Source: Patiriisocius marinus (GTDB taxonomy: Bacteria > Bacteroidota > Bacteroidia > Flavobacteriales > Flavobacteriaceae). From it: a DNA stretch of 64,000 nt. This document shows positions 1 to 64,000 of the stretch, piece by piece. Numbering within the stretch: the stretch's first letter is position 1; each line of letters starts with the position of its first letter. The DNA lies in assembly GCF_008974325.1 (NCBI RefSeq), contig NZ_BKCG01000005.1:124001-188000 (forward strand), written 5' to 3'. Under the pieces are notes generated by a model. That model worked only from the letters and a program-made list of their open reading frames with translations. It was not told where the DNA came from and ran no database searches. Position numbers and translations under genes: made by a program.

Positions 1-320
1 TCGTGGCCTAGTTTGACTATTCCTCTACTAAAACTAACTTTATCAACACCATTAACACGAAGACTTAAAGTATTTTTAACATGCTCTAGAACCATAGATT
101 GAAACTCCTCAGGTGTTTTATACGGAGTGTCAGCAAAATGGATTTTCACCTCTTGTTGAAAAGCTGTTAACGAAGCACTAATTTGCAGAACCCAAACACC
201 ATTTTCCTGCTCCACTAACATTGTAGTTGACATATCTGGCTGGTGTGCTCTAACCCACATTGCAGAACACAACAACACTATAAATAATATGCTTTTCTTC
301 GTTAACATCTTCATCAACAT
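1..320 (-). CDS. Exported protein of unknown function, C-terminus cut by window edge
   Basis: An open frame runs on the minus strand from a cluster of three in-frame ATGs (320, 314, 308) to the window edge, giving at least 106 codons. The N-terminus (MKMLTKKSILFIVLLCSAM...) is a clear signal peptide with lysines, a hydrophobic core and a likely cut after VRA, leaving a mature protein that begins HQPD. The mature part reads as a beta-rich domain (ENGVWVLQISASLTAF). A His directly after the signal peptide recalls small periplasmic DUF6702-like proteins, but I cannot confirm the family. It lies 37 bp downstream of the YHYH lipoprotein on the same strand and is probably co-transcribed with it. 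Which of the three ATGs is used cannot be decided. Confidence 0.7.
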   Translation of the reverse strand, partial: MLMKMLTKKSILFIVLLCSAMWVRAHQPDMSTTMLVEQENGVWVLQISASLTAFQQEVKIHFADTPYKTPEEFQSMVLEHVKNTLSLRVNGVDKVSFSRGIVKLGH

Positions 321-357
321 AATTGATTAATAACTCATTTGATTTTAAAATTAATTA

Positions 358-1359
358 CTAGTTTGCATAGGCTCCATTTAGGCAATTAATAAAGTTATTA
401 CTACCTGGAGCATCTGCGTGATAATGATACCCTCTAGTTTCATCCTCGTGACCTCTACAATCATCTAAACCTGTAGGTTCATTTCCTTCTGCGTCTAATT
501 GAGCGTAAAAGCCGTGACCATCAATTGCATATCCTATCATAGCTGCATGACCATCGTCTTGCGCTAATTGTGTATTTACACCTGTTGCAGCGTGATAATG
601 ATACCCTGCATTTAAGTTAATGTGACCACCTGCATCATCAAACGGCGCTAATGTATAAGCCCCTAAAATTGCATCAGTGGGTGCTGGTGCGTCATACCGA
701 ACTCCATTAAAAGCAATTCCACGAACAGATGGACCATTACCCCCTCCAGGACCATCACCTCCAAAGTTTTCAGAACTCGAAAGTTTCACTGGAGTTATTG
801 GTATCAAATACGTTTGCGTTAAATCTGCCACGTATGACGGGAGACATTCTACGCAAAAGTTTTCATATTCTTCTCCCACGTTAGGATTTGCTGCATTCGC
901 ACAATCTTCTTCTGTTTCAGTAATAAAAATATCGCCATTTTCGTTGTACATTAACCAAGTATCATCATTATAAAACGTCGCCATGTTTTCTATAAACGCG
1001 CCATCAACATCATATACTTGACCATTCTCTAACCATATTCCACCTGCCTCATCTCCATCTGCAATATTCTCTGGACACCAAGGTCCCATTTGATGATCTG
1101 CCGGAGTACTTGTTGCTACAATCTGGTAACAATCTGTAACTGTTCCATCAGATAATGTACAAGGAACTGTTGTTATAATTACTGAACCATCATTCGTTAA
1201 AAACAAAGATGAATCGACAGCTAAAACAAGACCATCACCTGTAGTTTCTCCCTCAGCGACAGCTGTATCATCTTCTTCTGAGCAAGAAACGCAACCAACA
1301 ACAACGACACTAATCAGGGCTGAAATAATTAATATAGATTTTAAAAAAGTAGCATTCAT
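358..1359 (-). CDS. YHYH domain lipoprotein
   Basis: A protein of 333 residues. The N-terminus has a hydrophobic segment followed by GCVSC at about residues 22-26, a lipoprotein-type cleavage site, so it is probably lipidated. The C-terminal half carries the YHYH signature twice (GYHYHAATG and RGYHYHAD), together with GYAIDGHGFY and a closing Cys pair region. YHYH proteins are secreted proteins of unknown function; the histidine clusters suggest metal binding (inference). A Gly-rich segment near residues 200-215 links the two halves. It sits between an EF-hand protein (31 bp upstream) and another exported protein (downstream), all on the minus strand, so a three-gene exported-protein unit is likely. 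Confidence 0.8.
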   Translation of the reverse strand: MNATFLKSILIISALISVVVVGCVSCSEEDDTAVAEGETTGDGLVLAVDSSLFLTNDGSVIITTVPCTLSDGTVTDCYQIVATSTPADHQMGPWCPENIADGDEAGGIWLENGQVYDVDGAFIENMATFYNDDTWLMYNENGDIFITETEEDCANAANPNVGEEYENFCVECLPSYVADLTQTYLIPITPVKLSSSENFGGDGPGGGNGPSVRGIAFNGVRYDAPAPTDAILGAYTLAPFDDAGGHINLNAGYHYHAATGVNTQLAQDDGHAAMIGYAIDGHGFYAQLDAEGNEPTGLDDCRGHEDETRGYHYHADAPGSNNFINCLNGAYAN

Positions 1360-1389
1360 AATTACGTGTTTTTGGTCAATTGTTATTAT

Positions 1390-1686
1390 TTAGTTTGAGC
1401 GTTCTCTTCTTCCTTTTGGTTTGGGCATTGCTTTAAACTCTTCTTCTGACATAAAACCATCTTCATCTGTATCAATTGAAGTAAAATGTTCTTTAAGTGG
1501 TCCCTTTACTTCTTCTAAAGAAATTTTTCCATCTTTATTTTCATCCATTTTTTCTACTAATTCAGAAAAAGTGGGACGTTTTTTTCTCTTTTCATCTTTA
1601 GACTGGGCATTAGAAAAACTAATCCCAAAGCATAGTAAGAGTGCTGTCATTATTGATGTTTTTAAGCTCATTTTTTTCATAATCAT
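1390..1686 (-). CDS. Small secreted EF-hand protein
   Basis: A 98-residue protein with a signal peptide (MKKMSLKTSIMTALLLCFGISFSNAQ). Two canonical EF-hand calcium-binding loops follow: DENKDGKISLEE at about residues 48-59 and DTDEDGFMSEEE at about 73-84, with acidic residues at loop positions 1, 3, 5 and 12. It is therefore likely a periplasmic or secreted calcium-binding protein. It is the first gene of a minus-strand unit with the YHYH lipoprotein. A start at the third codon (MKKM) is as likely as the first. The partner or process is unknown. Confidence 0.8.
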   Translation of the reverse strand: MIMKKMSLKTSIMTALLLCFGISFSNAQSKDEKRKKRPTFSELVEKMDENKDGKISLEEVKGPLKEHFTSIDTDEDGFMSEEEFKAMPKPKGRRERSN

Positions 1687-2048
1687 TCTAATTTAATTGT
1701 TATGCACTTTTGACGATGCACTTTAAGAAATTCCTTCGCAATACATGTGAAAAACTTTTTAAACTAATTAAAAATATAATATATCAGCGAACACAAAAAC
1801 GCAACAATAAACTAAAAATCAAGCACTTAACACTATACTAACTATTTTTAAAAGAAAAATAAAAACTATAAATAAATGCCGAAATATTAAGTTAATAAAA
1901 AACAGTTAGGAATAATATGATGCGATTTAAACACTATTAGATTAAAAAAATAATTGTAATAATACTTTAAATTTATTAGCACATTTCAGAAAAAAATTGA
2001 GCTATTTGATGTACTAAAAATTGTTTTTCGAGGAACAACTTTCAATTA
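1687..2048. other. AT-rich divergent intergenic region
   Basis: About 360 bases lie between the EF-hand gene (minus) and the boxes of the relay promoter (plus). The stretch is very AT-rich, with many stops in all frames and no coding potential that I can support. It must hold the promoter of the EF-hand/YHYH unit, but I could not assign a convincing -7 element on the minus strand. Confidence 0.5.
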
Positions 2049-2140
2049 CCGTTCATCGACACTTAACTGCCATCCGTCTACACCAATTAGCTAGTTGGTC
2101 TAAGTTTTCAAATAAATACTGTTAATTAATTGCACTTTTG
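2049..2140 (+). promoter_or_regulatory. LytTR-type direct repeat and promoter of the H-NOX/FIST relay operon
   Basis: Two copies of a 14-bp box, CCGTTCATCGACAC (2049) and CCATCCGTCTACAC (2070), are spaced exactly 21 bp (two helical turns). With its preceding base the first copy reads ACCGTTCAT, which fits the published LytTR half-site [TA][AC][CA]GTTN[AG][TG]. A -7-like element CACTTTTG (2133-2140, consensus TAnnTTTG) lies 63 bp after the start of the proximal box. A near-palindrome ACCAATTAGCTAGTTGGT (2082-2099, 16 of 18 positions) overlaps the end of the proximal box and extends towards the -7 element; it could be a second operator. The box/promoter spacing recurs at four other promoters in the window. 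Confidence 0.65.
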
Positions 2141-2152
2141 TATGTAATAAAA

Positions 2153-2578
2153 ATGCTAATTTTGGGGAAAACAAATTTAAAAATACTTCTTATTGAAGAT
2201 GACACAATAGAAGTGATGAAGCTAAAACGAGCCGTTAAAAAGCTCGAGATGAATCACACTCTTATTGAAGCTAAAAATGGTGAGGAAGCATTGTCTATAT
2301 TAAAAGACGATAACATACTTCCAGACATTATATTTTTAGATTTGAATATGCCTAAAATTAATGGCTTAGAGTTTTTGAAAATATTAAAAAAGGATGATGT
2401 TTTAAAATTTCTTCCTACAGTTATTTTAACAACCTCTAGCAACAGAAGAGATGTTTTAGCTTGCTATAGCGAAGGTGTTGCGGGTTATATTATTAAGCCA
2501 TTAAAATATGAAGATTACGTAGCTAAAATTGAGACTGCGCTAAATTATTGGGCTATGAACGAATTAATTAAAGCATAA
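2153..2578 (+). CDS. Single-domain response regulator (CheY/Rcp1-like)
   Basis: A stand-alone receiver domain of 141 residues. It has the acidic pair in LLIEDD, the phospho-acceptor Asp in FLDLNMPKINGLEF, the Thr/Ser of LTTSSNR and the Lys of YIIKPL. The form is typical of Rcp1-like regulators that pair with PAS kinases. It has no output domain, so it probably acts as a phosphate carrier or through protein contacts. The reading frame can be extended to a TTG at 2138, but that codon lies inside the -7 element; ATG at 2153 is about 13 bp after it and is the better start. Its stop overlaps the H-NOX start codon (TAATG), so the two are translationally coupled. It is the first gene of the seven-gene relay. 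Confidence 0.88.
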   Translation: MLILGKTNLKILLIEDDTIEVMKLKRAVKKLEMNHTLIEAKNGEEALSILKDDNILPDIIFLDLNMPKINGLEFLKILKKDDVLKFLPTVILTTSSNRRDVLACYSEGVAGYIIKPLKYEDYVAKIETALNYWAMNELIKA

Positions 2579-3120
2579 TGAAAGGTATTGTATTTACAGG
2601 TTTTTTAGAATTAGTTGAAGAAAAATTTGGTTTTGAAATGGTTGACACTATTATCACCAAATCTGAACTTCCTTCTAATGGAGCATACACTGCTGTAGGA
2701 ACTTACAGTTTTGGAGAAATGCTAAGTTTACTTACTAATTTAAGTAACGAAACTGATATTTCAATTGACGATTTACTATTGGTTTACGGCGAACATTTCT
2801 TTACTGTAGTTGAAGATAGTTATCCTGAATTTCTATTACAATATAAAGACCCTATTGATATGCTTTCATCTATTGAAAACCACATTCATGTAGAGGTTCG
2901 AAAAATATACCCTGATGCAGAGCTTCCTACTTTTGCAATAGTTGAAAAAACAGAAGACAGCCTTGTAATGATCTACAAGTCTAGCAGAGCAATGCACGCT
3001 TTTGGAAGAGGTTTAATGAACAAAACCTTTGAGCACTTTAATACAAAAGCTAGTATATTAGTAGAGAAAATTAAACCGAATGGTACTGAAGTAAAATTCA
3101 GTATTAAAGTCTATGGATGA
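2578..3120 (+). CDS. H-NOX haem-binding gas sensor (HNOB domain)
   Basis: A 180-residue, single-domain haem-nitric oxide/oxygen-binding protein. It begins MKGIVFTGFLELVEEKFG, the usual H-NOX start. The proximal haem ligand is H104 in IHVEVRKIYPDAELP, eight residues before the conserved Pro as in soluble guanylate cyclase. The haem-propionate motif YxSxR is present as Y133-K-S135-S-R137. Stand-alone bacterial H-NOX proteins bind NO at sub-nanomolar to nanomolar levels and control a neighbouring kinase or cyclase (family knowledge). Here the neighbour is a histidine kinase whose ATG overlaps the H-NOX end by 8 bp. Whether this copy also binds O2 cannot be read with certainty; facultative-anaerobe members generally exclude O2. 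Confidence 0.92.
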   Translation: MKGIVFTGFLELVEEKFGFEMVDTIITKSELPSNGAYTAVGTYSFGEMLSLLTNLSNETDISIDDLLLVYGEHFFTVVEDSYPEFLLQYKDPIDMLSSIENHIHVEVRKIYPDAELPTFAIVEKTEDSLVMIYKSSRAMHAFGRGLMNKTFEHFNTKASILVEKIKPNGTEVKFSIKVYG

Positions 3121-5089
3121 AGATAAAATTAACATATATAAAAGAGCTCTCGATAGAGAAAAAGCAGCTAGAAAACAAGCAGAAAGAATTCTAGAAGATA
3201 AATCTAGAGAGTTATATTCAAAGTCACAAGAATTAAAAGTAACAAACGAAAAGCTTGAAGGACTAGTAAGAGAAGCAACATCTGAACTTAAAGGTGTTTT
3301 TGAAAACATTGTGGATGCATACGTTGTGATGAATCTAAAAGCAGATGTAATCAAAATGAATGAAGCTGCTGAAAACTTATTAGGTTACACTATTGCTGAT
3401 AGACTAAACCTTGCTAGCATTGTTCATCCAGAAGAACGCGAGAAAGTTAAAGAAGGTTTCAAAACACTTTTCTCAAAAGGTGCAATTACAGATTTCCAGG
3501 TTAACATTATTATCGCTAATAAAGAAACAAGGCTTGTACACATCAATGCCATTGTTATATACGACAGAAACAACTTACCTATTGCTGCACAAGGTATTGT
3601 AAGAGATATCACAAGTGAAAAAGCTGCAGAACAACAATTAATAGATTCGCAAAACAGACTTTCTACCTTAATTTTAAACCTTGAAAGCGGTATTTTATTA
3701 GAGGATGAAAACAGAGATATTGTTATTACTAATAAACGTTTTTGCGACTTTTTTAATATTCCATTTTCTCCAGAACAATTAATAGGACAGAACTGTGAAC
3801 ACGCAGCGGAACAAAGTAAAGGTTTATTCCAAGATCCAGACGAATTTGTGAATCGTATTAACGAATTAACTAGTCAAAAAGTACAAGTACTTTCTGATGA
3901 GTTAATCATGAATGACGGTCGAATTTTAGAACGTGATTTTATTCCAATTTACGAGCATGGAGATTACAAAGGCCATTTGTGGACGTATCGAGATGGTACA
4001 CTTAAAAGGAAATATCGAGAAAGTATAGAAGCTGAAAGACAAAAATATAGCAACATTATTGCTAATATGAAATTAGGACTCATCGAAGTTAATAATGACG
4101 ATAAAATTTTAATGGTCAACCAAAGTCTTGAAGAAATGTCTGGCTATTCTGAAGCAGAGTTAATAGGCAAAAAAGGGGCTGAAGTTTTATTACTTGAAGA
4201 AAATTCAGATATAATAGAGATTGAAAATAAAGATAGACTTAAAGGTAAATCAAACTCCTATGAAGTTAAAGCAAAAAATAAAAAAGGAGAAGTTAGATAT
4301 TGGCTAATAAGTGGCGCTCCTAACTATAATATTAATGGACAAGTTACAGGATCAATTGGTGTTCATCTAGATATTACAGAACTTAAAAATTTAGAATTTC
4401 AGAAGGAATTATTACTTGAAAAATTAGAAAAGAGTAATGATGAACTGCAAGAATACGCTCACGTTGTATCACACGATTTAAAGTCGCCTTTACGTAGCAT
4501 TAACGCTTTAGTAAACTGGATACGGGAGGATAACGATAAAACTTTAAATAAAGACACGCTTAGCAATCTAGACCTAATAGACGAAACTTTAGAGAAGATG
4601 GAACAGTTAATCTCTAATATTTTAAAGTATTCTAGCTTAGGGTCTGATAGTTCAATTTCAGAAAACGTAGACACAAATCAGGTTATTGAAGACATTAAAA
4701 CATTGCTTCATATTCCAGAACACATTTCAATTAAAGTTGAGCAAACATTACCAATAATAAAAGCTGACAAAGTTAAAATCCAGCAACTTTTTCAAAATTT
4801 AATTAGTAACGCTATCAGATATTGCGACAAAAACCCTGGGCTTATTGTAATTGACTTTGAAGAACTTAAAGATCATTATCAATTTTCAATTAAGGATAAT
4901 GGTATAGGTATTGCTCAAGAATACCACAATAAAATATTTAAAATATTTCAATCACTTAATGATCACAAGGATTCTTCAGGAATAGGACTTTCTATTGTTA
5001 AAAAAGTAATTGATCTTTATAAAGGTGAGATATGGTTAGAAAGTGAAGTTGGTCAAGGAACAACTTTCTTTTTCACTCTCAAAAAATAA
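3113..5089 (+). CDS. H-NOX-associated PAS histidine kinase
   Basis: A soluble kinase of 658 residues with no membrane segment. The order is an N-terminal coiled coil (about 1-65), three PAS domains (about 65-180, 185-295 and 300-430, the first and last ending in the PAC motifs GIVRDITSEK and GVHLDITELK), then HisKA with the phospho-acceptor His454 in VVSHDLKSPLRS. The HATPase domain has N-box NLISNAIRYC, G1 DNGIGI and G2 GIGLSIVKK. It starts 8 bp inside the H-NOX gene, the layout of H-NOX/HahK pairs in which ligand-bound H-NOX inhibits autophosphorylation. There is no receiver domain, so phosphate must pass to separate receivers, with the CheY-like and LytTR regulators and the Hpt protein of this operon as candidates. 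Confidence 0.9.
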   Translation: MDEDKINIYKRALDREKAARKQAERILEDKSRELYSKSQELKVTNEKLEGLVREATSELKGVFENIVDAYVVMNLKADVIKMNEAAENLLGYTIADRLNLASIVHPEEREKVKEGFKTLFSKGAITDFQVNIIIANKETRLVHINAIVIYDRNNLPIAAQGIVRDITSEKAAEQQLIDSQNRLSTLILNLESGILLEDENRDIVITNKRFCDFFNIPFSPEQLIGQNCEHAAEQSKGLFQDPDEFVNRINELTSQKVQVLSDELIMNDGRILERDFIPIYEHGDYKGHLWTYRDGTLKRKYRESIEAERQKYSNIIANMKLGLIEVNNDDKILMVNQSLEEMSGYSEAELIGKKGAEVLLLEENSDIIEIENKDRLKGKSNSYEVKAKNKKGEVRYWLISGAPNYNINGQVTGSIGVHLDITELKNLEFQKELLLEKLEKSNDELQEYAHVVSHDLKSPLRSINALVNWIREDNDKTLNKDTLSNLDLIDETLEKMEQLISNILKYSSLGSDSSISENVDTNQVIEDIKTLLHIPEHISIKVEQTLPIIKADKVKIQQLFQNLISNAIRYCDKNPGLIVIDFEELKDHYQFSIKDNGIGIAQEYHNKIFKIFQSLNDHKDSSGIGLSIVKKVIDLYKGEIWLESEVGQGTTFFFTLKK

Positions 5090-5093
5090 ACTT

Positions 5094-6224
5094 ATGAAAA
5101 CAGTACAGTTACAAAGAGTTAAAGATGGTGCTTGGAATTATTTGGGAGAACATATTGAATTAAACAACCCTTTAGTTCTCATTTTTGGAAATAGATATTT
5201 ACTTGAAGACACTTCTATTTACAATGAAATTAGAACCATTTTCCCAACTGGGCATCTTGTTTTTGGTTCGTCAAGTGGTGAAATTGTAGCGGGAGCTGTA
5301 AATGACAACCACATTACTATCACTGCGATAGAGTTTGAAAAATCAACTTTCGAAATCCAAACTTATAATATTGAAGATGCAAATAAAGACAGTGAAAAAG
5401 CTGGTGCTGAAGCTGTAAAAAAATTATCTAAGGAAGGTTTAAAACATGTTTTTGTTATTTCAGAAGGAAGTACAATTAACGGCTCGCAACTTACAAAAGG
5501 AATGCAAAATGAAATTCCAAAAACTTTAATAACTGGTGGTCTTTGTGGAGATGATAGTAGATTTGAAAAAACACTTGCTTCATATAATGAAAACCCAAAA
5601 CAAGGAGAAATTGTTGTTATTGGTTTTTATGGTGAAACATTTGAAGCGTCATTCTCAATATATGGAGGTTGGACTCCGTTTGGACCTGAACGCTTAGTAA
5701 CAAAATCTGAAGGAAATATTCTTTATGAAATAGATGGAAAACCTGCTTTAGATTTATATAAAATATACCTAGGTGATAAAGCGAAAGACCTTCCAGGTTC
5801 AGCGCTTATTTACCCACTTAATGTAAAAAGTCAAGAAAACAAACAATCTTTTGTTAGAACTATTTTAAATATAGACGAAGAAAAGAATGCTATGATATTA
5901 GCAGGAGATGTTCCTGAGCTTTCTTCTGTACAATTAATGATGACAAATATGGATAGCATAGCTGCTGCATCTGAAACAGCTGCATACAGAGCTATGGAAG
6001 GTAGAACCTCTCCTCCTCAATTAGCATTGTTAATTAGCTGCATTGGTCGTAAGCTAGTTTTAGACCAACGTATTGAAGAAGAAGTGGAAGAAGTTGTTAG
6101 TGTTATTGGTAATAACGTAACTATAAGCGGAATGTACTCTTACGGAGAGATCGCACCTTTTTATGGTGAACGTAGTTGTAAATTGCACAACCAAACTATG
6201 ACAATTACACTAATTAGCGAATAA
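5094..6224 (+). CDS. FIST domain protein (NosP-type haem sensor candidate)
   Basis: 376 residues: an N-terminal FIST domain (about 25-220) and a C-terminal FIST_C domain (about 225-376) ending in GMYSYGEIAPF...LHNQTMTITLI, the hallmark end of the family. FIST proteins are cytosolic sensory modules. A subset, NosP, are haem proteins that bind NO and regulate a co-cistronic histidine kinase (family knowledge); haem binding here is inferred from family and context only. The ATG at 5094 lies 4 bp after the stop of the H-NOX kinase, so the longer frame that overlaps the kinase is not needed. The gene is followed with no gap by its own kinase. It thus forms a second sensor/kinase pair parallel to H-NOX/kinase in the same operon. 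Confidence 0.88.
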   Translation: MKTVQLQRVKDGAWNYLGEHIELNNPLVLIFGNRYLLEDTSIYNEIRTIFPTGHLVFGSSSGEIVAGAVNDNHITITAIEFEKSTFEIQTYNIEDANKDSEKAGAEAVKKLSKEGLKHVFVISEGSTINGSQLTKGMQNEIPKTLITGGLCGDDSRFEKTLASYNENPKQGEIVVIGFYGETFEASFSIYGGWTPFGPERLVTKSEGNILYEIDGKPALDLYKIYLGDKAKDLPGSALIYPLNVKSQENKQSFVRTILNIDEEKNAMILAGDVPELSSVQLMMTNMDSIAAASETAAYRAMEGRTSPPQLALLISCIGRKLVLDQRIEEEVEEVVSVIGNNVTISGMYSYGEIAPFYGERSCKLHNQTMTITLISE

Positions 6225-7274
6225 ATGAATCCCCTCTTAAAAAGACAAATAAAAAAATACCTCCCTGAAAATCTTCAGGAACACGTGGATATACAAAGCT
6301 TTTTGAAAGCGATTGAAGATTCGTATGACAACTTTGACGAACAATTCAATATGACTCAACGTGCTATGAAAATTAGCTCAGATGAATTGTTTAATGCAAA
6401 TAAACTGTTGAGACAAGAAACTCAACAACAACAAGCCTTACTTACTAGATTACAAAATGTAATTAATACTGTACGACCTATTGAAGGGGCAACTGGAAGT
6501 TTAAAAACACAGAAAATTCTAGAAGGTGCTAATCTTGCAGATTATATTAGTTCTCAAGCTGAGCAACTTATTGAAGTGAATAAAAATCAAGAAAAGTTAC
6601 TTGATGAACTTGCACTGCAAAACCAAGAGCTTAATGATTATGCTCACATTGTTTCGCACGATTTAAAATCGCCTTTAAGAAGTATTGAAGCATTAGTAAG
6701 CTGGTTAAAAGAAGACTACGGAAATACTATAGGCGAAGAAGGAACTAAACAAATAGAATTAATTGTCTCTAATCTTGAAAAGATGGACGCTTTAATTTCT
6801 GGTATTTTAAGTTATTCAACTATTGATAAAGACCAGAGTACAGCGAGAAATTTAGATCTTAACGAAATTGTAAAAGAAACAATCAACCTATTAAATATAC
6901 CGCCGAAAATTCATATTAAAGTACATCATCTACCAAATATAACAGCTGATAAATTTAAAATCCAACAGCTTTTTCAGAATCTAATTTGCAATGCTGCTTG
7001 CAGTATTGACAAGCCAAATGGAGAAATTCAAGTGATTGCTAGAGAATTAGATAATGAGTATCAATTTGAAATTAGAGATAATGGAAAAGGGATACACTCT
7101 GACTATTTTGAAAAAATTTTCCAAGTGTTTCAAAAGCTAGAAAATGATTCTAATTCTACTGGAATAGGGCTTTCTATTGTAAAAAAAATAGTCACGTACT
7201 ACGGTGGTAAAATTTGGTTAGATAGTGAATTAGGTAAAGGAACTACATTCTATTTTACCTTACCAAAAACTTAA
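6225..7274 (+). CDS. FIST-associated soluble histidine kinase
   Basis: A kinase of 349 residues whose ATG directly follows the stop of the FIST gene. It has no PAS or membrane domain. The N-terminal 135 residues are helical with a coiled coil rich in Gln, Glu and Lys. HisKA follows with His145 in IVSHDLKSPLRSIEAL, then HATPase with N-box NLICNAACS, G1 DNGKGI and G2 GIGLSIVKKI. The catalytic half is closely similar to that of the upstream PAS kinase (shared SHDLKSPLRSI, LFQNLI, TGIGLSIVKK), so the two look like paralogues that diverged in their input halves. This matches NosP-associated kinases (NahK), which lack their own sensory domain or carry a degenerate one. Its probable phosphate acceptor is the Hpt protein encoded 3 bp downstream. 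Confidence 0.88.
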   Translation: MNPLLKRQIKKYLPENLQEHVDIQSFLKAIEDSYDNFDEQFNMTQRAMKISSDELFNANKLLRQETQQQQALLTRLQNVINTVRPIEGATGSLKTQKILEGANLADYISSQAEQLIEVNKNQEKLLDELALQNQELNDYAHIVSHDLKSPLRSIEALVSWLKEDYGNTIGEEGTKQIELIVSNLEKMDALISGILSYSTIDKDQSTARNLDLNEIVKETINLLNIPPKIHIKVHHLPNITADKFKIQQLFQNLICNAACSIDKPNGEIQVIARELDNEYQFEIRDNGKGIHSDYFEKIFQVFQKLENDSNSTGIGLSIVKKIVTYYGGKIWLDSELGKGTTFYFTLPKT

Positions 7275-7277
7275 TCG

Positions 7278-7595
7278 ATGGAACAACCAAATCTAAGCTA
7301 CATTAAAGAACTTTCAGGAGGTGATGCCTCTTTTGAAGAGAAATTAATTAATGTTGTAAAAAACGAATTGCCAGACGAAATAGTAGAATACCAAAACAAT
7401 ATTGAAATTGAAAACTATAAGTTAGCGGCTGAAAATGTTCATAAATTAAAACATAAATTTGGTATAGTTGGCTTAGAAAAAAGCTACCAAGTAGCAATCG
7501 ATTATGAAGCTGGATTGCTTGAAGGAAATTTAGATCTTAAAGAAGAATTTGAAGCTATTCTTCAGTTAATTCACAGTTTTATAAATGAGTTATAA
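7278..7595 (+). CDS. Histidine phosphotransfer (Hpt) protein
   Basis: An all-helical protein of 105 residues. The Hpt signature is VHKLKHKFGIVGLE, with H55 as the expected phospho-acceptor, followed by the Gly/Leu turn and a long acidic helix. It lies 3 bp after the FIST-associated kinase. Such stand-alone Hpt proteins carry phosphate between a kinase or receiver and a second receiver. Here both kinases lack receiver domains while two receivers are encoded in the operon (CheY-like and LytTR), so the Hpt protein is likely the shared node. The sequence is short and divergent, and the call rests mainly on the His motif and context. Confidence 0.8.
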   Translation: MEQPNLSYIKELSGGDASFEEKLINVVKNELPDEIVEYQNNIEIENYKLAAENVHKLKHKFGIVGLEKSYQVAIDYEAGLLEGNLDLKEEFEAILQLIHSFINEL

Positions 7596-7632
7596 TTTGT
7601 AACTTGCTTTTATATCTTAAAGTCCCAATAAT

Positions 7633-8355
7633 TTGAATTGTATTATTATAGATGATGAAACTGCAGCGAGAACCATTGTTTCTCATTTATGCAGCCAGGT
7701 TGATAGTATTAATGTCCTTGAAGAATTTTCAAATGCAATACAGGCAATGAAATTTTTAAACAAGAATACAGTAGACCTTATTTTTTTAGATATTCATATG
7801 CCAGATTTTACTGGTTTTGATTTTATTGAAACACTAAAAAACCCTCCAAAAATAGTATTGACAACTTCAGACAAAAACTTTGCTATTGAAGCTTTTGAAT
7901 ACGACTGTATTGTGGATTATCTAGTAAAACCTATTACCCTGCCTCGCTTTTTAAAAGCAGTACAAAAAGTAGAAAACTTTAGTGCACCTGCTCCTTCAAT
8001 TTCACAAGAGAGTTCTCCTCATAAAAGTTCTGAAACTTCTACTGAAAAAGAAATGTACATTAATATAGACCGAAGACTCATAAAACTAGAGTTTGCGAAA
8101 ATCTATTTAATTGAAGCTAAAGGAGATTATATTCTTATTAAAACAGATGAAAAGAACTTCACGGTTCATTCAACTTTAAAGAAGATTGAAGAAAAACTTC
8201 CAGATAGTTTATTTCTTAAAGTACATCGTTCTTATATTATTAATATTAAAAAAATTATTGATATTGAGGACAGCAGTGTACTTATAGCCAGAGATGTAGT
8301 GCCTATTAGCAGATCTAATAGACCTGAATTAATGAAAAGGCTAAACTTACTGTAA
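7633..8355 (+). CDS. LytTR response regulator of the H-NOX/FIST relay
   Basis: 240 residues: an N-terminal receiver domain with acidic pair DDE at 7-9, phospho-acceptor D53 in FLDIHMPDFTGFDF and the conserved Lys of YLVKPI; a Ser-rich linker (about 120-145); and a C-terminal LytTR DNA-binding domain (about 145-240, ending FLKVHRSYIINIKKI and PISRSNRPELMKRL). Only a TTG start fits: there is no ATG between the upstream in-frame stop and the receiver domain, and MNCIIIDDE is the usual start for this family. It is the last gene of the relay, 37 bp after the Hpt protein. LytTR boxes lie upstream of the operon's own promoter and of the next gene, so it probably regulates both. Confidence 0.9.
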   Translation: MNCIIIDDETAARTIVSHLCSQVDSINVLEEFSNAIQAMKFLNKNTVDLIFLDIHMPDFTGFDFIETLKNPPKIVLTTSDKNFAIEAFEYDCIVDYLVKPITLPRFLKAVQKVENFSAPAPSISQESSPHKSSETSTEKEMYINIDRRLIKLEFAKIYLIEAKGDYILIKTDEKNFTVHSTLKKIEEKLPDSLFLKVHRSYIINIKKIIDIEDSSVLIARDVVPISRSNRPELMKRLNLL

Positions 8356-8357
8356 AA

Positions 8358-8447
8358 CAACTCATCTACATTAAACAACCACTCATCGAGTGTTGAAGTT
8401 ACCCTAGCGAAAAGCACATTTTCAGCTGAAGTAAGTCCGTAATTTTG
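8358..8447 (+). promoter_or_regulatory. LytTR-type direct repeat and promoter of the T9SS-secreted protein gene
   Basis: Two boxes, CAACTCATCTACAT (8358) and CCACTCATCGAGTG (8379), are again spaced exactly 21 bp. A perfect Bacteroidota -7 element TAATTTTG (8440-8447) lies 61 bp after the start of the proximal box and 24 bp before the ATG at 8472. The boxes begin 3 bp after the stop of the LytTR regulator, so the regulator and its likely target site are adjacent. Confidence 0.7.
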
Positions 8448-8471
8448 TTCCTATAAATAAATAGAAACGAA

Positions 8472-11075
8472 ATGAAAACTAGAATTACTACATTGAAAAT
8501 GCTACTACTTTTTTTGAGCTACATTGCTTTCACAAATGTGAGCACGGCACAAAACGAGCCATTTAACTGTGACTATAGCGCATATCTTTTTCAATATAAC
8601 GATGTGTATGCACTTGATCTTGCCTCTGGTAGTTCATTCCTTGCTGCTGAAAACATTACAGCAGGCAACGTAAATGCAGCAGCATACAATCCGGTAGATG
8701 GATATATTTGGGGATACGTAAGTAGCCCGGCCAAATCGATTGTACGAATTGGAAATGATTTTTCTACAACTATATATACAATTGATGCCTTAACTTCAGG
8801 AAACAAATACGTAGGTGATATTAGTGCTGATGGAATGTATTATTTTAAAGCAGGAGGTAGCACATACTACACAATTGATTTAGATCCTGAATCAGCTACC
8901 TATACTGAGCTAACAAGCACTTCTACATTATCACAAAATATTAGTATTCACGATTGGGCCTTTAATGCTGTAGACAATAATTTATATGCTGTTGAAAAAG
9001 GAACAAATACTTTATACCGAATTAATCCTGCAAACGGCGAAATTCGCTCACTTGGCGAAGTACCTATTCTTTCTGGTTTAGACTATACGTATGGAGCTGT
9101 TTACTTTGATGCTTCTGGTCGTTTTTATGTATCAGCAAACCAAACTGGAACTATTTATGTTATTCAAAACGTTCAAGAATTAGATGGTGTAACTGCTATG
9201 GATTCTAACTTATTTGCCTTTGGTCCAGCAAGTTCAAGTAATGATGGTGCACGTTGTCCTACTGCTCCTGTACTTCAGGAAATTTGTGATAATGGAATTG
9301 ATGATGATGGTGATGGATTAATTGACTGTGAAGACCCTTCTTGTTCTGGTTTTGGTAACTGTGCAGTTATTGACCCAGAAACTTCTGGAGCTAACAGAGG
9401 TGGATTAGAAAGTAACAACAGACTCTCTGATGCAATTTTAAAACGTAACTACAACCGTTTGAAAAGCAATTATAAATTCGATAGAAAAAATGCAAAGAAA
9501 TTAAAAAAGACTTCAACTTACGGAAACCGTAATCCAATGTCTGATATTGAATTAGAAAACTTTATTCCTCTAACTATAATTGATGAAGACTACGTGATAG
9601 AAACTTCGCCAGTTGATCTAATAGATATTACAAATGCAACTGAAGTTTATGGTGTTGACTACATTAGAAATGAAAAGGCAATTGCTTCAATACTTGCACT
9701 AAAAACTGAAAACGGTGTATACGAACACACTAAATACATCTGTGATCGTTTATTAGGTGCTGAACTAATTTCTGTTTCAACTATTGAAATTAATGACCAG
9801 CAATTTATCAAATCACTTATTCGAAACATAGATGGCACAATTGAATTCGTGTTGAGTTTTTCGGCTAAAGTAACTGCTAACGATTCTGAATTCTCAATTG
9901 AAAGTCATTGGAATTTAGACCAATATGAAAATAATACAGAATTCTACAACTTCCAGATATGGTCAAACTCTGTAGATGACTTGTACACTTTGGGAGAAGA
10001 GCTACTTAGATTAGTAGATGTCACCAAACCAATAACAGCTTACAACAACAGCACTCCACCTGCAGTATTTGTTAGAAAAGGAACTTATTTAAATGGTACA
10101 TTACAATTAGAAATTGTAAATACAAATGCTACTCAAGGTGTTACATTTAGTTCCGTATTACGTGCAACAGAAACGAGTAATCAAGAAGATTACACGACAA
10201 CAATTAACCTTGGTGGTAATTACATTACAAATACTACAATCGATACAGGCAACTTATTTGACATTGGTTTTAGAATTGGTGATGGTGTTGCAATACCAGA
10301 CGATTTATTTTTATCTGACGGTCCTTGGGGAATTGATGTAGCGCAAGCTGAAACAACTTTAGAAAGCTATGAGGTAACTGAAAACACAAACATCTTCGAT
10401 AACGATGTATTCCCTATTGAACGTAACATCAATTTACAAGCAACTACAAGCACTTATTTTTCAGCTTACAGAGCTTTAACAGCACGTTTTCAAGCGGTAG
10501 ACTTAACGCAGTATAATGGTTTAAAATTAAATGCCAGCGGTAATGGTTCATTACAAATTACATTAGTGAAACAAGAAATTGAAAACTGGGAAGAACAATA
10601 CAAATACACTATTTCTTTAACCGAAACTTTAGAACCATTTACCATTGCTCTAGAAAGTTTTACAAATGGAACAGGTGAAACAATAGAACTACAAGACTTA
10701 GTAACAATAGTATTTTCAATGACTTCTGAAGATGGAACAGTTCAAACTAAAGAAATGAACTTAGAAGATATTCAATTTGTAAATGAAAATATATTAGGAA
10801 CAACAGATTCGGACTTAACACCAGCACAAAAGCTAAAGAATTTTCCAAATCCTTTTAACGGAGTTACAACCCTTAAATTAAATCAACCTAGCACAAGTGT
10901 ACAAATTACGGTAATTGATATGCTAGGAAGAACAGTTGACACACAAAATATAATAACACAGCAAAATGGTACAGAAGCAACTTATATTAACACCCAATTA
11001 CAACCTGGTGTGTATAATTACATAATAATAGACAACACTTCGATACAACATAACGGAAGGTTTATAATAAAATAG
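8472..11075 (+). CDS. T9SS-secreted surface protein, type A sorting domain
   Basis: 867 residues. A signal peptide (MKTRITTLKMLLLFLSYIAFTN...TAQ) leads into a beta-propeller-like region (about 30-265, DUF6923-like repeats with YALDLASG, YNPVDGYIWG, LYRINPANG). A calcium-type loop follows (EICDNGIDDDGDGLIDCEDP, about 272-291), then a long beta-rich region and a C-terminal type IX sorting domain (FPNPFNG...LQPGVYNYIII...GRFIIK). The protein should be exported by the T9SS and attached to or released from the surface. Its ligand or role is unknown; adhesin or matrix protein is a guess from size and architecture. It has its own promoter with LytTR boxes and a terminator, so it is a single-gene unit tied to the upstream relay. 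Confidence 0.85.
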   Translation: MKTRITTLKMLLLFLSYIAFTNVSTAQNEPFNCDYSAYLFQYNDVYALDLASGSSFLAAENITAGNVNAAAYNPVDGYIWGYVSSPAKSIVRIGNDFSTTIYTIDALTSGNKYVGDISADGMYYFKAGGSTYYTIDLDPESATYTELTSTSTLSQNISIHDWAFNAVDNNLYAVEKGTNTLYRINPANGEIRSLGEVPILSGLDYTYGAVYFDASGRFYVSANQTGTIYVIQNVQELDGVTAMDSNLFAFGPASSSNDGARCPTAPVLQEICDNGIDDDGDGLIDCEDPSCSGFGNCAVIDPETSGANRGGLESNNRLSDAILKRNYNRLKSNYKFDRKNAKKLKKTSTYGNRNPMSDIELENFIPLTIIDEDYVIETSPVDLIDITNATEVYGVDYIRNEKAIASILALKTENGVYEHTKYICDRLLGAELISVSTIEINDQQFIKSLIRNIDGTIEFVLSFSAKVTANDSEFSIESHWNLDQYENNTEFYNFQIWSNSVDDLYTLGEELLRLVDVTKPITAYNNSTPPAVFVRKGTYLNGTLQLEIVNTNATQGVTFSSVLRATETSNQEDYTTTINLGGNYITNTTIDTGNLFDIGFRIGDGVAIPDDLFLSDGPWGIDVAQAETTLESYEVTENTNIFDNDVFPIERNINLQATTSTYFSAYRALTARFQAVDLTQYNGLKLNASGNGSLQITLVKQEIENWEEQYKYTISLTETLEPFTIALESFTNGTGETIELQDLVTIVFSMTSEDGTVQTKEMNLEDIQFVNENILGTTDSDLTPAQKLKNFPNPFNGVTTLKLNQPSTSVQITVIDMLGRTVDTQNIITQQNGTEATYINTQLQPGVYNYIIIDNTSIQHNGRFIIK

Positions 11076-11108
11076 TTTTAGTTTTTTAGATTAGTTTTGA
11101 TGTTAAGG

Positions 11109-11137
11109 CCATCACTGGAAACAGTGGTGGTTTTTTT
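11109..11137 (+). terminator. Rho-independent terminator of the T9SS protein gene
   Basis: The stem CCATCACTG / CAGTGGTGG (one G-T wobble) has a GAAA tetraloop and is followed by seven T. It lies 33 bp after the stop codon. Confidence 0.9.
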
Positions 11138-11147
11138 ATGCTGAAAT

Positions 11148-11178
11148 ATGAAAGTGATTATTAATTAATCACTTTCAT
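11148..11178. repeat. Perfect 13-bp inverted repeat between convergent genes
   Basis: ATGAAAGTGATTA and TAATCACTTTCAT flank a 5-base loop. It lies 18 bp beyond the stop of the minus-strand hydrolase gene. It lacks a T-tract on either strand, so it may be a weak terminator or an RNA 3'-end stabilising hairpin for that gene. Confidence 0.6.
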
Positions 11179-11196
11179 AAAATTGATATCCTTAAT

Positions 11197-12234
11197 TTAG
11201 TTCGCTTCACACCATTCTAAAAAATCTTTAAGTACAACATCCCATTTCTCTTCATATATTTCGTTTTTAGATTCTGGCATTATAGAAAACGAATGATCTA
11301 AATTAGGATACACTTTAAAAGTCAAGTTATTCTTACCTTTTCTAATAAACTCAATTGGGATTAAATAAGCCGATTCTATTGGCACTGCCGTATCTTTTGC
11401 GCCATGTGCAACATATATAGGAACCGTAATTTTCAATAAATTATCTATTGAAGGCTCCACAGAAGAACTCCATTTTCTATAGGGATGTCCCAGCCATTTT
11501 TTAGTTAAACTTTTAGGGTGTTTATAGATGTCCTTTACTTCAGTAAAAATTTTTTCAATCTCTATAATTGATTCTTCTTCCGTCATCTCTCCTCTTTGAA
11601 CATATTTTCTAACATCGAGGATAAAATCATAGTACTGAGCATTTCCACCGCCAGCAAAATACCCAATATTTGACACTCTATCATTAATTGTACCTAGTTT
11701 AGCTACAACCTCGGTACCTTCTGAATGTCCAAATGCAATAATTTTAGTTGGCTTTTTTAAAAGGTTATCAGAAAGATAATTTACAACTTCACTTGCTTGC
11801 CAAACTCTATAATCTAAGGTGTCATTTATATAAAATGAGTTTGGAGCAATGAAATCGTTTCCAAATATTTCAAAAGGAATATCTTTCTTTGAGATTGTAA
11901 CTAACAAATAGTCTTTAGGAAAGTTAGCTAAATCAAATGGTATTGTTTTGTGAACTTCGAGGTATTTTTTAATCTCAGGCTTTCCTTTTTTAGGATTACT
12001 GATAGTATCCACTTGTCTTATTATTTTATAAAAAGGATCATTACCTGATCCTTGAATATACAAAAGAACCCCTTTTTTTGAAGCTACTTCTCCGTTAGAA
12101 TAAGTATGGAAATTAATTGTATCCTTATTTTTTATAATTGAATAATGCTCAAATTTATTTTCAAAGTATTTTTTTTGACTAAAACTCTCATTGATAAAAA
12201 TCAAACATACTACTAACGAAAGAATAATTTTCAT
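11197..12234 (-). CDS. Secreted alpha/beta hydrolase
   Basis: 345 residues from the ATG at 12234, chosen because it gives a clean signal peptide (MKIILSLVVCLIFINESFSQ). The alpha/beta hydrolase fold is shown by the nucleophile elbow GHSEG in IIAFGHSEGTEVVA, an acid in VAHGAKDTAVP and a catalytic His in NLDHSF near the end. The region around IQGSGNDPFYK supplies the oxyanion loop. It is likely an esterase or peptidase-like enzyme acting in the periplasm; the substrate cannot be told. It is a single gene, convergent with the T9SS protein gene and followed on its other side by an AT-rich gap. Confidence 0.82.
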   Translation of the reverse strand: MKIILSLVVCLIFINESFSQKKYFENKFEHYSIIKNKDTINFHTYSNGEVASKKGVLLYIQGSGNDPFYKIIRQVDTISNPKKGKPEIKKYLEVHKTIPFDLANFPKDYLLVTISKKDIPFEIFGNDFIAPNSFYINDTLDYRVWQASEVVNYLSDNLLKKPTKIIAFGHSEGTEVVAKLGTINDRVSNIGYFAGGGNAQYYDFILDVRKYVQRGEMTEEESIIEIEKIFTEVKDIYKHPKSLTKKWLGHPYRKWSSSVEPSIDNLLKITVPIYVAHGAKDTAVPIESAYLIPIEFIRKGKNNLTFKVYPNLDHSFSIMPESKNEIYEEKWDVVLKDFLEWCEAN

Positions 12235-12471
12235 AATCCTATTATTTCCCAAAAGGACTATGTTAAATAAAGACTGTTACAATATAATATTGTAAACCAA
12301 TTACATTCAATTCAAAACGTTAGTTAAAACATCGTTATTAAACTTTCTACAAACGTACTACTGATAACTTTTAGAAAATTTCAGAAGCATATATTAAGCG
12401 TTGAATTATTAATAATGAATTTAAAGTTTCAGAATAAATATTGACATTATATACTATATTTAAACAAAAAA
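12235..12471. other. AT-rich intergenic region
   Basis: This stretch lies upstream of the hydrolase gene and downstream of the TPR/barrel gene terminator. It is very AT-rich with no open frame worth reporting. It should contain the hydrolase promoter, but no convincing -7 element was found. Confidence 0.4.
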
Positions 12472-12509
12472 ACACTTTTAGATCTACAAGTTTGTAGTTC
12501 TAAAAGTGT
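12465..12509 (-). terminator. Terminator of the TPR/beta-barrel gene
   Basis: An 18-bp stem with one mismatch (arms ACACTTTTAGATCTACAA and TTGTAGTTCTAAAAGTGT, two-base loop) is followed on the minus strand by seven T. It lies about 85 bp downstream of the minus-strand stop at 12593. Confidence 0.85.
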
Positions 12510-12592
12510 AACACTATAAATTGGGGAGAAGCGTATTTCTTTATTTAAACACTCTGTAACAACTATTTATTAACAGTTTTTAAGGTAGTTTT

Positions 12593-14620
12593 TTATAAAT
12601 TGAATAGTGGACCCTCAAGTATTTGCCATCTTAGTTTTAAACCTAGTTCCATAAATTCAAAACCAGAAGCAGTTGCAGATGCACTGTTACTATACTTACC
12701 GTAGGTCATTACTTGAAATCTTGGTGTAAAATCGTATGTTGCTTTTGCTTCAAGTCTAAACAATGTGGTAGCTTCATCATCTTCAACAAACTGATATCCT
12801 CCAGCAGCACTAGCACTATAACTAAATTTCCCTGTTGATCCGTTTGCTTCAACAAATACCTCAACTGCTTGATATATTGATGGGCTAAAGTAAACCGTTG
12901 GGACTTGATCTTTAAAACTTAAGTATTGGTAGTTAATTCCTCCTTTTACAGCAGGTGCTTTTGAGAATGAATAGTAAAGAGATGTAAACAATAAGTTACG
13001 TGAGTTACCATCAGTTTGTTGTGTGTGCATTAATCCTGTATACCATCCTAAGTTAATATTAGTTCCCATATTATAGTTTAGGGAATAGTTATTCATAAAT
13101 ATTTTTTGGTTTATTAGGTCGGCATTAAAGTTTTGTAACATACGGCTATATCCTACCTCTAGATACTGTAATGGCAATGGTCTAGATTTAACAAATATAC
13201 TTCCATTTACATCACTGTATTCTGCAGCGTTTCCGTTTGCTTTTAGAAAACCAAGTTTACTTTCAACCCAAGTATTGTTTAATACTCTATAATTAGCCCC
13301 TAAAGATACGGATGTGTTGTATGCCATTGTGTTAGTAGTCTCATTTTCAGTTTCACGGTATTCATATTGAAGGGTAGTTTTAAAACGTTCACTAAAAGGA
13401 ACCTCAGCTCTTACCATTGCAGTATATGCTACGTTGTCGCCATTATCACTAGTTGTAGAAACAAGAGATTCAACTACTGGCGCAAGGCTATTTTCTATAG
13501 TTTTCATTAATGTTATAGCATCTTTCTGGTTTGGATAAAATTCAAGAGTACGTTGAGCGTACTTATACGCTTCCTTTAAATTTCCTTGAGCTCTTAATGC
13601 ATTTGCAATCCCTAAGTTACCATCAAATGACGTACTATCTTTTTCCATCATCTGGCGATATTCAGCAATACTTTTAGCGAATGTTCCTGTGTACATCCCT
13701 ACTGTTGCCTTAAGTGCTGCAACTGTTTTGTTTTCTGGAAATGCAACATCAAGTGCTATAATTTTATTTTTAGCTTGCTTGTATTTACCATTCCAAATTA
13801 ATGCTTGAATATAACGTTCGTTAGCACTTAAAACTTGAATACTATCTGTTTTAGCAGTAATTAAATTTAATGCATTTTCAGAAACTGTAAGTGCCGTTTT
13901 ATCTTTTTTGTCTAAATGCTCTACTAATGAGATACCTATTAAAGAAGTTATTGAATCAGTTATTTGAGTATATGCTTCCTTTGCATTTACAAAATCCTTT
14001 TGTGCAATATAGATGTTTGCTAAGTCACGTTGTGTAGCTTCATCGTTCGGGAATTCTAAAAAATTTGTTTTTAATAATGTGATTGCTTCTTTCAAGCTAT
14101 CATTTGTTTTTAATGCTGATGCTTTTCCTAATTTCATATACTTTCTAGAAATTAAAGCATTACCATTACCTGGTTGAATGTTTAACGCCTTGTCAACCGC
14201 CTCAATAGCTTGATCATATTCTTTTAAGTTAGATAAAGTGTTTGCATACCCTAAGTTTGCAGAGAAGCTAGTAGTGTCCTTTAGAACCAGTGTTTGATAA
14301 AAAGTTTTTGCTTGATCGTAGTCTTTATTCCATAATAATGACTCAGCGTAATTAAGTGCTACTTCAAAATCTGTTGGGTATTCTTCTTTTAAGTTAGTGA
14401 ACAATGTTTTCGCTTTTTCCGTTGTACCGTTTAATCCTAATGCACGACCATAACATAAACGAGCAGTTTTATTATCAGGGTAATCTTTTAATATATCATT
14501 AAAATATGTAACGGCCTCTTGGTATTTACCCGTTTCTAAAAACGTAAACCCAGTGGTCATATCTTGTGCAGAAAGTGTTACACTTAAAAGTAATGCTAAA
14601 GTAAATCCTAATAATTTCAT
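12593..14620 (-). CDS. TPR plus outer-membrane beta-barrel protein (YaiO-like), probable polysaccharide exporter
   Basis: 675 residues from the ATG at 14620, which gives a signal peptide (MKLLGFTLALLLSVTLSAQ); the longer upstream frame adds 26 residues without signal character. Residues about 20-395 form TPR repeats (GKYQEAVTYFNDILKDYP, KDYDQAKTFYQTLV, KEYDQAIEAVDKALNIQP and more). Residues about 410-675 are amphipathic beta strands of a YaiO-type barrel that ends in WQILEGPLFNL. A periplasmic TPR scaffold joined to an outer-membrane barrel is the layout of polysaccharide exporters such as PgaA, BcsC and PelB (family knowledge). The divergent flippase and glycosyltransferase genes make an export role likely. 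A LytTR-like core (CCACCAATCGACGA, minus strand, 14713-14700) lies upstream. Confidence 0.82.
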   Translation of the reverse strand: MKLLGFTLALLLSVTLSAQDMTTGFTFLETGKYQEAVTYFNDILKDYPDNKTARLCYGRALGLNGTTEKAKTLFTNLKEEYPTDFEVALNYAESLLWNKDYDQAKTFYQTLVLKDTTSFSANLGYANTLSNLKEYDQAIEAVDKALNIQPGNGNALISRKYMKLGKASALKTNDSLKEAITLLKTNFLEFPNDEATQRDLANIYIAQKDFVNAKEAYTQITDSITSLIGISLVEHLDKKDKTALTVSENALNLITAKTDSIQVLSANERYIQALIWNGKYKQAKNKIIALDVAFPENKTVAALKATVGMYTGTFAKSIAEYRQMMEKDSTSFDGNLGIANALRAQGNLKEAYKYAQRTLEFYPNQKDAITLMKTIENSLAPVVESLVSTTSDNGDNVAYTAMVRAEVPFSERFKTTLQYEYRETENETTNTMAYNTSVSLGANYRVLNNTWVESKLGFLKANGNAAEYSDVNGSIFVKSRPLPLQYLEVGYSRMLQNFNADLINQKIFMNNYSLNYNMGTNINLGWYTGLMHTQQTDGNSRNLLFTSLYYSFSKAPAVKGGINYQYLSFKDQVPTVYFSPSIYQAVEVFVEANGSTGKFSYSASAAGGYQFVEDDEATTLFRLEAKATYDFTPRFQVMTYGKYSNSASATASGFEFMELGLKLRWQILEGPLFNL

Positions 14621-14880
14621 TGTAGTTATTTTATACCTGCAAGATACGTTTGGACTTAAGTGTTTCAATCTTAGCATTCCTGCAACTCGTCTATACATTT
14701 CGTCGATTGGTGGACAGATTTTTATTTAGAAGGTCAATTATCTAGAATTGAGCTACAAAACTGATCAATTTCAAGGTGTTTTGAAGGTATTTTTATAGGA
14801 CTTAAATAAAGCTATTACCTTATTATAGTATAGCTTAATCTATTTACAAGAAGAGATTTCGCTTTAAAGTCAGATTTGAA
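14621..14880. other. Divergent regulatory region between exporter and flippase genes
   Basis: A non-coding stretch between the minus-strand TPR/barrel gene and the plus-strand exopolysaccharide unit. It contains the minus-strand LytTR-like core CCACCAATCGACGA (14713-14700) and, on the plus strand, ACTCGTCTATAC just before it. A weak minus-strand -7 candidate TATCTTGC starts at 14646, giving a spacing of 67 bp instead of the usual 61-63. Confidence 0.4.
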
Positions 14881-14950
14881 CCATTCGTCTACATCAAAAT
14901 TTGATTGAACGAAATTCGACGATTCTTCATTGGTCATCAATGCATCTTTG
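14881..14950 (+). promoter_or_regulatory. LytTR-type box and promoter of the flippase unit
   Basis: The box CCATTCGTCTACAT (14881; ACCATTCGT with its preceding base matches the LytTR half-site at 8 of 9 positions) lies exactly 62 bp upstream of the -7-like element CATCTTTG (14943-14950). The distal copy expected 21 bp upstream is not recognisable. The start codon of the 44-residue protein follows 24 bp after the -7 element. Confidence 0.55.
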
Positions 14951-14974
14951 CATCATAATTAAAACAGATACAAA

Positions 14975-15109
14975 ATGGGACTTTCAGTTATTAAAAATAC
15001 AAATTCATTAAAAGTAGTTCACAACGCAAGAGGATTTAGCTCAGCTCAAAAACTACAAGTTGCTTACAGGAAAGTAGAAACTCCTGTAATCAAATTAACT
15101 TTTTGCTAA
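14975..15109 (+). CDS. Small 44-residue protein, first gene of the flippase unit
   Basis: An ATG 24 bp after a -7-like element opens a 44-codon frame ending in TFC, 10 bp before the flippase start. It is basic (many Lys, Arg and His) with no signal or membrane segment. Its N-terminus (SVIKNTNSLKVV) is reminiscent of that of the 98-residue protein at 16495 (LEIKNTNGEINI), so the two may be related. Promoter position, spacing and this echo argue that it is translated; there is no recognised family. It could alternatively be a leader peptide that sets flippase expression. Confidence 0.5.
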   Translation: MGLSVIKNTNSLKVVHNARGFSSAQKLQVAYRKVETPVIKLTFC

Positions 15110-15119
15110 AATAAATACC

Positions 15120-16415
15120 ATGCTAGCACGAGTTCAAAACTTATCGAAATTTCTTACTCCTGAAAAGGTTTTTATCATTAGCGCAATAGTAGTAAATGGA
15201 GGAAACTATGCTTACAATTTAATACTTGGAAGAATTTTAGGACCTCAACAATTTGCTGATGCTGCTATACTTGTTACATTGTTATTAGTGGTGTCATTTG
15301 TTGCAATGACATTCCAATTAGTTGTCGCTAAAGGTATGGCTGAGCATACAGACAGAAATGTATCTGCATTTATCAAAAAAGCATATCGATATGCATTAGG
15401 ATTCGGAATTTTTGTTGGCGCACTAGTGGTTGTATTTTCAAAACTATTGAAAGACATTTTTAATACCCAGTCACAAGTTATGTTTATCATATTTGGATTA
15501 GCTATTCCTTTTTACTTTTTAATGAGCGTCAACAGAGGAAAATTGCAAGGTGTAAAATCGTTTACAAAACTTGCTGCTACCTATCAATTAGAAATGCTTT
15601 CAAGATTCATTATTACTTTGGTTCTTTTATTCTTCTTTAATATTGACTCCTCATTAGCTGTTTCAATTGCCATTGCAATATCTTTCATCGCCGGAATATT
15701 TCCGCTACAAAAAAAATCATTTTATATAAAATCACAACTTTCGATTAGTAATGTAGAACAAAAATTACTCATCAGGTTTTTTATAATAACCGCTTGTTAC
15801 GAGCTAACTCAAATAATTTGCAATAACAGCGATATACTTTTAGTCAAACACTTTTTTCCATCGTATGATGCAGGTTTATATGCTTCACTCGCATTAATAG
15901 GTAGAGTAGTATATTTTGTAACCTGGATGTTTGTAATGTTATTGCTCCCTACCGTAATAGCTAAACGTAAAGAAGGAGAGAACACGGTTCCGGTACTTAT
16001 AAAGTATGTAACCTATATAAGTATTCTTGCTGGTGGGATTGTTGGGTTTACATTTCTCTTCCCTACATTTTCAGTTACAATGCTTTTTGGTGAGGACTAC
16101 ATAGCAATTGCTCCATTATTAGGGTGGTATGCATTAGCAACATCGTTTTTTGCAGTCTCAAATGTCTTTGCCTATTACTTCCTTTCATTAGATAAATACA
16201 TGCCAATTATCATTGCATCTGTATTAGGAATAGCACAAATAATTTTAATAACACTATTTCACGAAAACCTGTATCAAGTTGTAATAATGCAAGTTATAGC
16301 GATGTGTGCTTTATTAATAGGGCAGTTAGGGTATTTTTTCATCGGAAATATTAAAACCGAAAAACAGCTTAATCGCAAGCTTACTTCCACTCATCGATAC
16401 AAAAATGCAGCCTAA
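15120..16415 (+). CDS. Wzx-like polysaccharide flippase (MATE/MOP superfamily)
   Basis: 431 residues with about 12 hydrophobic segments in the pairwise pattern of the oligosaccharidyl-lipid/polysaccharide flippase superfamily. The N-terminus carries the typical motif ...NYAYNLILGRILGPQQFADAA, equivalent to the NxxLGRxLGPxxYG signature of Wzx/PST proteins. It should move a lipid-linked glycan, or take part in glycan export, at the inner membrane. PelG of the Pel system is a member of the same superfamily. It is co-directional with the 98-residue protein and the GT4 gene, and divergent from the outer-membrane TPR/barrel gene. The last codons overlap the LytTR box at 16387. Confidence 0.87.
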   Translation: MLARVQNLSKFLTPEKVFIISAIVVNGGNYAYNLILGRILGPQQFADAAILVTLLLVVSFVAMTFQLVVAKGMAEHTDRNVSAFIKKAYRYALGFGIFVGALVVVFSKLLKDIFNTQSQVMFIIFGLAIPFYFLMSVNRGKLQGVKSFTKLAATYQLEMLSRFIITLVLLFFFNIDSSLAVSIAIAISFIAGIFPLQKKSFYIKSQLSISNVEQKLLIRFFIITACYELTQIICNNSDILLVKHFFPSYDAGLYASLALIGRVVYFVTWMFVMLLLPTVIAKRKEGENTVPVLIKYVTYISILAGGIVGFTFLFPTFSVTMLFGEDYIAIAPLLGWYALATSFFAVSNVFAYYFLSLDKYMPIIIASVLGIAQIILITLFHENLYQVVIMQVIAMCALLIGQLGYFFIGNIKTEKQLNRKLTSTHRYKNAA

Positions 16416-16456
16416 CGATAATTGAAAATTTAAAAAGGGTTAAACCTAGATCTTTG
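16387..16456 (+). promoter_or_regulatory. LytTR-type box and promoter of the 98-residue protein/GT4 unit
   Basis: The box CCACTCATCGATAC (16387) is exactly 62 bp upstream of the -7-like element GATCTTTG (16449-16456). The site expected 21 bp upstream of the box (16366, AGCTTAATCGCAAG) keeps the ATCG core. The box lies inside the end of the flippase gene. Confidence 0.6.
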
Positions 16457-16494
16457 TACTATCAAAACAGATAAACACTTTAAAAAACAATATT

Positions 16495-16791
16495 ATGGCT
16501 CTAGAAATTAAAAATACAAACGGAGAAATTAACATTAATGGAAACGCTTCAGAAGGACAAATAACACAAGTAAAAAATTATTTAAAAGCATTAATGACTA
16601 TAAAGGATAGTGTGCTATTAAATATCCAACAAGTAAAAGAAGGTCAAGAATCATTAATCAAAATGATCGAAACTATTAAAACTGAAATTCAAGATTACCA
16701 AACAATATATTACTACGGTGTAAGTAGCTCAAAAGTGAAACAACTTTACCCAATTAACCAAATGCCAGTTAGAATATACCTAGCAGCATAA
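16495..16791 (+). CDS. Small 98-residue protein of unknown function in the exopolysaccharide locus
   Basis: 98 residues, soluble, with no signal peptide. The N-terminus is beta-like (MALEIKNTNGEININGNAS); the centre is a long amphipathic helix (about 22-70) rich in Gln, Lys and Glu; the end contains VSSSKVKQLYPINQMP. I do not recognise a family. It has its own LytTR-box promoter and is followed 38 bp later by the GT4 gene, so it is the first gene of that unit. A regulatory or scaffold role beside the glycosyltransferase is possible but unproven. Confidence 0.7.
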   Translation: MALEIKNTNGEININGNASEGQITQVKNYLKALMTIKDSVLLNIQQVKEGQESLIKMIETIKTEIQDYQTIYYYGVSSSKVKQLYPINQMPVRIYLAA

Positions 16792-16829
16792 TACTTAACC
16801 ATAGTCAACTTATCTTAAAAAACATTATC

Positions 16830-18032
16830 ATGAAATTAGCAATTGTTACCGCATATCCCCCGAGTAAAGTAACCTTAAATGAATATGCTTACCACTTAGT
16901 AAAACATTTTCGCCAACACCAAGAAGTAACTGAATTAATCCTTCTAAGTGATGTAACTCCAGAAAGCGCAGATATCACTTTCGAAGAAGATGGTTGCAAA
17001 ATTACAGTTAAACAATGCTGGAAATTTAATGGATACAGAAACGTGTTTACAATTGCAAAAGCAATAAAAGCTACAAAACCAGATGCTGTATTATACAACC
17101 TTCAATTTATGAAGTTTGGAGACAAAAAAATACCTGCTGCATTAGGCTTGTTCTCTCCTTGGCTTACTAAAATGATGAAAGTAAAATCTATTGTTTTATT
17201 GCACAACATTATGGAAGCAGTAGACCTAGATAGTGCAGGATTTGCTAGCAATAACTTAAAGAAAAATGTATTTAACTTTATAGGCGAAATGCTAACAAGA
17301 GTGGTACTTAAAGCTGATAACGTAGCTGTTACTATAAGCAAGTACGTAGATATCTTAGAAGAAAAATACAATGCTAAAAACTGTTTACTTATTCCACATG
17401 GAACTTTTGAAATTCCTGATGAACCAGACTATACAGTAGCAGAAGGACCATTAAAAATTATGACTTTCGGAAAATTTGGAACCTACAAAAAAGTAGAAGT
17501 ACTTATCGAAGCAGTTGAAATGGCTAGAACAGTTACTAGAAAAGAATTAGAAATTGTAATTGCAGGAACTGATAACCCTAACACTCCTGGATATTTAGAA
17601 AGTGTAAGACAAAAATATAAAGATGTACCTAACATTACATTTACAGGGTACGTTGCGGAAGAAGATGTTCCAGTTATTTTCTCTGAAAGTGCAATGGTAG
17701 TTTTCCCATACACATCGACAACAGGTAGCTCAGGTGTGTTACACCAAGCTGGAAGCTATGGAAAAGCAGTGATAATGCCTAATCTAGGAGATTTAAAAAC
17801 ACTAGTTGAAGAGGAAGGTTACAAAGGATTATATTTTGAAGCAGAAGATGTAATAAGCCTTTACAAAGCAATCAATGAATTAGTAGCAAATGAAGCTTAT
17901 AGAACGCTAATCGCTCAAACAAATTACAGAGCTGCAACAGCTTTGCCAATGTCAAAAATTACTAAAATGTACTTGAATGCATTTCAAGACAAAGCGCTAA
18001 ATACTGAAGTAAATTCAATATTAGCTGCATAA
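16830..18032 (+). CDS. Glycosyltransferase family 4
   Basis: A cytosolic GT-B enzyme of 400 residues. The C-terminal GT1/GT4 domain shows LKIMTFGKFGTYKKVEVLIEA (nucleotide-sugar domain start), VIAGTDNP, FTGYVAEEDVPVIF and the donor-site region VFPYTSTTGSSGVLHQAGSYG. The N-terminus (MKLAIVTAYPPS) is the acceptor-domain start. It should transfer a sugar from a nucleotide donor to a growing glycan; the sugar cannot be read. PelF of the Pel system is also GT4. It is convergent with the GH-A hydrolase gene, whose end is 2 bp away. Confidence 0.87.
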   Translation: MKLAIVTAYPPSKVTLNEYAYHLVKHFRQHQEVTELILLSDVTPESADITFEEDGCKITVKQCWKFNGYRNVFTIAKAIKATKPDAVLYNLQFMKFGDKKIPAALGLFSPWLTKMMKVKSIVLLHNIMEAVDLDSAGFASNNLKKNVFNFIGEMLTRVVLKADNVAVTISKYVDILEEKYNAKNCLLIPHGTFEIPDEPDYTVAEGPLKIMTFGKFGTYKKVEVLIEAVEMARTVTRKELEIVIAGTDNPNTPGYLESVRQKYKDVPNITFTGYVAEEDVPVIFSESAMVVFPYTSTTGSSGVLHQAGSYGKAVIMPNLGDLKTLVEEEGYKGLYFEAEDVISLYKAINELVANEAYRTLIAQTNYRAATALPMSKITKMYLNAFQDKALNTEVNSILAA

Positions 18033-18033
18033 A

Positions 18034-19548
18034 TTATCGGTTTTTAATTATAGAATACGACTTACTTTTCGCCCCAACGAAATCAATTAAACCGAAATAT
18101 GCCTGCTTATGTTTACGCCAAGGATAAAACCCGGCAACACTGTTTGGAATTTCCCCAAAATCAAACAGAGTCCAAGAGAGATAGTTGATACTATCTCTCT
18201 TTTGTATTTCTAAAAAATGAGCATAATAAGCTGCTTGATCATCTTCATTACTACCTAATGGGTTCCATAAACCGTGATAAGTAGATAGCCCCATTTCTTG
18301 AAGAATTATAGGTTTATTAGTACCTTTTTTTATCTTATTATGCGCTTCACTAAGCCCATCTAAGTCCTTATAAAAATGATACGAAACATAATCAACCTCA
18401 TCTTCTAAAATTAAAGCTGTTTCCGGTGACGACCACCCAATAGTTACAGGGTGAATTGAGTCTAATTGTTTTAGTTTTTTTAATGTTTGAGATAACCAAG
18501 AAACAACACGTTGTTCTCCCCTATTTTCAAAATCTAAATTAGGCTCATTTTTAATATCCCAACTTGCTAAAGCTTTATAATCCTTAACCGAATTTACCAC
18601 AGCACTCAAATGTTTATTCGTTAAAGTCCAATCTTGAATATCATAATTACCATAAAAGTCAAAAAGAGTTAGCATCACTTTTAAGTTAGCTTTTTCTGCT
18701 TTTTCTAAAAGTATTTGAAGTTTTTTTAGTTTCGCTTTAGCTACTGATGCTTTCCCAAAATCTTCATAACCAACAAAAACTCTAATAGTATTAAGTTTTA
18801 AATCATTAATGATTTTAAAATCCTGCTCTATTATTGCTGCATCAAAATTTTCACCAAAGGTATCCCAGGGAGTATCCTTTGGGTAATAATTTATCCCTTC
18901 AATTGCTGTTGTTTCTATCGTTGCTATTTCAGTAACACTTGGTCTTATTTCATTTGCAGACAGTTTTTCAAAATGTCGAATACGCCAAAAACCATCTTCT
19001 AAAAGTAACATAATATGGTAATCATTATTAAAATCGCGTTGTAGAATAAATGCATCATTTTTATAAATTTTCTCTACTCCAGCTACATTTCTATCTGTAA
19101 GTATTGCCACAGTTCCATCATCGCTATAAAAGTCTAATGTTATATTATGGCTCAATGTGGTTGATTTAATTTTAATCTGTTCTGCTTGATTTAAATTAAT
19201 TAACGCCCTTACTTTAGCACGAGCTTTATCCGTAAAATGATCATAAATACCTTGATCATTTCCAGTTTCGAAAGCTTGATTTTTCACATACCAAGCATCA
19301 AGATAATCTTGTTCTATTTTTCGCTTATTAGCCTCATCTATAGGCCTCCCTGGATTTTCAATAGAAACCCACGTTACATCCGGACTATAATAAGTGGTCC
19401 GCTTCAAATCCAAATGCAACATACTTGCAGGATCTGCTCCTGTATTTAAGTAAGCATACACTTGGCTTAAACCAAAAACCACTGCGGCATTTATAAAAAT
19501 AAATCCTAGGATAATGAGTATACGATATAGTGTTTTATTTTTTTTCAA
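18034..19548 (-). CDS. Membrane-anchored clan GH-A glycoside hydrolase-like protein
   Basis: 504 residues. There is one N-terminal membrane helix (about 8-30), a middle domain (about 60-210), and a C-terminal TIM barrel (about 215-500). The barrel has the clan GH-A acid/base motif in SWDIKNEPNLDF and a candidate nucleophile Glu in IILQEMGLSTYHG; both carboxylates are present, so it may be active. Hydrolases of this kind (BcsZ, PslG, PelA) are common in exopolysaccharide loci, where they trim or release the polymer in the periplasm. It overlaps the upstream lipoprotein gene by 4 bp (ATGA), so it is the third gene of an operon with the lipoprotein and the large membrane protein. Confidence 0.82.
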   Translation of the reverse strand: MKKNKTLYRILIILGFIFINAAVVFGLSQVYAYLNTGADPASMLHLDLKRTTYYSPDVTWVSIENPGRPIDEANKRKIEQDYLDAWYVKNQAFETGNDQGIYDHFTDKARAKVRALINLNQAEQIKIKSTTLSHNITLDFYSDDGTVAILTDRNVAGVEKIYKNDAFILQRDFNNDYHIMLLLEDGFWRIRHFEKLSANEIRPSVTEIATIETTAIEGINYYPKDTPWDTFGENFDAAIIEQDFKIINDLKLNTIRVFVGYEDFGKASVAKAKLKKLQILLEKAEKANLKVMLTLFDFYGNYDIQDWTLTNKHLSAVVNSVKDYKALASWDIKNEPNLDFENRGEQRVVSWLSQTLKKLKQLDSIHPVTIGWSSPETALILEDEVDYVSYHFYKDLDGLSEAHNKIKKGTNKPIILQEMGLSTYHGLWNPLGSNEDDQAAYYAHFLEIQKRDSINYLSWTLFDFGEIPNSVAGFYPWRKHKQAYFGLIDFVGAKSKSYSIIKNR

Positions 19549-20777
19549 TCGATTGTTATTGGATATGTAGATTCTAAACCTAAAGTTTTCACCGTTAAAC
19601 TATAGGTTCCCTTCGGAAATTTTAATGAATCAAGTTCTTGGCTCACATAACCATCTTTAGTTAATAAAATCCAAGACGTTTCATTTAATTGTAATTCAAC
19701 CTCAACACCATCTTGAACAAGCTGTCCTAAATAACTCGTCAATGGTCCCACTTTCAATGTACTATTATCAAAAATAGCTTTAGGAATTTCTGTGATAATA
19801 GATTTAAAATCAACAGTCATTTTTGGACTTTCTGCCATCCCCTTAATAACCGCATTTACTGACAAAGTACAAGGTAATTCTGGATGTAATATTTTAGCAA
19901 AAGCATAACCATTAATGGTACTCGAAGTGGTTTGCCAATGGTTATTTTTTTCATCAACAATAAAGAAATTTACAAGTGTTCCATCAGTCATTATGTTTCC
20001 TTGTGCATCTTTTATTTGCGAAGTTTTTATTGACATCAATTCATTTCCATCTGCAAAAGGATGTGTCCTTTCGTAATTAATTGAAAAGTCCTGAGCAATA
20101 TCTGGAAAAACATCTGCCACCAACTCTTTTGACGAAATAACTCCAACGGTACTTCCCGTACTAAGCCTACCTGTTACCAAAGGCGCAGCAATACGTTTCC
20201 ACCCAAAACCAGCTTTTAATTTCACAGGAGTTTTAACTGTTTGCCCTTTAAATTGATGATTCATTGATATAGCGGTGTCATCTGGCAACATATTGTCTAA
20301 GCTATCTGTAGGAACTGTAACTAGCATTGTGTTGTCTCGTTTACTTGCTGTAATACTACGCGGCCCAAGGTAATTTTCTACAGTACCTAAAGATGCAGTT
20401 GGCATTAAGCGGAAATCCCCCTTTTCTAAAAAATGCTCATGTTCCATTAAAATCCACTCTAATTGTCCTGCAATTTGTGATATTTCCGAAGGAATCACTA
20501 CGCGAGCCAGACCACTGTCTTCAGTTGGCTTTAATACCGAAGTTCCAAAAGTTCCCGAAACTATAAACCTTATAGATTCAAGTTGGCTTAATTTGTACTC
20601 TTTAAAATTAACGTTAATTCCATTACTTGACACTTGTTGATCTCTTGGAATTTCGATTTTAAATCTCTCTGTTGTAACAGTAGTAGAAACTGTTTTTGGA
20701 GTATTACTACAAGCCATAAGAAGAACTCCTAATACAAAAAGGATACTAACTTTTATATGTTTTAAGGTCTTTATCAT
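19545..20777 (-). CDS. Exopolysaccharide-locus lipoprotein of unknown function
   Basis: 410 residues. The signal peptide ends in the lipobox LLMAC (Cys at about 23), so it is a lipoprotein. The rest is predicted beta-rich, with Ig-like segments such as GTYSLTVKTLGLESTYPI at the end, and has no family I recognise. It overlaps its neighbours by 4 bp on both sides (membrane protein upstream, GH-A hydrolase downstream), so the three are translated together and probably act together in the periplasm. A structural or chaperone role in assembly or export is an inference from context. Confidence 0.75.
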   Translation of the reverse strand: MIKTLKHIKVSILFVLGVLLMACSNTPKTVSTTVTTERFKIEIPRDQQVSSNGINVNFKEYKLSQLESIRFIVSGTFGTSVLKPTEDSGLARVVIPSEISQIAGQLEWILMEHEHFLEKGDFRLMPTASLGTVENYLGPRSITASKRDNTMLVTVPTDSLDNMLPDDTAISMNHQFKGQTVKTPVKLKAGFGWKRIAAPLVTGRLSTGSTVGVISSKELVADVFPDIAQDFSINYERTHPFADGNELMSIKTSQIKDAQGNIMTDGTLVNFFIVDEKNNHWQTTSSTINGYAFAKILHPELPCTLSVNAVIKGMAESPKMTVDFKSIITEIPKAIFDNSTLKVGPLTSYLGQLVQDGVEVELQLNETSWILLTKDGYVSQELDSLKFPKGTYSLTVKTLGLESTYPITID

Positions 20778-23700
20778 CGTGGATTTCCTATGTACGAGTT
20801 AGTGGTAATTGAAATAAAACGGTATAACTCATTTGTAACTTCAATTAAAGATTCAGTTTTCCCATTATCATTTCTATTCGGAACAATTTTAGCTGAAATT
20901 CTACTATTTGCAAGCCCGTTAACTGACACATTATCTAAGCTTGACGAAAGCACTTTTGGGATTTGATTTATTTGTAACGACAAAGAGAATGGTCTTTTTC
21001 GTTGTTGTCTAACACTCTCATCAACATATTGCGCATCTACCCAAAGTAATCCACCTTCAGCATCATAATAACTAATTAGTAATTGTGGTATTGTTGCTGC
21101 TTGCGAGCTTTGATTGAATAAAAAACCATCTAAAATAGCTCCTTCTTGTTTTACACTTGATGGCGCAGCAGCTTGATACAAATCGGACGTAGCTACATTC
21201 GCTTTTACTTGAATACTGAAGTTTACAGGCTCAATTACTTCGGAATCTACCCAGGCTATAGATTCAAAATCTATTCGGTATGGTGTAGTCTCTTTCGCAA
21301 GTAGCTTATGTTTTATTACATCTTTTGCATTAAACCTAGCTATTTCAACGTTTTCTTTATCGTATAAAATACCAGTTACAGAAACATCAGAAGGTATATT
21401 ATCTACATTTTGAAGCTCTCCTACAATAGCGTATGTGGTATCTAATTGTACCAATTTAGCAGAAAGCACTTCTATTACAGGTTGTTTTAACACATCCTCA
21501 TGATGCGTTTTCTGAGTAGTTATTTTTCGTTTTCCGTGATTATAGAATGATGTTGCACTCTCTATTACCAATTGATCTGGCGGAATATCTGGATCAATAT
21601 CTTTAGGTAAAATATACCATTCCCCTTTATCTTTTCTAAGACTTAAAGTATCGTTTGTTTTAATTAACTTTAAAGGTGTAACCCAGTTTGCAGCTACGTA
21701 AGCCAAGGCGGTTGGACCTTTTTCTTCTACAATTTTAACCGAAATACTATCCATTTTAGCATACGAACTTAACAATCCATCTGATGTAGATATTTCAAGC
21801 ATAAATTGTGATATATCATAATCACTCTCTGGATCAATATAAGAATGCGCTCTTTCAAACTCTTTAAAATCCAACGCATCATAGTAAGCAGTTACAAGAT
21901 TTTTAGCACTCGCCTGTGTTGCATTAGCTGTATAAAAATGATAGACACCAAATAATATGATTCCAGTTAAAATAACAGCCCAAACTGCTGAAGCTATAAA
22001 TATCACTCTATAGTTTTGTTTTCGTACTGGCTGAAACGAGAAATAAATAGGGTGGTATTCTTTTCCTACTTTGAAAGATCTACTCCACATAGATTTGAGT
22101 AGTAAGAATATGGCTATAAATACTGTACTAAAAGGAACGATTCCCCATAATAATTTTTGAAATAATGGTACATCGTCTTTTGGAAGCAAACTTGGTAATG
22201 GCGTAATACCTGCCTTTTCCCAAACCATAATACCGTTTTCTAATAAACTTAATCGATGCCACCCTGTAAAGTACAGCAATGGATCGTAAAATTTATCATT
22301 AGAGAAAACATATTTTAAATGGTACTTTTCAGGAACAGTTAGAAACTGTTGTAACGAGCCTATTCCTTCTAGACCTTGGTATTTTGAATTTTCTAGTCGC
22401 TCTACAGCTCTTGAAGTAAGCTCAGGCAACCTTCTTGCTGAATGGTAATTTCCATCTACTGTTGTAGCACTTGTTTGTGCTGAAAGCCATGCCATTTGAT
22501 CTCCAAAACCTAAAGGAAGGTAACGCCACATATCGTGATCATCTTCATTTAAAAAATTAACAATAGGCAGCATGTTTATAGTATCAGGCTGGCTAGGTCT
22601 AAACTTCCCTAAAGTAATTGTAAAAACTCCAATAAGTATAAACAACATTGCTAATGCACCACCAGTGAGGCGATGAATAATAGGCCCAAATCTTTTTTGA
22701 AATGCATCTTTATAATCTCCCTCAACAAAACGATAACATAGCTCACCAAAAACAGGAAGTGCCATTATTGAGGCCCAAAGTGTAAATCTATCTAGCGTTA
22801 ATATGTTGAAGGCATTTTCACCTAACATATATCTTGGAATCACAGTTGTCCCTCCTGTTCCTAGAATAAACAATAAGGTGAAAAAGATCCCGAAAAACAA
22901 AAGCCTTTTACTATAATATCGATAAAAGAAATAAGGTAAAAAGACTAATAAAATTCCCCACGGAATTACAAAAAACACTAATCCGGATGATGTTACTTCT
23001 ATAAAACTATCTCGAGACCCATGTGGAATAGGTACTTGAGTTATAGGGTTATTTTTTGTGTTTATCCAATATGGAAGAATACAACCTACTATAAGCACTA
23101 ATGAAGAACCTCCAAAAAGTAAAATTCGTTTTAAATGTTTCCAAAACGTTTTTAAAAATACAGTAAACGTAATCTCTTTATCACTATTTACTTGCTCTCG
23201 AGAAGCATCCATAAGTACTAATCCTATTAGTGGAAATATAAAAAATATCATCCCAAAAATAGGTGTAACATGATGCGAACAAACTGTAACCGCTAATAAG
23301 GCTAGCGATTTAAAGAATGCCCCTTTACTTCCTGTTTTAAGCCAAATATAAATTTCCGGAAGTGTATGTAATAATATAGAGATACCTATTATACTAGGTA
23401 ATTGTCCAAATATATGTAGCGTTTCTACAAAGGAAGATGAAAATACAGCTAAAACTGCTGCATAACCTGCTACTTTCTTATTAGGTATAAGCACTTGAGT
23501 AAATCGATATACTCCTGTGATAAATAGTACCACTCCTATAAGTGCCACAGTAAACATCCCAAATTTCAATCCACCTATGTGAGACAGTGCTCCTATACTT
23601 TGATGCACTAATGGTGGATACCCCATTACGGTAAAGCCAGTGTACCAACTATAATTCCAAGGTTCAAACCAACTCATAGAGTAATGGTTTGCGAAAAATA

Positions 23701-23815
23701 AATGTATTAATGCATCATATGTTCGCTCTAACGTATAGAACATAGAAGTTCCATGGAATATAATTCCGAGTAGAATTGCTGTAATTAAATATTTATTAGT
23801 TCTAGATGCAGCCAT
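20774..23815 (-). CDS. Large GT-C-like polytopic membrane protein of the exopolysaccharide locus
   Basis: 1013 residues. The first 440 form about ten membrane helices with long periplasmic loops, including the acidic/aromatic stretch TYDALIHLFFANHY and MSWFEPWNYSWYTGF after the first helix, as in GT-C glycosyltransferases and the PTPS-related membrane family (PF10131). Another helix lies near 560, one near 610, and then a long periplasmic C-terminal region (about 640-1013) with an NTF2-like segment (AKNLVTAYYDALDFKEFERAH) and beta domains. It may polymerise or modify the glycan using a lipid-linked donor (inference). It is the first gene of the operon with the lipoprotein and hydrolase. A -7 element TATCTTTG lies 38 bp upstream of the ATG on the minus strand. 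Confidence 0.75.
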   Translation of the reverse strand: MAASRTNKYLITAILLGIIFHGTSMFYTLERTYDALIHLFFANHYSMSWFEPWNYSWYTGFTVMGYPPLVHQSIGALSHIGGLKFGMFTVALIGVVLFITGVYRFTQVLIPNKKVAGYAAVLAVFSSSFVETLHIFGQLPSIIGISILLHTLPEIYIWLKTGSKGAFFKSLALLAVTVCSHHVTPIFGMIFFIFPLIGLVLMDASREQVNSDKEITFTVFLKTFWKHLKRILLFGGSSLVLIVGCILPYWINTKNNPITQVPIPHGSRDSFIEVTSSGLVFFVIPWGILLVFLPYFFYRYYSKRLLFFGIFFTLLFILGTGGTTVIPRYMLGENAFNILTLDRFTLWASIMALPVFGELCYRFVEGDYKDAFQKRFGPIIHRLTGGALAMLFILIGVFTITLGKFRPSQPDTINMLPIVNFLNEDDHDMWRYLPLGFGDQMAWLSAQTSATTVDGNYHSARRLPELTSRAVERLENSKYQGLEGIGSLQQFLTVPEKYHLKYVFSNDKFYDPLLYFTGWHRLSLLENGIMVWEKAGITPLPSLLPKDDVPLFQKLLWGIVPFSTVFIAIFLLLKSMWSRSFKVGKEYHPIYFSFQPVRKQNYRVIFIASAVWAVILTGIILFGVYHFYTANATQASAKNLVTAYYDALDFKEFERAHSYIDPESDYDISQFMLEISTSDGLLSSYAKMDSISVKIVEEKGPTALAYVAANWVTPLKLIKTNDTLSLRKDKGEWYILPKDIDPDIPPDQLVIESATSFYNHGKRKITTQKTHHEDVLKQPVIEVLSAKLVQLDTTYAIVGELQNVDNIPSDVSVTGILYDKENVEIARFNAKDVIKHKLLAKETTPYRIDFESIAWVDSEVIEPVNFSIQVKANVATSDLYQAAAPSSVKQEGAILDGFLFNQSSQAATIPQLLISYYDAEGGLLWVDAQYVDESVRQQRKRPFSLSLQINQIPKVLSSSLDNVSVNGLANSRISAKIVPNRNDNGKTESLIEVTNELYRFISITTNSYIGNPR

Positions 23816-23852
23816 TTATTAGTTAGATGATACTGTATTAAATCAACTTAGC

Positions 23853-23965
23853 CAAAGATACAACTTTCGATAAATGGTCTATCCTTCGATGAACGGTATC
23901 TGTCGACAGCTAAATGTTATCCACCGAAAAAGCAAAAAAACAGCTTCGATACCCAAGTATGTTTG
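23853..23965. promoter_or_regulatory. Divergent promoters with LytTR-type boxes between membrane-protein and GT2 genes
   Basis: On the plus strand, GTATCTGTCGACAG (23896) carries the core GTCGACA and lies exactly 62 bp upstream of a perfect -7 element TATGTTTG (23958-23965) for the GT2 gene. On the minus strand, ACCGTTCAT (start 23897), identical to the first LytTR half-site of the relay promoter, and ACCATTTAT (start 23878) are spaced 19 bp. They lie 36 and 17 bp upstream of a perfect minus-strand -7 element TATCTTTG (23860-23853). The minus-strand geometry differs from the others, so that promoter could be repressed instead of activated. Confidence 0.55.
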
Positions 23966-23999
23966 CAGTGTAAACAATAACAAATTAAACTATTACATT

Positions 24000-24815
24000 A
24001 TGAAAACTGGAATTATCATCCCTTGTTACAACGAAGAAAAAAGATTAGATCAAGACGCTTTTACATCATTCATCTTAGAAAACAAAGACTACCATTTGTG
24101 TTTTGTAAATGACGGAAGTAAAGACAATACATTAGATGTACTTCACAAAATGAAAGCGAAAGCTCACGATTCAATTAGTATTGTTGATATCAAAAAGAAT
24201 TCAGGTAAAGCTACAGCTGTTAGAGCGGGAGTTCGATTTTTATACAACAAATCTAATATCTCTAACATTGGGTTTATGGATGCAGATTTATCTACAGACT
24301 TTAGAGATTTTAAAGATTTAGTTAAAAGCTTAGAAAGGGAAGAAAAACTTGTTGTTTTTGGATCAAGAAATCTAGGCGGTACTGCTGGTATTGAAAGAGA
24401 TGTAATGAGAAACATTTTTTCAAAATTCATCAAGCAGTTTATTCTACTTATTCTAGGATTACCTATTAGAGATACTCAATGTGGAGCTAAAGTATTTAAG
24501 AAAAGTATCGTTCCTGTAGTATACGATCGCCCTTTTATTAGCAGATGGTTATTTGATGTAGAGATCTTTTTAAGACTTAAAAGTTTCTTAGGTAGAGAAA
24601 ATACCATGAAAAATATATTAGAACAACCTTTAATGAGATGGGTGCACGTTGATGATTCTAAATTAGGTATGAGAGATGCTTTAGAAATTCCTGGAAGACT
24701 AGCACACATATGGTTAAACTATAATGTAATTAATACTAAAGTAGTTGACGGAGCAAACTTTACTCACACATTAGCTTTTCAAGATAACAACTTAGAACTT
24801 TCTATCGCTGCATAA
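24000..24815 (+). CDS. Glycosyltransferase family 2
   Basis: 271 residues from the ATG at 24000, which begins directly with the GT2 fold (MKTGIIIPCYNEEKRLD); the upstream extension overlaps the promoter and is not needed. Motifs: NDGSKDNTLD, KNSGKATAVRAG, the metal-binding DADLSTDF (DxD), and DTQCGAKVFKK. It resembles the dolichyl/polyprenyl-phosphate sugar transferase branch, which loads a sugar on to a lipid phosphate. Such a lipid-linked donor would fit the GT-C-like membrane protein encoded divergently (inference). It has no C-terminal membrane helix. The phosphomannose isomerase gene follows after 37 bp. Confidence 0.87.
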   Translation: MKTGIIIPCYNEEKRLDQDAFTSFILENKDYHLCFVNDGSKDNTLDVLHKMKAKAHDSISIVDIKKNSGKATAVRAGVRFLYNKSNISNIGFMDADLSTDFRDFKDLVKSLEREEKLVVFGSRNLGGTAGIERDVMRNIFSKFIKQFILLILGLPIRDTQCGAKVFKKSIVPVVYDRPFISRWLFDVEIFLRLKSFLGRENTMKNILEQPLMRWVHVDDSKLGMRDALEIPGRLAHIWLNYNVINTKVVDGANFTHTLAFQDNNLELSIAA

Positions 24816-24852
24816 AAAACTACGCTACTACTAAACTATTTAAACCTTTACT

Positions 24853-25821
24853 ATGAACACGTATCCTATAAAATTCGAACCGATACTTCAAGAAAAAATC
24901 TGGGGAGGATCTAAACTAAATACCGTATTACATAAAAATTGTGCAAACGATTTAGTAGGAGAAAGCTGGGAAATATCTGGTGTTCAAGAAAATATATCAC
25001 AAGTAAACAATGGTGAATACAAAGGACTTTCAATTGTTGACCTTTTAGAAACACACAAAGAAGACTTTCTAGGAAATAAAAATTATGCACGTTTTGGAAA
25101 TGAATTTCCACTTCTAATCAAATTTTTAGATGCAAAAACAAACTTATCTGTACAAGTTCATCCAGATGACACACTAGCTAAAGAAGCTCACAATTCATTT
25201 GGTAAAACTGAAATGTGGTACATAATGGATCACGATGAAGATGCAGAAATAATACTAGGATTTAAAGATGAAACAACAGAGTCTAGCGTATTAGAAAATG
25301 TAAACTCAAGTAATGTTTACGATATTTTTAATACTGAAAAAGTTACTAAAGGAGATGCGTATTACATTCCTGCTGGACAAATACACGCAATAGGTGCTGG
25401 CGTACTAGCAGCCGAAATACAGCAAACTTCAGATATCACTTATAGAGTATATGATTGGGATCGTACAGACGATGCTGGGAACAAAAGAGATTTACACATT
25501 GAAGAATCAATCTCTGCCTCAAAAAAAACATTATCAGATTGTAAAAAATCCATTAATCCAAGTTTCAATACTTCTTCAGAAATTGTACAAAGTGATTATT
25601 TTACAACAAACATTATTGATGTTAAACATCAATACATAAAAAATTATTCTAACTTAGATTCGTTTGTAATTTTCATGTGTGTGGAAGGAACTGCTGTTGT
25701 TGGTGTCGACGGAAATATCGAAAACATCAGCACTGGTGAAACTATATTAATACCTGCGAACGCTGAATTAGTAACTTTCAATACTGAAAGTGCCAAAATT
25801 TTAGAAGTATACATTGACTAA
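24853..25821 (+). CDS. manA: Mannose-6-phosphate isomerase, class I short form
   Basis: 322 residues. The cupin-type isomerase interconverts fructose-6-phosphate and mannose-6-phosphate and supplies GDP-mannose. Motifs: KIWGG near the N-terminus, the zinc ligands in SVQVHPDD and the Glu in KTEMWYIM, and the later His in IPAGQIHAIGAG. The length matches the short bacterial class (about 320). It is the last gene of the exopolysaccharide block and co-directional with GT2, which suggests a mannose-containing polymer. Confidence 0.9.
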   Translation: MNTYPIKFEPILQEKIWGGSKLNTVLHKNCANDLVGESWEISGVQENISQVNNGEYKGLSIVDLLETHKEDFLGNKNYARFGNEFPLLIKFLDAKTNLSVQVHPDDTLAKEAHNSFGKTEMWYIMDHDEDAEIILGFKDETTESSVLENVNSSNVYDIFNTEKVTKGDAYYIPAGQIHAIGAGVLAAEIQQTSDITYRVYDWDRTDDAGNKRDLHIEESISASKKTLSDCKKSINPSFNTSSEIVQSDYFTTNIIDVKHQYIKNYSNLDSFVIFMCVEGTAVVGVDGNIENISTGETILIPANAELVTFNTESAKILEVYID

Positions 25822-26050
25822 ACGATTTTAACTTCATACAAACTCCCCCTATTAATTAACCTATTCTACACAATTTTCGAATCAAAAACCACTTGGCCTC
25901 ACTTGATTTGCTTAATATTTCAGAAAGAAACATTAAACATTAATAAAAAAAAACTTCCCAAATAAATTTTCTTAATTAAGCAGTATATAACTTATTGAAA
26001 TAGTAATTTTAAGCAAACATAATTAGTGGTTTGATGATAAAATATTTTTA
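25822..26050. other. AT-rich intergenic region
   Basis: It follows the manA gene and precedes the sulfide-regulon operator. It is AT-rich, with no gene or clear terminator hairpin seen. Confidence 0.4.
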
Positions 26051-26095
26051 TGTAACATCAGTTACAAAGGATTAATAGTTATCAACCTATTTTTG
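26051..26095 (+). promoter_or_regulatory. Crp/Fnr-type operator TGTAAC-N4-GTTACA with promoter, DUF983/crp unit
   Basis: A perfect palindrome TGTAACATCAGTTACA (26051-26066) is centred 29.5 bp upstream of the start of a perfect -7 element TATTTTTG (26088-26095). The same operator, at the same distance, recurs at 27119 and 27981. Confidence 0.8.
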
Positions 26096-26114
26096 TTTTA
26101 TAAAAAGACCTATT

Positions 26115-26513
26115 TTGAAAAAAACAATGCTGTATAGTATCTTATTTCTAAAATGCCCTCAATGTAGACAGGGTAAGTTTTTAGAAGCACATCCTTACAA
26201 ACTTTCAAAAATGAATAAGGTGAAGGATCATTGCCCAAAATGTAATTTAAACTACCATATTGAACCTAGTTTTTATACAGGCTCTATGTATGTTTCATAC
26301 GGTGTAGGTATCGCTATTGCTGTAGCAGTATTTATGCTGTCTATAATTTTCAACATCGAATTAGGTCCTAAAGAACTTCTAATTAGCATTATAGTAGCAT
26401 TAATTATTACTATGCCGTACATAGGCGCTGTGTCTAAAGCAATTTGGGCACATTTGTTTATAAAGTACAAACCTGAAATCGCTAAAAAAGTCCCGAATGA
26501 TAAAAGAACTTAA
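26115..26513 (+). CDS. DUF983 membrane protein with zinc-ribbon motifs
   Basis: 132 residues. The N-terminal half has two CxxC motifs (KCPQCRQGKF and HCPKCNLNY), a small zinc ribbon, followed by two membrane helices (about 58-80 and 88-112), the DUF983 layout. Function is unknown. The start shown is TTG; an ATG lies four codons later at 26127. Its end overlaps the Crp/Fnr regulator start by 17 bp, so the two are coupled. It sits directly under the operator at 26051 and thus belongs to the sulfide regulon. Confidence 0.8.
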   Translation: MKKTMLYSILFLKCPQCRQGKFLEAHPYKLSKMNKVKDHCPKCNLNYHIEPSFYTGSMYVSYGVGIAIAVAVFMLSIIFNIELGPKELLISIIVALIITMPYIGAVSKAIWAHLFIKYKPEIAKKVPNDKRT

Positions 26514-27123
26514 ATCATATTACGGATCTCAATTTGAGCCTGCATTATTAGAAGAAATTAATAGTGTGGCTACATTTGTAGATATTATGGAAGGGCAAGA
26601 TATCATGAGGCCCGGACAGTATATTAAATCTATGCCCCTATTATTATCAGGTAGCATAAAAATCATGCGGCCAGATTCTGACGGAAACGAACTTTTACTT
26701 TACCATCTTGAAAAAGGTGATACGTGTGCAATGACAATGTCTTGTTGTATGGGAAATACTAAAAGTGAAATTCATGCTGTAACCGAAACACCTGTTAAGC
26801 TTTTAATGATTCCTATTGGCAAAATGGAAGAATGGTCCAGTAAGTATAAAACTTGGCGAAATTTTGTTTACAATAGTTATCATAACCGTATGATGGAATT
26901 ACTAGAAAGTATTGATAATATTGCTTTCAACAATATGGATGAGCGTTTAGAAAATTATTTAAACGATAAAATCAAGATTTTAAATAGTAAACATATATAC
27001 ATCACTCATAAAGACATCGCATCAGACCTTCATACGAGTCGTGTGGTAATTTCCAGATTATTAAAAAAGATGGAAAATATTCAAAAGATAAAATTACACC
27101 GTAGTTTTATTGAAGTCTTGTAA
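26497..27123 (+). CDS. Crp/Fnr family regulator of the sulfide/persulfide locus
   Basis: 208 residues. An N-terminal cyclic-nucleotide-binding-like beta-barrel (about 20-130), a dimerisation helix (about 125-150) and a C-terminal Crp winged helix (HKDIASDLHTSRVVISRLLKKME, about 167-190). The sensor part has C77, C83 and C84 in CAMTMSCCMG, suggesting thiol/persulfide sensing rather than cyclic nucleotide (inference). In the recognition helix the position of the conserved Glu that reads TGA half-sites in Crp and FNR is Val (SRVVISR). This fits the unusual operator TGTAAC/GTTACA found upstream of this gene and of both following units. The stop codon overlaps the next operator. Confidence 0.87.
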   Translation: MIKELKSYYGSQFEPALLEEINSVATFVDIMEGQDIMRPGQYIKSMPLLLSGSIKIMRPDSDGNELLLYHLEKGDTCAMTMSCCMGNTKSEIHAVTETPVKLLMIPIGKMEEWSSKYKTWRNFVYNSYHNRMMELLESIDNIAFNNMDERLENYLNDKIKILNSKHIYITHKDIASDLHTSRVVISRLLKKMENIQKIKLHRSFIEVL

Positions 27124-27164
27124 CATCTGTTACAAAACATAAGTGACTTACTCCATTACTTTTG
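27119..27164 (+). promoter_or_regulatory. Crp/Fnr-type operator TGTAAC-N4-GTTACA with promoter, TSUP gene
   Basis: A perfect palindrome TGTAACATCTGTTACA (27119-27134) overlaps the stop codon of the regulator. Its centre is 30.5 bp upstream of a perfect -7 element TACTTTTG (27157-27164), and the ATG follows 20 bp later. Confidence 0.82.
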
Positions 27165-27184
27165 CTTTTTTAACTGATAAGTAT

Positions 27185-27985
27185 ATGGAAATTATTGAAA
27201 TTCTAGGATTTATAGGGGCACTTTTCATTGGCCTTGTACTTGGCTTAATTGGTGGTGGTGGTTCCATATTGACCGTCCCTATTTTAGTTTATGCACTTGC
27301 ATTAAATCCTGTTATTGCAACTGCATATTCTCTTTTTGTTGTTGGTACAACATCACTTGTAGGTGCCATTAAAAATATGAAGAAGGGTATGGTTGACTTT
27401 AAAACAGCCATCATTTTTGCAATACCTGCATTTATCGCAGTATACCTTACCAGGGCTTTTTTAATTCCTACAATTCCCAATGAGCTTTTTCAAGTTGGTA
27501 ATTTTATGGTTACAAAAAACCTAGCAATTATGCTGTTTTTTGCAATTATTATGTTGCTAGCATCAATTTCAATGATTCGAAATAATCGAAAAGAGACTGA
27601 TGAAAACACCGTAATTAATTATAATTATCCTCTTATAATTATTGAAGGTTTTGTAGTTGGAACAATTACGGGAATAGTAGGTGCCGGAGGAGGTTTTTTA
27701 ATAATCCCTGCCTTGGTTCTTTTAGCCAAACTCCCAATGAAGAAAGCCGTAGCAACTTCATTATTTATAATTGCTATTAAATCACTTATCGGTTTTTTAG
27801 GTGACGTACAAAATTTAGAAATTGATTGGCATTTCTTATTAATTTTTACAGCAATCTCTATTGTAGGTATTTTTATTGGGATTTGGTTAAATAAATTTAT
27901 TGATGGCAAAAAACTTAAAAAGGGGTTTGGCTGGTTTGTTTTAATAATGGGAATGTACATCATCTACAAAGAGTTATTTATGTAA
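27185..27985 (+). CDS. TSUP (TauE/SafE) family transporter
   Basis: 266 residues from the ATG at 27185; the longer frame begins upstream of the expected transcription start. About eight membrane helices form two related halves, each beginning with the family signature (GLVLGLIGGGGSILTVPIL and GTITGIVGAGGGFLIIPAL). TSUP proteins move sulfur compounds such as sulfite, thiosulfate or sulfonates. A TauE-type member is also part of the staphylococcal cst sulfide operon. Here it lies between a Crp/Fnr regulator and a CstB-like enzyme and shares their operator, so export of sulfite or thiosulfate made by that enzyme is a reasonable inference. Confidence 0.88.
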   Translation: MEIIEILGFIGALFIGLVLGLIGGGGSILTVPILVYALALNPVIATAYSLFVVGTTSLVGAIKNMKKGMVDFKTAIIFAIPAFIAVYLTRAFLIPTIPNELFQVGNFMVTKNLAIMLFFAIIMLLASISMIRNNRKETDENTVINYNYPLIIIEGFVVGTITGIVGAGGGFLIIPALVLLAKLPMKKAVATSLFIIAIKSLIGFLGDVQNLEIDWHFLLIFTAISIVGIFIGIWLNKFIDGKKLKKGFGWFVLIMGMYIIYKELFM

Positions 27986-28025
27986 CGTAGGTTACTGAAA
28001 TACATATTAGTACTTTATAATTTAG
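27981..28025 (+). promoter_or_regulatory. Crp/Fnr-type operator with promoter, CstB-like gene
   Basis: TGTAACGTAGGTTACT (27981-27996, one deviation from the palindrome) overlaps the stop codon of the TSUP gene. Its centre is 29.5 bp upstream of TAATTTAG (28018-28025, 7 of 8 to TAnnTTTG). Confidence 0.75.
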
Positions 28026-28086
28026 CATAAATTACAAATTCGCAAAAGCTTTCTCAGTAAGTAGCGAAAGCATAAAACAAAATATT

Positions 28087-29505
28087 ATGAAAATAGAACA
28101 GATTTATACAGGCTGCCTTGCACAAGGAGCATACTATATTGAAAGTAATGGCGAAGTTGCTATCATAGACCCATTGCGTGAAGTTCAACCTTATATTGAT
28201 AAAGCAGAAGCTGCAGGTGGAAAAATTAAATACATATTTGAAACTCATTTTCACGCAGATTTTGTTTCAGGTCACGTTACACTTTCTGAAAAAACAGGAG
28301 CTGATATAATTTATGGCCCAAATGCAAACCCATCATTTGAAGCCATTACAGCTAAAGATGGACAGGAATTTAAATTAGGAGAGCTTACATTTATTGTACT
28401 CCATACGCCAGGGCACACAATGGAAAGTACAACATATCTATTAAGAGATAAAGATGGAAAAGATTATGCGTTATTTACTGGAGACACCTTGTTTTTAGGA
28501 GATGTAGGACGACCAGATCTTGCACAAAAAGCTGCAGATATGACTCAAGAAGAATTAGCTGGAATTCTTTACAATAGTCTTCGAACTAAAATTATGCCTC
28601 TTGCAGATGATATTATAGTCTATCCAGCTCACGGTGCTGGATCTGCTTGTGGTAAAAATATGATGAAAGAAACAGTTGATACGCTAGGGCACCAAAAAGA
28701 AATGAATTATGCTTTACGCGCAAATATGACGAAAGAGGAATTTGTAAAAGAAGTTACAGACGGTCTTTTACCTCCACCAGCCTATTTTCCTATGAATGTT
28801 AAAATGAATAAGGAAGGTTATAAGGATATTGATGATGTAATTGCTCAAGGTGAAAATGCACTTTCACCACATGCTTTTGAAGCAGCGGCAAATGAAACTG
28901 GGGCTGTAATTCTAGATGTAAGAGATCAACAAGATTTTGCAAAGGGTCATATACCAAGTTCTATTTTTATAGGTATTGATGGTAATTTTGCTCCTTGGGT
29001 GGGCGATTTAATTAAAGATGTAAAACAACCTATTCTTTTAATTGCTGATCAAGATCGTATTGAAGAAACTATCATTAGATTATCAAGAGTAGGTTTTGAT
29101 AATACATTAGGTTATTTAAAAGGCGGGTTTGATGCTTGGAAAAAAGCAGGTAAGGAATATGACGTTGTTAGCTCTATTTCTGCTATTGAATTTAAACAAA
29201 TTGAAGAGGAAAATGATTATTCAATTCCAGTATTTGATGTTAGAAAAACAGGCGAATATGTATCTGAACACATAATTAATGCACAAAACACCGTGCTTTC
29301 TGATTTAAATAATCACCTAGCAGAGTATCCTAATAATGAAACTTTTTATGTTCATTGCGCTGGTGGATACAGAAGTATGATTGCCGCATCAATTTTAAAA
29401 AGCCGTGGAATCCACAATTTAATTGATGTAAAGGGTGGATTTGATGCAATTAAAGAAGTAGGTGTTAAAACTACTGACTACGTCTGCCCTACTACTTTAA
29501 AGTAA
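28087..29505 (+). CDS. CstB-like persulfide dioxygenase with two rhodanese domains
   Basis: 472 residues. The N-terminal metallo-beta-lactamase domain (about 1-245) is of the ETHE1/persulfide dioxygenase type (THFHADFVSGH, HTPGHTMEST, FTGDTLF, YPAHGAGSACG). A first rhodanese domain (about 265-360) lacks the active-site Cys (IADQDRIEE where the loop should be). A second (about 370-470) has it, C424 in HCAGGYRS. This order, dioxygenase then inactive rhodanese then active rhodanese, is that of staphylococcal CstB, which oxidises persulfides to thiosulfate. Regulation by the TGTAAC/GTTACA operator with the TSUP transporter supports a sulfide-detoxification role. A strong terminator follows. Confidence 0.9.
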   Translation: MKIEQIYTGCLAQGAYYIESNGEVAIIDPLREVQPYIDKAEAAGGKIKYIFETHFHADFVSGHVTLSEKTGADIIYGPNANPSFEAITAKDGQEFKLGELTFIVLHTPGHTMESTTYLLRDKDGKDYALFTGDTLFLGDVGRPDLAQKAADMTQEELAGILYNSLRTKIMPLADDIIVYPAHGAGSACGKNMMKETVDTLGHQKEMNYALRANMTKEEFVKEVTDGLLPPPAYFPMNVKMNKEGYKDIDDVIAQGENALSPHAFEAAANETGAVILDVRDQQDFAKGHIPSSIFIGIDGNFAPWVGDLIKDVKQPILLIADQDRIEETIIRLSRVGFDNTLGYLKGGFDAWKKAGKEYDVVSSISAIEFKQIEEENDYSIPVFDVRKTGEYVSEHIINAQNTVLSDLNNHLAEYPNNETFYVHCAGGYRSMIAASILKSRGIHNLIDVKGGFDAIKEVGVKTTDYVCPTTLK

Positions 29506-29527
29506 AGAAAAGTTTAATATTGTTAAG

Positions 29528-29560
29528 AAAGTGCGTCAATAATCTTGACGCACTTTTTTT
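29528..29560 (+). terminator. Rho-independent terminator of the sulfide regulon
   Basis: A perfect 12-bp stem (AAAGTGCGTCAA / TTGACGCACTTT) has a 5-base loop and runs into seven T. It lies 22 bp after the stop codon. Confidence 0.95.
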
Positions 29561-29623
29561 GTCTTTTTATAAAACAAGATTAAATCCATAAAAATTCCAA
29601 TTTACAACACTACTATTCACAAC

Positions 29624-29666
29624 TGATGAATATCATTTATCCTTCAATTGACAACGGCTACATTTA
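29624..29666 (+). promoter_or_regulatory. FNR-like operator and promoter of the Mla-type unit
   Basis: TGATGAATATCA (29624-29635), of form TGAT-N4-ATCA, is centred exactly 29.5 bp upstream of TACATTTA (29659-29666, 7 of 8 to TAnnTTTG). Confidence 0.7.
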
Positions 29667-29686
29667 CGTAGCCTAATAAATTTAAA

Positions 29687-30463
29687 TTGAACGGAATTAA
29701 ATCTATATCTGTAAAAACTAAACACTTTTTCGAAGAAATAGGTGACATGTCATATTTCGCCATCCGTTTTTTTAAAGAAGTTTTTAGTGCGCCTTTTGAG
29801 TGGAAAGAACTCATTAGACAGTGCTACCAAATGGGAAATAGGTCATTTATATTAGTGGGTGTTACTGGTTTTATTTTAGGCTTAGTATTTACATTACAAT
29901 CGCGCCCTACACTACTCCAGTTTGGTGCAGTTTCTTGGATGCCATCTATGGTTAGTCTTTCAATAATACGCGAAATTGGTCCTGTAATCATAGCGCTTAT
30001 TTGCGCAGGTAGAATAGGTTCAGGAATAGGTGCTGAACTGGGAAGTATGAAAGTAACAGAGCAAATTGATGCGATGGAAGTTTCGGGTACAAATCCTTTC
30101 AAATACCTTGTAGTTACTCGTATTGTAGCTACTACACTCATGTTACCTTTATTAATAATTATGGGTGATGCCATTGCACTTTTCGGCTCTGCCATTATTG
30201 AAAATCTAAAAGGAGATGTTTCATATATTTTATATTTCAACAAAGTATTTGATGCATTAAAATTTAGTGACATTATACCCGCAACCATAAAATCATTCTT
30301 CTTTGGTTTTGCTATAGGTTTAGTGGGGTGTTACAAAGGATTTAACTGCTCTAAAGGTACCGTTGGTGTTGGTGAAGCCTCAAACGCAGCTGTTGTTTAC
30401 ACCTCAATGTTATTATTTATTATTGATTTTATAGCCGTTTTTCTAACCGATATATTCTATTAA
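29687..30463 (+). CDS. MlaE-type ABC transporter permease
   Basis: 258 residues with five or six membrane helices and the MlaE family stretch SIIREIGPVIIALICAGR followed by GAELGSMKVTEQIDAMEV. MlaE permeases move phospholipids between inner and outer membranes together with an MlaF ATPase and an MCE-domain protein, which are the next two genes. The frame opens with TTG at 29687 and I see no better start. There is no MlaB or MlaC gene, the usual state in Bacteroidota. The FNR-like operator upstream suggests induction under low oxygen. Confidence 0.9.
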   Translation: MNGIKSISVKTKHFFEEIGDMSYFAIRFFKEVFSAPFEWKELIRQCYQMGNRSFILVGVTGFILGLVFTLQSRPTLLQFGAVSWMPSMVSLSIIREIGPVIIALICAGRIGSGIGAELGSMKVTEQIDAMEVSGTNPFKYLVVTRIVATTLMLPLLIIMGDAIALFGSAIIENLKGDVSYILYFNKVFDALKFSDIIPATIKSFFFGFAIGLVGCYKGFNCSKGTVGVGEASNAAVVYTSMLLFIIDFIAVFLTDIFY

Positions 30464-30464
30464 T

Positions 30465-31202
30465 ATGAGAGAAGTAATTTTAGAAATAAAGGATTTAAAG
30501 AAAAGTTTTGGCGAACACCAAGTCCTTAATGGGTTTAATCTGAAACTTTACAAAGGTGAAAATCTAGTTGTAATGGGAAAATCAGGTTCAGGGAAATCTG
30601 TTATGATTAAGTGCTTAGTGGGTTTAATGGCAGCTAGTAGCGGATCCATAAAAATTAAAGACTTAGACATTACATCGTTAGGTCAAAAAGAATTAGATGT
30701 TTTAAGAACTGAAATTGGATTTTTGTTTCAAGGCAGTGCTTTATATGATTCTATGACCGTTCGTGAAAACTTAGCATTTCCTTTACGCCGAAATAGAGAT
30801 AAAATCAACACTTCGCAAACCACCGAAGAAATAGTGCTCGAAGCATTGAAAAATGTAGGATTAGAACACACAATTGACTTAATGCCCTCAGAACTTTCTG
30901 GAGGTATGCAAAGACGTGTAGCACTAGCAAGAGCATTGATATTAAAACCGAAAATTATTCTTTATGATGAACCTACAACGGGACTTGACCCTATTACATC
31001 TAAAGAGATTATTCAACTTATGGGTACAATTCAAGAAACCTATAAAACCTCATCTCTAATTATAACACACGATGTAGATTGTGCACGTGTTATCAGTAAC
31101 CGAATGATATTATTGATTGATGGAACTAACTATATAGAAGGAACATTTGAAGAACTTTCAAAATCTGGAGACCCAAAGGTCAAAGCCTTCTTTAAAAACT
31201 AA
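30465..31202 (+). CDS. MlaF-type ABC transporter ATP-binding protein
   Basis: 245 residues, one base after the permease stop. It has Walker A GKSGSGKS, Q-loop FLFQGSALYDS, signature LSGGMQRRVALARA, Walker B ILYDEPTTGLD and switch His in ITHD. The FQGSALYDSMTV segment and tight link to MlaE and MCE genes identify it as the ATPase of the lipid transporter. Confidence 0.92.
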   Translation: MREVILEIKDLKKSFGEHQVLNGFNLKLYKGENLVVMGKSGSGKSVMIKCLVGLMAASSGSIKIKDLDITSLGQKELDVLRTEIGFLFQGSALYDSMTVRENLAFPLRRNRDKINTSQTTEEIVLEALKNVGLEHTIDLMPSELSGGMQRRVALARALILKPKIILYDEPTTGLDPITSKEIIQLMGTIQETYKTSSLIITHDVDCARVISNRMILLIDGTNYIEGTFEELSKSGDPKVKAFFKN

Positions 31203-31207
31203 ATTGT

Positions 31208-32197
31208 ATGGAAAAAACAGCTTCACATAAAACTCGAGTAGGAATATTTGTTGTCCTAGGAACCATTATTTTAATAATAGCACTCTACTTTATTGGAAAC
31301 AGACAACATATTTTCAGCAACAATATGAAAGTGTTTGGTGTGTTCCAAAATGTTAATGGTTTACAATTAGGAAACAATGTTAGATACTCAGGTATTAATG
31401 TTGGGACGGTTTCTAATATAGAAATGACTGATAAAGCTACGATAATTGTAGAAATGATGGTAGAAGAAAAAACCGGCGTTTTTATTAAAAAAGATGCCAT
31501 AGCCACAATAGGGTCTGATGGTTTAGTAGGAAGTATGGTTATTAATATCCTGCCAGGAAAAGACGATTTATTAGCTATTAAATCTGGAGACACTATAAAT
31601 ACTTACAGTAAAATAGGCGCTGACGATATGTTATCTACACTTAATGTAACTAATGAAAATGCGGCTTTGCTTACAGCAGATTTACTTAAAATAACTAATA
31701 AAATTTTAAAAGGAGAAGGAACATTGGGGGCTTTAATTACAGACTCATTATTAACTAAAGATATAAGAGTTACACTTTCTAATTTGAAACAAACAACGCA
31801 AGGTGCTAATAATCTTGTAAGTTCAATGAACACTAAATTATCAAAAATAGATTTGGAAGATAGCGCCATTGGTATATTAATGACTGACACATTAGTGGGC
31901 AATCAAGCAAAAAATATTTTTTTACAGCTCGAAAATTCAAGTGTTAAAATTTCAGAAACTACAAAACATTTAGAGTCAATGATTTCTGAAATAGATAATT
32001 CAAAAAGTGCTTTCAACTACTTAACTAAAGATGAAAACTTACCAAAAACTCTTGAGGCAACTATGCGGGAAATTAATGAGGCTTCAGTTAAACTAAATGA
32101 AAATATGGAAGCTTTAAAGCATAATTTTTTCTTCAGAGGTTATTTCAAAAAACAAGAAAGAGAAGCGAAAAAGCAAGCCGAAACAATTAAAGAGTAG
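31208..32197 (+). CDS. MlaD-type MCE domain protein
   Basis: 329 residues. A single N-terminal membrane helix (about 12-30) is followed by one MCE domain (about 38-118; VFGVFQNVNGLQLGNNVRYSGINVGTV and TIGSDGLVGSMVINI). A long helical C-terminal region (about 140-329) ends in a Lys-rich coiled coil. MCE proteins form hexameric lipid-carrying rings anchored in the inner membrane. The start is 5 bp after the ATPase gene. Confidence 0.9.
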   Translation: MEKTASHKTRVGIFVVLGTIILIIALYFIGNRQHIFSNNMKVFGVFQNVNGLQLGNNVRYSGINVGTVSNIEMTDKATIIVEMMVEEKTGVFIKKDAIATIGSDGLVGSMVINILPGKDDLLAIKSGDTINTYSKIGADDMLSTLNVTNENAALLTADLLKITNKILKGEGTLGALITDSLLTKDIRVTLSNLKQTTQGANNLVSSMNTKLSKIDLEDSAIGILMTDTLVGNQAKNIFLQLENSSVKISETTKHLESMISEIDNSKSAFNYLTKDENLPKTLEATMREINEASVKLNENMEALKHNFFFRGYFKKQEREAKKQAETIKE

Positions 32198-32202
32198 AAC
32201 CT

Positions 32203-32700
32203 ATGAATATTGAATACCTACAAGAACGCGTTGAAGACTATAAAACATCTATTGAAACTGTAGTCGCTAAAAAAACTAAATGGAATGAATTTAGTAAACC
32301 TTTATTGCTGAAAACACTAAAAGCTATTGTTACAAAATATACTATAGGATGGAAAGTTCAAGAACTTAACTGGATACATAATAATGAAGCTGTTAATATT
32401 AGTTTTGAAACGTTCCCAAAAGACTTGATGGACTGCACTAATAAAATCCCTACATTTCAATTTATACCTGGAGGAGCCTTAATTTTCTCTCAAACGTATA
32501 GTGGCGATATATACATTTTTGTAATGTTTCCTGAAGTTGATGGAATACCTGCAGATAATAATACCGTTGAATTTGGTTTAATAAATCCATCTGAGGTTAC
32601 AGAAAAAGTAATTATAGAAAAAGTAGAAGAGTTTCTAAAAGAAATGATACAATGGGAAGTTCCAAATAAGCGAACTAAAGTAGGATACAGTACCTCCTAA
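32203..32700 (+). CDS. Hypothetical protein, last gene of the Mla unit
   Basis: A soluble protein of 165 residues with no signal peptide, 5 bp after the MlaD gene and therefore co-transcribed. It has an alpha/beta pattern with KYTIGWKVQELNWI, FQFIPGGALIF and FVMFPEVDGIP. I recognise no family. No usual Mla component looks like this, so it may be a lineage-specific partner or an unrelated passenger. Confidence 0.7.
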   Translation: MNIEYLQERVEDYKTSIETVVAKKTKWNEFSKPLLLKTLKAIVTKYTIGWKVQELNWIHNNEAVNISFETFPKDLMDCTNKIPTFQFIPGGALIFSQTYSGDIYIFVMFPEVDGIPADNNTVEFGLINPSEVTEKVIIEKVEEFLKEMIQWEVPNKRTKVGYSTS

Positions 32701-32715
32701 ATCTATAAATAAAGG

Positions 32716-33384
32716 TTAGCTAATAATTCTACCATCAAGCATTTCAACTATACGATCTGTTTTTTTAGCAAAATCTAAATCGTGAGTCACAATTAATAAT
32801 GATAAACCCTGCTCCACACTTAGCTTTTTAAAAATAGAGAACACATTTTGAGCATTGTGACTATCTAAATTCCCAGTAGGTTCATCACCCATAATAATAG
32901 AAGGATTATTTATTAAAGCTCTAGCAATAGCTACTCGTTGTTTTTGTCCTCCTGAAATATTAGAAGCCTTATTGTAGGCTATACCTTCAATATCTAAAAT
33001 TCTGAGCTTTTCCATAGCATCAGCTTCGATTTCTTTTAGTGATTTTTCTCCTAACTTTTTTGCTGGAAGCATCACATTTTCAAGCACTGTAAATTCTGAA
33101 AGCAAATAATGAAACTGAAATACAAAACCAATATGCTTATTGCGTATATATGAAAGTTCATCGCGGGTTTTTCCTGAAATTTTCTGTCCTTTTATAAAAA
33201 GCTCCCCTTCATAATCAGTATCCATTGTAGATAAAATATACAAAAGCGTAGATTTACCACAACCCGATTTACCCATAATAGATACAAACTCCCCGTTTTT
33301 AATATTCAAATCAATATCCTTTAACACGTGAAAGTCTACGGGTTTTCTGAAATGCTTATTGATTTTTTTTGCTTCTAAAACCAT
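32716..33384 (-). CDS. LolD/MacB-type ABC transporter ATP-binding protein
   Basis: 222 residues with Walker A MGKSGCGKS, Q-loop FVFQFHYLL, signature ISGGQKQRVAIARA, Walker B IIMGDEPTGNLDS and His switch in VTHD. The FQFHYLLSEFTVLENV form is characteristic of the LolD/MacB/FtsE group. It is the last gene of a three-gene exporter operon, 7 bp after the FtsX-like permease. It is convergent with the Mla unit (15 bp apart). Confidence 0.9.
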   Translation of the reverse strand: MVLEAKKINKHFRKPVDFHVLKDIDLNIKNGEFVSIMGKSGCGKSTLLYILSTMDTDYEGELFIKGQKISGKTRDELSYIRNKHIGFVFQFHYLLSEFTVLENVMLPAKKLGEKSLKEIEADAMEKLRILDIEGIAYNKASNISGGQKQRVAIARALINNPSIIMGDEPTGNLDSHNAQNVFSIFKKLSVEQGLSLLIVTHDLDFAKKTDRIVEMLDGRIIS

Positions 33385-33391
33385 ATCTAAA

Positions 33392-34651
33392 TTATTGACC
33401 TCTAATTATTTCTACAGGATCTATTCTTCGGGCTTTCAATGATGGCAAATATCCCGCAAAAAATGTAGAAACTAATGCAAATGAAATCCCGATAATATAG
33501 TACCAAACATCAAAATTTACGGGATATGTTTTAATGGTAGGTAGCGCTTCTGTTTCAAAAGGGATTCCATCTATTAACGAAGAAAGCAAAAAACCTACTA
33601 GTAAGCCTAGTAAGCCTCCAATTATTCCAATAATCATCGCTTGACTTAAAAAAATAAATTGAACATCTTTACCAGAAAAGCCTGTTGCTTTTAGAATTGC
33701 TATATCATTCATTTTTTCATAAATGAGCATATTTAAAATATTGTAAATACCAAAACCTGCAACAATTAATAAGGTTACAGAAACAGCGTAAGTAATCAAA
33801 TTTCTAATAGTTGTACCCGTTTCAAACTGTGCATTTGCCGTAGCAATATCAACTGCTTTTAATTTGTTTTGATAAGCGATGCTTTTCGCCATTGACGGCG
33901 CATTTTCAATATCGTAAAGCTTAACATTGATATCTGTAATATAATTATTTGGCACTCCAGAAATACGTTGAACTGTCGATAGATTAGCGTAGCTCTGTAT
34001 ATCATCTAAATCTGCAACACCGCTTTGAAAAATTCCAACAATTTTTAGGGGAAATACTCCTCCTTTTACTGTGCTTACTTGAATACGATCTCCAACTTTA
34101 AGAGACATCTTTTCCGCAACACCTGAACCTAAAAATATTCCCGAATTAGTATTTTCTAAATCCTTAGCGGCCCCTTCAATTATATAATCCCCAAAATTGA
34201 ATAAATCGACTTCCTTCATAATGTCAATTCCTTTTAGGTTTCCCACTAACTCAATAGATCCTGAAATATAAAAAAGCTGAATATTCAATTGTGGTAATGC
34301 TCCTCGTACTCGTTTATCTGCATTTAGCTTATCAATTAGCGGCAAAGCATTATGTATTTTAGTTTGACTAAATTTCGGTTTTATAGATTTAACTACGTTC
34401 ATCGAATTTTCAAAATCTGAGTAATTAGCTATAGGTTGACTTTCTGAAGGTTCAATTTCGTTATAAACATGAATATGTGGTGTTTGGTTTAAAATTAAAC
34501 TATCTAGCATTTCATTTAAACCAGTCATAAAACTCACAAGTGTTATGTAAGAGCCTATACCAAAGGTAACTCCAAGAGCAGCAATTAGGGTTTGCTTGAT
34601 CTTAGTCAATAAGTGTGCTTTTGCAATTCCTAAAAGTAGATTTGTATTCAT
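33392..34651 (-). CDS. FtsX-like (MacB/DevC-type) ABC transporter permease
   Basis: 419 residues. The N-terminal helix (about 15-40) is followed by a periplasmic MacB_PCD domain (about 45-255) and three C-terminal helices in the FtsX fold (about 280-410), ending in the usual LKARRIDPVEIIRG. With the separate adaptor and ATPase it forms a MacAB- or DevBCA-like exporter, which drives substrates across the envelope by mechanotransmission. It overlaps the adaptor gene by 4 bp. The substrate is unknown. Confidence 0.9.
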   Translation of the reverse strand: MNTNLLLGIAKAHLLTKIKQTLIAALGVTFGIGSYITLVSFMTGLNEMLDSLILNQTPHIHVYNEIEPSESQPIANYSDFENSMNVVKSIKPKFSQTKIHNALPLIDKLNADKRVRGALPQLNIQLFYISGSIELVGNLKGIDIMKEVDLFNFGDYIIEGAAKDLENTNSGIFLGSGVAEKMSLKVGDRIQVSTVKGGVFPLKIVGIFQSGVADLDDIQSYANLSTVQRISGVPNNYITDINVKLYDIENAPSMAKSIAYQNKLKAVDIATANAQFETGTTIRNLITYAVSVTLLIVAGFGIYNILNMLIYEKMNDIAILKATGFSGKDVQFIFLSQAMIIGIIGGLLGLLVGFLLSSLIDGIPFETEALPTIKTYPVNFDVWYYIIGISFALVSTFFAGYLPSLKARRIDPVEIIRGQ

Positions 34652-35736
34652 TCTACATTAGGTTTTAGCAATTTGGACTCTGAAGTAATTCCAGAAAGTA
34701 TTTCAATTTTATCATCAGATTTCACTCCTGTTGTAACTACAACAATACCAGTTTTAGTGTTTACTTTATTCTTATCAAAAAGATACTCCGTAGGGATTGT
34801 TAATGCATTCTCTTTTACTGAAATAATGATATTCCCTTCTCCAGAAAGTCCTGGATATAATGTTTTCGGCGGGTTTTCAAACTTCGCCTCTACTTTAAAT
34901 GTTTGGTTGCGTTCATCTTTATTAGGATATATTTTAGAGACTACTGCTAAAAATATCTGATTGGGATATGCATCTAAAGTAACCACCACTTTTTGTTGAT
35001 TTGAAATTGAAACAATATCCACCTCATCCACTAATAACTCTAAAATAAAATTATCTTCACTACCAAGCATAGCAAGAGGTAATTGTGGGTTGACAATTTC
35101 ACCTGGATTTTTATAAAGCGCATAAACTTTACCATTCATTTTACTAGTAACGGTATAATCTCCAGTAGTAATTACTGAATTTTGGTATGTGTTTGAAGCT
35201 TGGTTTAATTGAGTTTCTAACTCGTTTTTAGTACGTTGATATTTATTTTTTATACTTGCTACTGTATTTTTGCTTAATTGATATTCTAATTGCTTAGCAT
35301 CAAATTGGGCTTTCGAACCAATGCTCTTTTCCCATAAATTTTTCTGTCTAAAAAAGTTAATACTGTCGTTGATTAGTTTTAATTCAGCTGCTTTTATTTC
35401 GTCCCTAATCGATAATAATAATGCTGTATTTCCTGAGTAATTTTTTTGCGCAAGATTATATGCTAGCCTAGCATTCTCTGTATTAAGCTTCGTATTACTA
35501 TTTATTATTTGAAATAGTGGCGTACCATTTTTCACTATCGTTCCTTCTGTTACTAAGTTACTTTCTAAAATACCGTTTACACTAGCAAATGCTTCATATA
35601 AACTATCAGGCTGTACTGTTACAGACACGTAGACCGATTGGCTTATAGTCTCCAATGAAGGCGTAATTGCCGTCTCTCCTTTTTTACAAGACACTAATAT
35701 GACGAATAGGAAAATACTACAAAGTAACTTTTGCAT
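34648..35736 (-). CDS. HlyD/MacA-type periplasmic adaptor lipoprotein
   Basis: 362 residues from the ATG at 35736, which gives a signal peptide and lipobox (LFVILVSC at about 8-15); the six-codon upstream extension lies over the region just after the -7 element. The order is lipoyl half-motif, long alpha-hairpin (about 90-190), second lipoyl half (GDYTVTSKMNGKVYALYKNPGEIV), then beta-barrel. It is the first gene of the exporter operon. An FNR-like site and a -7 element lie upstream on the minus strand. Confidence 0.88.
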   Translation of the reverse strand: MQKLLCSIFLFVILVSCKKGETAITPSLETISQSVYVSVTVQPDSLYEAFASVNGILESNLVTEGTIVKNGTPLFQIINSNTKLNTENARLAYNLAQKNYSGNTALLLSIRDEIKAAELKLINDSINFFRQKNLWEKSIGSKAQFDAKQLEYQLSKNTVASIKNKYQRTKNELETQLNQASNTYQNSVITTGDYTVTSKMNGKVYALYKNPGEIVNPQLPLAMLGSEDNFILELLVDEVDIVSISNQQKVVVTLDAYPNQIFLAVVSKIYPNKDERNQTFKVEAKFENPPKTLYPGLSGEGNIIISVKENALTIPTEYLFDKNKVNTKTGIVVVTTGVKSDDKIEILSGITSESKLLKPNVE

Positions 35737-35751
35737 TTCAGTAATTTTAAT

Positions 35752-35794
35752 CAAAAATGAGGGAATAAAACTACAATTGGAATGACCAATATCA
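35752..35794 (-). promoter_or_regulatory. FNR-like operator and promoter of the ABC exporter operon
   Basis: Read on the minus strand, TGATATTGGTCA (35794-35783) is centred exactly 29.5 bp upstream of CATTTTTG (35759-35752, 7 of 8 to TAnnTTTG), 16 bp before the ATG at 35736. Confidence 0.72.
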
Positions 35795-35908
35795 TATTAT
35801 TAAAATTATGCTTTTATCGAAACTGTAGTAAATAAGCATTTTATCAATTCAGTTGTTAGACAATGATTTAACCGCAAATACCTTCAGCATTAAAACTCAG
35901 TTTTAGGT

Positions 35909-35952
35909 ATGATAAATATCATATTATTAAACACTTACAGAAACTACTTTAG
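35909..35952 (+). promoter_or_regulatory. FNR-like operator and promoter of the 193-residue secreted protein gene
   Basis: A perfect palindrome ATGATAAATATCAT (35909-35922) has its centre exactly 29.5 bp upstream of TACTTTAG (35945-35952, 7 of 8 to TAnnTTTG). Confidence 0.78.
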
Positions 35953-35972
35953 CTTTATAAAATTGTAGCGCT

Positions 35973-36554
35973 ATGAAACATTATATATTAATTTTTGCAC
36001 TAATGTTTGTCACATACAGTTATGCACAAATAGATAGTGCACCTAAAATAACACCGTTAGAAAATTCACTAAGTATTGATAAAACAATGGTATTATGTTT
36101 ATCTCCAGTAGATGAATTTAGGACTTCTTTTGAAAACCAAATGAAACAACAATTACAGTTTCATGGGATACATACAGAGACAAGCGTTAAGGAACTTCCT
36201 GTGCTTTTAAAAAAAGAGGAAGAGACGAAAAAACAATTATTAGAACTTATGGAATCGCTGCCTGTCAAAGGTTTTAATAAATTATTGATATCAGGTATTA
36301 GTGATGTAGAAAACACTAGAATTGATGGTGACGGGTATTTTGGAGATTTTAAATTGTATCATTTCACTTCGTACTTATACAAAGTTGAAGGTGATAGCAC
36401 TACTTTAGAATGGTCAACTTGTTTATACATTTATGATTATCAACTTTCAAAATTATCAATACAAGACTTTGTAAACGCTATTATTAGTAGAATGATTACT
36501 GATGGAATACTTGAAGATACTGAAACGCAAAAATTAACATTATTTACACTTTGA
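35973..36554 (+). CDS. Secreted protein of unknown function, paralogue of the protein at 50568
   Basis: 193 residues with a signal peptide (MKHYILIFALMFVTYSYAQ). The mature part has an alpha/beta pattern: a strand (KTMVLCLSPVDEF), a helix (FRTSFENQMKQQLQFHG), a second strand (GFNKLLISGISD) and a closing beta sheet with YLYKVEGDSTTLEWSTCLYIYD. The same order and several of the same residues occur in the lipoprotein at 50568. No named family is recognised. It lies under an FNR-like operator and is followed after 87 bp by the MscS gene. Confidence 0.72.
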   Translation: MKHYILIFALMFVTYSYAQIDSAPKITPLENSLSIDKTMVLCLSPVDEFRTSFENQMKQQLQFHGIHTETSVKELPVLLKKEEETKKQLLELMESLPVKGFNKLLISGISDVENTRIDGDGYFGDFKLYHFTSYLYKVEGDSTTLEWSTCLYIYDYQLSKLSIQDFVNAIISRMITDGILEDTETQKLTLFTL

Positions 36555-36641
36555 TAAAATTTTAAGTTATGACAATTTCAGAATTTGAAAGTTACATTTA
36601 TTGAAAATTTCAGAATAAAAAAACACAAAACACTATATTTT

Positions 36642-37544
36642 ATGGGCTCATTAGAATACATAACAAACTGGTTTTCTGCTCACCCAACTACTACAAGCAT
36701 CATTAAATATATTGTTTGGGTACTTTTTGTAATTGGTGTTATTCAATTTTTACGTAGCTTTTTAAAACGCCGACTACCCGCAGCTAATTCGCGTTACAAG
36801 GCTCAAAAAGCAGTAGAAATTTTCGGTTACTTTTTCATTATTGTTTTAACCATATCATACTTTACGGGCAGTATTAAAGATTTTACACTTGCAATTGGGT
36901 TATTTTCTGCAGGTATTGCCATCACACTTCAAGAGCTGTTTTTAAGTTTAGCAGGATCCATTTATATATTTATTGTAAGAGTGTACGCTCCTGGAGATCG
37001 TATTGAAATTAATGGAATAAAAGGCGATGTCATTGACATTGATAGTATTTACACCACGATGATGGAAATAGGGCAATGGGTTACAAGTGATAATTACAGT
37101 GGTCGTATCGTAAAACTGAGCAATGCTTTCGTGTTTAAAGGTCCCGTTTATAACTACTCTAAAGATTTCCCTTTTATTTGGGATGAATTAGATGTAATGA
37201 TTCGTTATAAATCTGATATGGAAATAACAAAGCAAATAATGATATCAGTGGCTTCGGAAATTTTAAGCGATTACACAGCAGCTTCTAAAGAAAAATGGGG
37301 TGAAATCGTTAACAAATTTTATATTGAAGATGCCGTTTTAGACCCTACACTTGCAATAAGCTTAACTGATAATTGGGTAAAATTCAACCTTCGTTACATT
37401 GTAGATTATAAGAAAAGACGAATGACTAAAAGCTTGCTTCACAATGCAATTCACGATAAAATAAATAAAACTGATGGGCTTGTAGAATTAGCATCAACAA
37501 CTGTAGAAGTTATTAGAATTCCCAATATTAAAATCAATAATTAA
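36642..37544 (+). CDS. MscS-family mechanosensitive channel
   Basis: 300 residues from the ATG at 36642; the longer TTG-started frame adds 19 basic residues with no family support. There are three membrane helices (about 15-38, 58-80, 85-115). The pore-lining TM3 and start of the MscS beta domain read FSAGIAITLQELFLSLAGSI and YAPGDRIEINGIKGDVIDI. It would release solutes on hypo-osmotic shock. It is probably co-transcribed with the FNR-controlled secreted protein gene. Confidence 0.87.
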   Translation: MGSLEYITNWFSAHPTTTSIIKYIVWVLFVIGVIQFLRSFLKRRLPAANSRYKAQKAVEIFGYFFIIVLTISYFTGSIKDFTLAIGLFSAGIAITLQELFLSLAGSIYIFIVRVYAPGDRIEINGIKGDVIDIDSIYTTMMEIGQWVTSDNYSGRIVKLSNAFVFKGPVYNYSKDFPFIWDELDVMIRYKSDMEITKQIMISVASEILSDYTAASKEKWGEIVNKFYIEDAVLDPTLAISLTDNWVKFNLRYIVDYKKRRMTKSLLHNAIHDKINKTDGLVELASTTVEVIRIPNIKINN

Positions 37545-37556
37545 CTAAACAGCATT

Positions 37557-38261
37557 CTAAATTAATAGTGTGTTTAATGCGATTTCAATCATTGTAGAAA
37601 AACTTGTTTCTCTATCCTCTGCAGATGTAGCTTCTTTGGTAACTAGTGAATCTGATATTGTTAAAATGGCTAATGCTTTAACTTGGTGCTTTGCTGCAAT
37701 TGTATATAAACCTGCGGCTTCCATTTCTACACATAGCACACCATAATCAGCCCATAATTTATAAGTATCGAAATCGTCTGCATAAAATTCATCGCTTGAA
37801 AGCACATTCCCAGCTTTTATAGGAATATTATTTTTTTGAGCATAGGTTGCTGCCTTCATAAATAAATCAAAATTAGCTGTTGGTGAATAATCTGCATTCA
37901 CAAAGCGAGCATTATTTACTCCTGATGTTGAAGATGCAGCCATAGCTATTACTACATCACGTAGTTTTATATCTTTTTGATATGAGCCTGCACTACCTAC
38001 TCTAATTAAGTTTTTTACACCATAATTATTTATCAATTCATGACAATAAATGAGTGTAGACGGAATTCCCATTCCAGTTCCTTGAACCGATATTGGAGTG
38101 CCTTTATAGGTCCCTGTATATCCTAACATTCCGCGAACATCATTATATAGTTTAGGATTTTCTAAAAAGTTTTCAGCAATCCATTTAGCTCTCATTGGGT
38201 CACCAGGTAGTAAAACATTTTCTGCAATCTCCCCTTTTTTAGCCTCTATGTGTGTACTCAT
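37557..38261 (-). CDS. deoD: Purine nucleoside phosphorylase, DeoD type
   Basis: 234 residues, the usual length. Motifs: LLPGDPMRAKWIAENFL, GMGIPSTLIYCHELI, LIRVGSAGSYQKDIKL and the active-site segment VCVEMEAAGLY with ISDSLVT near the end. It cleaves purine (deoxy)nucleosides with phosphate. The start overlaps deoC by 4 bp, so the pair forms a deoxynucleoside catabolism operon. Confidence 0.95.
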   Translation of the reverse strand: MSTHIEAKKGEIAENVLLPGDPMRAKWIAENFLENPKLYNDVRGMLGYTGTYKGTPISVQGTGMGIPSTLIYCHELINNYGVKNLIRVGSAGSYQKDIKLRDVVIAMAASSTSGVNNARFVNADYSPTANFDLFMKAATYAQKNNIPIKAGNVLSSDEFYADDFDTYKLWADYGVLCVEMEAAGLYTIAAKHQVKALAILTISDSLVTKEATSAEDRETSFSTMIEIALNTLLI

Positions 38262-38920
38262 TTTTCATGATTTTTAGGATCATAAACAATTGAAACACCA
38301 TTAGATGTCCCAATTCTTGTTGCTCCAGCTACAATAAAAGCAATAGCTTGATTTGCTGTTTTAATACCTCCGGAAGCTTTAATACCCAATTGACCATCCA
38401 CTTTGGTTCTAATCAATTCCACATCTTTTAACTGGGCTCCATTATCACCAAAACCTGTAGATGTTTTAACAAAATCTGCACCTGCAAGGCGCACAATTTC
38501 GCAAGCCATTAATATTTCGGCTTCATCGAGATAACAAGTTTCTATAATCACTTTCAATTGACGTCTACCTATGGCTGTTTTTATAGCACGTATTTCTTTA
38601 CTTACATATTTAGTGTGCTCAGACTTGAAAAAGCCGATATTGATAACCATATCAATTTCATCTGCTCCATCTTTCACAGCTTGTTTAGCTTCAGCAACTT
38701 TAGATTTTGTTGAAGATGCACCAAGAGGAAAACCTATGGTAGCAATTACTTTTGAAGGAGAATCTTTTAATTCAGTTGAAGCTAAAAGTGCATAGCAACT
38801 ATTTACACATACCCCATAGAAATCATATTGTTTTGCTTCATCACAAAGCTTAACAACATCCTTAACAGTCGTAGTAGGTTTTAATAGCGTATGCTCAATA
38901 TATGTATGAAGGTTCGTCAC
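38258..38920 (-). CDS. deoC: Deoxyribose-phosphate aldolase
   Basis: 220 residues. A class I aldolase that splits 2-deoxyribose-5-phosphate into acetaldehyde and glyceraldehyde-3-phosphate. The Schiff-base Lys is in ADFVKTSTGFG, the second Lys in GIKASGGIKT, and the proton-relay Asp lies in DEIDMVINIGF. It is coupled to deoD downstream and follows the thioredoxin gene by a single base. Confidence 0.95.
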   Translation of the reverse strand: MTNLHTYIEHTLLKPTTTVKDVVKLCDEAKQYDFYGVCVNSCYALLASTELKDSPSKVIATIGFPLGASSTKSKVAEAKQAVKDGADEIDMVINIGFFKSEHTKYVSKEIRAIKTAIGRRQLKVIIETCYLDEAEILMACEIVRLAGADFVKTSTGFGDNGAQLKDVELIRTKVDGQLGIKASGGIKTANQAIAFIVAGATRIGTSNGVSIVYDPKNHEK

Positions 38921-38921
38921 T

Positions 38922-39217
38922 TTATTTCGTTTTAATTACCCTAACTATTTCGTCTTTCTGCAAAACTCCAGATTGCTGCCAAACTTTTTTCCCATTTTTG
39001 AACAATACCATTGTAGGTACTCCGCGTACTTGGTATAAAGCTGCTAAAGGTTGATTTTTATCTACATCAATTTTAACAATTTTAACTTCATCGCCAAGTT
39101 CTTCTTTCACTTGCTTTAGTATAGGAGCTAAAGCTTTACAAGGACCACACCAATCTGCAAAAAAATCTACTAAAACTGGCGTTTCAGAATCTATGATACT
39201 TTTAAAATTATTTTCAT
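38922..39217 (-). CDS. Thioredoxin, start codon apparently out of frame
   Basis: A complete thioredoxin fold can be translated, with the active site FFADWCGPCKALAPIL and the cis-Pro loop VRGVPTMVLFKNGK. No ATG, GTG or TTG lies in this frame between the upstream stop and the active site. The ATG at 39217-39215 is in another frame because of the A-run after it (39214-39211): one more A there would give MKNNFKSIIDSETPVLVDFF, a normal thioredoxin N-terminus. Either one A has been lost (mutation or homopolymer sequencing error), or translation starts at a rare ATT/ATA codon around 39233-39224. It lies in an operon between a lipoprotein gene and deoC. Confidence 0.75.
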
Positions 39218-39220
39218 TTG

Positions 39221-40114
39221 TTATAAAACTAATGGATTTAACTTATATTTTTTAAGGACTGGCAGTAATTTTTCTAAAGGAATCTCTACGGAAAAAGTTC
39301 CCGTATACGAAGGGCAAATAACACAGTCATCAAAGTAATATTCCACTTTATAATCGTCAACCACAAAGTTGTCTTTGTACTCAAAAAAATCGTCGAATGA
39401 GATTTTCCAACAATCGTAATAGATCTCACCAGTATTAATTTTTTCGGAAATAACTTCGTTTAATATTTTTGTCATTTCTTCCTCACTACCTTGATTAAAG
39501 AAATCTTCATAATTCATAAACACAGATCGCTCTAAATCAAAATTCAAACAATCAAAGCTGTATGTTGGGTGCAATGTACCTGAGTAATAATTTTCTTTAT
39601 AAAAAAGAACACTTACTAACGTTTCGTTTAAATTATACATTTTATAATCTACAAGTCTTTGTTCTCTAAAACGATTGATACTTAGGGTATCGCAAATAGT
39701 TTCTTTATCTTCTAAAATACTAGCCTCTACTCCTGCAATATCCATATACGTCTCTTCAAGATATTCATTGAAGTTGTGATACGACTCTTTTAAGTTTTCA
39801 TTTAAATATGGGTATTTGTAATCTATTAAATATAAATCCTCATCCTTTTTAAACGTTTTTTGAGTTACTAAATCCTGCAATTCAAGTTTATCATCTTTTT
39901 TATCAATAAGCGTTTGCCTTTTAATAACTACTTGTTTCGTTTTATTCAATTCTGCTTCGCTTACATTATAAATGGTATCGTAAGGAAGTGTATACTCAAA
40001 TGGCTCTAATACATCCCTTTGATTAGGTTGTTCAACAATTTCTTGTGACTCTTGTTTTTCGTTTTTACAAGAAATGAGCACTAATATTAAAAATGCGACG
40101 CTTAGATATTTCAT
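39221..40114 (-). CDS. DUF3298-like (RsiV-type) lipoprotein
   Basis: 297 residues from the ATG at 40114, which gives a signal peptide and lipobox (LILVLISC). The central and C-terminal parts match the DUF4163/DUF3298 layout of RsiV-like proteins: YDLERS-type strands, LHPTYSFDCLNFDL, an acidic helix (EEMTKILNEVISEK) and a final FSVEIPLEKLLPVLKKY. Its function is not established in this group. The stop lies 3 bp before the out-of-frame ATG of the thioredoxin gene. Confidence 0.7.
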   Translation of the reverse strand: MKYLSVAFLILVLISCKNEKQESQEIVEQPNQRDVLEPFEYTLPYDTIYNVSEAELNKTKQVVIKRQTLIDKKDDKLELQDLVTQKTFKKDEDLYLIDYKYPYLNENLKESYHNFNEYLEETYMDIAGVEASILEDKETICDTLSINRFREQRLVDYKMYNLNETLVSVLFYKENYYSGTLHPTYSFDCLNFDLERSVFMNYEDFFNQGSEEEMTKILNEVISEKINTGEIYYDCWKISFDDFFEYKDNFVVDDYKVEYYFDDCVICPSYTGTFSVEIPLEKLLPVLKKYKLNPLVL

Positions 40115-40269
40115 ATTCAACAAATTAAATTTTCTTTAAAAGATAATGGTTTTTTCTCAATTTGAATTCTTTAATATATTATAAAAATTGTCTTGAGTTT
40201 TTTTTTATTTTAGTTAAAATTGGCACTATTTACTAAGGTAAAATTAGCTCTGATAATAGTAACTTACTA

Positions 40270-40310
40270 TGACATTTATCAGTCATAAGAAATATTAAAT
40301 GTTATTTTTA
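40270..40310 (+). promoter_or_regulatory. FNR-like operator upstream of the PAS kinase gene
   Basis: TGACATTTATCA (40270-40281) is followed by TATTTTTA (40303-40310, 7 of 8 to TAnnTTTG). The spacing is 27.5 bp, two less than at the other sites, and the -7 element is unusually close to the ATG at 40315, so this is one of the weaker members. Confidence 0.5.
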
Positions 40311-40314
40311 CTTT

Positions 40315-41823
40315 ATGGAAATTTTCAAAAAGGGTAGTAACGTATTTAAAATTCTATCAGAAGCTGTTTCAGAAGGGATTATTATCGTTAACAGGTCACA
40401 AATAATTGTAGCTACTAATGCCGCCGCAAACGAACTTTTTGGGTATGATGATCAAGAGCTAATTGGACAGCATTTAGATGTGCTTATTCCTAAAAGATTT
40501 CACCACAATCATCACAAGCACGTAGATGGGTTTATGACTAAGAGTCATAAACGACAAATGGGAAACAACCGTGACCTATATGGCGCCCGTAAAGATGGCT
40601 CACAATTTCCAGTTGAAGCGGGTTTAAATCCATTTAATGTGTATGACAATGACTATGTAATGGCGCTAATAATTGACATTACAGTACGCAAAAAAGCAGA
40701 ACAAGAATTAAAACATTGGGCAAATATTTTTAATGAATCGCTCAATGAAATTTATATTTTCGATGTAAAAACAATGCGTTTTATAGATGTAAACAAAGGA
40801 GCTTTAAAAAATATAGGCTATAGCATTTCAGAATTAAGAGAAATGACTCCTGTAGACATTAAGCCTTACTACGAAAAAGAAGCGTTTTACAAAACGATTG
40901 AACCACTTATAAATGGGACAAGCGATAAACTAAAATTTAATACAACACATCAACGTAAAGACGGTACAATGTATCCTGTTGAAGTGCATTTACAAAAAAG
41001 CTCAACGGGTAATAATGAAACTCTAGTTGCAATAATATTAGATATTACAGAGCAAGAAGCCTACACTCAAAAACTTGAACTAAAAGTAACACAAAGAACT
41101 AGGCAACTTGAAGAAGCCCTTACAAAAGAGAAAGAATTAGGTGACTTAAAAACCAAGTTTTTATCCTTAGTTTCTCACGAGTTTAAAACTCCCCTTAGCG
41201 GTATTTTAACCTCAGCAACTTTAGCTGGTAAATACCCAAGAGAGGATCAACAAGAAAAACGCGAAAAGCACTTAAAAACTATTCAAGGAAAGGTTAAATA
41301 CCTCAATAATATAATAAACGATTTTCTATCTATTGAACGCCTAGAAAGCGGTAAAGTAAATTATAAATTTTCTCACTTCCCATTAAGCAAAGTGATAAAC
41401 GAAGTTATTTACGATGCAAACATGCTTTTAAAAGACGGTCAAATTATTGACTATCCAGAGAATATCGATGCAATATTTATCGATTTTGACGAAAAAATTT
41501 TGGAACTCATTTTGACCAATCTCATCAATAACGCAATTAAATATTCTTCTGAAATGTCAACCATTCATCTTTCGGCTTCCGAAAAAGATGGCAAGCTAAT
41601 TCTTAAAGTAAGCGATGAAGGAATTGGGATTCCCGAAGAAGAACAGAAACATATTTTCAATAGGTATTTTAGAGCCGAAAACGCACTATTAAATCAAGGA
41701 ACTGGAATTGGGCTCAATATTGTCAAAACGCATTTGGAAAACCTAGGAGGAACTATTACTTTTAAAAGCATTCAAGATAAAGGGAGCACATTCACAGTAA
41801 CTTTGCCCGTATCAAATATTTAA
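40315..41823 (+). CDS. Soluble PAS-PAS sensor histidine kinase
   Basis: 502 residues, no membrane segment. Two PAS domains (about 10-125 and 130-255; the second ends in AIILDITEQEA), a short coiled coil, HisKA with His288 in LSLVSHEFKTPLSG, then HATPase with NLINNAIKYS, DEGIGIP and GTGIGLNIVKTH. A stretch with many His residues (RFHHNHHKHVDGF, about 62-74) lies in the first PAS domain and could bind metal or haem. It is followed 8 bp later by its probable partner, a receiver-Crp fusion, so the pair can couple a PAS signal directly to a Crp-type DNA-binding output. Confidence 0.9.
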   Translation: MEIFKKGSNVFKILSEAVSEGIIIVNRSQIIVATNAAANELFGYDDQELIGQHLDVLIPKRFHHNHHKHVDGFMTKSHKRQMGNNRDLYGARKDGSQFPVEAGLNPFNVYDNDYVMALIIDITVRKKAEQELKHWANIFNESLNEIYIFDVKTMRFIDVNKGALKNIGYSISELREMTPVDIKPYYEKEAFYKTIEPLINGTSDKLKFNTTHQRKDGTMYPVEVHLQKSSTGNNETLVAIILDITEQEAYTQKLELKVTQRTRQLEEALTKEKELGDLKTKFLSLVSHEFKTPLSGILTSATLAGKYPREDQQEKREKHLKTIQGKVKYLNNIINDFLSIERLESGKVNYKFSHFPLSKVINEVIYDANMLLKDGQIIDYPENIDAIFIDFDEKILELILTNLINNAIKYSSEMSTIHLSASEKDGKLILKVSDEGIGIPEEEQKHIFNRYFRAENALLNQGTGIGLNIVKTHLENLGGTITFKSIQDKGSTFTVTLPVSNI

Positions 41824-41831
41824 TTACAACT

Positions 41832-42878
41832 ATGAAAACAATATTATTAATAGAAGATGACACTGCTTTACGTGAAAACACAGCCGAGCTTTTAGAGCTA
41901 TCTGACTATACGGTTCACACGGCTCCTAACGGAAAAATTGGGATTGAAATGGCTAAAAAAGTGTTGCCAGATATTATTGTTTGCGACATTATGATGCCAG
42001 AAGTTGATGGGTATGGGGTTCTGAAAGCTGTTTCTACAGAAGCAACAACATCGCACATTCCTTTTATATTTCTCTCAGCTAAAACGGAACATAAAGAAAT
42101 CCGAAAAGGTATGGATCAAGGTGCTGATGATTATCTCACAAAACCTTTTGAAGAAGAAGAACTTTTAAGTGCAGTAGAGAGTAGACTTGCTAAAGCCGAA
42201 ATTTTAGCAAAAATATCAAACACTAACTCAACTAACATCGTTGAAGATGATATTAGAAATTTAAACGAATTAAAAAATTTATTTGATGATACAGGTCAAG
42301 TAAAAGAATTTAAAAAAGGTGAGTTACTTTACAAAGAAGGTACATACTCACGAAGCATCTATTTAATCCTGAGTGGTATTGTAAAAAGCCATAAAATGGA
42401 GGACAGCGGTAAGGAGTTAATTACGGCATTACATAAACCAGATGATTTTTTAGGATTTACTTCTTTTGCAGAAGACGTTCCTTATCAAGAAACAACTACA
42501 GCTGTTGAAGACGTTACAGTCGCTGGAATTTTTAAAGACGATTTAAAATCCATTTTAAGTAAAAATCAAAATGTTTCAATTGAGTTGATCAATCTTCTTT
42601 CTATGAATATTTCAGAAACTAAAGATCAATTATTGCAAATGGCTTATAGTTCTGTAAGAAAAAAAACAGCGCAAACAATCCTTCAATTCACACGCATTTT
42701 AGATAAAAAACCAGAAGAAGCTATTAAAATTTCTCGAAACGATTTAGCCAGTGTTGCAGGTATAGCAACCGAAAGTTTGATACGTACACTTTCCGAATTT
42801 AAGAAAAAAGGACTTATTGAAATTGAAGGCCGAAATATTAAAATTTTGAAATTACAACTACTAGAAGAAGTGGAATAA
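41832..42878 (+). CDS. Response regulator with Crp/Fnr output (receiver, cNMP-binding-like, Crp HTH)
   Basis: 348 residues. Receiver domain (1-125; acidic pair in LLIEDD, phospho-acceptor D52 in VCDIMMPEVDG, Lys in LTKPF), cyclic-nucleotide-binding-like barrel (about 155-265), and a C-terminal Crp winged helix (SRNDLASVAGIATESLIRTLSEF). The recognition helix has Glu and Arg four residues apart (ESLIR), as in Crp and FNR, which predicts TGA half-sites like the TGAY-N4-RTCA palindromes around it. It is therefore a leading candidate regulator of the FNR-like regulon; the regulator at 58554 is the other. It pairs with the PAS kinase upstream. Confidence 0.9.
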   Translation: MKTILLIEDDTALRENTAELLELSDYTVHTAPNGKIGIEMAKKVLPDIIVCDIMMPEVDGYGVLKAVSTEATTSHIPFIFLSAKTEHKEIRKGMDQGADDYLTKPFEEEELLSAVESRLAKAEILAKISNTNSTNIVEDDIRNLNELKNLFDDTGQVKEFKKGELLYKEGTYSRSIYLILSGIVKSHKMEDSGKELITALHKPDDFLGFTSFAEDVPYQETTTAVEDVTVAGIFKDDLKSILSKNQNVSIELINLLSMNISETKDQLLQMAYSSVRKKTAQTILQFTRILDKKPEEAIKISRNDLASVAGIATESLIRTLSEFKKKGLIEIEGRNIKILKLQLLEEVE

Positions 42879-42887
42879 TTGGGAAAC

Positions 42888-42930
42888 TGATTTTTATCAT
42901 ATCACACTCTTTTTTACATCGATACTTTTG
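42888..42930 (+). promoter_or_regulatory. FNR-like operator and promoter of the first stress-protein gene
   Basis: TGATTTTTATCA (42888-42899) is centred exactly 29.5 bp upstream of a perfect -7 element TACTTTTG (42923-42930). Confidence 0.8.
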
Positions 42931-42947
42931 TTTTAACAAACAGTATC

Positions 42948-43781
42948 ATGCAGCATATTTTAATACCTACAGATTTTTCACAAAACGCATGGAATGCAAC
43001 AAGCTATGCATTGAAGTTTTTTAAAGGACAAAAAGTCTCCTTCCATTTTCTGCACATTGATATTTCTATACAGGTAAATGATAGCTTAGATTTACATAGT
43101 GCTGGTCCTACTTTCAAAAAAGAAATTTCAAAAGAATTAAAGCTTAAAATGAAAGATTGGATACAGCAGGTTTATACTTGTTGTCCCAATACAAAACATA
43201 CTTTTAAAGAATCTATAATACAATCTACATTTATAGAAGGAGTTAGATCTTACATTAAAAATCATACTATTGAGTTTGTAATTATGGGAACTAAAGGTGC
43301 TTCTGGAATTAAAGAAATGACTATTGGCAGCAAAACAGGTTCAGTTATTACTCGCGTTAGAACTCCTATTCTTGTTATTCCGGAAGAAGCAACATTTAAA
43401 AAACCATTAAATATTGGCTTCCCAACCGATTTTAATTTAAAGTACAACCAAAAAGTAATAAATACTTTAATTACAGTCGCTGAAGAGCACAAATCTGCTA
43501 TTAGAGTTTTACGTGTTGCACAAACTGAAAAGCCACTAGACAATACTCAAATTAATAATAAAGGATTATTAAATGAGCTTTTAAACACTCAACATAGCTT
43601 TCACGAGATTGAAAACCCAAACTTAGAACACGGCATACAATCTTTTGTCACAACATTGAAAATCGATTTTATTGCCATGGTGGCTAAAAATCTTAATTTC
43701 TATCAACGTATTTTATTTAAACCTCAAGTTGAAAAAATTAGCTACCATATTAATATTCCTTTTCTAATTCTTCACGAATAG
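42948..43781 (+). CDS. Tandem-domain universal stress protein 1
   Basis: 277 residues with two Usp domains (about 1-145 and 148-277). The first has the start HILIPTDFSQNAWNATSYAL and an intact ATP-binding signature G-x2-G-x9-GS (GTKGASGIKEMTIGSKTGS). The second is degenerate and lacks it. Usp proteins of this type help survival in anoxia or growth arrest. It is the first of five co-directional paralogues and has its own FNR-like promoter. Confidence 0.88.
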   Translation: MQHILIPTDFSQNAWNATSYALKFFKGQKVSFHFLHIDISIQVNDSLDLHSAGPTFKKEISKELKLKMKDWIQQVYTCCPNTKHTFKESIIQSTFIEGVRSYIKNHTIEFVIMGTKGASGIKEMTIGSKTGSVITRVRTPILVIPEEATFKKPLNIGFPTDFNLKYNQKVINTLITVAEEHKSAIRVLRVAQTEKPLDNTQINNKGLLNELLNTQHSFHEIENPNLEHGIQSFVTTLKIDFIAMVAKNLNFYQRILFKPQVEKISYHINIPFLILHE

Positions 43782-43814
43782 TAGGCTATATTTCATAGAA
43801 AATTAGGTAAAGAG

Positions 43815-43857
43815 TGACAAATGTCATTTTATCACCAGTTGTTTACATCTAACTTTG
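43815..43857 (+). promoter_or_regulatory. FNR-like operator and promoter of the second stress-protein gene
   Basis: A perfect palindrome TGACAAATGTCA (43815-43826) has its centre exactly 29.5 bp upstream of a perfect -7 element TAACTTTG (43850-43857). This fixes the true ATG at 43878 rather than any upstream codon. Confidence 0.82.
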
Positions 43858-43877
43858 AGTTAGTTAAAAACTGCACT

Positions 43878-44723
43878 ATGAGAAAAATATTAATTCCAAC
43901 AGACTTTTCTGAAACTTCAATGAATGCCATTGAATATGCCTTAGAGCTATTTAAATATGATAAATGCGAATTTATCATAATGAATGCTTTTGCAGATGAA
44001 GTATACAATAACACCATGGAAATGGATCGTGAATTCTTTGAAGAGTTCAAAGAAAAGTATCGTACTAGTGTAGAAAACCAACTTCAAAAAGAGGTTGCTA
44101 TAATGCTCAAAAGAACTTCTAACCCAAGACACGCTTATAATTTTGAAGCACGTTTTGGGAGTATTGTTGATGAAGCTAATCAAATTGTAGAGCGGGATAA
44201 TATTGATATTGTAGTAATGGGAACCAAAGGTAAAACCCAAGACAAGGATATCACTTTTGGCAGCATTACGCTTCAAGTTATAAAGTATGTAAAATGCCCT
44301 GTTTTAGCAGTGCCAGTAGGATTTCACGGTGCACCACCAAAAAACATTCTATTTCCTACAGATTATATGGTTCCTTTTAATAGAAGAGCGCTAAAATTAT
44401 TAAGTACAATGGCTAAATCGTTTGTCGCAAATATTAATATGCTATTCATTTCAGAATTTAAACAACGATCTCATAGACAAGAAGATAATCGTGCATTTTT
44501 AGATAGTTGTTTTAATGATAATAAAGTAGAATTTACCCAAACACCCGGGAAAGATATTACTGAAGGCATTAATAAAGTCCTTAATGAAAAGGAATTTGAT
44601 ATGCTGGTAATGGTAAATCAACGTCACTCCTATCTTGAAAATATTTTATACCATTCAACTATTGAAAAAATAGGACTAGAAATAAAAATACCATTTTTAG
44701 TAATGAATAACCTACACCGTTAA
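43878..44723 (+). CDS. Tandem-domain universal stress protein 2
   Basis: 281 residues from the ATG at 43878, placed by the upstream -7 element and by the Usp start MRKILIPTDFSETSMNAIEYAL. Two Usp domains; the first keeps the nucleotide signature (GTKGKTQDKDITFGS), the second (from about 155, NILFPTDYMVPFNRRALKLL) is degenerate. It is followed by the third copy after 17 bp, so copies 2-4 form one unit. Confidence 0.88.
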   Translation: MRKILIPTDFSETSMNAIEYALELFKYDKCEFIIMNAFADEVYNNTMEMDREFFEEFKEKYRTSVENQLQKEVAIMLKRTSNPRHAYNFEARFGSIVDEANQIVERDNIDIVVMGTKGKTQDKDITFGSITLQVIKYVKCPVLAVPVGFHGAPPKNILFPTDYMVPFNRRALKLLSTMAKSFVANINMLFISEFKQRSHRQEDNRAFLDSCFNDNKVEFTQTPGKDITEGINKVLNEKEFDMLVMVNQRHSYLENILYHSTIEKIGLEIKIPFLVMNNLHR

Positions 44724-44740
44724 CCTAAATTGATGTAAAA

Positions 44741-45595
44741 ATGAAACGTATTTTATTACCTACAGATTTTTCGATAGACTCATATAATGCCATTGAGTAT
44801 GCTATGCAATTGCTTAAGCATGATGTGTGCGAGTTTTACGTTTTACACACATATTCAGTGCCAATTGTAAGTGCTGGAAGTATGCTTGATAGTTACTCCG
44901 CTTTAGTTATGCAGGATATTGCAAAGAAAACTGCTGATGAAAAATTAGAAGCATTAGAAAATCGAGTTGTTGAAAAATTCGATAATGATAATCACACTAT
45001 TACCACAGTAGCATCCTTAAATATGCTAGTTGACGAAATGTTAAATATGGTAAAAGAGCACAATATTGACTATGTAGTAATGGGTACTAAAGGAGCTAGT
45101 GGAGCGAAAGAAATTTTTATAGGTACCAATACTATGTATGCAATAAAAAAATTGAAATGCCCATTATTGGCAGTGCCTTCAGAATTTAAATACGAACCAC
45201 TTACAGAGATCCTTTTTCCAACCGACTATAAATTAGATAGTAAAAATCAATATCTCTCTATGCTTCGCGAGTTATGCGACAGTAATAATTCAAGAATACA
45301 TTTTTTAAATGCCTATTATGGAACGCCGCTAACGGAAGAACAAAAAGAAACACAAGGTTTTTTAGATGCCTTTTTCATTGATAACGCACACATATTTGAG
45401 CTTACCGAGGAAACTGATATTGTAAGTGCCGTAGAAAAATTTCAAGCCAAAAAGAAAATAAATTTTGTAGTGATGATTCATAACAAACATACATTTTTTG
45501 AAAACTTATTATTTAAACCAGTTATCAATCAAATAGTATATCATACAAATGTTCCCTTTTTAGTAATTCCTTCAGCAGAAAAACAAACCCAATAA
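44741..45595 (+). CDS. Tandem-domain universal stress protein 3
   Basis: 284 residues. The first Usp domain starts MKRILLPTDFSIDSYNAIEYAM and keeps the ATP motif (GTKGASGAKEIFIGT); the second starts near EILFPTDYKLDSKNQYLSML and lacks it. It lies 17 bp after copy 2 and 9 bp before copy 4, with no promoter of its own seen. Confidence 0.88.
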   Translation: MKRILLPTDFSIDSYNAIEYAMQLLKHDVCEFYVLHTYSVPIVSAGSMLDSYSALVMQDIAKKTADEKLEALENRVVEKFDNDNHTITTVASLNMLVDEMLNMVKEHNIDYVVMGTKGASGAKEIFIGTNTMYAIKKLKCPLLAVPSEFKYEPLTEILFPTDYKLDSKNQYLSMLRELCDSNNSRIHFLNAYYGTPLTEEQKETQGFLDAFFIDNAHIFELTEETDIVSAVEKFQAKKKINFVVMIHNKHTFFENLLFKPVINQIVYHTNVPFLVIPSAEKQTQ

Positions 45596-45604
45596 TAACC
45601 AACT

Positions 45605-46453
45605 ATGAAAACAATAATTATACCTACAGATTTTTCTAAAAATGCCTACAGCGCATTCTTTTATGCAACACAGTTATTTGCTGCTGAAAAGTGCAAATTC
45701 ATAATAATTCATTCATTTGAAAGTCAAGTAACAAACCTTACAAGTAGAATTGACATAGGCAAAACTGAAGCTATTGTAACTGAATTATACGACACTACCG
45801 AAACTAAATGTGAAGAAATTAAGCATAAAATTATTTTAGATTGTGATAATAAAAATCACTCGTATGATACTATTGCTACATCTCTAACACTATCAAGTGC
45901 AATTAACAAATTAATTGTAAAAGAGTCTGGAGATTATGTAGTTATGGGAAGCAAAGGTAGTACCGCTGCCCGCGATATTTTAATGGGAAGTAATACACTT
46001 TCAATGATTCAAAAAATCAAAAACGCTCCACTATTAATAATACCACAAGAGTTAGACTTTACACCAGTCAAACATATTGCCTTTGCAACAGGTTTTAAGA
46101 GAGCATACTCTAAAAAAGAACTACAACCACTTGTTGCAATTTCATCATTAAACAATGCCGATATTAAAGTGGTGCACGTTAATGAGAGAGAAAATATGAG
46201 CGAGGCACAACAAACTAATTTTAAACAATTATTTAAACTCTTAAAATCTGAAAAACCAGAAAACACATTACTCCTTGATGAAGGTGAAACATTTGATGCT
46301 ATAAGTTATTACTTAAGCACTGAAGATATAGATATGGTTTCAATGATTCTTTATAAACACAATGCAATTGTTAGGCTTTTCAGAGAAGCTACTATCAAAA
46401 ACATAGCACGTTATGCTGAAATACCATTTTTAATTCTACCTAAAGTTGACTAA
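45605..46453 (+). CDS. Tandem-domain universal stress protein 4
   Basis: 282 residues. The first domain starts MKTIIIPTDFSKNAYSAFFYAT and keeps the signature as GSKGSTAARDILMGS. The second domain (from about 155) is the most divergent of the set. It is the last gene of the unit that starts at 43878; the next copy has its own promoter. Confidence 0.87.
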   Translation: MKTIIIPTDFSKNAYSAFFYATQLFAAEKCKFIIIHSFESQVTNLTSRIDIGKTEAIVTELYDTTETKCEEIKHKIILDCDNKNHSYDTIATSLTLSSAINKLIVKESGDYVVMGSKGSTAARDILMGSNTLSMIQKIKNAPLLIIPQELDFTPVKHIAFATGFKRAYSKKELQPLVAISSLNNADIKVVHVNERENMSEAQQTNFKQLFKLLKSEKPENTLLLDEGETFDAISYYLSTEDIDMVSMILYKHNAIVRLFREATIKNIARYAEIPFLILPKVD

Positions 46454-46460
46454 AATAGAC

Positions 46461-46503
46461 TGATAAAAGTCATAGTTACTTTTCTAGTTACGTATTATTT
46501 TTA
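46461..46503 (+). promoter_or_regulatory. FNR-like operator and promoter of the fifth stress-protein gene
   Basis: TGATAAAAGTCA (46461-46472) is centred exactly 29.5 bp upstream of TATTTTTA (46496-46503, 7 of 8 to TAnnTTTG). Confidence 0.72.
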
Positions 46504-46530
46504 AACCAATCAACAGCAATACAAATTACA

Positions 46531-47382
46531 ATGAAAAAGAAAATTCTCATACCTACAGATTTCTCTAAAAATTCTTGGAACTCTCTTAGATATTCAAGCG
46601 AATTATACAAAAACGAAGAAGTAGAATTCTACTTGGTTCACGCATTTATGGTTCGTAATTTTTCATTAGATAGTTTTATGGTTGCAGAACCTGGTGAAAA
46701 ATACTTTGAAGAAGCAAAAGCTTTTGCTGAAAATGAACTTGAAAAATTATTAGATCGATTACAAATTTTAAACATCCCTAATAATCACAAGTACTTTACT
46801 AAAGCAGTCTACAACTCTCCTATATTAGCTGTTATAAACTATGTAGAGACAAAAGATATCGATCTTGTAATAGTAAGCAACAAAGGAGAAACAAATGCTA
46901 TTGATGAAGTTTTAGGAGGTAACACAATTGATTTTATGGAAAAGGTTCGTAATTGTCCTGTGTTAGTTATTCCAGCCGAAACATCATTTAAAGAACCTAA
47001 CGAGATTGTTTTTCCTACTAGTTACAAAACACATTACAAGCGAAGAGAATTAATGCATCTTAATGAAATTGCCAGAATTACAAATGCACCTATTAGAATA
47101 CTTCATGTAAATAATGAGGAAAAACTAAGTGCAGAACAAGAAGAAAAAAAATTACTTTTAGAAGAGTGTTTTGAAGGCTTAACCTTCACATCTCATTATC
47201 TAGAAAATGCAGATGTAAAAACAGGATTAAACATTTTTACACAAAGTAGAAATAGTGAAATGATAGCATTCATTAATAAAAAACATACTTTTTTCGACGC
47301 AATATTTTCAAAACCAATGGTTATTGACTTAGGGCAAAATGCTAAAGTTCCTGTGTTAGCACTTCACGATTTTAGAAACTAA
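46531..47382 (+). CDS. Tandem-domain universal stress protein 5, nucleotide motif degenerate
   Basis: 283 residues, same two-domain layout (start KKILIPTDFSKNSWNSLRYS). The ATP signature is altered: VSNKGETNAIDEVLGGNT has Ser for the first Gly and GG for the final GS/GT, so it probably does not bind ATP like its neighbours. It has its own FNR-like promoter. The nuclease genes follow after 71 bp. Confidence 0.86.
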   Translation: MKKKILIPTDFSKNSWNSLRYSSELYKNEEVEFYLVHAFMVRNFSLDSFMVAEPGEKYFEEAKAFAENELEKLLDRLQILNIPNNHKYFTKAVYNSPILAVINYVETKDIDLVIVSNKGETNAIDEVLGGNTIDFMEKVRNCPVLVIPAETSFKEPNEIVFPTSYKTHYKRRELMHLNEIARITNAPIRILHVNNEEKLSAEQEEKKLLLEECFEGLTFTSHYLENADVKTGLNIFTQSRNSEMIAFINKKHTFFDAIFSKPMVIDLGQNAKVPVLALHDFRN

Positions 47383-47453
47383 AATTATACAAATGAGCTA
47401 AATTTCATCTAACAGCATATCAAAATCTACTTTTTAACCTTTTAGAATTAAGA

Positions 47454-48290
47454 ATGAAAACAGAAAACTTTCAAGTAATTAAATCATCAGGAGAAAAAGT
47501 AGATTTCTCACTTACAAAACTTCGTAGTAGCTTGTATCGTAGTGGTGCAGATGAGCTTACCGTTGACAATATTATTAACGTGGTACGCGATGAGTTATAC
47601 CAAGGTATTTCTACTAAAGAAATTTATAATAGAGCCTTCGCATTATTAAAAAATAGCAAACCCATTTTTGCTTCTAAATACAAATTAAAGAAAGCAATTT
47701 ATGAGCTTGGCCCAACAGGTTTTCCTTTCGAAAACTTTATTGGTGCATTAATGGAATATTCAGGTTATAAGGTAGAAGTTGGTAAAATACTACAAGGTAA
47801 ATGTGTAAACCACGAGGTAGATGTAATTGCTATAAAATTAAAACAGCATATTGTAGCAGAGTGTAAATTTCACAGCGAAAAAACAACAACTTGTAATGTA
47901 AAAGTACCACTATATATAAACTCACGCTACCAAGATATTATCGCTCAATATAAAGATACACCTTTATGCCCCAATGAAGGTTGGGTAGTTACCAATACAC
48001 GTTTTACAGCCGATGCTATTGCGTATGGAAAATGTTCAGGTTTGTATTTATTAAGTTGGGATTTCCCAAAAGATAATGGTTTGAAAGACCGCATTGATAG
48101 ACTAGGGCTCTATCCTATTACGGTTTCAACATTACTAACTAATCGTGAAAAACAATTTCTATTAAGTAGAGAAATTGTGCTATGTCGACAACTAGCTAAC
48201 GATGTTTTTTACTTAGATCATTTAGGTATTTCTGAAACGCGCAAAACTAAAATACTTGACGAAGTTTCAATGCTTTGTAATATCCAATAA
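47454..48290 (+). CDS. ATP-cone domain fused to Mrr-like nuclease
   Basis: 278 residues. N-terminal ATP-cone (about 1-90; FQVIKSSGEKVDFSLTKLRSSLYRSG, as in ribonucleotide reductase and NrdR), then a PD-(D/E)xK nuclease domain of the Mrr/restriction endonuclease type (about 95-210; HEVDVIAIKLKQHIVAECKFH supplies the Asp and the ExK pair), then a helical C-terminal region (about 215-278) with a helix-hairpin-like end. An ATP-cone would let the nuclease sense ATP/dATP. The target is unknown; repair or defence is possible. The beta-CASP nuclease gene begins 1 bp after its stop. Confidence 0.82.
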   Translation: MKTENFQVIKSSGEKVDFSLTKLRSSLYRSGADELTVDNIINVVRDELYQGISTKEIYNRAFALLKNSKPIFASKYKLKKAIYELGPTGFPFENFIGALMEYSGYKVEVGKILQGKCVNHEVDVIAIKLKQHIVAECKFHSEKTTTCNVKVPLYINSRYQDIIAQYKDTPLCPNEGWVVTNTRFTADAIAYGKCSGLYLLSWDFPKDNGLKDRIDRLGLYPITVSTLLTNREKQFLLSREIVLCRQLANDVFYLDHLGISETRKTKILDEVSMLCNIQ

Positions 48291-48291
48291 T

Positions 48292-49662
48292 ATGAACTCA
48301 ATCAAAATCCATTTTTTAGGAGCTTCCGGAACTGTTACTGGTTCAAAATATCTTTTAGAAACACCACAGCAAAATATACTTGTTGACTGCGGAATGTTTC
48401 AAGGTTTGAAAGAACTAAGGGAATTAAATTGGAAGGATATTGAATTTGATGTTTCAGCTATCGATGTTGTATTACTTACTCACGCTCATTTAGACCATAC
48501 AGGTTATTTACCAAGATTGATGAAACAAGGTTTTAATGGAAAAATAATAGGAACTACTCCTACTCTCGAAATTGCTAAAATCATTTTGCTAGATAGCGCA
48601 AAAATAAACGAAGAAGATGCAAAGAGAGCAAATGAAGAAAACTACACAAAACATCATCCTGCACTTCCTTTTTACACAATGCTCGATGCTGAGCGAACCA
48701 TAAAAAAGTTTGAAACAGCCCAAAAAGATCAATGGTATCCTATTTCCGAAGACATAAAATTTCAATTTAAATATAATGGACATATTATAGGCGCAACTTT
48801 TATTGAGCTTGAAATTTCAGGTAAAATGTTTGTCTTTTCTGGAGATATAGGAAGAGAAGAAGATGTATTATTATTTCCGCCAGAAAAACCTCAAAAGGCA
48901 GATTATCTATTTGTAGAAAGCACCTACGGAAATAAGCTACACCCAAAAGAAAGTGTTTCCGAAAAACTAATTGAACTTATTAATAAAACGGTACATAACC
49001 GCGGTGCACTAATTATTCCCTCGTTTGCAGTTGAAAGACTTCAAACATTAATGTTTCTATTATGGAAACTATACGATAAAGGGAAAATCCCTAATATCCC
49101 CATATTTATTGACAGTCCAATGGGAAATAATGTACTTGGGGTTTTTGAACGATTTGCTGATTGGCATAAAATTCCACCAACCGAATTTAGCGCCATGAAA
49201 CGCCGTATGAATATAATCACTTCGTATAAAGAAACCTGGGAGACTATTGACGACCCAAGACCAAAAATTGTTATTGCTGGTAGCGGAATGATTACTGGCG
49301 GACGCGTGCTCACCTATTTAAAACAACTTATTGATGAAGCATCTACAACGGTACTAATGGTAGGATATCAAGCTGAAGGAACAAGAGGGCGCCAACTACT
49401 TGAAGGAACTCATGAACTTAAATTTTTTGGCAGATATTATCCAGTTAAAGCTGCAGTGGAACATATTGATAGTCTTTCAGCTCACGCTGATCAAGCTGGA
49501 ATTATTAACTGGCTTAGCGAGGTTAAAAATATTCCTCAAAACACATTTTTAATTCACGGTGAAGGCAACGCTTTAGATACCCTTAGAGTCAAAATTAAAG
49601 ACACCTACAACTGGGAGGTTACCATCCCTAAACTAAATCAAGTGGTTGAGATAGCCTTCTAA
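48292..49662 (+). CDS. Metallo-beta-lactamase/beta-CASP nuclease (RNA-processing exonuclease family)
   Basis: 456 residues from the ATG at 48292, the first codon after the upstream stop. The MBL domain has the zinc motif LTHAHLDHTGYLPRL and FSGDIGRE; an inserted beta-CASP domain (about 215-345) follows, with IPSFAVERLQTLMFLLW, IFIDSPMG and IAGSGMITGGR; the RMMBL end has SLSAHADQAGIINWL. The family (YsfA/CPSF73-like) cleaves RNA in most studied members, single-stranded DNA in some. It is tightly linked to the ATP-cone/Mrr gene, so the two nucleases are likely to act together. Confidence 0.9.
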   Translation: MNSIKIHFLGASGTVTGSKYLLETPQQNILVDCGMFQGLKELRELNWKDIEFDVSAIDVVLLTHAHLDHTGYLPRLMKQGFNGKIIGTTPTLEIAKIILLDSAKINEEDAKRANEENYTKHHPALPFYTMLDAERTIKKFETAQKDQWYPISEDIKFQFKYNGHIIGATFIELEISGKMFVFSGDIGREEDVLLFPPEKPQKADYLFVESTYGNKLHPKESVSEKLIELINKTVHNRGALIIPSFAVERLQTLMFLLWKLYDKGKIPNIPIFIDSPMGNNVLGVFERFADWHKIPPTEFSAMKRRMNIITSYKETWETIDDPRPKIVIAGSGMITGGRVLTYLKQLIDEASTTVLMVGYQAEGTRGRQLLEGTHELKFFGRYYPVKAAVEHIDSLSAHADQAGIINWLSEVKNIPQNTFLIHGEGNALDTLRVKIKDTYNWEVTIPKLNQVVEIAF

Positions 49663-49785
49663 TTTAATCAACTTAATCTTGCCATTATAGTGAAATTAAT
49701 GGGACCTAATTCAACTTAAATTTTGGTGACATTATTAATTTATCAATATTAGTTAACTGTAATACAGTTACTTAAACTGTAAAAC
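49663..49785. other. Intergenic region after the beta-CASP gene
   Basis: AT-rich, no gene. It contains a loose inverted repeat around TTAACTGTAATACAGTTA (49753-49770) just upstream of the FNR-like site at 49786; it could be a terminator without a T-tract or a further operator. Confidence 0.35.
49753..49770. repeat. Inverted repeat TTAACTGTAATACAGTTA
   Basis: An 8-bp arm pair, TAACTGTA / TACAGTTA, flanks no spacer to speak of. It lies 16 bp upstream of the FNR-like site. A regulator site or a small terminator hairpin is possible. Confidence 0.45.
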
Positions 49786-49828
49786 TGACAAATATCATTT
49801 ATAAAGTACTCATAGTGAGTTACATTTA
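49786..49828 (+). promoter_or_regulatory. FNR-like operator and promoter of a possible small RNA/leader
   Basis: TGACAAATATCA (49786-49797) is centred exactly 29.5 bp upstream of TACATTTA (49821-49828, 7 of 8 to TAnnTTTG). The nearest annotatable gene is 245 bp further on, so the transcript has a long leader or ends before it. Confidence 0.72.
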
Positions 49829-50060
49829 TAATAGTAATAACAACAACCATTAATATGAAGTTTATAAAAACTATTAATGGTATAATAAAATTCAACGACA
49901 CATTAAAAAAAAATGAAGAAATTGATTTAGAATGATACAATTACAAACACAACATGCTACATATTTAGCTAGTGTGAGCTAATGGGAAGTACTAAAGTAA
50001 TTTATTCATTATTAACCAAAGGCGGAGAACGTCTGTGAGGAGATGTTCTCCACCTTTTAA
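49829..50060 (+). ncRNA. Candidate FNR-controlled small RNA or structured leader
   Basis: The predicted start is about 49832-49836 and the end is at a strong hairpin: AAAGGcGGAGAAC (50018-50030) pairs with GTTCTCCaCCTTT (50045-50057) over 12 of 13 positions, followed by one more T then A-rich sequence. The hairpin is 15 bp before the ATG of the 147-residue protein. It could terminate a small RNA of about 220 nucleotides, or fold in the leader and control translation. The stretch includes a possible 26-codon frame (49855). Confidence 0.45.
49855..49935 (+). CDS. Possible 26-residue peptide in the FNR-controlled leader
   Basis: An ATG 27 bp after the -7 element opens MKFIKTINGIIKFNDTLKKN... 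and stops after 26 codons. It is amphipathic and Lys-rich. Position relative to the promoter is right for a first gene, but such a short frame can occur by chance; there is no homology evidence. Confidence 0.3.
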   Translation: MKFIKTINGIIKFNDTLKKNEEIDLE

Positions 50061-50072
50061 AAAACAAACGCT

Positions 50073-50516
50073 ATGGCTACTAATACACACTTCAAATTTA
50101 TTGAATGGCGAGATACTGCTGGTTTATATAAAGACACTGCCAATACTATTTTAGATCTCAAATTTTTAAAAGACGAACTCCGCTTTTTAGAAGATTTAGT
50201 AAGCGAACATACTTTAGAACTTATCTACGGAAAAAATTCTGAAGAAAGTAAAGCTATCATTAAGGAATTAACAGCGCATTCTAAACGATTAGATGTACTA
50301 ATGACAAAGTTAAATGCGCATAGCAAAGAACTTAAGGTTTTTGTAGATGAAGATGATAATCAAGGAGAATTACAATTTTATAAGAATGAGCACTATACAT
50401 TACTTTTAGAAGAAATGGATTTTCATGCTGACTTAAAAAAAACCAAACGCCAGATTTTTAAAATGCTTTCTGAAATAATGAAAAAAAGTAAGCAAAAGCA
50501 ATTGCCAAATAAATAA
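50073..50516 (+). CDS. Hypothetical helical protein
   Basis: 147 residues, soluble, almost entirely helical with heptad character (LKFLKDELRFLEDLVSEHT, AHSKRLDVLMTKLNAHSKEL) and a Lys-rich tail (MKKSKQKQLPNK). No family is recognised. It is downstream of an FNR-like promoter and a leader hairpin, and followed 51 bp later by the lipoprotein gene. A structural or stress role is only a guess from context. Confidence 0.72.
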   Translation: MATNTHFKFIEWRDTAGLYKDTANTILDLKFLKDELRFLEDLVSEHTLELIYGKNSEESKAIIKELTAHSKRLDVLMTKLNAHSKELKVFVDEDDNQGELQFYKNEHYTLLLEEMDFHADLKKTKRQIFKMLSEIMKKSKQKQLPNK

Positions 50517-50567
50517 AATTCAAATAATTGCACCGTAAAAAAATTGAAATACTACAAATTTAGAATT

Positions 50568-51212
50568 ATGAAAAAATCACTACTATTAATAACTACAATT
50601 ATTATTTCAGCTTTGCTATTTGGGTGCAGCAGCACTAAAATTACGCAGCAATACAAAAATCCTGATACTGGTTATTTTCAAGCAAATAAAGTTTTGGTAA
50701 TAGGTATTTCATCAGACAACGAACTTAGACGGGCATTTGAGAGTAAAATGGTTTCATCACTTGAAAAGAAAGATGTTATCGCTGTTAAAAGTATTGACTT
50801 TTTTGAAAAATCTTTTTCAGATAATAAGCAATCAATTAGACAATTGAACCAAATTGAGAACAAATTACTTGAATCTGGATTTGATGCAATTCTGTTTTCT
50901 AAAATTACTGGAAAAGAAAGTCGAGTTACATTAGTTGATGCTTATCAAAATTTCTCAAAACAGAATCAAACCTTTGAAGATTATTATTTCAGAAATCAAA
51001 ACGAATATTTTAAAGAACAAGAGGAACGTTACCAAATTTACACCACAGAAACTTCTCTATTCTGTATATGTCCAGGTAAAGAACGAGAATTATTATGGCG
51101 TGGAGAAATTGAATTAGTTGATGCTGCTAAAACGAACCAAAATATTAACTCCTACATTAACGTACTATTTAAAGCCCTTAAAGAAAATAACCTTTTACTA
51201 TTAAACGAATGA
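50568..51212 (+). CDS. Lipoprotein of unknown function, paralogue of the protein at 35973
   Basis: 214 residues from the ATG at 50568, which gives a signal peptide and lipobox (ALLFGC). The mature part shares the order of the secreted protein at 35973: strand (KVLVIGISSDNEL), helix (RRAFESKMVSSLEKK), strand (GFDAILFSKITG), final sheet with ELLWRGEIELVD. The two differ in anchoring: lipid anchor here, free there. Its stop overlaps the start of the dehydrogenase gene by 4 bp. Confidence 0.75.
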   Translation: MKKSLLLITTIIISALLFGCSSTKITQQYKNPDTGYFQANKVLVIGISSDNELRRAFESKMVSSLEKKDVIAVKSIDFFEKSFSDNKQSIRQLNQIENKLLESGFDAILFSKITGKESRVTLVDAYQNFSKQNQTFEDYYFRNQNEYFKEQEERYQIYTTETSLFCICPGKERELLWRGEIELVDAAKTNQNINSYINVLFKALKENNLLLLNE

Positions 51213-52198
51213 AAGTATTAATATATAGCGCCAAACCTTTTGAAATTGAATTACTGCAAAAGGAAAATAACGGAAAGCATCAACTTAGTTTTACACCAGA
51301 GCGATTAACTTCTGAAACTGCATTAATGGCAATAAATTATGATGCTGTTTCTATATTTTCAGCAGATGACGCTTCTTCCCTAATTTTAGAAAAACTCAAT
51401 GACTTCGATGTTAAATACATTACCTTAAGATCTGCTGGTCACGACAATATCAATGTCAAGATTGCAAACAAACTAGGAATTAGTGTTGCAAACACACCAG
51501 ACTACTCCCCTAACGCAATAGCCGAACACGCCATTGCTCTTTTTCTAGCTTTCAATAGAAAATTGAATTTGGCACAACAACAAACACGTCAATATAATTT
51601 TCTACTAGATAACTTAATTGGTTTCGATTTAAACAAGAAAACCGTTGGAGTTTTAGGAACAGGAAAAATAGGCAGCGTATTAGTTAAAATTCTACACGGT
51701 TTTGGATCTAATGTATTAGCTAACGACACTAGTAGCAATAAGACTCTTATCGATTTATACGATGTTGAATACGTTTCTAAAAATGCTATTGCAAAAGAAG
51801 CAGAAGTACTATTTGTATGTCTTCCATTAACAACAGCGACACATCACTTTTTTGATAAAAGTTACTTTGATCAAATGGTAAATAAGCCAATTATTGTAAA
51901 TGTAGCTAGAGGAGCAGTTGTAGATACAGATGCAGTATTAAACGCATTAAACACTAATGTTATTAGTGGTTACGCAACAGATGTTTATGAACACGAACAC
52001 GGAGTATTTTTCTATGACCGTTCAAATGATAAGCCTGAAGATGAAAAATTAGAGAAACTTTTAAACCATCCTTCGGTATTATTAACCCCTCATCAAGCTT
52101 TCGCTACAAACGAAGCGTTACAAAATATAGCTTCAGCAACTTTTGAAAACCTCAACGATTGGGAGAGTGGAAAACATGCATTCAATGAGCTTTCTTAA
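51209..52198 (+). CDS. D-lactate dehydrogenase-type 2-hydroxyacid dehydrogenase
   Basis: 329 residues. NAD-binding fold with GVLGTGKIGSVLVKIL, the catalytic Arg in VNVARGAVVDT, the Glu in the DVYEHEHG region and the catalytic His in LTPHQAF. The segment SPNAIAEHAIALFLAFNRK and the overall length match fermentative LdhA, which reduces pyruvate to D-lactate when oxygen is short. Translation is coupled to the upstream lipoprotein gene. Its place in the FNR-like block fits a fermentation role. Confidence 0.87.
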   Translation: MKVLIYSAKPFEIELLQKENNGKHQLSFTPERLTSETALMAINYDAVSIFSADDASSLILEKLNDFDVKYITLRSAGHDNINVKIANKLGISVANTPDYSPNAIAEHAIALFLAFNRKLNLAQQQTRQYNFLLDNLIGFDLNKKTVGVLGTGKIGSVLVKILHGFGSNVLANDTSSNKTLIDLYDVEYVSKNAIAKEAEVLFVCLPLTTATHHFFDKSYFDQMVNKPIIVNVARGAVVDTDAVLNALNTNVISGYATDVYEHEHGVFFYDRSNDKPEDEKLEKLLNHPSVLLTPHQAFATNEALQNIASATFENLNDWESGKHAFNELS

Positions 52199-52216
52199 AA
52201 TGTAGCTGATCACCAA

Positions 52217-52263
52217 CTAATTAATTGTTTTTAAATAGTATAACTTTAAAAACAATTAATTAG
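52217..52263. terminator. Perfect 19-bp bidirectional terminator hairpin
   Basis: The arms CTAATTAATTGTTTTTAAA and TTTAAAAACAATTAATTAG flank a 9-base loop between the convergent dehydrogenase and stress-protein genes. The right arm includes the stop codon of the minus-strand gene. T-runs sit within the arms on both strands. Confidence 0.75.
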
Positions 52264-53093
52264 CGATGTAAAAATAACAATGGTATCAATGTTCTGTAAA
52301 CTAGCTTTGAAGTATTTGAACCAAACAATAAACGATCAAGAAAAGTTTCTTTTTCAATAAATACTGCGTGAAGATCTACTTTTAAAAGTTGTGTAGCAGT
52401 ATTTACAGCAACTAACCCAGGGATTGTATTTAAGCAATAATATGTGTACTCTCTATTTGGGAAAAGTTCTTTCAAACACTGATTATCTTCCTTTTTAGAC
52501 ATAATTATAGCATCGTCATCGAGTTCTAAAACATTTAGTTCTGGCTGATGCATATCTAGCATTTCATTAAAAGCTTTGATTCCTTCCACTGAAAAATCTT
52601 CACAATTTTGTGTTGAAAATAATACACTCTTAATGTTTGTAAAAGTATAATGCTCAGGCACAGTTAAGGTAGGACATTTAGAGTTTCTAATTACTTTTAA
52701 GGTATTACTACCAAAAAGTGTTTCTTCAGCTCCAGTCGCTCCATTTGTCCCCATAACAATTAAATCGATAGCGTGAAACTGTACAGCTTCGTTAACTGCC
52801 GAAACAATATCATCATAATCAAACAATCCGTGGAAAGCATAAGATTCTGACTCATAGTCTTTTTTTAGCTTTAATACTAAATCATTAATAGCTCTTTTAT
52901 TATCTGTAGCTATACTATCAAATACACTATCAGATTTAGAACCAGAGACAAGATCGTCACTTATATAACTAGACATTTTCTGGACATTGAGTATGTAGAA
53001 GTCACATTCCCAATTTTTAAAAAAATGCAATGCGTAGTCAATCGCATTCATTGAATTTGCTGAAAAGTCTGTAGGTAAAAGTATTTTTCTCAT
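52260..53093 (-). CDS. Tandem-domain universal stress protein 6
   Basis: 277 residues, two Usp domains. The first starts MRKILLPTDFSANSMNAIDYAL and keeps the ATP motif (GTNGATGAEETLFGS); the second (from about 150) is degenerate. It is related to the five tandem copies but lies apart on the opposite strand with its own FNR-like operator. Confidence 0.88.
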   Translation of the reverse strand: MRKILLPTDFSANSMNAIDYALHFFKNWECDFYILNVQKMSSYISDDLVSGSKSDSVFDSIATDNKRAINDLVLKLKKDYESESYAFHGLFDYDDIVSAVNEAVQFHAIDLIVMGTNGATGAEETLFGSNTLKVIRNSKCPTLTVPEHYTFTNIKSVLFSTQNCEDFSVEGIKAFNEMLDMHQPELNVLELDDDAIIMSKKEDNQCLKELFPNREYTYYCLNTIPGLVAVNTATQLLKVDLHAVFIEKETFLDRLLFGSNTSKLVYRTLIPLLFLHR

Positions 53094-53113
53094 CTTTCTG
53101 AAATTTTATACAA

Positions 53114-53156
53114 CGAAAATAACGCTACTATAAAATTAAAAAAATGATAGTTATCA
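53114..53156 (-). promoter_or_regulatory. FNR-like operator and promoter of the sixth stress-protein gene
   Basis: TGATAGTTATCA (53145-53156; inside the perfect palindrome ATGATAGTTATCAT) is centred exactly 29.5 bp upstream, on the minus strand, of TATTTTCG (53121-53114, 7 of 8 to TAnnTTTG). Confidence 0.78.
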
Positions 53157-53413
53157 TATTGATAAATAGCAATTAACCTGCTCAAATATTTAAAAAAACT
53201 AAAATTTCAGAAACTTTCTTTTATGAATTTAAACAAGTAGTTTAGGAAAGTATTAAACATAAAAAAACCCTGACGAATCAGGGTTTTTATTTGATTTTAT
53301 AGTCTTTTCTAGACTAAAATGGTGACCTCGAAGGGACAGAGTTCAAACTTTTTGACAGATGATATTAATCTAATTATCTCACAATCAATTAGTATGAAAG
53401 TAAGTCTTAAAAT
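53157..53413. other. Intergenic region with terminator and tRNA-3'-end-like remnant
   Basis: A stretch of about 260 bases without a gene. It holds a bidirectional terminator (53263-53288) and, at 53320-53348, a sequence whose complement ends GAGGTCACCA and contains GTTTGAACTC, like the T-arm and CCA end of a tRNA but without pairing partners. It marks the border between the FNR-like block and the DsbD/ApbE block. Confidence 0.45.
53263..53288. terminator. Bidirectional terminator
   Basis: AAAAACCCTGA / TCAGGGTTTTT with a CGAA tetraloop gives a perfect 11-bp stem with T-runs on both strands. It would stop readthrough from the minus-strand DsbD operon. Confidence 0.88.
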
Positions 53414-55369
53414 CTAATTTCCTTTCGTTTCTAAACTTTTAGCCAACCACTCATAATATTCATCCACACCTGAATACTGTTTCGCTTCGTTTAAAATTTC
53501 TAAGTCAGAGGTCATTGTTACATAAAATGGTTGCGATGCAGTTTGAAAATTTAGGTATTGAAACGTTGACCATTTGTCTCCAATGGTTTCTATATCTTTT
53601 AAATGATTTTCATTGAGCTTCATTCTAAATTGAGCTTCTTTTGGCAATTCTTTCCTATCATCTATGTACAAGGATATAAGTACGTATTCATCTTTTAAAA
53701 TCTGATATACTTTTGGATCACTCCACACATTTTCTTCCATCTTTCGACAGTTTACACAAGCCCAACCAGTAAAGTCTAATAATATGGGTTTGTTGTTTGC
53801 TTTCGCGAAAGCGATACCTTCATCAAAATCTTTAAAGCAGTCTAATCCTAACGGACAATCTGATTCTTGCTCGTAAAGGCTGTAAAAGGTCGGTGGTGGA
53901 AAGCCTGCTAATAATTTAAGATGTGAATTTTTAGTAAGTCCTGTACCAAGATAAATAACAAAGGCTACCACTAAAACTGCAAACGAAACTTTTGGGAAAC
54001 TAAACTTCTTTTTACCATCGTGAGGGAATCTTATGACTCCAAAAAAGTATAAAGCCATTAGCAAGAATATAAGCATCCAGATACCAATAAAAACCTCTCG
54101 TTTTAATAATCCCCAATGCGCCACTAAATCTGCGTTTGATAAAAATTTAAATGCTAATGCAAGCTCTACGAAACCTAATAACACCTTTACAGTTGTTAGC
54201 CATCCACCTGACTTTGGCAGGGATTTTAAAAGATTAGGAAAGAGCGCAAATAAAGCAAAAGGCAGTGCAAGTGCTACTCCAAATCCTGTCATTCCTGCTG
54301 TTAATTGAAATGCGCCTCCATCACTTGTAAGTGATCCTGCTAACAAAGAACCTAATATAGGACCAGTACAAGAAAATGAAACTAGTGCCAATGTAACGGC
54401 CATAAAAAATATACCGATAAGCCCTCCAGTACTGGAAGCAGAATCCATTTTATTAGACCAAGAGTTGGGAAGTGTTAATTCATAATAGCCAAAAAATGAA
54501 AAAGCAAAGAATATAAAAATCACAAAGAAGATAACATTCAACCAAATATTAGTTGAAATGGTATTTAAAATCTCTGGGTCTACAGAGTCTAAAAAGTGGA
54601 ACGGAATACTAAGCGCTACGTAAATAATAACAATAAAGGCTCCATATAGAATTGCGTTTCTAATCCCTTTTGCTTTATTCCCTGACTGCTTTGTAAAGAA
54701 TGAAACTGTAAGCGGTATCATCGGGAATACACAAGGTGTAAGTAACGCAACAAGACCTCCCAAGAAACCAAGAACAAAAATCTTCCACAAATTCCCGTCT
54801 GAGGTAAGCTCTTCTGAGTCTGACAATAAGCGTTCTTTATGTTTTAAATCGAGTAATAAGCTATTAGAAAGTGTTTTGCTTTTTTCATCTAAAACCACAT
54901 TGTCAAGCGTTGCTTTACTACCATCCAGATTGATTACAAACTGCTCTTCCTTATTAATGCAAACTTCCTTACAAACCTGATACTCTAAATTTATAGTGAG
55001 CTGTTTTAAGTCTTGATTTAAAACTTTAATTCGCTGGGTAAACTCAACTTTTTTAAGAAAATAAGTTTCTTCTACTTCAAAAATATCATTGTATGCTTTT
55101 ACAGTTTCACTCTCTTTTGCTGTGCCCAGTAGCTCATAGTTGCCTTCTGATTGCTCAAAGCTAAGAACAGATGGTAATGAGCCATCTTCACTTGTAAATT
55201 GAGAAAAAACGTGCCACTCCTCATCAATTGATCCTGTGAGTATTACATCGTACTCGGTGTCTGAAATTTTAGTAATATTAGATTCCCAGGTTACAGGATC
55301 TATAACGCCTTGTTGAGCCGTACTTATTCCGCTCAAAAAAAGGACTAAAGCTACAATTAAATTTTTCAT
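53414..55369 (-). CDS. DsbD-family thiol:disulfide interchange protein
   Basis: 651 residues from the ATG at 55369, which gives a signal peptide (MKNLIVALVLFLSGISTAQ). Periplasmic N-terminal DsbDalpha-like domain with Cys in YQVCKEVCINKE, then eight membrane helices (about 205-470) with the redox Cys in LLTPCVFPMIPLTVSFF and VSFSCTGPILGSLL, then a C-terminal thioredoxin domain with FTGWACVNCRKMEENVW. It carries electrons from cytosolic thioredoxin to periplasmic thiol proteins. It is the last gene of the block with thioredoxin, ApbE and DUF4266/DUF3570 genes. The stretch IAFAKA contains a GCTTTCGCGAAAGC palindrome. Confidence 0.92.
   Translation of the reverse strand: MKNLIVALVLFLSGISTAQQGVIDPVTWESNITKISDTEYDVILTGSIDEEWHVFSQFTSEDGSLPSVLSFEQSEGNYELLGTAKESETVKAYNDIFEVEETYFLKKVEFTQRIKVLNQDLKQLTINLEYQVCKEVCINKEEQFVINLDGSKATLDNVVLDEKSKTLSNSLLLDLKHKERLLSDSEELTSDGNLWKIFVLGFLGGLVALLTPCVFPMIPLTVSFFTKQSGNKAKGIRNAILYGAFIVIIYVALSIPFHFLDSVDPEILNTISTNIWLNVIFFVIFIFFAFSFFGYYELTLPNSWSNKMDSASSTGGLIGIFFMAVTLALVSFSCTGPILGSLLAGSLTSDGGAFQLTAGMTGFGVALALPFALFALFPNLLKSLPKSGGWLTTVKVLLGFVELALAFKFLSNADLVAHWGLLKREVFIGIWMLIFLLMALYFFGVIRFPHDGKKKFSFPKVSFAVLVVAFVIYLGTGLTKNSHLKLLAGFPPPTFYSLYEQESDCPLGLDCFKDFDEGIAFAKANNKPILLDFTGWACVNCRKMEENVWSDPKVYQILKDEYVLISLYIDDRKELPKEAQFRMKLNENHLKDIETIGDKWSTFQYLNFQTASQPFYVTMTSDLEILNEAKQYSGVDEYYEWLAKSLETKGN
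53799..53813. repeat. Palindrome GCTTTCGCGAAAGC, copy 1
   Basis: It lies inside the DsbD gene where it encodes AFAKA, GCTTTCGCGAAAGCG in full. The same palindrome occurs at 56706 in the DUF3570 gene, again encoding AFAKA. I found no full copy elsewhere in the window. Confidence 0.8.
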
Positions 55370-55384
55370 ATTAGTCTGTAAAAG

Positions 55385-55413
55385 TCTTGTCCTACTGTTA
55401 TAGTAGAACAAGA
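55385..55413. repeat. Inverted repeat upstream of dsbD
   Basis: TCTTGTCCTACT and AGTAGAACAAGA pair at 11 of 12 positions around a 5-base loop in the gap between the DUF3570 and DsbD genes. It could be a regulator site or a hairpin that sets relative expression in the operon. Confidence 0.55.
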
Positions 55414-55436
55414 TTAGTTTGATAAGAGGTTTTGAA

Positions 55437-56753
55437 TTAGTCCATCACAAATTTAAATCCAGCGGTAATGATGCTAGAGCTAAATGTTGTATCTCTATCG
55501 TACTGATAGAATTTAAGGTCTATACTTTTTAAGCCCAATTTCCAGATGTGCGCTTTCGCAAAAATGTCTGTGTAAGAAACTCCAAAGCCAAATTGATTTG
55601 CACTGTACTCAGATAAGTCATAATCTGAAGTGTAAAACTCATCTGTGGATAATGCTTCTTCATAAGGCCTAAAGTAATCTGCTGCGGTTTGGTTATAGAA
55701 TCGGTACGAAGGATAAAGCGTAAACTTATCTGTTATCTTAATAGGCACTTCTATACTTGCGGTATGCGATGTAATTCCCCAATCATCATAATAATAGCGG
55801 TAAAAAGTACGTACTGTAAAGGTTTCATTGAGATACCAGTTTAAGCGACCACCTGCTGCCACTTTAAATCGAGAATCTGGTAAGCGTTCTATAGCATCTG
55901 CCAGTTGGAAATTCTCAATAAAAGAGTCTGCAACATCTCCAAAATATACTCGCTGGAATGGTGTTGACAATAAACCTTGCTGCTGAACAAAATCAAGTGC
56001 TAAAGACCCTTGAACATTCTTGTGAAGAATTTGAGAGAATCCAAAACCTAGAGAATATGAATTACGCCCTTCATCTGCAAACTCAGTAAAAATCGGTGCG
56101 TAATTTGTATTTCCAGTAATCGTGTTTTGAGTAAATAATCTGTTACTTAAACCATTTCCTCCTTCGCCAAAAGGCCTTAACTCTGTAGGGTAGATAGCAT
56201 TCCAGGTATCTATATACACATTACCGTTCACACTTAGTTCGGTATTTTTCCCATTGAAGAGCTTAGTATAACTACCTCCTACACCTACAGAAAAATAATC
56301 ATATTCTGAAGACACAGATAGTTTAGCTGACCAGATATCATTTCTGTCGTCTGAGCTGTGACTGTAACTTCCTGTTAGGTTTGCCCATAAATCGCTGCTT
56401 GACGCACCTGATGAAGCTTGAAAAGGATCTGCATGTCCACCACCGTCAAAAGGTCCAACATTACTTGAAGAAGCAGAGGTGTATGCAGAAACTCCTGCAT
56501 CTATCGTTAATACATCGTCATCATTTAATGGAATGGAAACCACAAATGTACCTGTAACGTCTGTCAACTCTTCAGTACCAATACCGCCACTTACGGCAGC
56601 ATTATCTCCATCTTGCGTGTAATAACTTGATAAGAAATCCACTTCTACAGATTCAAGTACTCTTTTTTTATAGACTTTAGTCGAGTCTTGTGCTGTTTGT
56701 GAGTACGCTTTCGCGAAAGCGAATACACACATTACTAAAATTAATTTTTTCAA
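55437..56753 (-). CDS. DUF3570 outer-membrane beta-barrel-like protein
   Basis: 438 residues. Signal peptide (MKKLILVMCVFAFAKAYSQ) and then about fourteen alternating amphipathic strands with Tyr/Phe at the ends (KLSVSSEYDYFSVGVGGSYT, FRYYYDDWGITSHTASIEV), ending KFVMD, as in DUF3570 proteins. It should be an outer-membrane barrel; cargo is unknown. It always seems to travel with DUF4266, ApbE and thioredoxin genes, as here. The signal peptide contains the palindrome at 56706. Confidence 0.85.
   Translation of the reverse strand: MKKLILVMCVFAFAKAYSQTAQDSTKVYKKRVLESVEVDFLSSYYTQDGDNAAVSGGIGTEELTDVTGTFVVSIPLNDDDVLTIDAGVSAYTSASSSNVGPFDGGGHADPFQASSGASSSDLWANLTGSYSHSSDDRNDIWSAKLSVSSEYDYFSVGVGGSYTKLFNGKNTELSVNGNVYIDTWNAIYPTELRPFGEGGNGLSNRLFTQNTITGNTNYAPIFTEFADEGRNSYSLGFGFSQILHKNVQGSLALDFVQQQGLLSTPFQRVYFGDVADSFIENFQLADAIERLPDSRFKVAAGGRLNWYLNETFTVRTFYRYYYDDWGITSHTASIEVPIKITDKFTLYPSYRFYNQTAADYFRPYEEALSTDEFYTSDYDLSEYSANQFGFGVSYTDIFAKAHIWKLGLKSIDLKFYQYDRDTTFSSSIITAGFKFVMD
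56706..56721. repeat. Palindrome CGCTTTCGCGAAAGCG, copy 2
   Basis: A perfect 16-bp palindrome within the signal peptide of the DUF3570 protein. A degenerate third copy (GCGCTTTCGCAAAAA) lies at about 55550 in the same gene. Confidence 0.82.
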
Positions 56754-56775
56754 ATTGTTTTGTTGTATTAATTAG

Positions 56776-56795
56776 ATTCCGCTATACAGCGGAAT
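56776..56795. repeat. Inverted repeat between DUF4266 and DUF3570 genes
   Basis: ATTCCGCT / AGCGGAAT with a 4-base loop. It has no T-tract on the minus strand, so it is more likely an mRNA hairpin that partly separates the two genes than a full terminator. Confidence 0.6.
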
Positions 56796-56847
56796 AACTT
56801 CAATTCACATTTTTAAGTGCCGATTGCTTCTTAAAAAAGGAATTCAG

Positions 56848-57060
56848 TTAATTACAGCCGCAGCCTCCTCCAGTTTTTCCTCCATTTGCACCTACCGCTG
56901 CTTCGCGATAGGAATGTGCTGTGGTTACATTACGATCACACTTCTTTTCAGACAACGCCATATCTGGATCATTGATATTTACTTTTTCGTATTCTTTTAC
57001 GACTACACAACTACTTAAACAGGTAGCTATTACTGCCGCTATCATTAATCTCTTTATCAT
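56848..57060 (-). CDS. DUF4266 small lipoprotein with conserved GGGCGCN tail
   Basis: 70 residues. Signal peptide and lipobox (ATCLSSC), a short middle (YEKVNINDPDMALS) and a Gly/Cys-rich C-terminus AAVGANGGKTGGGCGCN. The closing GGGCGCN is the hallmark of DUF4266. The two Cys and glycines at the extreme end suggest a redox, metal-binding or modified tail (inference). It overlaps the ApbE gene by 4 bp and precedes the DUF3570 barrel, so it is probably delivered to the outer membrane. Confidence 0.87.
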   Translation of the reverse strand: MIKRLMIAAVIATCLSSCVVVKEYEKVNINDPDMALSEKKCDRNVTTAHSYREAAVGANGGKTGGGCGCN

Positions 57061-58037
57061 ATTTTGTCTATTTTTATGTTGTCTGATTTGAAGATATTTC
57101 CTTTATCATCAATGATGATACATTCTATCTTTGGCATCTGATTTATTCTGCTCAATCCTACATCTTTACCCATAACAAATACAGACGTAGCGAGTGCGTC
57201 GGCAAGTTCTGCTTTGGGCGCAAAAACTGTTACACTTATAATTCCGCTAGATGGATATCCTGTTCTAGGATCAATAATGTGGGAATAGCGTGTTCCATTA
57301 AATTTTACAAACTTCTCGTAATTACCAGAGGTCACAACAGCACCATTTGTAATAGGCAATAGCGCAAATACCTTATCCTTATCCATTGGATTTGTGATGG
57401 CTACTTTCCATTCTTTACCACTAGGTTGTTTTCCCCAAGTATTCATATCTCCAGAGGCGTTTATAATGCCTGATGATACTCCTTTAGAGATTAACAAAGA
57501 CTTAGCTTTGTCTGCCGCATATCCTTTTCCGATAGCTCCAAAGCCTATTTTCATTCCTTCTAACTTGAGAAAGACTGTACTATTTTCTTTATCTAAGATG
57601 ATGTTCTTAAAGCCAACTTTAGCAACAGATTCTTTTATTTTTTCTTCGGAAGGCATCTCTGTCATACTACCATCAAATTTCCAAATGCGATCCATAGATG
57701 CATAGCTAATGTCAAAAGCGCCATCTGTCAATTTTGAAATACCTATTGCTCTTTCAATTAATTGAAACAATTCTGAATCTACTTTTACAGCTTTGATACC
57801 AGCATTTCTATTAATTTCTGATGTTTGAGAATTGGTATCCCAAGAAGAAATCAGTTTTTCTATTCTTGTAATTTCGGCTACAGCAGTATCGATATACTTA
57901 TTTCCTATACTTTCATTTTCTGCAACTACGGTTATGTCAAAACGACTACCCATTAGTTTGAGTGTACGTTTGTATGGCTGTTGCGCTATACAGACAACTG
58001 AAAAGAACAATAATGATAAAGTGATTAGATTCTTCAA
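57057..58037 (-). CDS. apbE: ApbE-type FAD:protein FMN transferase
   Basis: 326 residues with signal peptide (MKNLITLSLLFFSVVCIAQ). ApbE motifs: KLMGSRFDITVV, a Trp/Asp region in SSWDTNSQTSEINR, GAIGKGYAADKAK, INASGDMNTWG, TSGNYEKFVKFNGTRYSHIIDPRTGYPSSG and ADALATSVFVMG. It attaches FMN to Ser/Thr of extracytoplasmic proteins using FAD. No NqrB/C or RnfD/G target is in the window, so its substrate may be in this block. Coupled to DUF4266 by a 4-bp overlap. Confidence 0.92.
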   Translation of the reverse strand: MKNLITLSLLFFSVVCIAQQPYKRTLKLMGSRFDITVVAENESIGNKYIDTAVAEITRIEKLISSWDTNSQTSEINRNAGIKAVKVDSELFQLIERAIGISKLTDGAFDISYASMDRIWKFDGSMTEMPSEEKIKESVAKVGFKNIILDKENSTVFLKLEGMKIGFGAIGKGYAADKAKSLLISKGVSSGIINASGDMNTWGKQPSGKEWKVAITNPMDKDKVFALLPITNGAVVTSGNYEKFVKFNGTRYSHIIDPRTGYPSSGIISVTVFAPKAELADALATSVFVMGKDVGLSRINQMPKIECIIIDDKGNIFKSDNIKIDKI

Positions 58038-58038
58038 A

Positions 58039-58479
58039 TTACTTGGTAAAAGTGTTTAGTTCCTCAATGTACGCTTCTGGCGTCGTCTTTTTATAACTCG
58101 TTTCTCCTAATACTTTTCCGTTAGCGTCAAGTATAACTACGAAAGGAAAAATCCCATTTTTGTTATAGGCCTCTGCCAATTTTGCATTTGCTGCAGTTTG
58201 AGATTCACTCAATGCGTTTTTCTTTTTTCTTGGGAAGTCTGCTTGAAGCATTACATAGTTTTTTGTTGCGTACTTTTTAAAAGCTTCTGTGCTCCAAATT
58301 TCACGATCTAATTTTATACAAGGCGCACACCAGTCTGATCCTTGAAAAACAAGAATTATAGGTTTATTTTCTTCGGTTGCTGTTTTCTTTGCTTTTGCAA
58401 AATCCGTATGCCATTCTTGAGCGGTTACTCCGCTAATAGTTAATAGTAGCACAAGTAATGTAAAAATGTTTTTTTTCAT
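58039..58479 (-). CDS. Secreted thioredoxin-fold protein
   Basis: 146 residues with a signal peptide (MKKNIFTLLVLLLTISGVTAQ) and a thioredoxin fold with the active site QGSDWCAPCIKLDRE, then FPFVVILDANGKVLGET. It is the first gene of the DsbD/ApbE block, 1 bp before ApbE, and is a natural partner for DsbD electrons. An FNR-like palindrome lies 60 bp upstream. Confidence 0.88.
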   Translation of the reverse strand: MKKNIFTLLVLLLTISGVTAQEWHTDFAKAKKTATEENKPIILVFQGSDWCAPCIKLDREIWSTEAFKKYATKNYVMLQADFPRKKKNALSESQTAANAKLAEAYNKNGIFPFVVILDANGKVLGETSYKKTTPEAYIEELNTFTK

Positions 58480-58538
58480 AATAATTTATAATCTGTAAAG
58501 GTATTTAGTTTAACGTTAAAAGCTATTTATTCTTACAT

Positions 58539-58550
58539 TGACATTTATCA
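58539..58550. promoter_or_regulatory. FNR-like palindrome upstream of the thioredoxin/ApbE/DsbD block
   Basis: TGACATTTATCA has the sequence of the regulon sites. No -7 element lies at 29.5 bp on the minus strand; candidates TAGCTTTT and TACCTTTA lie 19.5 and 41.5 bp away. Regulation is possible but by another geometry. Confidence 0.4.
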
Positions 58551-58553
58551 ATT

Positions 58554-59246
58554 TTATTTATAATTACTTGCTTTTACAAGCCCTTCAAGGTCTTCAATAA
58601 AAATGATTCTACCCTTAGTAGAAATAAGCTTTTCTTCTTTAAAATCTTTCAACATTCGTACCAAGGACTCTTTAGCAGTACCCACCATACTCGCGAGATC
58701 ATCTCTATTCATTTCAATTTCTTTAAGACTCTCTTTAACGCTGAATTTTCTTTGTAAAATCAATAGATTTATTGCCGTGCGTTCTCTAACCGTGTAACGT
58801 GCTAATATTTTAGTTGCATTTAGAAAAACTCCAAATTCGTGGCTTAAATTCTTTAGCAAACGTTGCGATAATAGGTGAGATGTACTTACTACGTTTAAAA
58901 AATCATTTTTAGGAATAAATGCTACTTCACAATCTAATAATGCAGTTGCAGAGTCTGGATACTCTTCTTCACTTAGAATAGCGTGATACCCAAGATATTC
59001 GTTTTCTCCACAGATATAAAATATATGATCTGTACCAAAATTGGTAGCAGTATATTTCTTTACTTTTCCTGATAGTACTCTATAAATACCTTTAGGCTCT
59101 GTACCTTCTTTAAATATCTGCGTGCCTGCCTTAAAGTTCAGTATTTCTTTATTAGCTGTGAGTCTCTCGCATTCAGCTGTTGTTAACCCAGATAATAAAT
59201 CTTGATTATTAAAATTGTATTTTGAGTATGGAAAATTATTATTCAT
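58554..59246 (-). CDS. Crp/Fnr family regulator
   Basis: 230 residues. N-terminal cyclic-nucleotide-binding-like barrel (about 25-145), long dimer helix, and C-terminal Crp winged helix with NRDDLASMVGTAKESLVRML. The recognition helix keeps Glu and Arg four residues apart (ESLVR), as in Crp/FNR, so TGA half-sites are expected; it is the second candidate for the TGAY-N4-RTCA regulon. There is no N-terminal Cys cluster for an iron-sulfur cluster as in E. coli FNR. It is the last gene of the minus-strand unit and overlaps the HD gene by 8 bp. Confidence 0.88.
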   Translation of the reverse strand: MNNNFPYSKYNFNNQDLLSGLTTAECERLTANKEILNFKAGTQIFKEGTEPKGIYRVLSGKVKKYTATNFGTDHIFYICGENEYLGYHAILSEEEYPDSATALLDCEVAFIPKNDFLNVVSTSHLLSQRLLKNLSHEFGVFLNATKILARYTVRERTAINLLILQRKFSVKESLKEIEMNRDDLASMVGTAKESLVRMLKDFKEEKLISTKGRIIFIEDLEGLVKASNYK

Positions 59247-59841
59247 TAAAATAGTTTAAAATGTTTTCAACTTTATGAAGATTTTCCTGCTTGCCGATTT
59301 CTAAAGTTTGCTTTCCATAATCACTTCTAAAGTGATGCTCTTTTAAAAATTTGAGATTCAATAAATGCCATTCTTTATTTGTTGTTTTAATATCACAGAA
59401 TAACTCCCATTCTCTACGAAGCAATAATTTTCTGTAAAAGAAATGCGAGCTACTTATATGAAAAATGTCTGCATCGCACAGAATTTCAGATAATCTATCT
59501 GTTGGACTTTGAGGCATTTTAGTGGCTTCAATGCAATTACAGATTCTGTTAATGCTATCGCTTTCCATTCCTAAGCTGGAAAGAAACTTTTTAGCAATTA
59601 TGATACTTTCGGCTTCGTGGTCTTTGTATGTTTTAGAAAATCCTGTGTCGTGAAACCAAGCTGCAATAATTAACAAATCTGTTTCTACCAAATTGATATC
59701 CATTGCTGCACATAAGTACTTTACATTTTGAACAACTTCTTTTGTATGCTCAAGATTGTGAAATGGCAGCTCTTTGCATTTAGAACTTGTAAGTAAACCA
59801 GAACAAAATTTAGAAACATTTTCAATCGTCATCGTGGTCAT
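59239..59841 (-). CDS. HD-domain phosphohydrolase-like protein
   Basis: 200 residues. The HD metal motif is complete: His in HNLEHTKEV, the HD pair in AAWFHDTGF, and a late Asp in CDADIFHIS. Likely a metal-dependent hydrolase of a nucleotide; the substrate is unknown. It overlaps both neighbours (DUF2231-like gene upstream by 20 bp, Crp/Fnr gene downstream by 8 bp). A second ATG lies three codons into the frame, at 59832. Confidence 0.82.
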   Translation of the reverse strand: MTTMTIENVSKFCSGLLTSSKCKELPFHNLEHTKEVVQNVKYLCAAMDINLVETDLLIIAAWFHDTGFSKTYKDHEAESIIIAKKFLSSLGMESDSINRICNCIEATKMPQSPTDRLSEILCDADIFHISSSHFFYRKLLLRREWELFCDIKTTNKEWHLLNLKFLKEHHFRSDYGKQTLEIGKQENLHKVENILNYFNE

Positions 59842-60319
59842 TTTCTTTATTATGAGAATCTAACTGAATTACATTTGCATCACTTCTAATTTCGATATGA
59901 GTGATTTCGCCACCACTTGTTCCTACATATTTAGAAATACCTATTGAGGTAACGGAAAGCAGTAAAATCACAACAAAGCCATACTTTGAAAATGGCAACT
60001 TTTTATACTCCAAAAACAAAGTGGTTATCGAAACTCCTCCTAAAATTAACAGCATTGTCAAAAACAGCTCCGCGTGCTCTTCGTGTTTATGAATTAATGT
60101 CTCGCTAATTCCAGGTAAATTCTCAACGATTTCTTCAGCACCTTCACCTGTTAAAAAAGCTGCAATAGCTGTTAATGCAGAAAAAATAAAAATACCTAAT
60201 GCTGTATTTTTGATTTGCGGTTTTTTCATAATTAAACCTGCTAACAACACTAAAAAACCAATCAATACGCCCACAATAGGCAAATGATTGACTACTAAAT
60301 GAAAATGTGCGTCGTTCAT
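59822..60319 (-). CDS. DUF2231-like membrane protein
   Basis: 165 residues with four membrane helices. It begins MNDAHFHLVVNHLPIVGVLIG, where the two His and the NHLP motif are typical of DUF2231-type proteins thought to bind haem or metal. The C-terminus is His/Asp-rich (DSHNKENDHDDD). It is in an operon with the VIT transporter and metal-efflux genes, so a metal link is plausible. Confidence 0.75.
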   Translation of the reverse strand: MNDAHFHLVVNHLPIVGVLIGFLVLLAGLIMKKPQIKNTALGIFIFSALTAIAAFLTGEGAEEIVENLPGISETLIHKHEEHAELFLTMLLILGGVSITTLFLEYKKLPFSKYGFVVILLLSVTSIGISKYVGTSGGEITHIEIRSDANVIQLDSHNKENDHDDD

Positions 60320-60334
60320 AATTTATTTTTTTGT

Positions 60335-61051
60335 TTAAACCATATTTACATTGAACAAGTAACCGACCAATGCAGTTAGACCCATTGCAACTGTTCCCCA
60401 AAACGTGATACGAGCAATGGCTTTAACGATACTTGAACCGCCTGTTTTAGCAGCTAGTGCTCCCAGAATTATCAAGAAGAAAAGTGCAAAACCATAAAGA
60501 GAATATTCCATACTATTTAAAGGCAGAAAAAGTGTTACCAAAAAAGGAAGTAATCCACCTACGGTAAATGCCGCCCCAGATGCAAAAGCCGCTTGAATAG
60601 GTTTGGCTTGGCTAATTTCATTTATTCCCAATTCATCTCTAATGTGTGCACCCAAAGCATCGTGTTCTGTTAATTCTTTAGCTACGGTTAAAGCTGTTTC
60701 TTTTTTCAAACCTCTTTTTTCATAAATTTCTGCAAGGCGTTGTAATTCAATTTCGGGCATTTCGCTTAATTCTTGTTTTTCGCGTTCAATGTCTGCCTTT
60801 TCCACATCGGTTTGTGAACTCACGGAAACGTATTCTCCTGCTGCCATTGACAAAGCACCAGCAACAAGACCTGCTAATGTTGCCAAAATAATAGGCTCTC
60901 GTGTCGCACTTGCAGCTGCAACACCTATGGCGAGACTTGCTGTTGATAAAATACCGTCATTTGCGCCAAGTACCGCTGCTCTTAACCAATTACTTCTGTG
61001 GATGAAATGGCTATCTAAATAATTGTCTAATCCTTGTTCTTTATCTTCCAT
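60335..61051 (-). CDS. VIT1/CCC1-family metal transporter
   Basis: 238 residues, five membrane helices. VIT signature: NWLRAAVLGANDGILSTASLAIGVA in helix 1 and AGALSMAAGEYVSVSSQ in helix 2, with a Glu-rich metal-binding loop (about 80-140; EREKQELSEMPEIELQRLAEIYE). It exports Fe2+ or Mn2+ from the cytosol. It abuts the RND adaptor gene with no gap. Confidence 0.92.
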   Translation of the reverse strand: MEDKEQGLDNYLDSHFIHRSNWLRAAVLGANDGILSTASLAIGVAAASATREPIILATLAGLVAGALSMAAGEYVSVSSQTDVEKADIEREKQELSEMPEIELQRLAEIYEKRGLKKETALTVAKELTEHDALGAHIRDELGINEISQAKPIQAAFASGAAFTVGGLLPFLVTLFLPLNSMEYSLYGFALFFLIILGALAAKTGGSSIVKAIARITFWGTVAMGLTALVGYLFNVNMV

Positions 61052-62218
61052 CTATTCTGTTATTAGATTAAATGTCCCTTTGGTCAAAAATTCTGTATCT
61101 GGTTTAAAATCATTGGCGTTAATTATTTGAATAAAGCCATTATTAGCAGCACCCACTTTGACTAACACCCTTTTAAAAGTTGTACCGTTTTCTTTAACCA
61201 AAACAAAGTAGTCATTATCAATATTCGCAACTGCTTCTACTGGTAACGCAGGATGTTCTGAAGTGGTAGTTAATATTTCTCCTTCTATATACATTCCAGG
61301 TGCAAATAGTTTTACATCACTTTCGTTTACCAAATCGCCGTGAATGGCGACGGTTCTGTCTTGGGCATTTATCGCTTTATTTACTAAATGCACTTTGCCT
61401 TGATACACTTTATTCATATCATTTTGTAGTCGTACATTAATAAATTGTCCTTCTTTTACCATTGGAAGGTCTTTTTCGAAAATCTTTAGTTCAATGTGTA
61501 AATCATCAGTATTAGTAACGGTTACAGCAACATCCGAAGGATTTAAGTACATTCCTTTAGTAGCATTAATGGTTGTTGCATAACCCGATAATGGCGATAG
61601 TACGCTAATGACTGAACGAATATTCTCTCCCGATAATGTATTCGGATTAATGTTCATTAAGCTCAACTTCTTTTTAAGGGATTGATATTGCGCCATGGTT
61701 ACAGTATATTCCGATTCTGCTTTTAGAAAATTCTTTTTTGAGGTTACGTTATCTGCCATCAACTCCTTTTGGCGCTCATAATCTGATTTTAAGTAGCTCA
61801 AACGTCCTTTGGCTTCTAAGAAATCTTGTTGTACTTGCACGTATTCAGGATTTTCAATCGTGAATAAGGTCTGTCCTTTTTTAACAGGGTCGCCTGGTAA
61901 CAGGCTGATGTTTTTTACATAGCCTGCAAAATAAGCACTTACATCTGCTTGGTTTTCTGGTGGCACAGCAAACATACCATTGGCTTTTACAATGGTGTTA
62001 AAAGGCTGCGTGGTTACTTTTCCAACTTCCATATTTCCTGCAGAAAACTGATTTTCTGTAATTGTAATGATGTCGGTATCTTCAGTTGTTTCAGTTTCGG
62101 CTGTATTTGCAGCTTCAGTTTTTTCATTTGAGTTACAAGAAGCTAAAGCCATTATTGCGACCAATAAAAGGCTTTTGAAAAAAATTGAATTTGATGAATT
62201 GTTGTGTGGATTTTTCAT
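61052..62218 (-). CDS. CusB/CzcB-type RND efflux adaptor lipoprotein
   Basis: 388 residues with a signal peptide and lipobox (IMALASC). Membrane-fusion layout: barrel-sandwich hybrid (VPPENQADVSAYFAGYVKN, LSPLSGYATTIN), alpha-hairpin (about 125-180), beta-barrel and a membrane-proximal end. It links the RND pump to the outer-membrane channel; the pump gene is 2 bp upstream. Confidence 0.9.
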   Translation of the reverse strand: MKNPHNNSSNSIFFKSLLLVAIMALASCNSNEKTEAANTAETETTEDTDIITITENQFSAGNMEVGKVTTQPFNTIVKANGMFAVPPENQADVSAYFAGYVKNISLLPGDPVKKGQTLFTIENPEYVQVQQDFLEAKGRLSYLKSDYERQKELMADNVTSKKNFLKAESEYTVTMAQYQSLKKKLSLMNINPNTLSGENIRSVISVLSPLSGYATTINATKGMYLNPSDVAVTVTNTDDLHIELKIFEKDLPMVKEGQFINVRLQNDMNKVYQGKVHLVNKAINAQDRTVAIHGDLVNESDVKLFAPGMYIEGEILTTTSEHPALPVEAVANIDNDYFVLVKENGTTFKRVLVKVGAANNGFIQIINANDFKPDTEFLTKGTFNLITE

Positions 62219-62220
62219 TT

Positions 62221-64000
62221 TTAATTGGTTAAATAGTTTAACTCTAAAACGGTATTGTTGTACTTGTTTAAGTTCTGTAAATAATTGATTTCAATGTTTT
62301 TTGAACTCTCTAAAAGCTGCACATATTGTAAAAAATCTATCTCGCCATTTTGAAACGCTTTTGAAGCTGTTGTTGTTAATTGCTTAGAAAGATCTCTTCC
62401 TGTACTTTGATAATAATCAACTGTTTCTTGAAACTTTTTTAAATCAGAAAGCAAGGCGTCGTATTTTGATTGTAATTGAATTTTATAGTTTTCAAATTCA
62501 TTAGCAATAATCAATGTTTCTGTCTTAGCTGCATTGATTTTTGATTTATGTGCTCCAAACCATAATGGTACTGCAATACCTACTTGAAATCCATTATAAT
62601 TTCTTGCAGCTACACCATTGTTTGTGCCTTGAAATACTGATAATTGTAAATCAGGTAAAATCTTTTGTCGCTCTAATGAAAGAGAAGATTTAGCTAAGTT
62701 TTCTGCTGAATTATAATACATTAGTCCAGGATGATCTGTTAGACTGAATTCTTTTAATTCCAGTCTTGGTAACACATCTTCTGAAACCGTAATTGTTGAA
62801 TCGGTCTGTACCCATTGATTTAACATTGTGTAGGCTTTAGAAACGTCTTCGCGTGCTTGAGAAAGTGCGATAGCGATTTCTTTTTGCTTGGTTTCAGCCG
62901 TTAGTTTTTCTAATAAATTAGTTTCCCCTACATCGTATCTCTTTTTAGCAGCTCTTGCAAATTGACCATATAAGCTATCTAAATAGACATATTGCCTCAC
63001 AAGATTATTGCTATAGACTACATTATAATAGGCTGAATTAACCTCTTTAGTCAATATTCTTTCATTTAGACGATACTGCTGCGTTATTAATGCTACTTTT
63101 TGTTTTTCTACTTTGCGCTGTGCGCCATATACTGTTAGGAATTGAAGTGATTGACTAATGCCTAACACCTTTAATGGCAAACCATTTTCGGCAATGTTAT
63201 TTTGGTCATAGCTATAGTAAACTTGTGTTTTGTCCAAATTAAAAGCACTTCCTACCAACTGTTCTGATTGATTAATCTTTTTCGCGTAAGCTTGCAATCC
63301 ATTATTATTTTCAATAGCCATTTTTACAGTCTGCTCAACATTTACTGGGTTTTGTTGTGCCTTACCAAAGAATGGTAAAAACAATAAAAGCATAATGCTT
63401 AGAGCCTTAAAATTCACTTTTGTTTTTATTTTAGGATGATGTCCTTTTCTGTCGAACATTGCATATAAAATAGGCAGTACAACTAAAGTTAAAACGGTTG
63501 CAGTTATTAATCCACCTACAACTACTGTTGCTAATGGTCTTTGTACTTCGGCGCCAGCGGAAGTTGATATTGCCATAGGTAAAAATCCTAAAGCTGCTGC
63601 TGCTGCAGTTAATAATACTGGACGCAATCTGTTTTTTGTTCCCATTAAAATTCGCTTATTAATATTGCTGACACCGTGTGCTTTTAGTTCTTTAAACTCT
63701 TCAATCAACACAATACCATTTAATACTGCAATACCGAAAAGTGCAATAAACCCAACGCCTGCCGAAATGCTGAAAGGAAGGTCTCTGATATACAGAAGCA
63801 TAACGCCACCTATTGCAGATAATGGAATGGCGCTATAAATCATTAACGCCTCTTTTACAGAATCGAAAGCGAAGTATAACAGCACAAAAATTAATATTAG
63901 CGCAATGGGTACCGCTACTTTTAACCGTGCTGATGCAGTTCTTAAATTTTCAAATTGACCTCCATAGCTTATAGAATATCCAGTTGGAATCTTAACATCT
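62221..64000 (-). CDS. RND heavy-metal pump fused to TolC-like channel, 5' end beyond window
   Basis: The frame is open to the window edge (N-terminus missing). The visible start (GYSISYGGQFENLRTASA) and the helices with LPFSISAGVGFIALFGIAVLNG and RPVLLTAAAAALGFLPMA are the C-terminal part of a CzcA/CusA pump. After the last pump helix (VVLPILYAMFDRKGHH) a further membrane/signal-like segment (LSIMLLLFLPFFGKAQ) leads into a complete TolC-type outer-membrane efflux protein (about 380 residues, NPVNVEQTVKMAIENN to the end). Pump and channel are thus one polypeptide, a form known in Bacteroidota. With the adaptor it completes a metal efflux system. Confidence 0.88.
   Translation of the reverse strand, partial: DVKIPTGYSISYGGQFENLRTASARLKVAVPIALILIFVLLYFAFDSVKEALMIYSAIPLSAIGGVMLLYIRDLPFSISAGVGFIALFGIAVLNGIVLIEEFKELKAHGVSNINKRILMGTKNRLRPVLLTAAAAALGFLPMAISTSAGAEVQRPLATVVVGGLITATVLTLVVLPILYAMFDRKGHHPKIKTKVNFKALSIMLLLFLPFFGKAQQNPVNVEQTVKMAIENNNGLQAYAKKINQSEQLVGSAFNLDKTQVYYSYDQNNIAENGLPLKVLGISQSLQFLTVYGAQRKVEKQKVALITQQYRLNERILTKEVNSAYYNVVYSNNLVRQYVYLDSLYGQFARAAKKRYDVGETNLLEKLTAETKQKEIAIALSQAREDVSKAYTMLNQWVQTDSTITVSEDVLPRLELKEFSLTDHPGLMYYNSAENLAKSSLSLERQKILPDLQLSVFQGTNNGVAARNYNGFQVGIAVPLWFGAHKSKINAAKTETLIIANEFENYKIQLQSKYDALLSDLKKFQETVDYYQSTGRDLSKQLTTTASKAFQNGEIDFLQYVQLLESSKNIEINYLQNLNKYNNTVLELNYLTN

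Follow-up and report, generated by a model that had tools for sequence, protein, structure and literature searches.

According to extracts of the literature, the typical sites of LytTR regulators are direct repeats of 9 bp that lie upstream of the -35 element and are mostly separated by 12 bp (PMC6193735). Repeats of this layout have a period of 21 bp, as have the flavobacterial boxes described below. For HdrR and BrsR, the same extract places such repeats just upstream of the promoter and reports autoregulation, and the BrsR repeat ACCACTTAT resembles ACCACTCAT at 8378-8386 of the window, the 64,000-nt stretch of Patiriisocius marinus DNA analysed here. Two direct repeats are also bound by AgrA (extract of PMC4227749). 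HdrR and BrsR are subject to membrane inhibitors instead of a phosphorelay, and all three act on -35/-10 promoters with two repeats, whereas the promoters of RR1 and DUF6923 in the window have half-sites A, B, and perhaps C. AlgR of Pseudomonas aeruginosa, known from alginate, is comparable as a LytTR-type response regulator of polysaccharide genes. Its core CCGTTCGTC (extract of PMC4064291) is one base off the flavobacterial consensus CCATTCGTC and one base off CCGTTCATC at 2049, a resemblance over 8 of 9 positions. The AlgR sites at algD are found at -470, -394 and, inverted, -45, whereas the flavobacterial sites are 21-bp tandem repeats at a fixed distance to the -7 element of the Bacteroidetes promoter motif TAnnTTTG (extract of PMC6414381).

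The signalling part of the locus has its closest counterparts in the NO relays covered by extracts of PMC8738867. In Vibrio fischeri, H-NOX and NO act via a phosphorelay with SypF on the expression of the syp exopolysaccharide genes, but phylum and genes are different, and a LytTR regulator is not mentioned in the extract. Relays of Shewanella, Vibrio, and Legionella combine H-NOX or NosP with histidine kinases and are linked to biofilms. Their outputs are mostly c-di-GMP enzymes or quorum sensing, whereas the DNA-binding output of the operon in the window is a LytTR regulator. Among the titles and abstracts listed from the open-licence literature, no report of a LytTR/H-NOX circuit or of a LytTR box in Bacteroidetes was found; LytTR is mentioned in two Flavobacterium papers (PMC5395568, PMC10197871).

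The genes of the operon and its neighbours in the window are as follows.

2138..2578, plus strand: RR1, receiver-only response regulator (PF00072)
2578..3120, plus strand: H-NOX haem NO-binding protein (PF07700)
3113..5089, plus strand: PAS histidine kinase
5043..6224, plus strand: FIST protein, NosP-like (PF08495, PF10442)
6225..7274, plus strand: histidine kinase
7278..7595, plus strand: Hpt phosphotransfer protein (PF01627, just below the cut-off)
7633..8355, plus strand: LytTR response regulator, the proposed regulator (PF00072 and PF04397; orthologs)
8472..11075, plus strand: DUF6923 surface protein with T9SS C-terminal signal
14975..15109, plus strand: conserved small protein of 44 aa
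15120..16415, plus strand: P431, 431 aa, no Pfam family, flippase-like by impression only
16495..16791, plus strand: P98, small protein; STAS-like frames in its place elsewhere (by eye)
16830..18032, plus strand: GT4 glycosyltransferase (PF13692, PF00534)
24000..24815, plus strand: GT2 glycosyltransferase (PF00535)

From 2138 to 8355, H-NOX, FIST, two kinases, Hpt, and two regulators form a single operon-like row, the gene content of an H-NOX/NosP relay. RR1 probably starts at the ATG at 2153. In the HNOB protein, a histidine in the context HxHVEV and a YxSxR motif were detected by eye, which we take to be features of H-NOX proteins. Several of the downstream proteins belong to no family. The TPR protein downstream matches BcsC-type and PgaA models below their cut-offs. 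The preliminary description of this DNA had assigned three exopolysaccharide units to the region. Glycosyltransferases are indeed present, but the export-porin matches are weak, and an exopolysaccharide is the presumed product of the cluster from these two types of matches.

Five pairs of a box and a -7 element had been proposed in front of these genes, and direct reading with a recount confirmed all of them, at distances of 63, 61, 62, 62, and 62 bp. The elements are listed below; bit scores refer to a half-site model derived from related loci, and fractions of 12 to the 12-base consensus proposed originally.

2049..2066, plus strand: half-site A, RR1 operon promoter, CCGTTCATCGAC, 25.4 bits, position common to relatives
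2070..2087, plus strand: half-site B, RR1 operon promoter, CCATCCGTCTAC, 21 bp after A, 19.7 bits, 11/12
2133..2140, plus strand: -7 element CACTTTTG, 63 bp after B, one mismatch
8358..8375, plus strand: half-site A, DUF6923 promoter, CAACTCATCTAC, 14.5 bits, 82 bp before a perfect -7
8379..8396, plus strand: half-site B, DUF6923 promoter, CCACTCATCGAG, weak with 6.9 bits, 11/12
8400..8417, plus strand: proposed degenerate half-site C, DUF6923 promoter, CGAA core only, negative bit score
8440..8447, plus strand: -7 element TAATTTTG, 61 bp after B, perfect
14881..14898, plus strand: half-site B, promoter 3, CCATTCGTCTAC, 18.1 bits, 12/12
14902..14919, plus strand: proposed degenerate half-site C, promoter 3, CGAA core
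14943..14950, plus strand: -7 element CATCTTTG, 62 bp after B, one mismatch
16387..16404, plus strand: half-site B, promoter 4, CCACTCATCGAT, 19.7 bits, 11/12
16408..16425, plus strand: proposed degenerate half-site C, promoter 4, CGA core
16449..16456, plus strand: -7 element GATCTTTG, 62 bp after B, one mismatch
23896..23913, plus strand: half-site B, promoter 5, GTATCTGTCGAC, weak with 8.8 bits, 8/12
23917..23934, plus strand: proposed degenerate half-site C, promoter 5, CGAA core
23958..23965, plus strand: -7 element TATGTTTG, 62 bp after B

Half-sites A and B and their spacing can thus be read directly from the DNA. Second boxes exactly 21 bp upstream, as noted earlier for the first two promoters, are present at 2049 and 8358, and in the DUF6923 promoter A and B form an 11-nt direct repeat with 21-bp spacing. 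Within the window, the 21-bp period is clear for A and B of promoters 1 and 2; between B and C it consists of the CGA core only. With the half-site model, site C scored negative at all five promoters, and at 2091, where promoter 1 (RR1 operon) should have its third half-site, none can be recognised in the window. Fit to the LytTR half-site consensus [TA][AC][CA]GTTN[AG][TG], assessed by eye, is 9/9 at 2048-2056, as had been noted earlier, 8/9 for ACCATTCGT of the relatives, and 7/9 for ACCACTCAT at 8378. Of the properties of a LytTR regulon, receiver and LytTR domain (7633-8355), 21-bp direct repeats, and the half-site consensus are found at this locus; for a position of the repeats just ahead of the -35/-33 element, there is no conserved -33 motif as reference point.

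The best 80 of 552 related stretches, each with an orthologous LytTR regulator, were analysed. Gene order is largely recurrent in these loci, many of which are rearranged or cut by contig ends. Among 81 loci, counting the window, matching genes were found for DUF6923 in 62, for P431 in 44, and for GT4 in 40. The original pattern (at most one mismatch) occurred 259 times in the direction of the regulator and 20 times in the opposite direction in the 80 loci, compared to 36 matches on both strands for the reversed control. Upstream of RR1, 78 loci had enough DNA, and 59 of these showed an exact match, 16 one mismatch, and three two mismatches. A half-site model, CCATTCGTCKACACTTAA, was learnt solely from these 78 RR1 promoters. 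It revealed a 21-bp tandem repeat with flanks of near zero information. Counted from the first half-site, matches to the -7 element (at most one mismatch) peaked at 82-84 bp, with 22, 13, and 7 matches, which corresponds to 61-63 bp from the second; seven or fewer were obtained at every distance outside this peak. In 79 RR1 promoters, the partner half-site was located at +21 in 57 and at -21 in 13 cases, and the -7 element at 82-84 bp in 38 and at 61-63 bp in 12, before de-duplication. All four promoter classes retain a CGAA core another 21 bp downstream, which is probably a degenerate third half-site, C.

For a prediction test, promoters of the other genes were scored with the RR1-derived half-site, ignoring the -7 element. 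Boxes of at least 11 bits were present in 36 of 40 GT4, 25 of 44 P431, and 38 of 62 DUF6923 promoters. Before de-duplication, the -7 element was found at 61-63 bp in 29 of the 36 boxed GT4 and 17 of the 25 boxed P431 promoters, while the boxed DUF6923 promoters gave 14 matches at 61-63 bp and 24 at 82-84 bp. At distances other than predicted, the mean was 0.2-0.6 matches per 3-bp bin. The relatives are not independent samples, and at least one of them, locus L059, is the same sequence as G009 of the genome set. Promoters with similar spacers were removed. In the resulting non-redundant set of DUF6923, P431, and GT4 promoters, 47 of 54 had a -7 element at 61-63 or 82-84 bp, compared to a mean of 2.8 and a maximum of 10 in 2000 shuffles. 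With a wide limit of 1500 bp, half-sites of at least 9 bits were detected upstream of RR1 in 79 of 81, P431 in 42 of 44, GT4 in 35 of 40, and DUF6923 in 46 of 62 loci, with 505 matches versus 92 in a Markov null. No sense boxes of at least 11 bits were found within 500 bp upstream of the genes for TPR (0/57), P1013 (0/8), and GH (0/26) proteins.

Similar promoters could also result from chance or from shared ancestry, if they simply have not diverged and the pairs in the window were picked by eye. In favour of this view, the -7 elements are degenerate, with one mismatch in three of the five in the window (CACTTTTG, CATCTTTG, GATCTTTG), and the 12-base consensus alone shows no enrichment across the genome of 3.56 Mb. 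It gave 57 matches (at most one mismatch), seven of them in the window, versus 79 for the reversed control, which ruled it out as a genome-wide detector. To this must be opposed that the spacers between the elements contain almost no information, and that the distance is kept in promoters with dissimilar spacers and by distant copies in other contexts (see below). Background was sampled as 240 kb from 12 stretches of the own genome, which together with other stretches cover about 8% of it besides the window. A -7 element was taken as in place with at most one mismatch at 61-63 or 82-84 bp, for which about 7% per box are expected by chance. At 13 bits or more, the half-site model detected one box in the background, without -7 element, and five in window positions 1-27000, all with -7 in place; none was found in positions 27001-64000. 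At 8 bits or more, -7 elements were in place in 2 of 20 boxes of the background, 6 of 10 in positions 1-27000, and 0 of 7 in positions 27001-64000. The claim that constant spacing exceeds chance is borne out by these numbers. Background counts and the spacing test against shuffles rule out a chance origin of the pairs, and chance or ancestry as a general explanation appears extremely improbable. For 20 stretches that surround further matches to the consensus in the own genome, none of 12 boxes of at least 8 bits had a -7 element in place, and no site of full architecture was detected outside the window at 11 bits or more among the sampled stretches. As far as sampled, the regulon looks local in the own genome.

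Among the five promoters, that of GT2 is the least certain. A score of 8 bits or more, as for its box (8.8 bits), was attained 20 times in the 240 kb background, 6 of the 10 closest GT2 orthologs are devoid of a box, and in total 4 of 30 GT2 loci fetched, window included, have one at 62 bp. Relatives (L159, L161, L162; also L017 and L044) have better boxes at a distance of exactly 62 bp to the GT2 -7 element, and the box of the window was therefore retained as likely and the possibility that it is spurious set aside.

Which protein recognises the boxes was addressed by co-occurrence. Another DNA-binding protein, e.g. a LytTR paralog, could bind them, with the relay merely adjoining the targets. 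Other LytTR-like regulators do exist: 22 matches to the query were obtained in the own genome, G000 (E<=1e-3, receiver-only proteins included). However, the box tracks the regulator of the 7633 type. In 199 genomes of the family, a strict 17-base box (at most one mismatch) was detected in 49 of the 82 that have the regulator, compared to 4 of the 117 that lack it (Fisher 9e-20), and the reversed control in 3 of 199. Recounting G162 as regulator-bearing without strict box changes this to 49/83 versus 4/116. Among the 82 genomes with the regulator, 33 had no match to the strict pattern, and the own genome is one of these. Within the genus, a looser 17-base pattern was found in all 5 genomes that have the regulator and in none of the 6 that do not, the six being small and incomplete; five of these six lack the box despite a LytTR-like relative of 33-36% identity. 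Moreover, the 7633 protein is the sole member of the operon in which a DNA-binding domain was found. Binding by another protein is thus considered improbable.

Co-occurrence is partly due to linkage, because, of the 84 strict-box copies found in genomes with the regulator, 73 are no more than 25 kb away from its gene. The 11 distant copies consequently carry most weight. Eight of them have a -7 element in place (61-63 or 82-84 bp, at most one mismatch), in contrast to 0 of 4 copies in genomes without the regulator. They include DUF6923 orthologs in trans (G130 and G012) and, in G183, four distant promoters, three of which belong to a second polysaccharide-like cluster, where one is located inside a predicted frame. 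Four genomes were inspected for a natural loss of the regulator. In G162 the regulator is present after all, the genome of G100 is fragmented, no full-length regulator match was found in the stretch fetched from G055, and G150, with a distant relay, had no box with -7 in place. A single regulator acting with fixed geometry, as first suggested, is strongly supported by a spacing that recurs at the same promoters in relatives and at distant loci. For its assignment to the 7633 protein, the 21-bp period, the half-site sequence, and co-occurrence speak in favour, but the other LytTR-like regulators of the genome stand against it.

From these data, the boxes appear to be tandem half-sites of the 7633 LytTR regulator, an autoregulated activator following H-NOX/NosP-like sensors and controlling a polysaccharide/T9SS surface regulon; we assign this interpretation of the sequences a probability of roughly 0.85. 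The regulator would bind direct repeats with a period of 21 bp, two helical turns apart. Ahead of the -7 element, B would be located at 61-63 bp, an additional A at 82-84 bp in the RR1 operon and DUF6923 promoters, and probably the degenerate C with its CGAA core at 40-42 bp. Activation would proceed from B, C may serve as the proximal contact, and A would add cooperativity at the two promoters that have it. In GT4 promoters, no register position from 32 to 58 reached 0.5 bit, and a conserved -33 motif is thus absent. Because site C lies just upstream of the place of the -33 element and no such motif is conserved, the bound regulator probably substitutes for the -33 contact and thereby activates. 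This suggests how an activator may take over the role of the -33 element in Bacteroidetes promoters. Targets would be the own operon, giving feedback, the T9SS surface protein, and polysaccharide genes, and phosphorylation of the regulator would be set by two NO-sensor candidates, H-NOX and the FIST/NosP-like protein, two kinases, and the Hpt protein.

With the same anatomy, the regulator could act as a repressor or answer a signal other than NO. The sign of regulation is not readable from sequence, but sites upstream of the core promoter in fixed helical phase without a conserved -33 motif are activator-like. Regarding the signal, the link to NO proposed initially agrees with the HNOB and FIST domain content, and co-occurrence of HNOB and the regulator was seen in 76 of 80 genomes, but the link is not obligatory, as 6 of 82 regulator-bearing genomes had no HNOB match and some loci lack a FIST or HNOB gene. 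Repression or a different signal is regarded as unlikely, less so than binding by another protein. Co-occurrence with the regulator was also counted for GT4 (56 of 58 genomes); for HNOB and GT4, one more each is counted with G162.

In marine Flavobacteriaceae, a repeated box at a fixed promoter distance that marks both the predicted NO relay and neighbouring polysaccharide/surface genes suggests one LytTR-family switch for all of them. Its box, 21-bp period, and 62 bp to the -7 element constitute a testable cis-code for a Bacteroidetes response regulator, which can be used to list regulator targets across sequenced Flavobacteriaceae. Extended to the whole family, it is somewhat probable that NO is connected to surface polysaccharides by a circuit in which a LytTR activator on up to three 21-bp half-sites replaces the -33 element. 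In this major group of marine polymer degraders, the final step of NO signalling would then be predicted to be direct transcriptional control of surface and polysaccharide genes, not c-di-GMP.

Structural data were also inspected. The predicted structure of P1013 was poor, with a mean pLDDT of 46. Among PDB chains, 3d6w was the one match to a LytTR domain profile at E<=0.01, and a hand count showed 62 of 100 columns of the domain to be unchanged across 16 orthologs.

The box, a predicted half-site of the LytTR response regulator, has a geometry at the TPR gene that is unlike that at the other promoters. The features concerned in the window are the following:

14683-14700, + strand: box inverted relative to the TPR gene
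14975-15109: 44-aa protein downstream of promoter 3 (box at 14881, -7 element at 14943)
23884-23895, - strand: oppositely directed box facing the P1013 gene

The position of the inverted box is constant, 16 bp inside the annotated TPR frame, and codon 27 is probably the true TPR start. Inverted boxes are likewise present at the TPR 5' ends of related loci L002, L003, L004, L018, L038, L059, L082, and L083, among which L059 and L082 represent a single sequence. By eye, TA[A/T/C]CTTGC was recognized farther along the TPR strand from the box in nine of ten loci inspected. Promoter 3 is followed by a small frame similar to the 44-aa protein in L002, L004, L009, and L038, with a looser resemblance in L018, L035, and L059; elsewhere this position is occupied by a longer frame, about 90-98 aa, that looks STAS-like by eye in the other genomes. 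The box facing P1013 is followed 19 bp on by a second one, and L005 also carries a 19-bp pair on the - strand.

In seven of eight loci inspected, RR1, the receiver-only regulator gene heading the relay operon, is preceded by a small gene of about 97-113 aa:

L017:6241
L044:6340
L055:5828
L031:5794
L024:4387
L045:4152
L061:4151

These genes (7/8 loci) have their own box and a -7 element at a predicted distance, and their products share an LKxLEFIxxFE motif, noted by eye. No small gene of this type was seen in the window.

Locus L190 of genome G055 perhaps represents a decaying circuit. Its H-NOX frame is interrupted by an in-frame stop, FIST is matched only in part, and a search of this stretch for a full-length regulator match found none; two tandem boxes are still present upstream of RR1.

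Genome G183 harbors, unlinked to the first, another polysaccharide-like cluster that includes response regulators (L131); three boxes in it are each located exactly 61 bp before a perfect -7 element.
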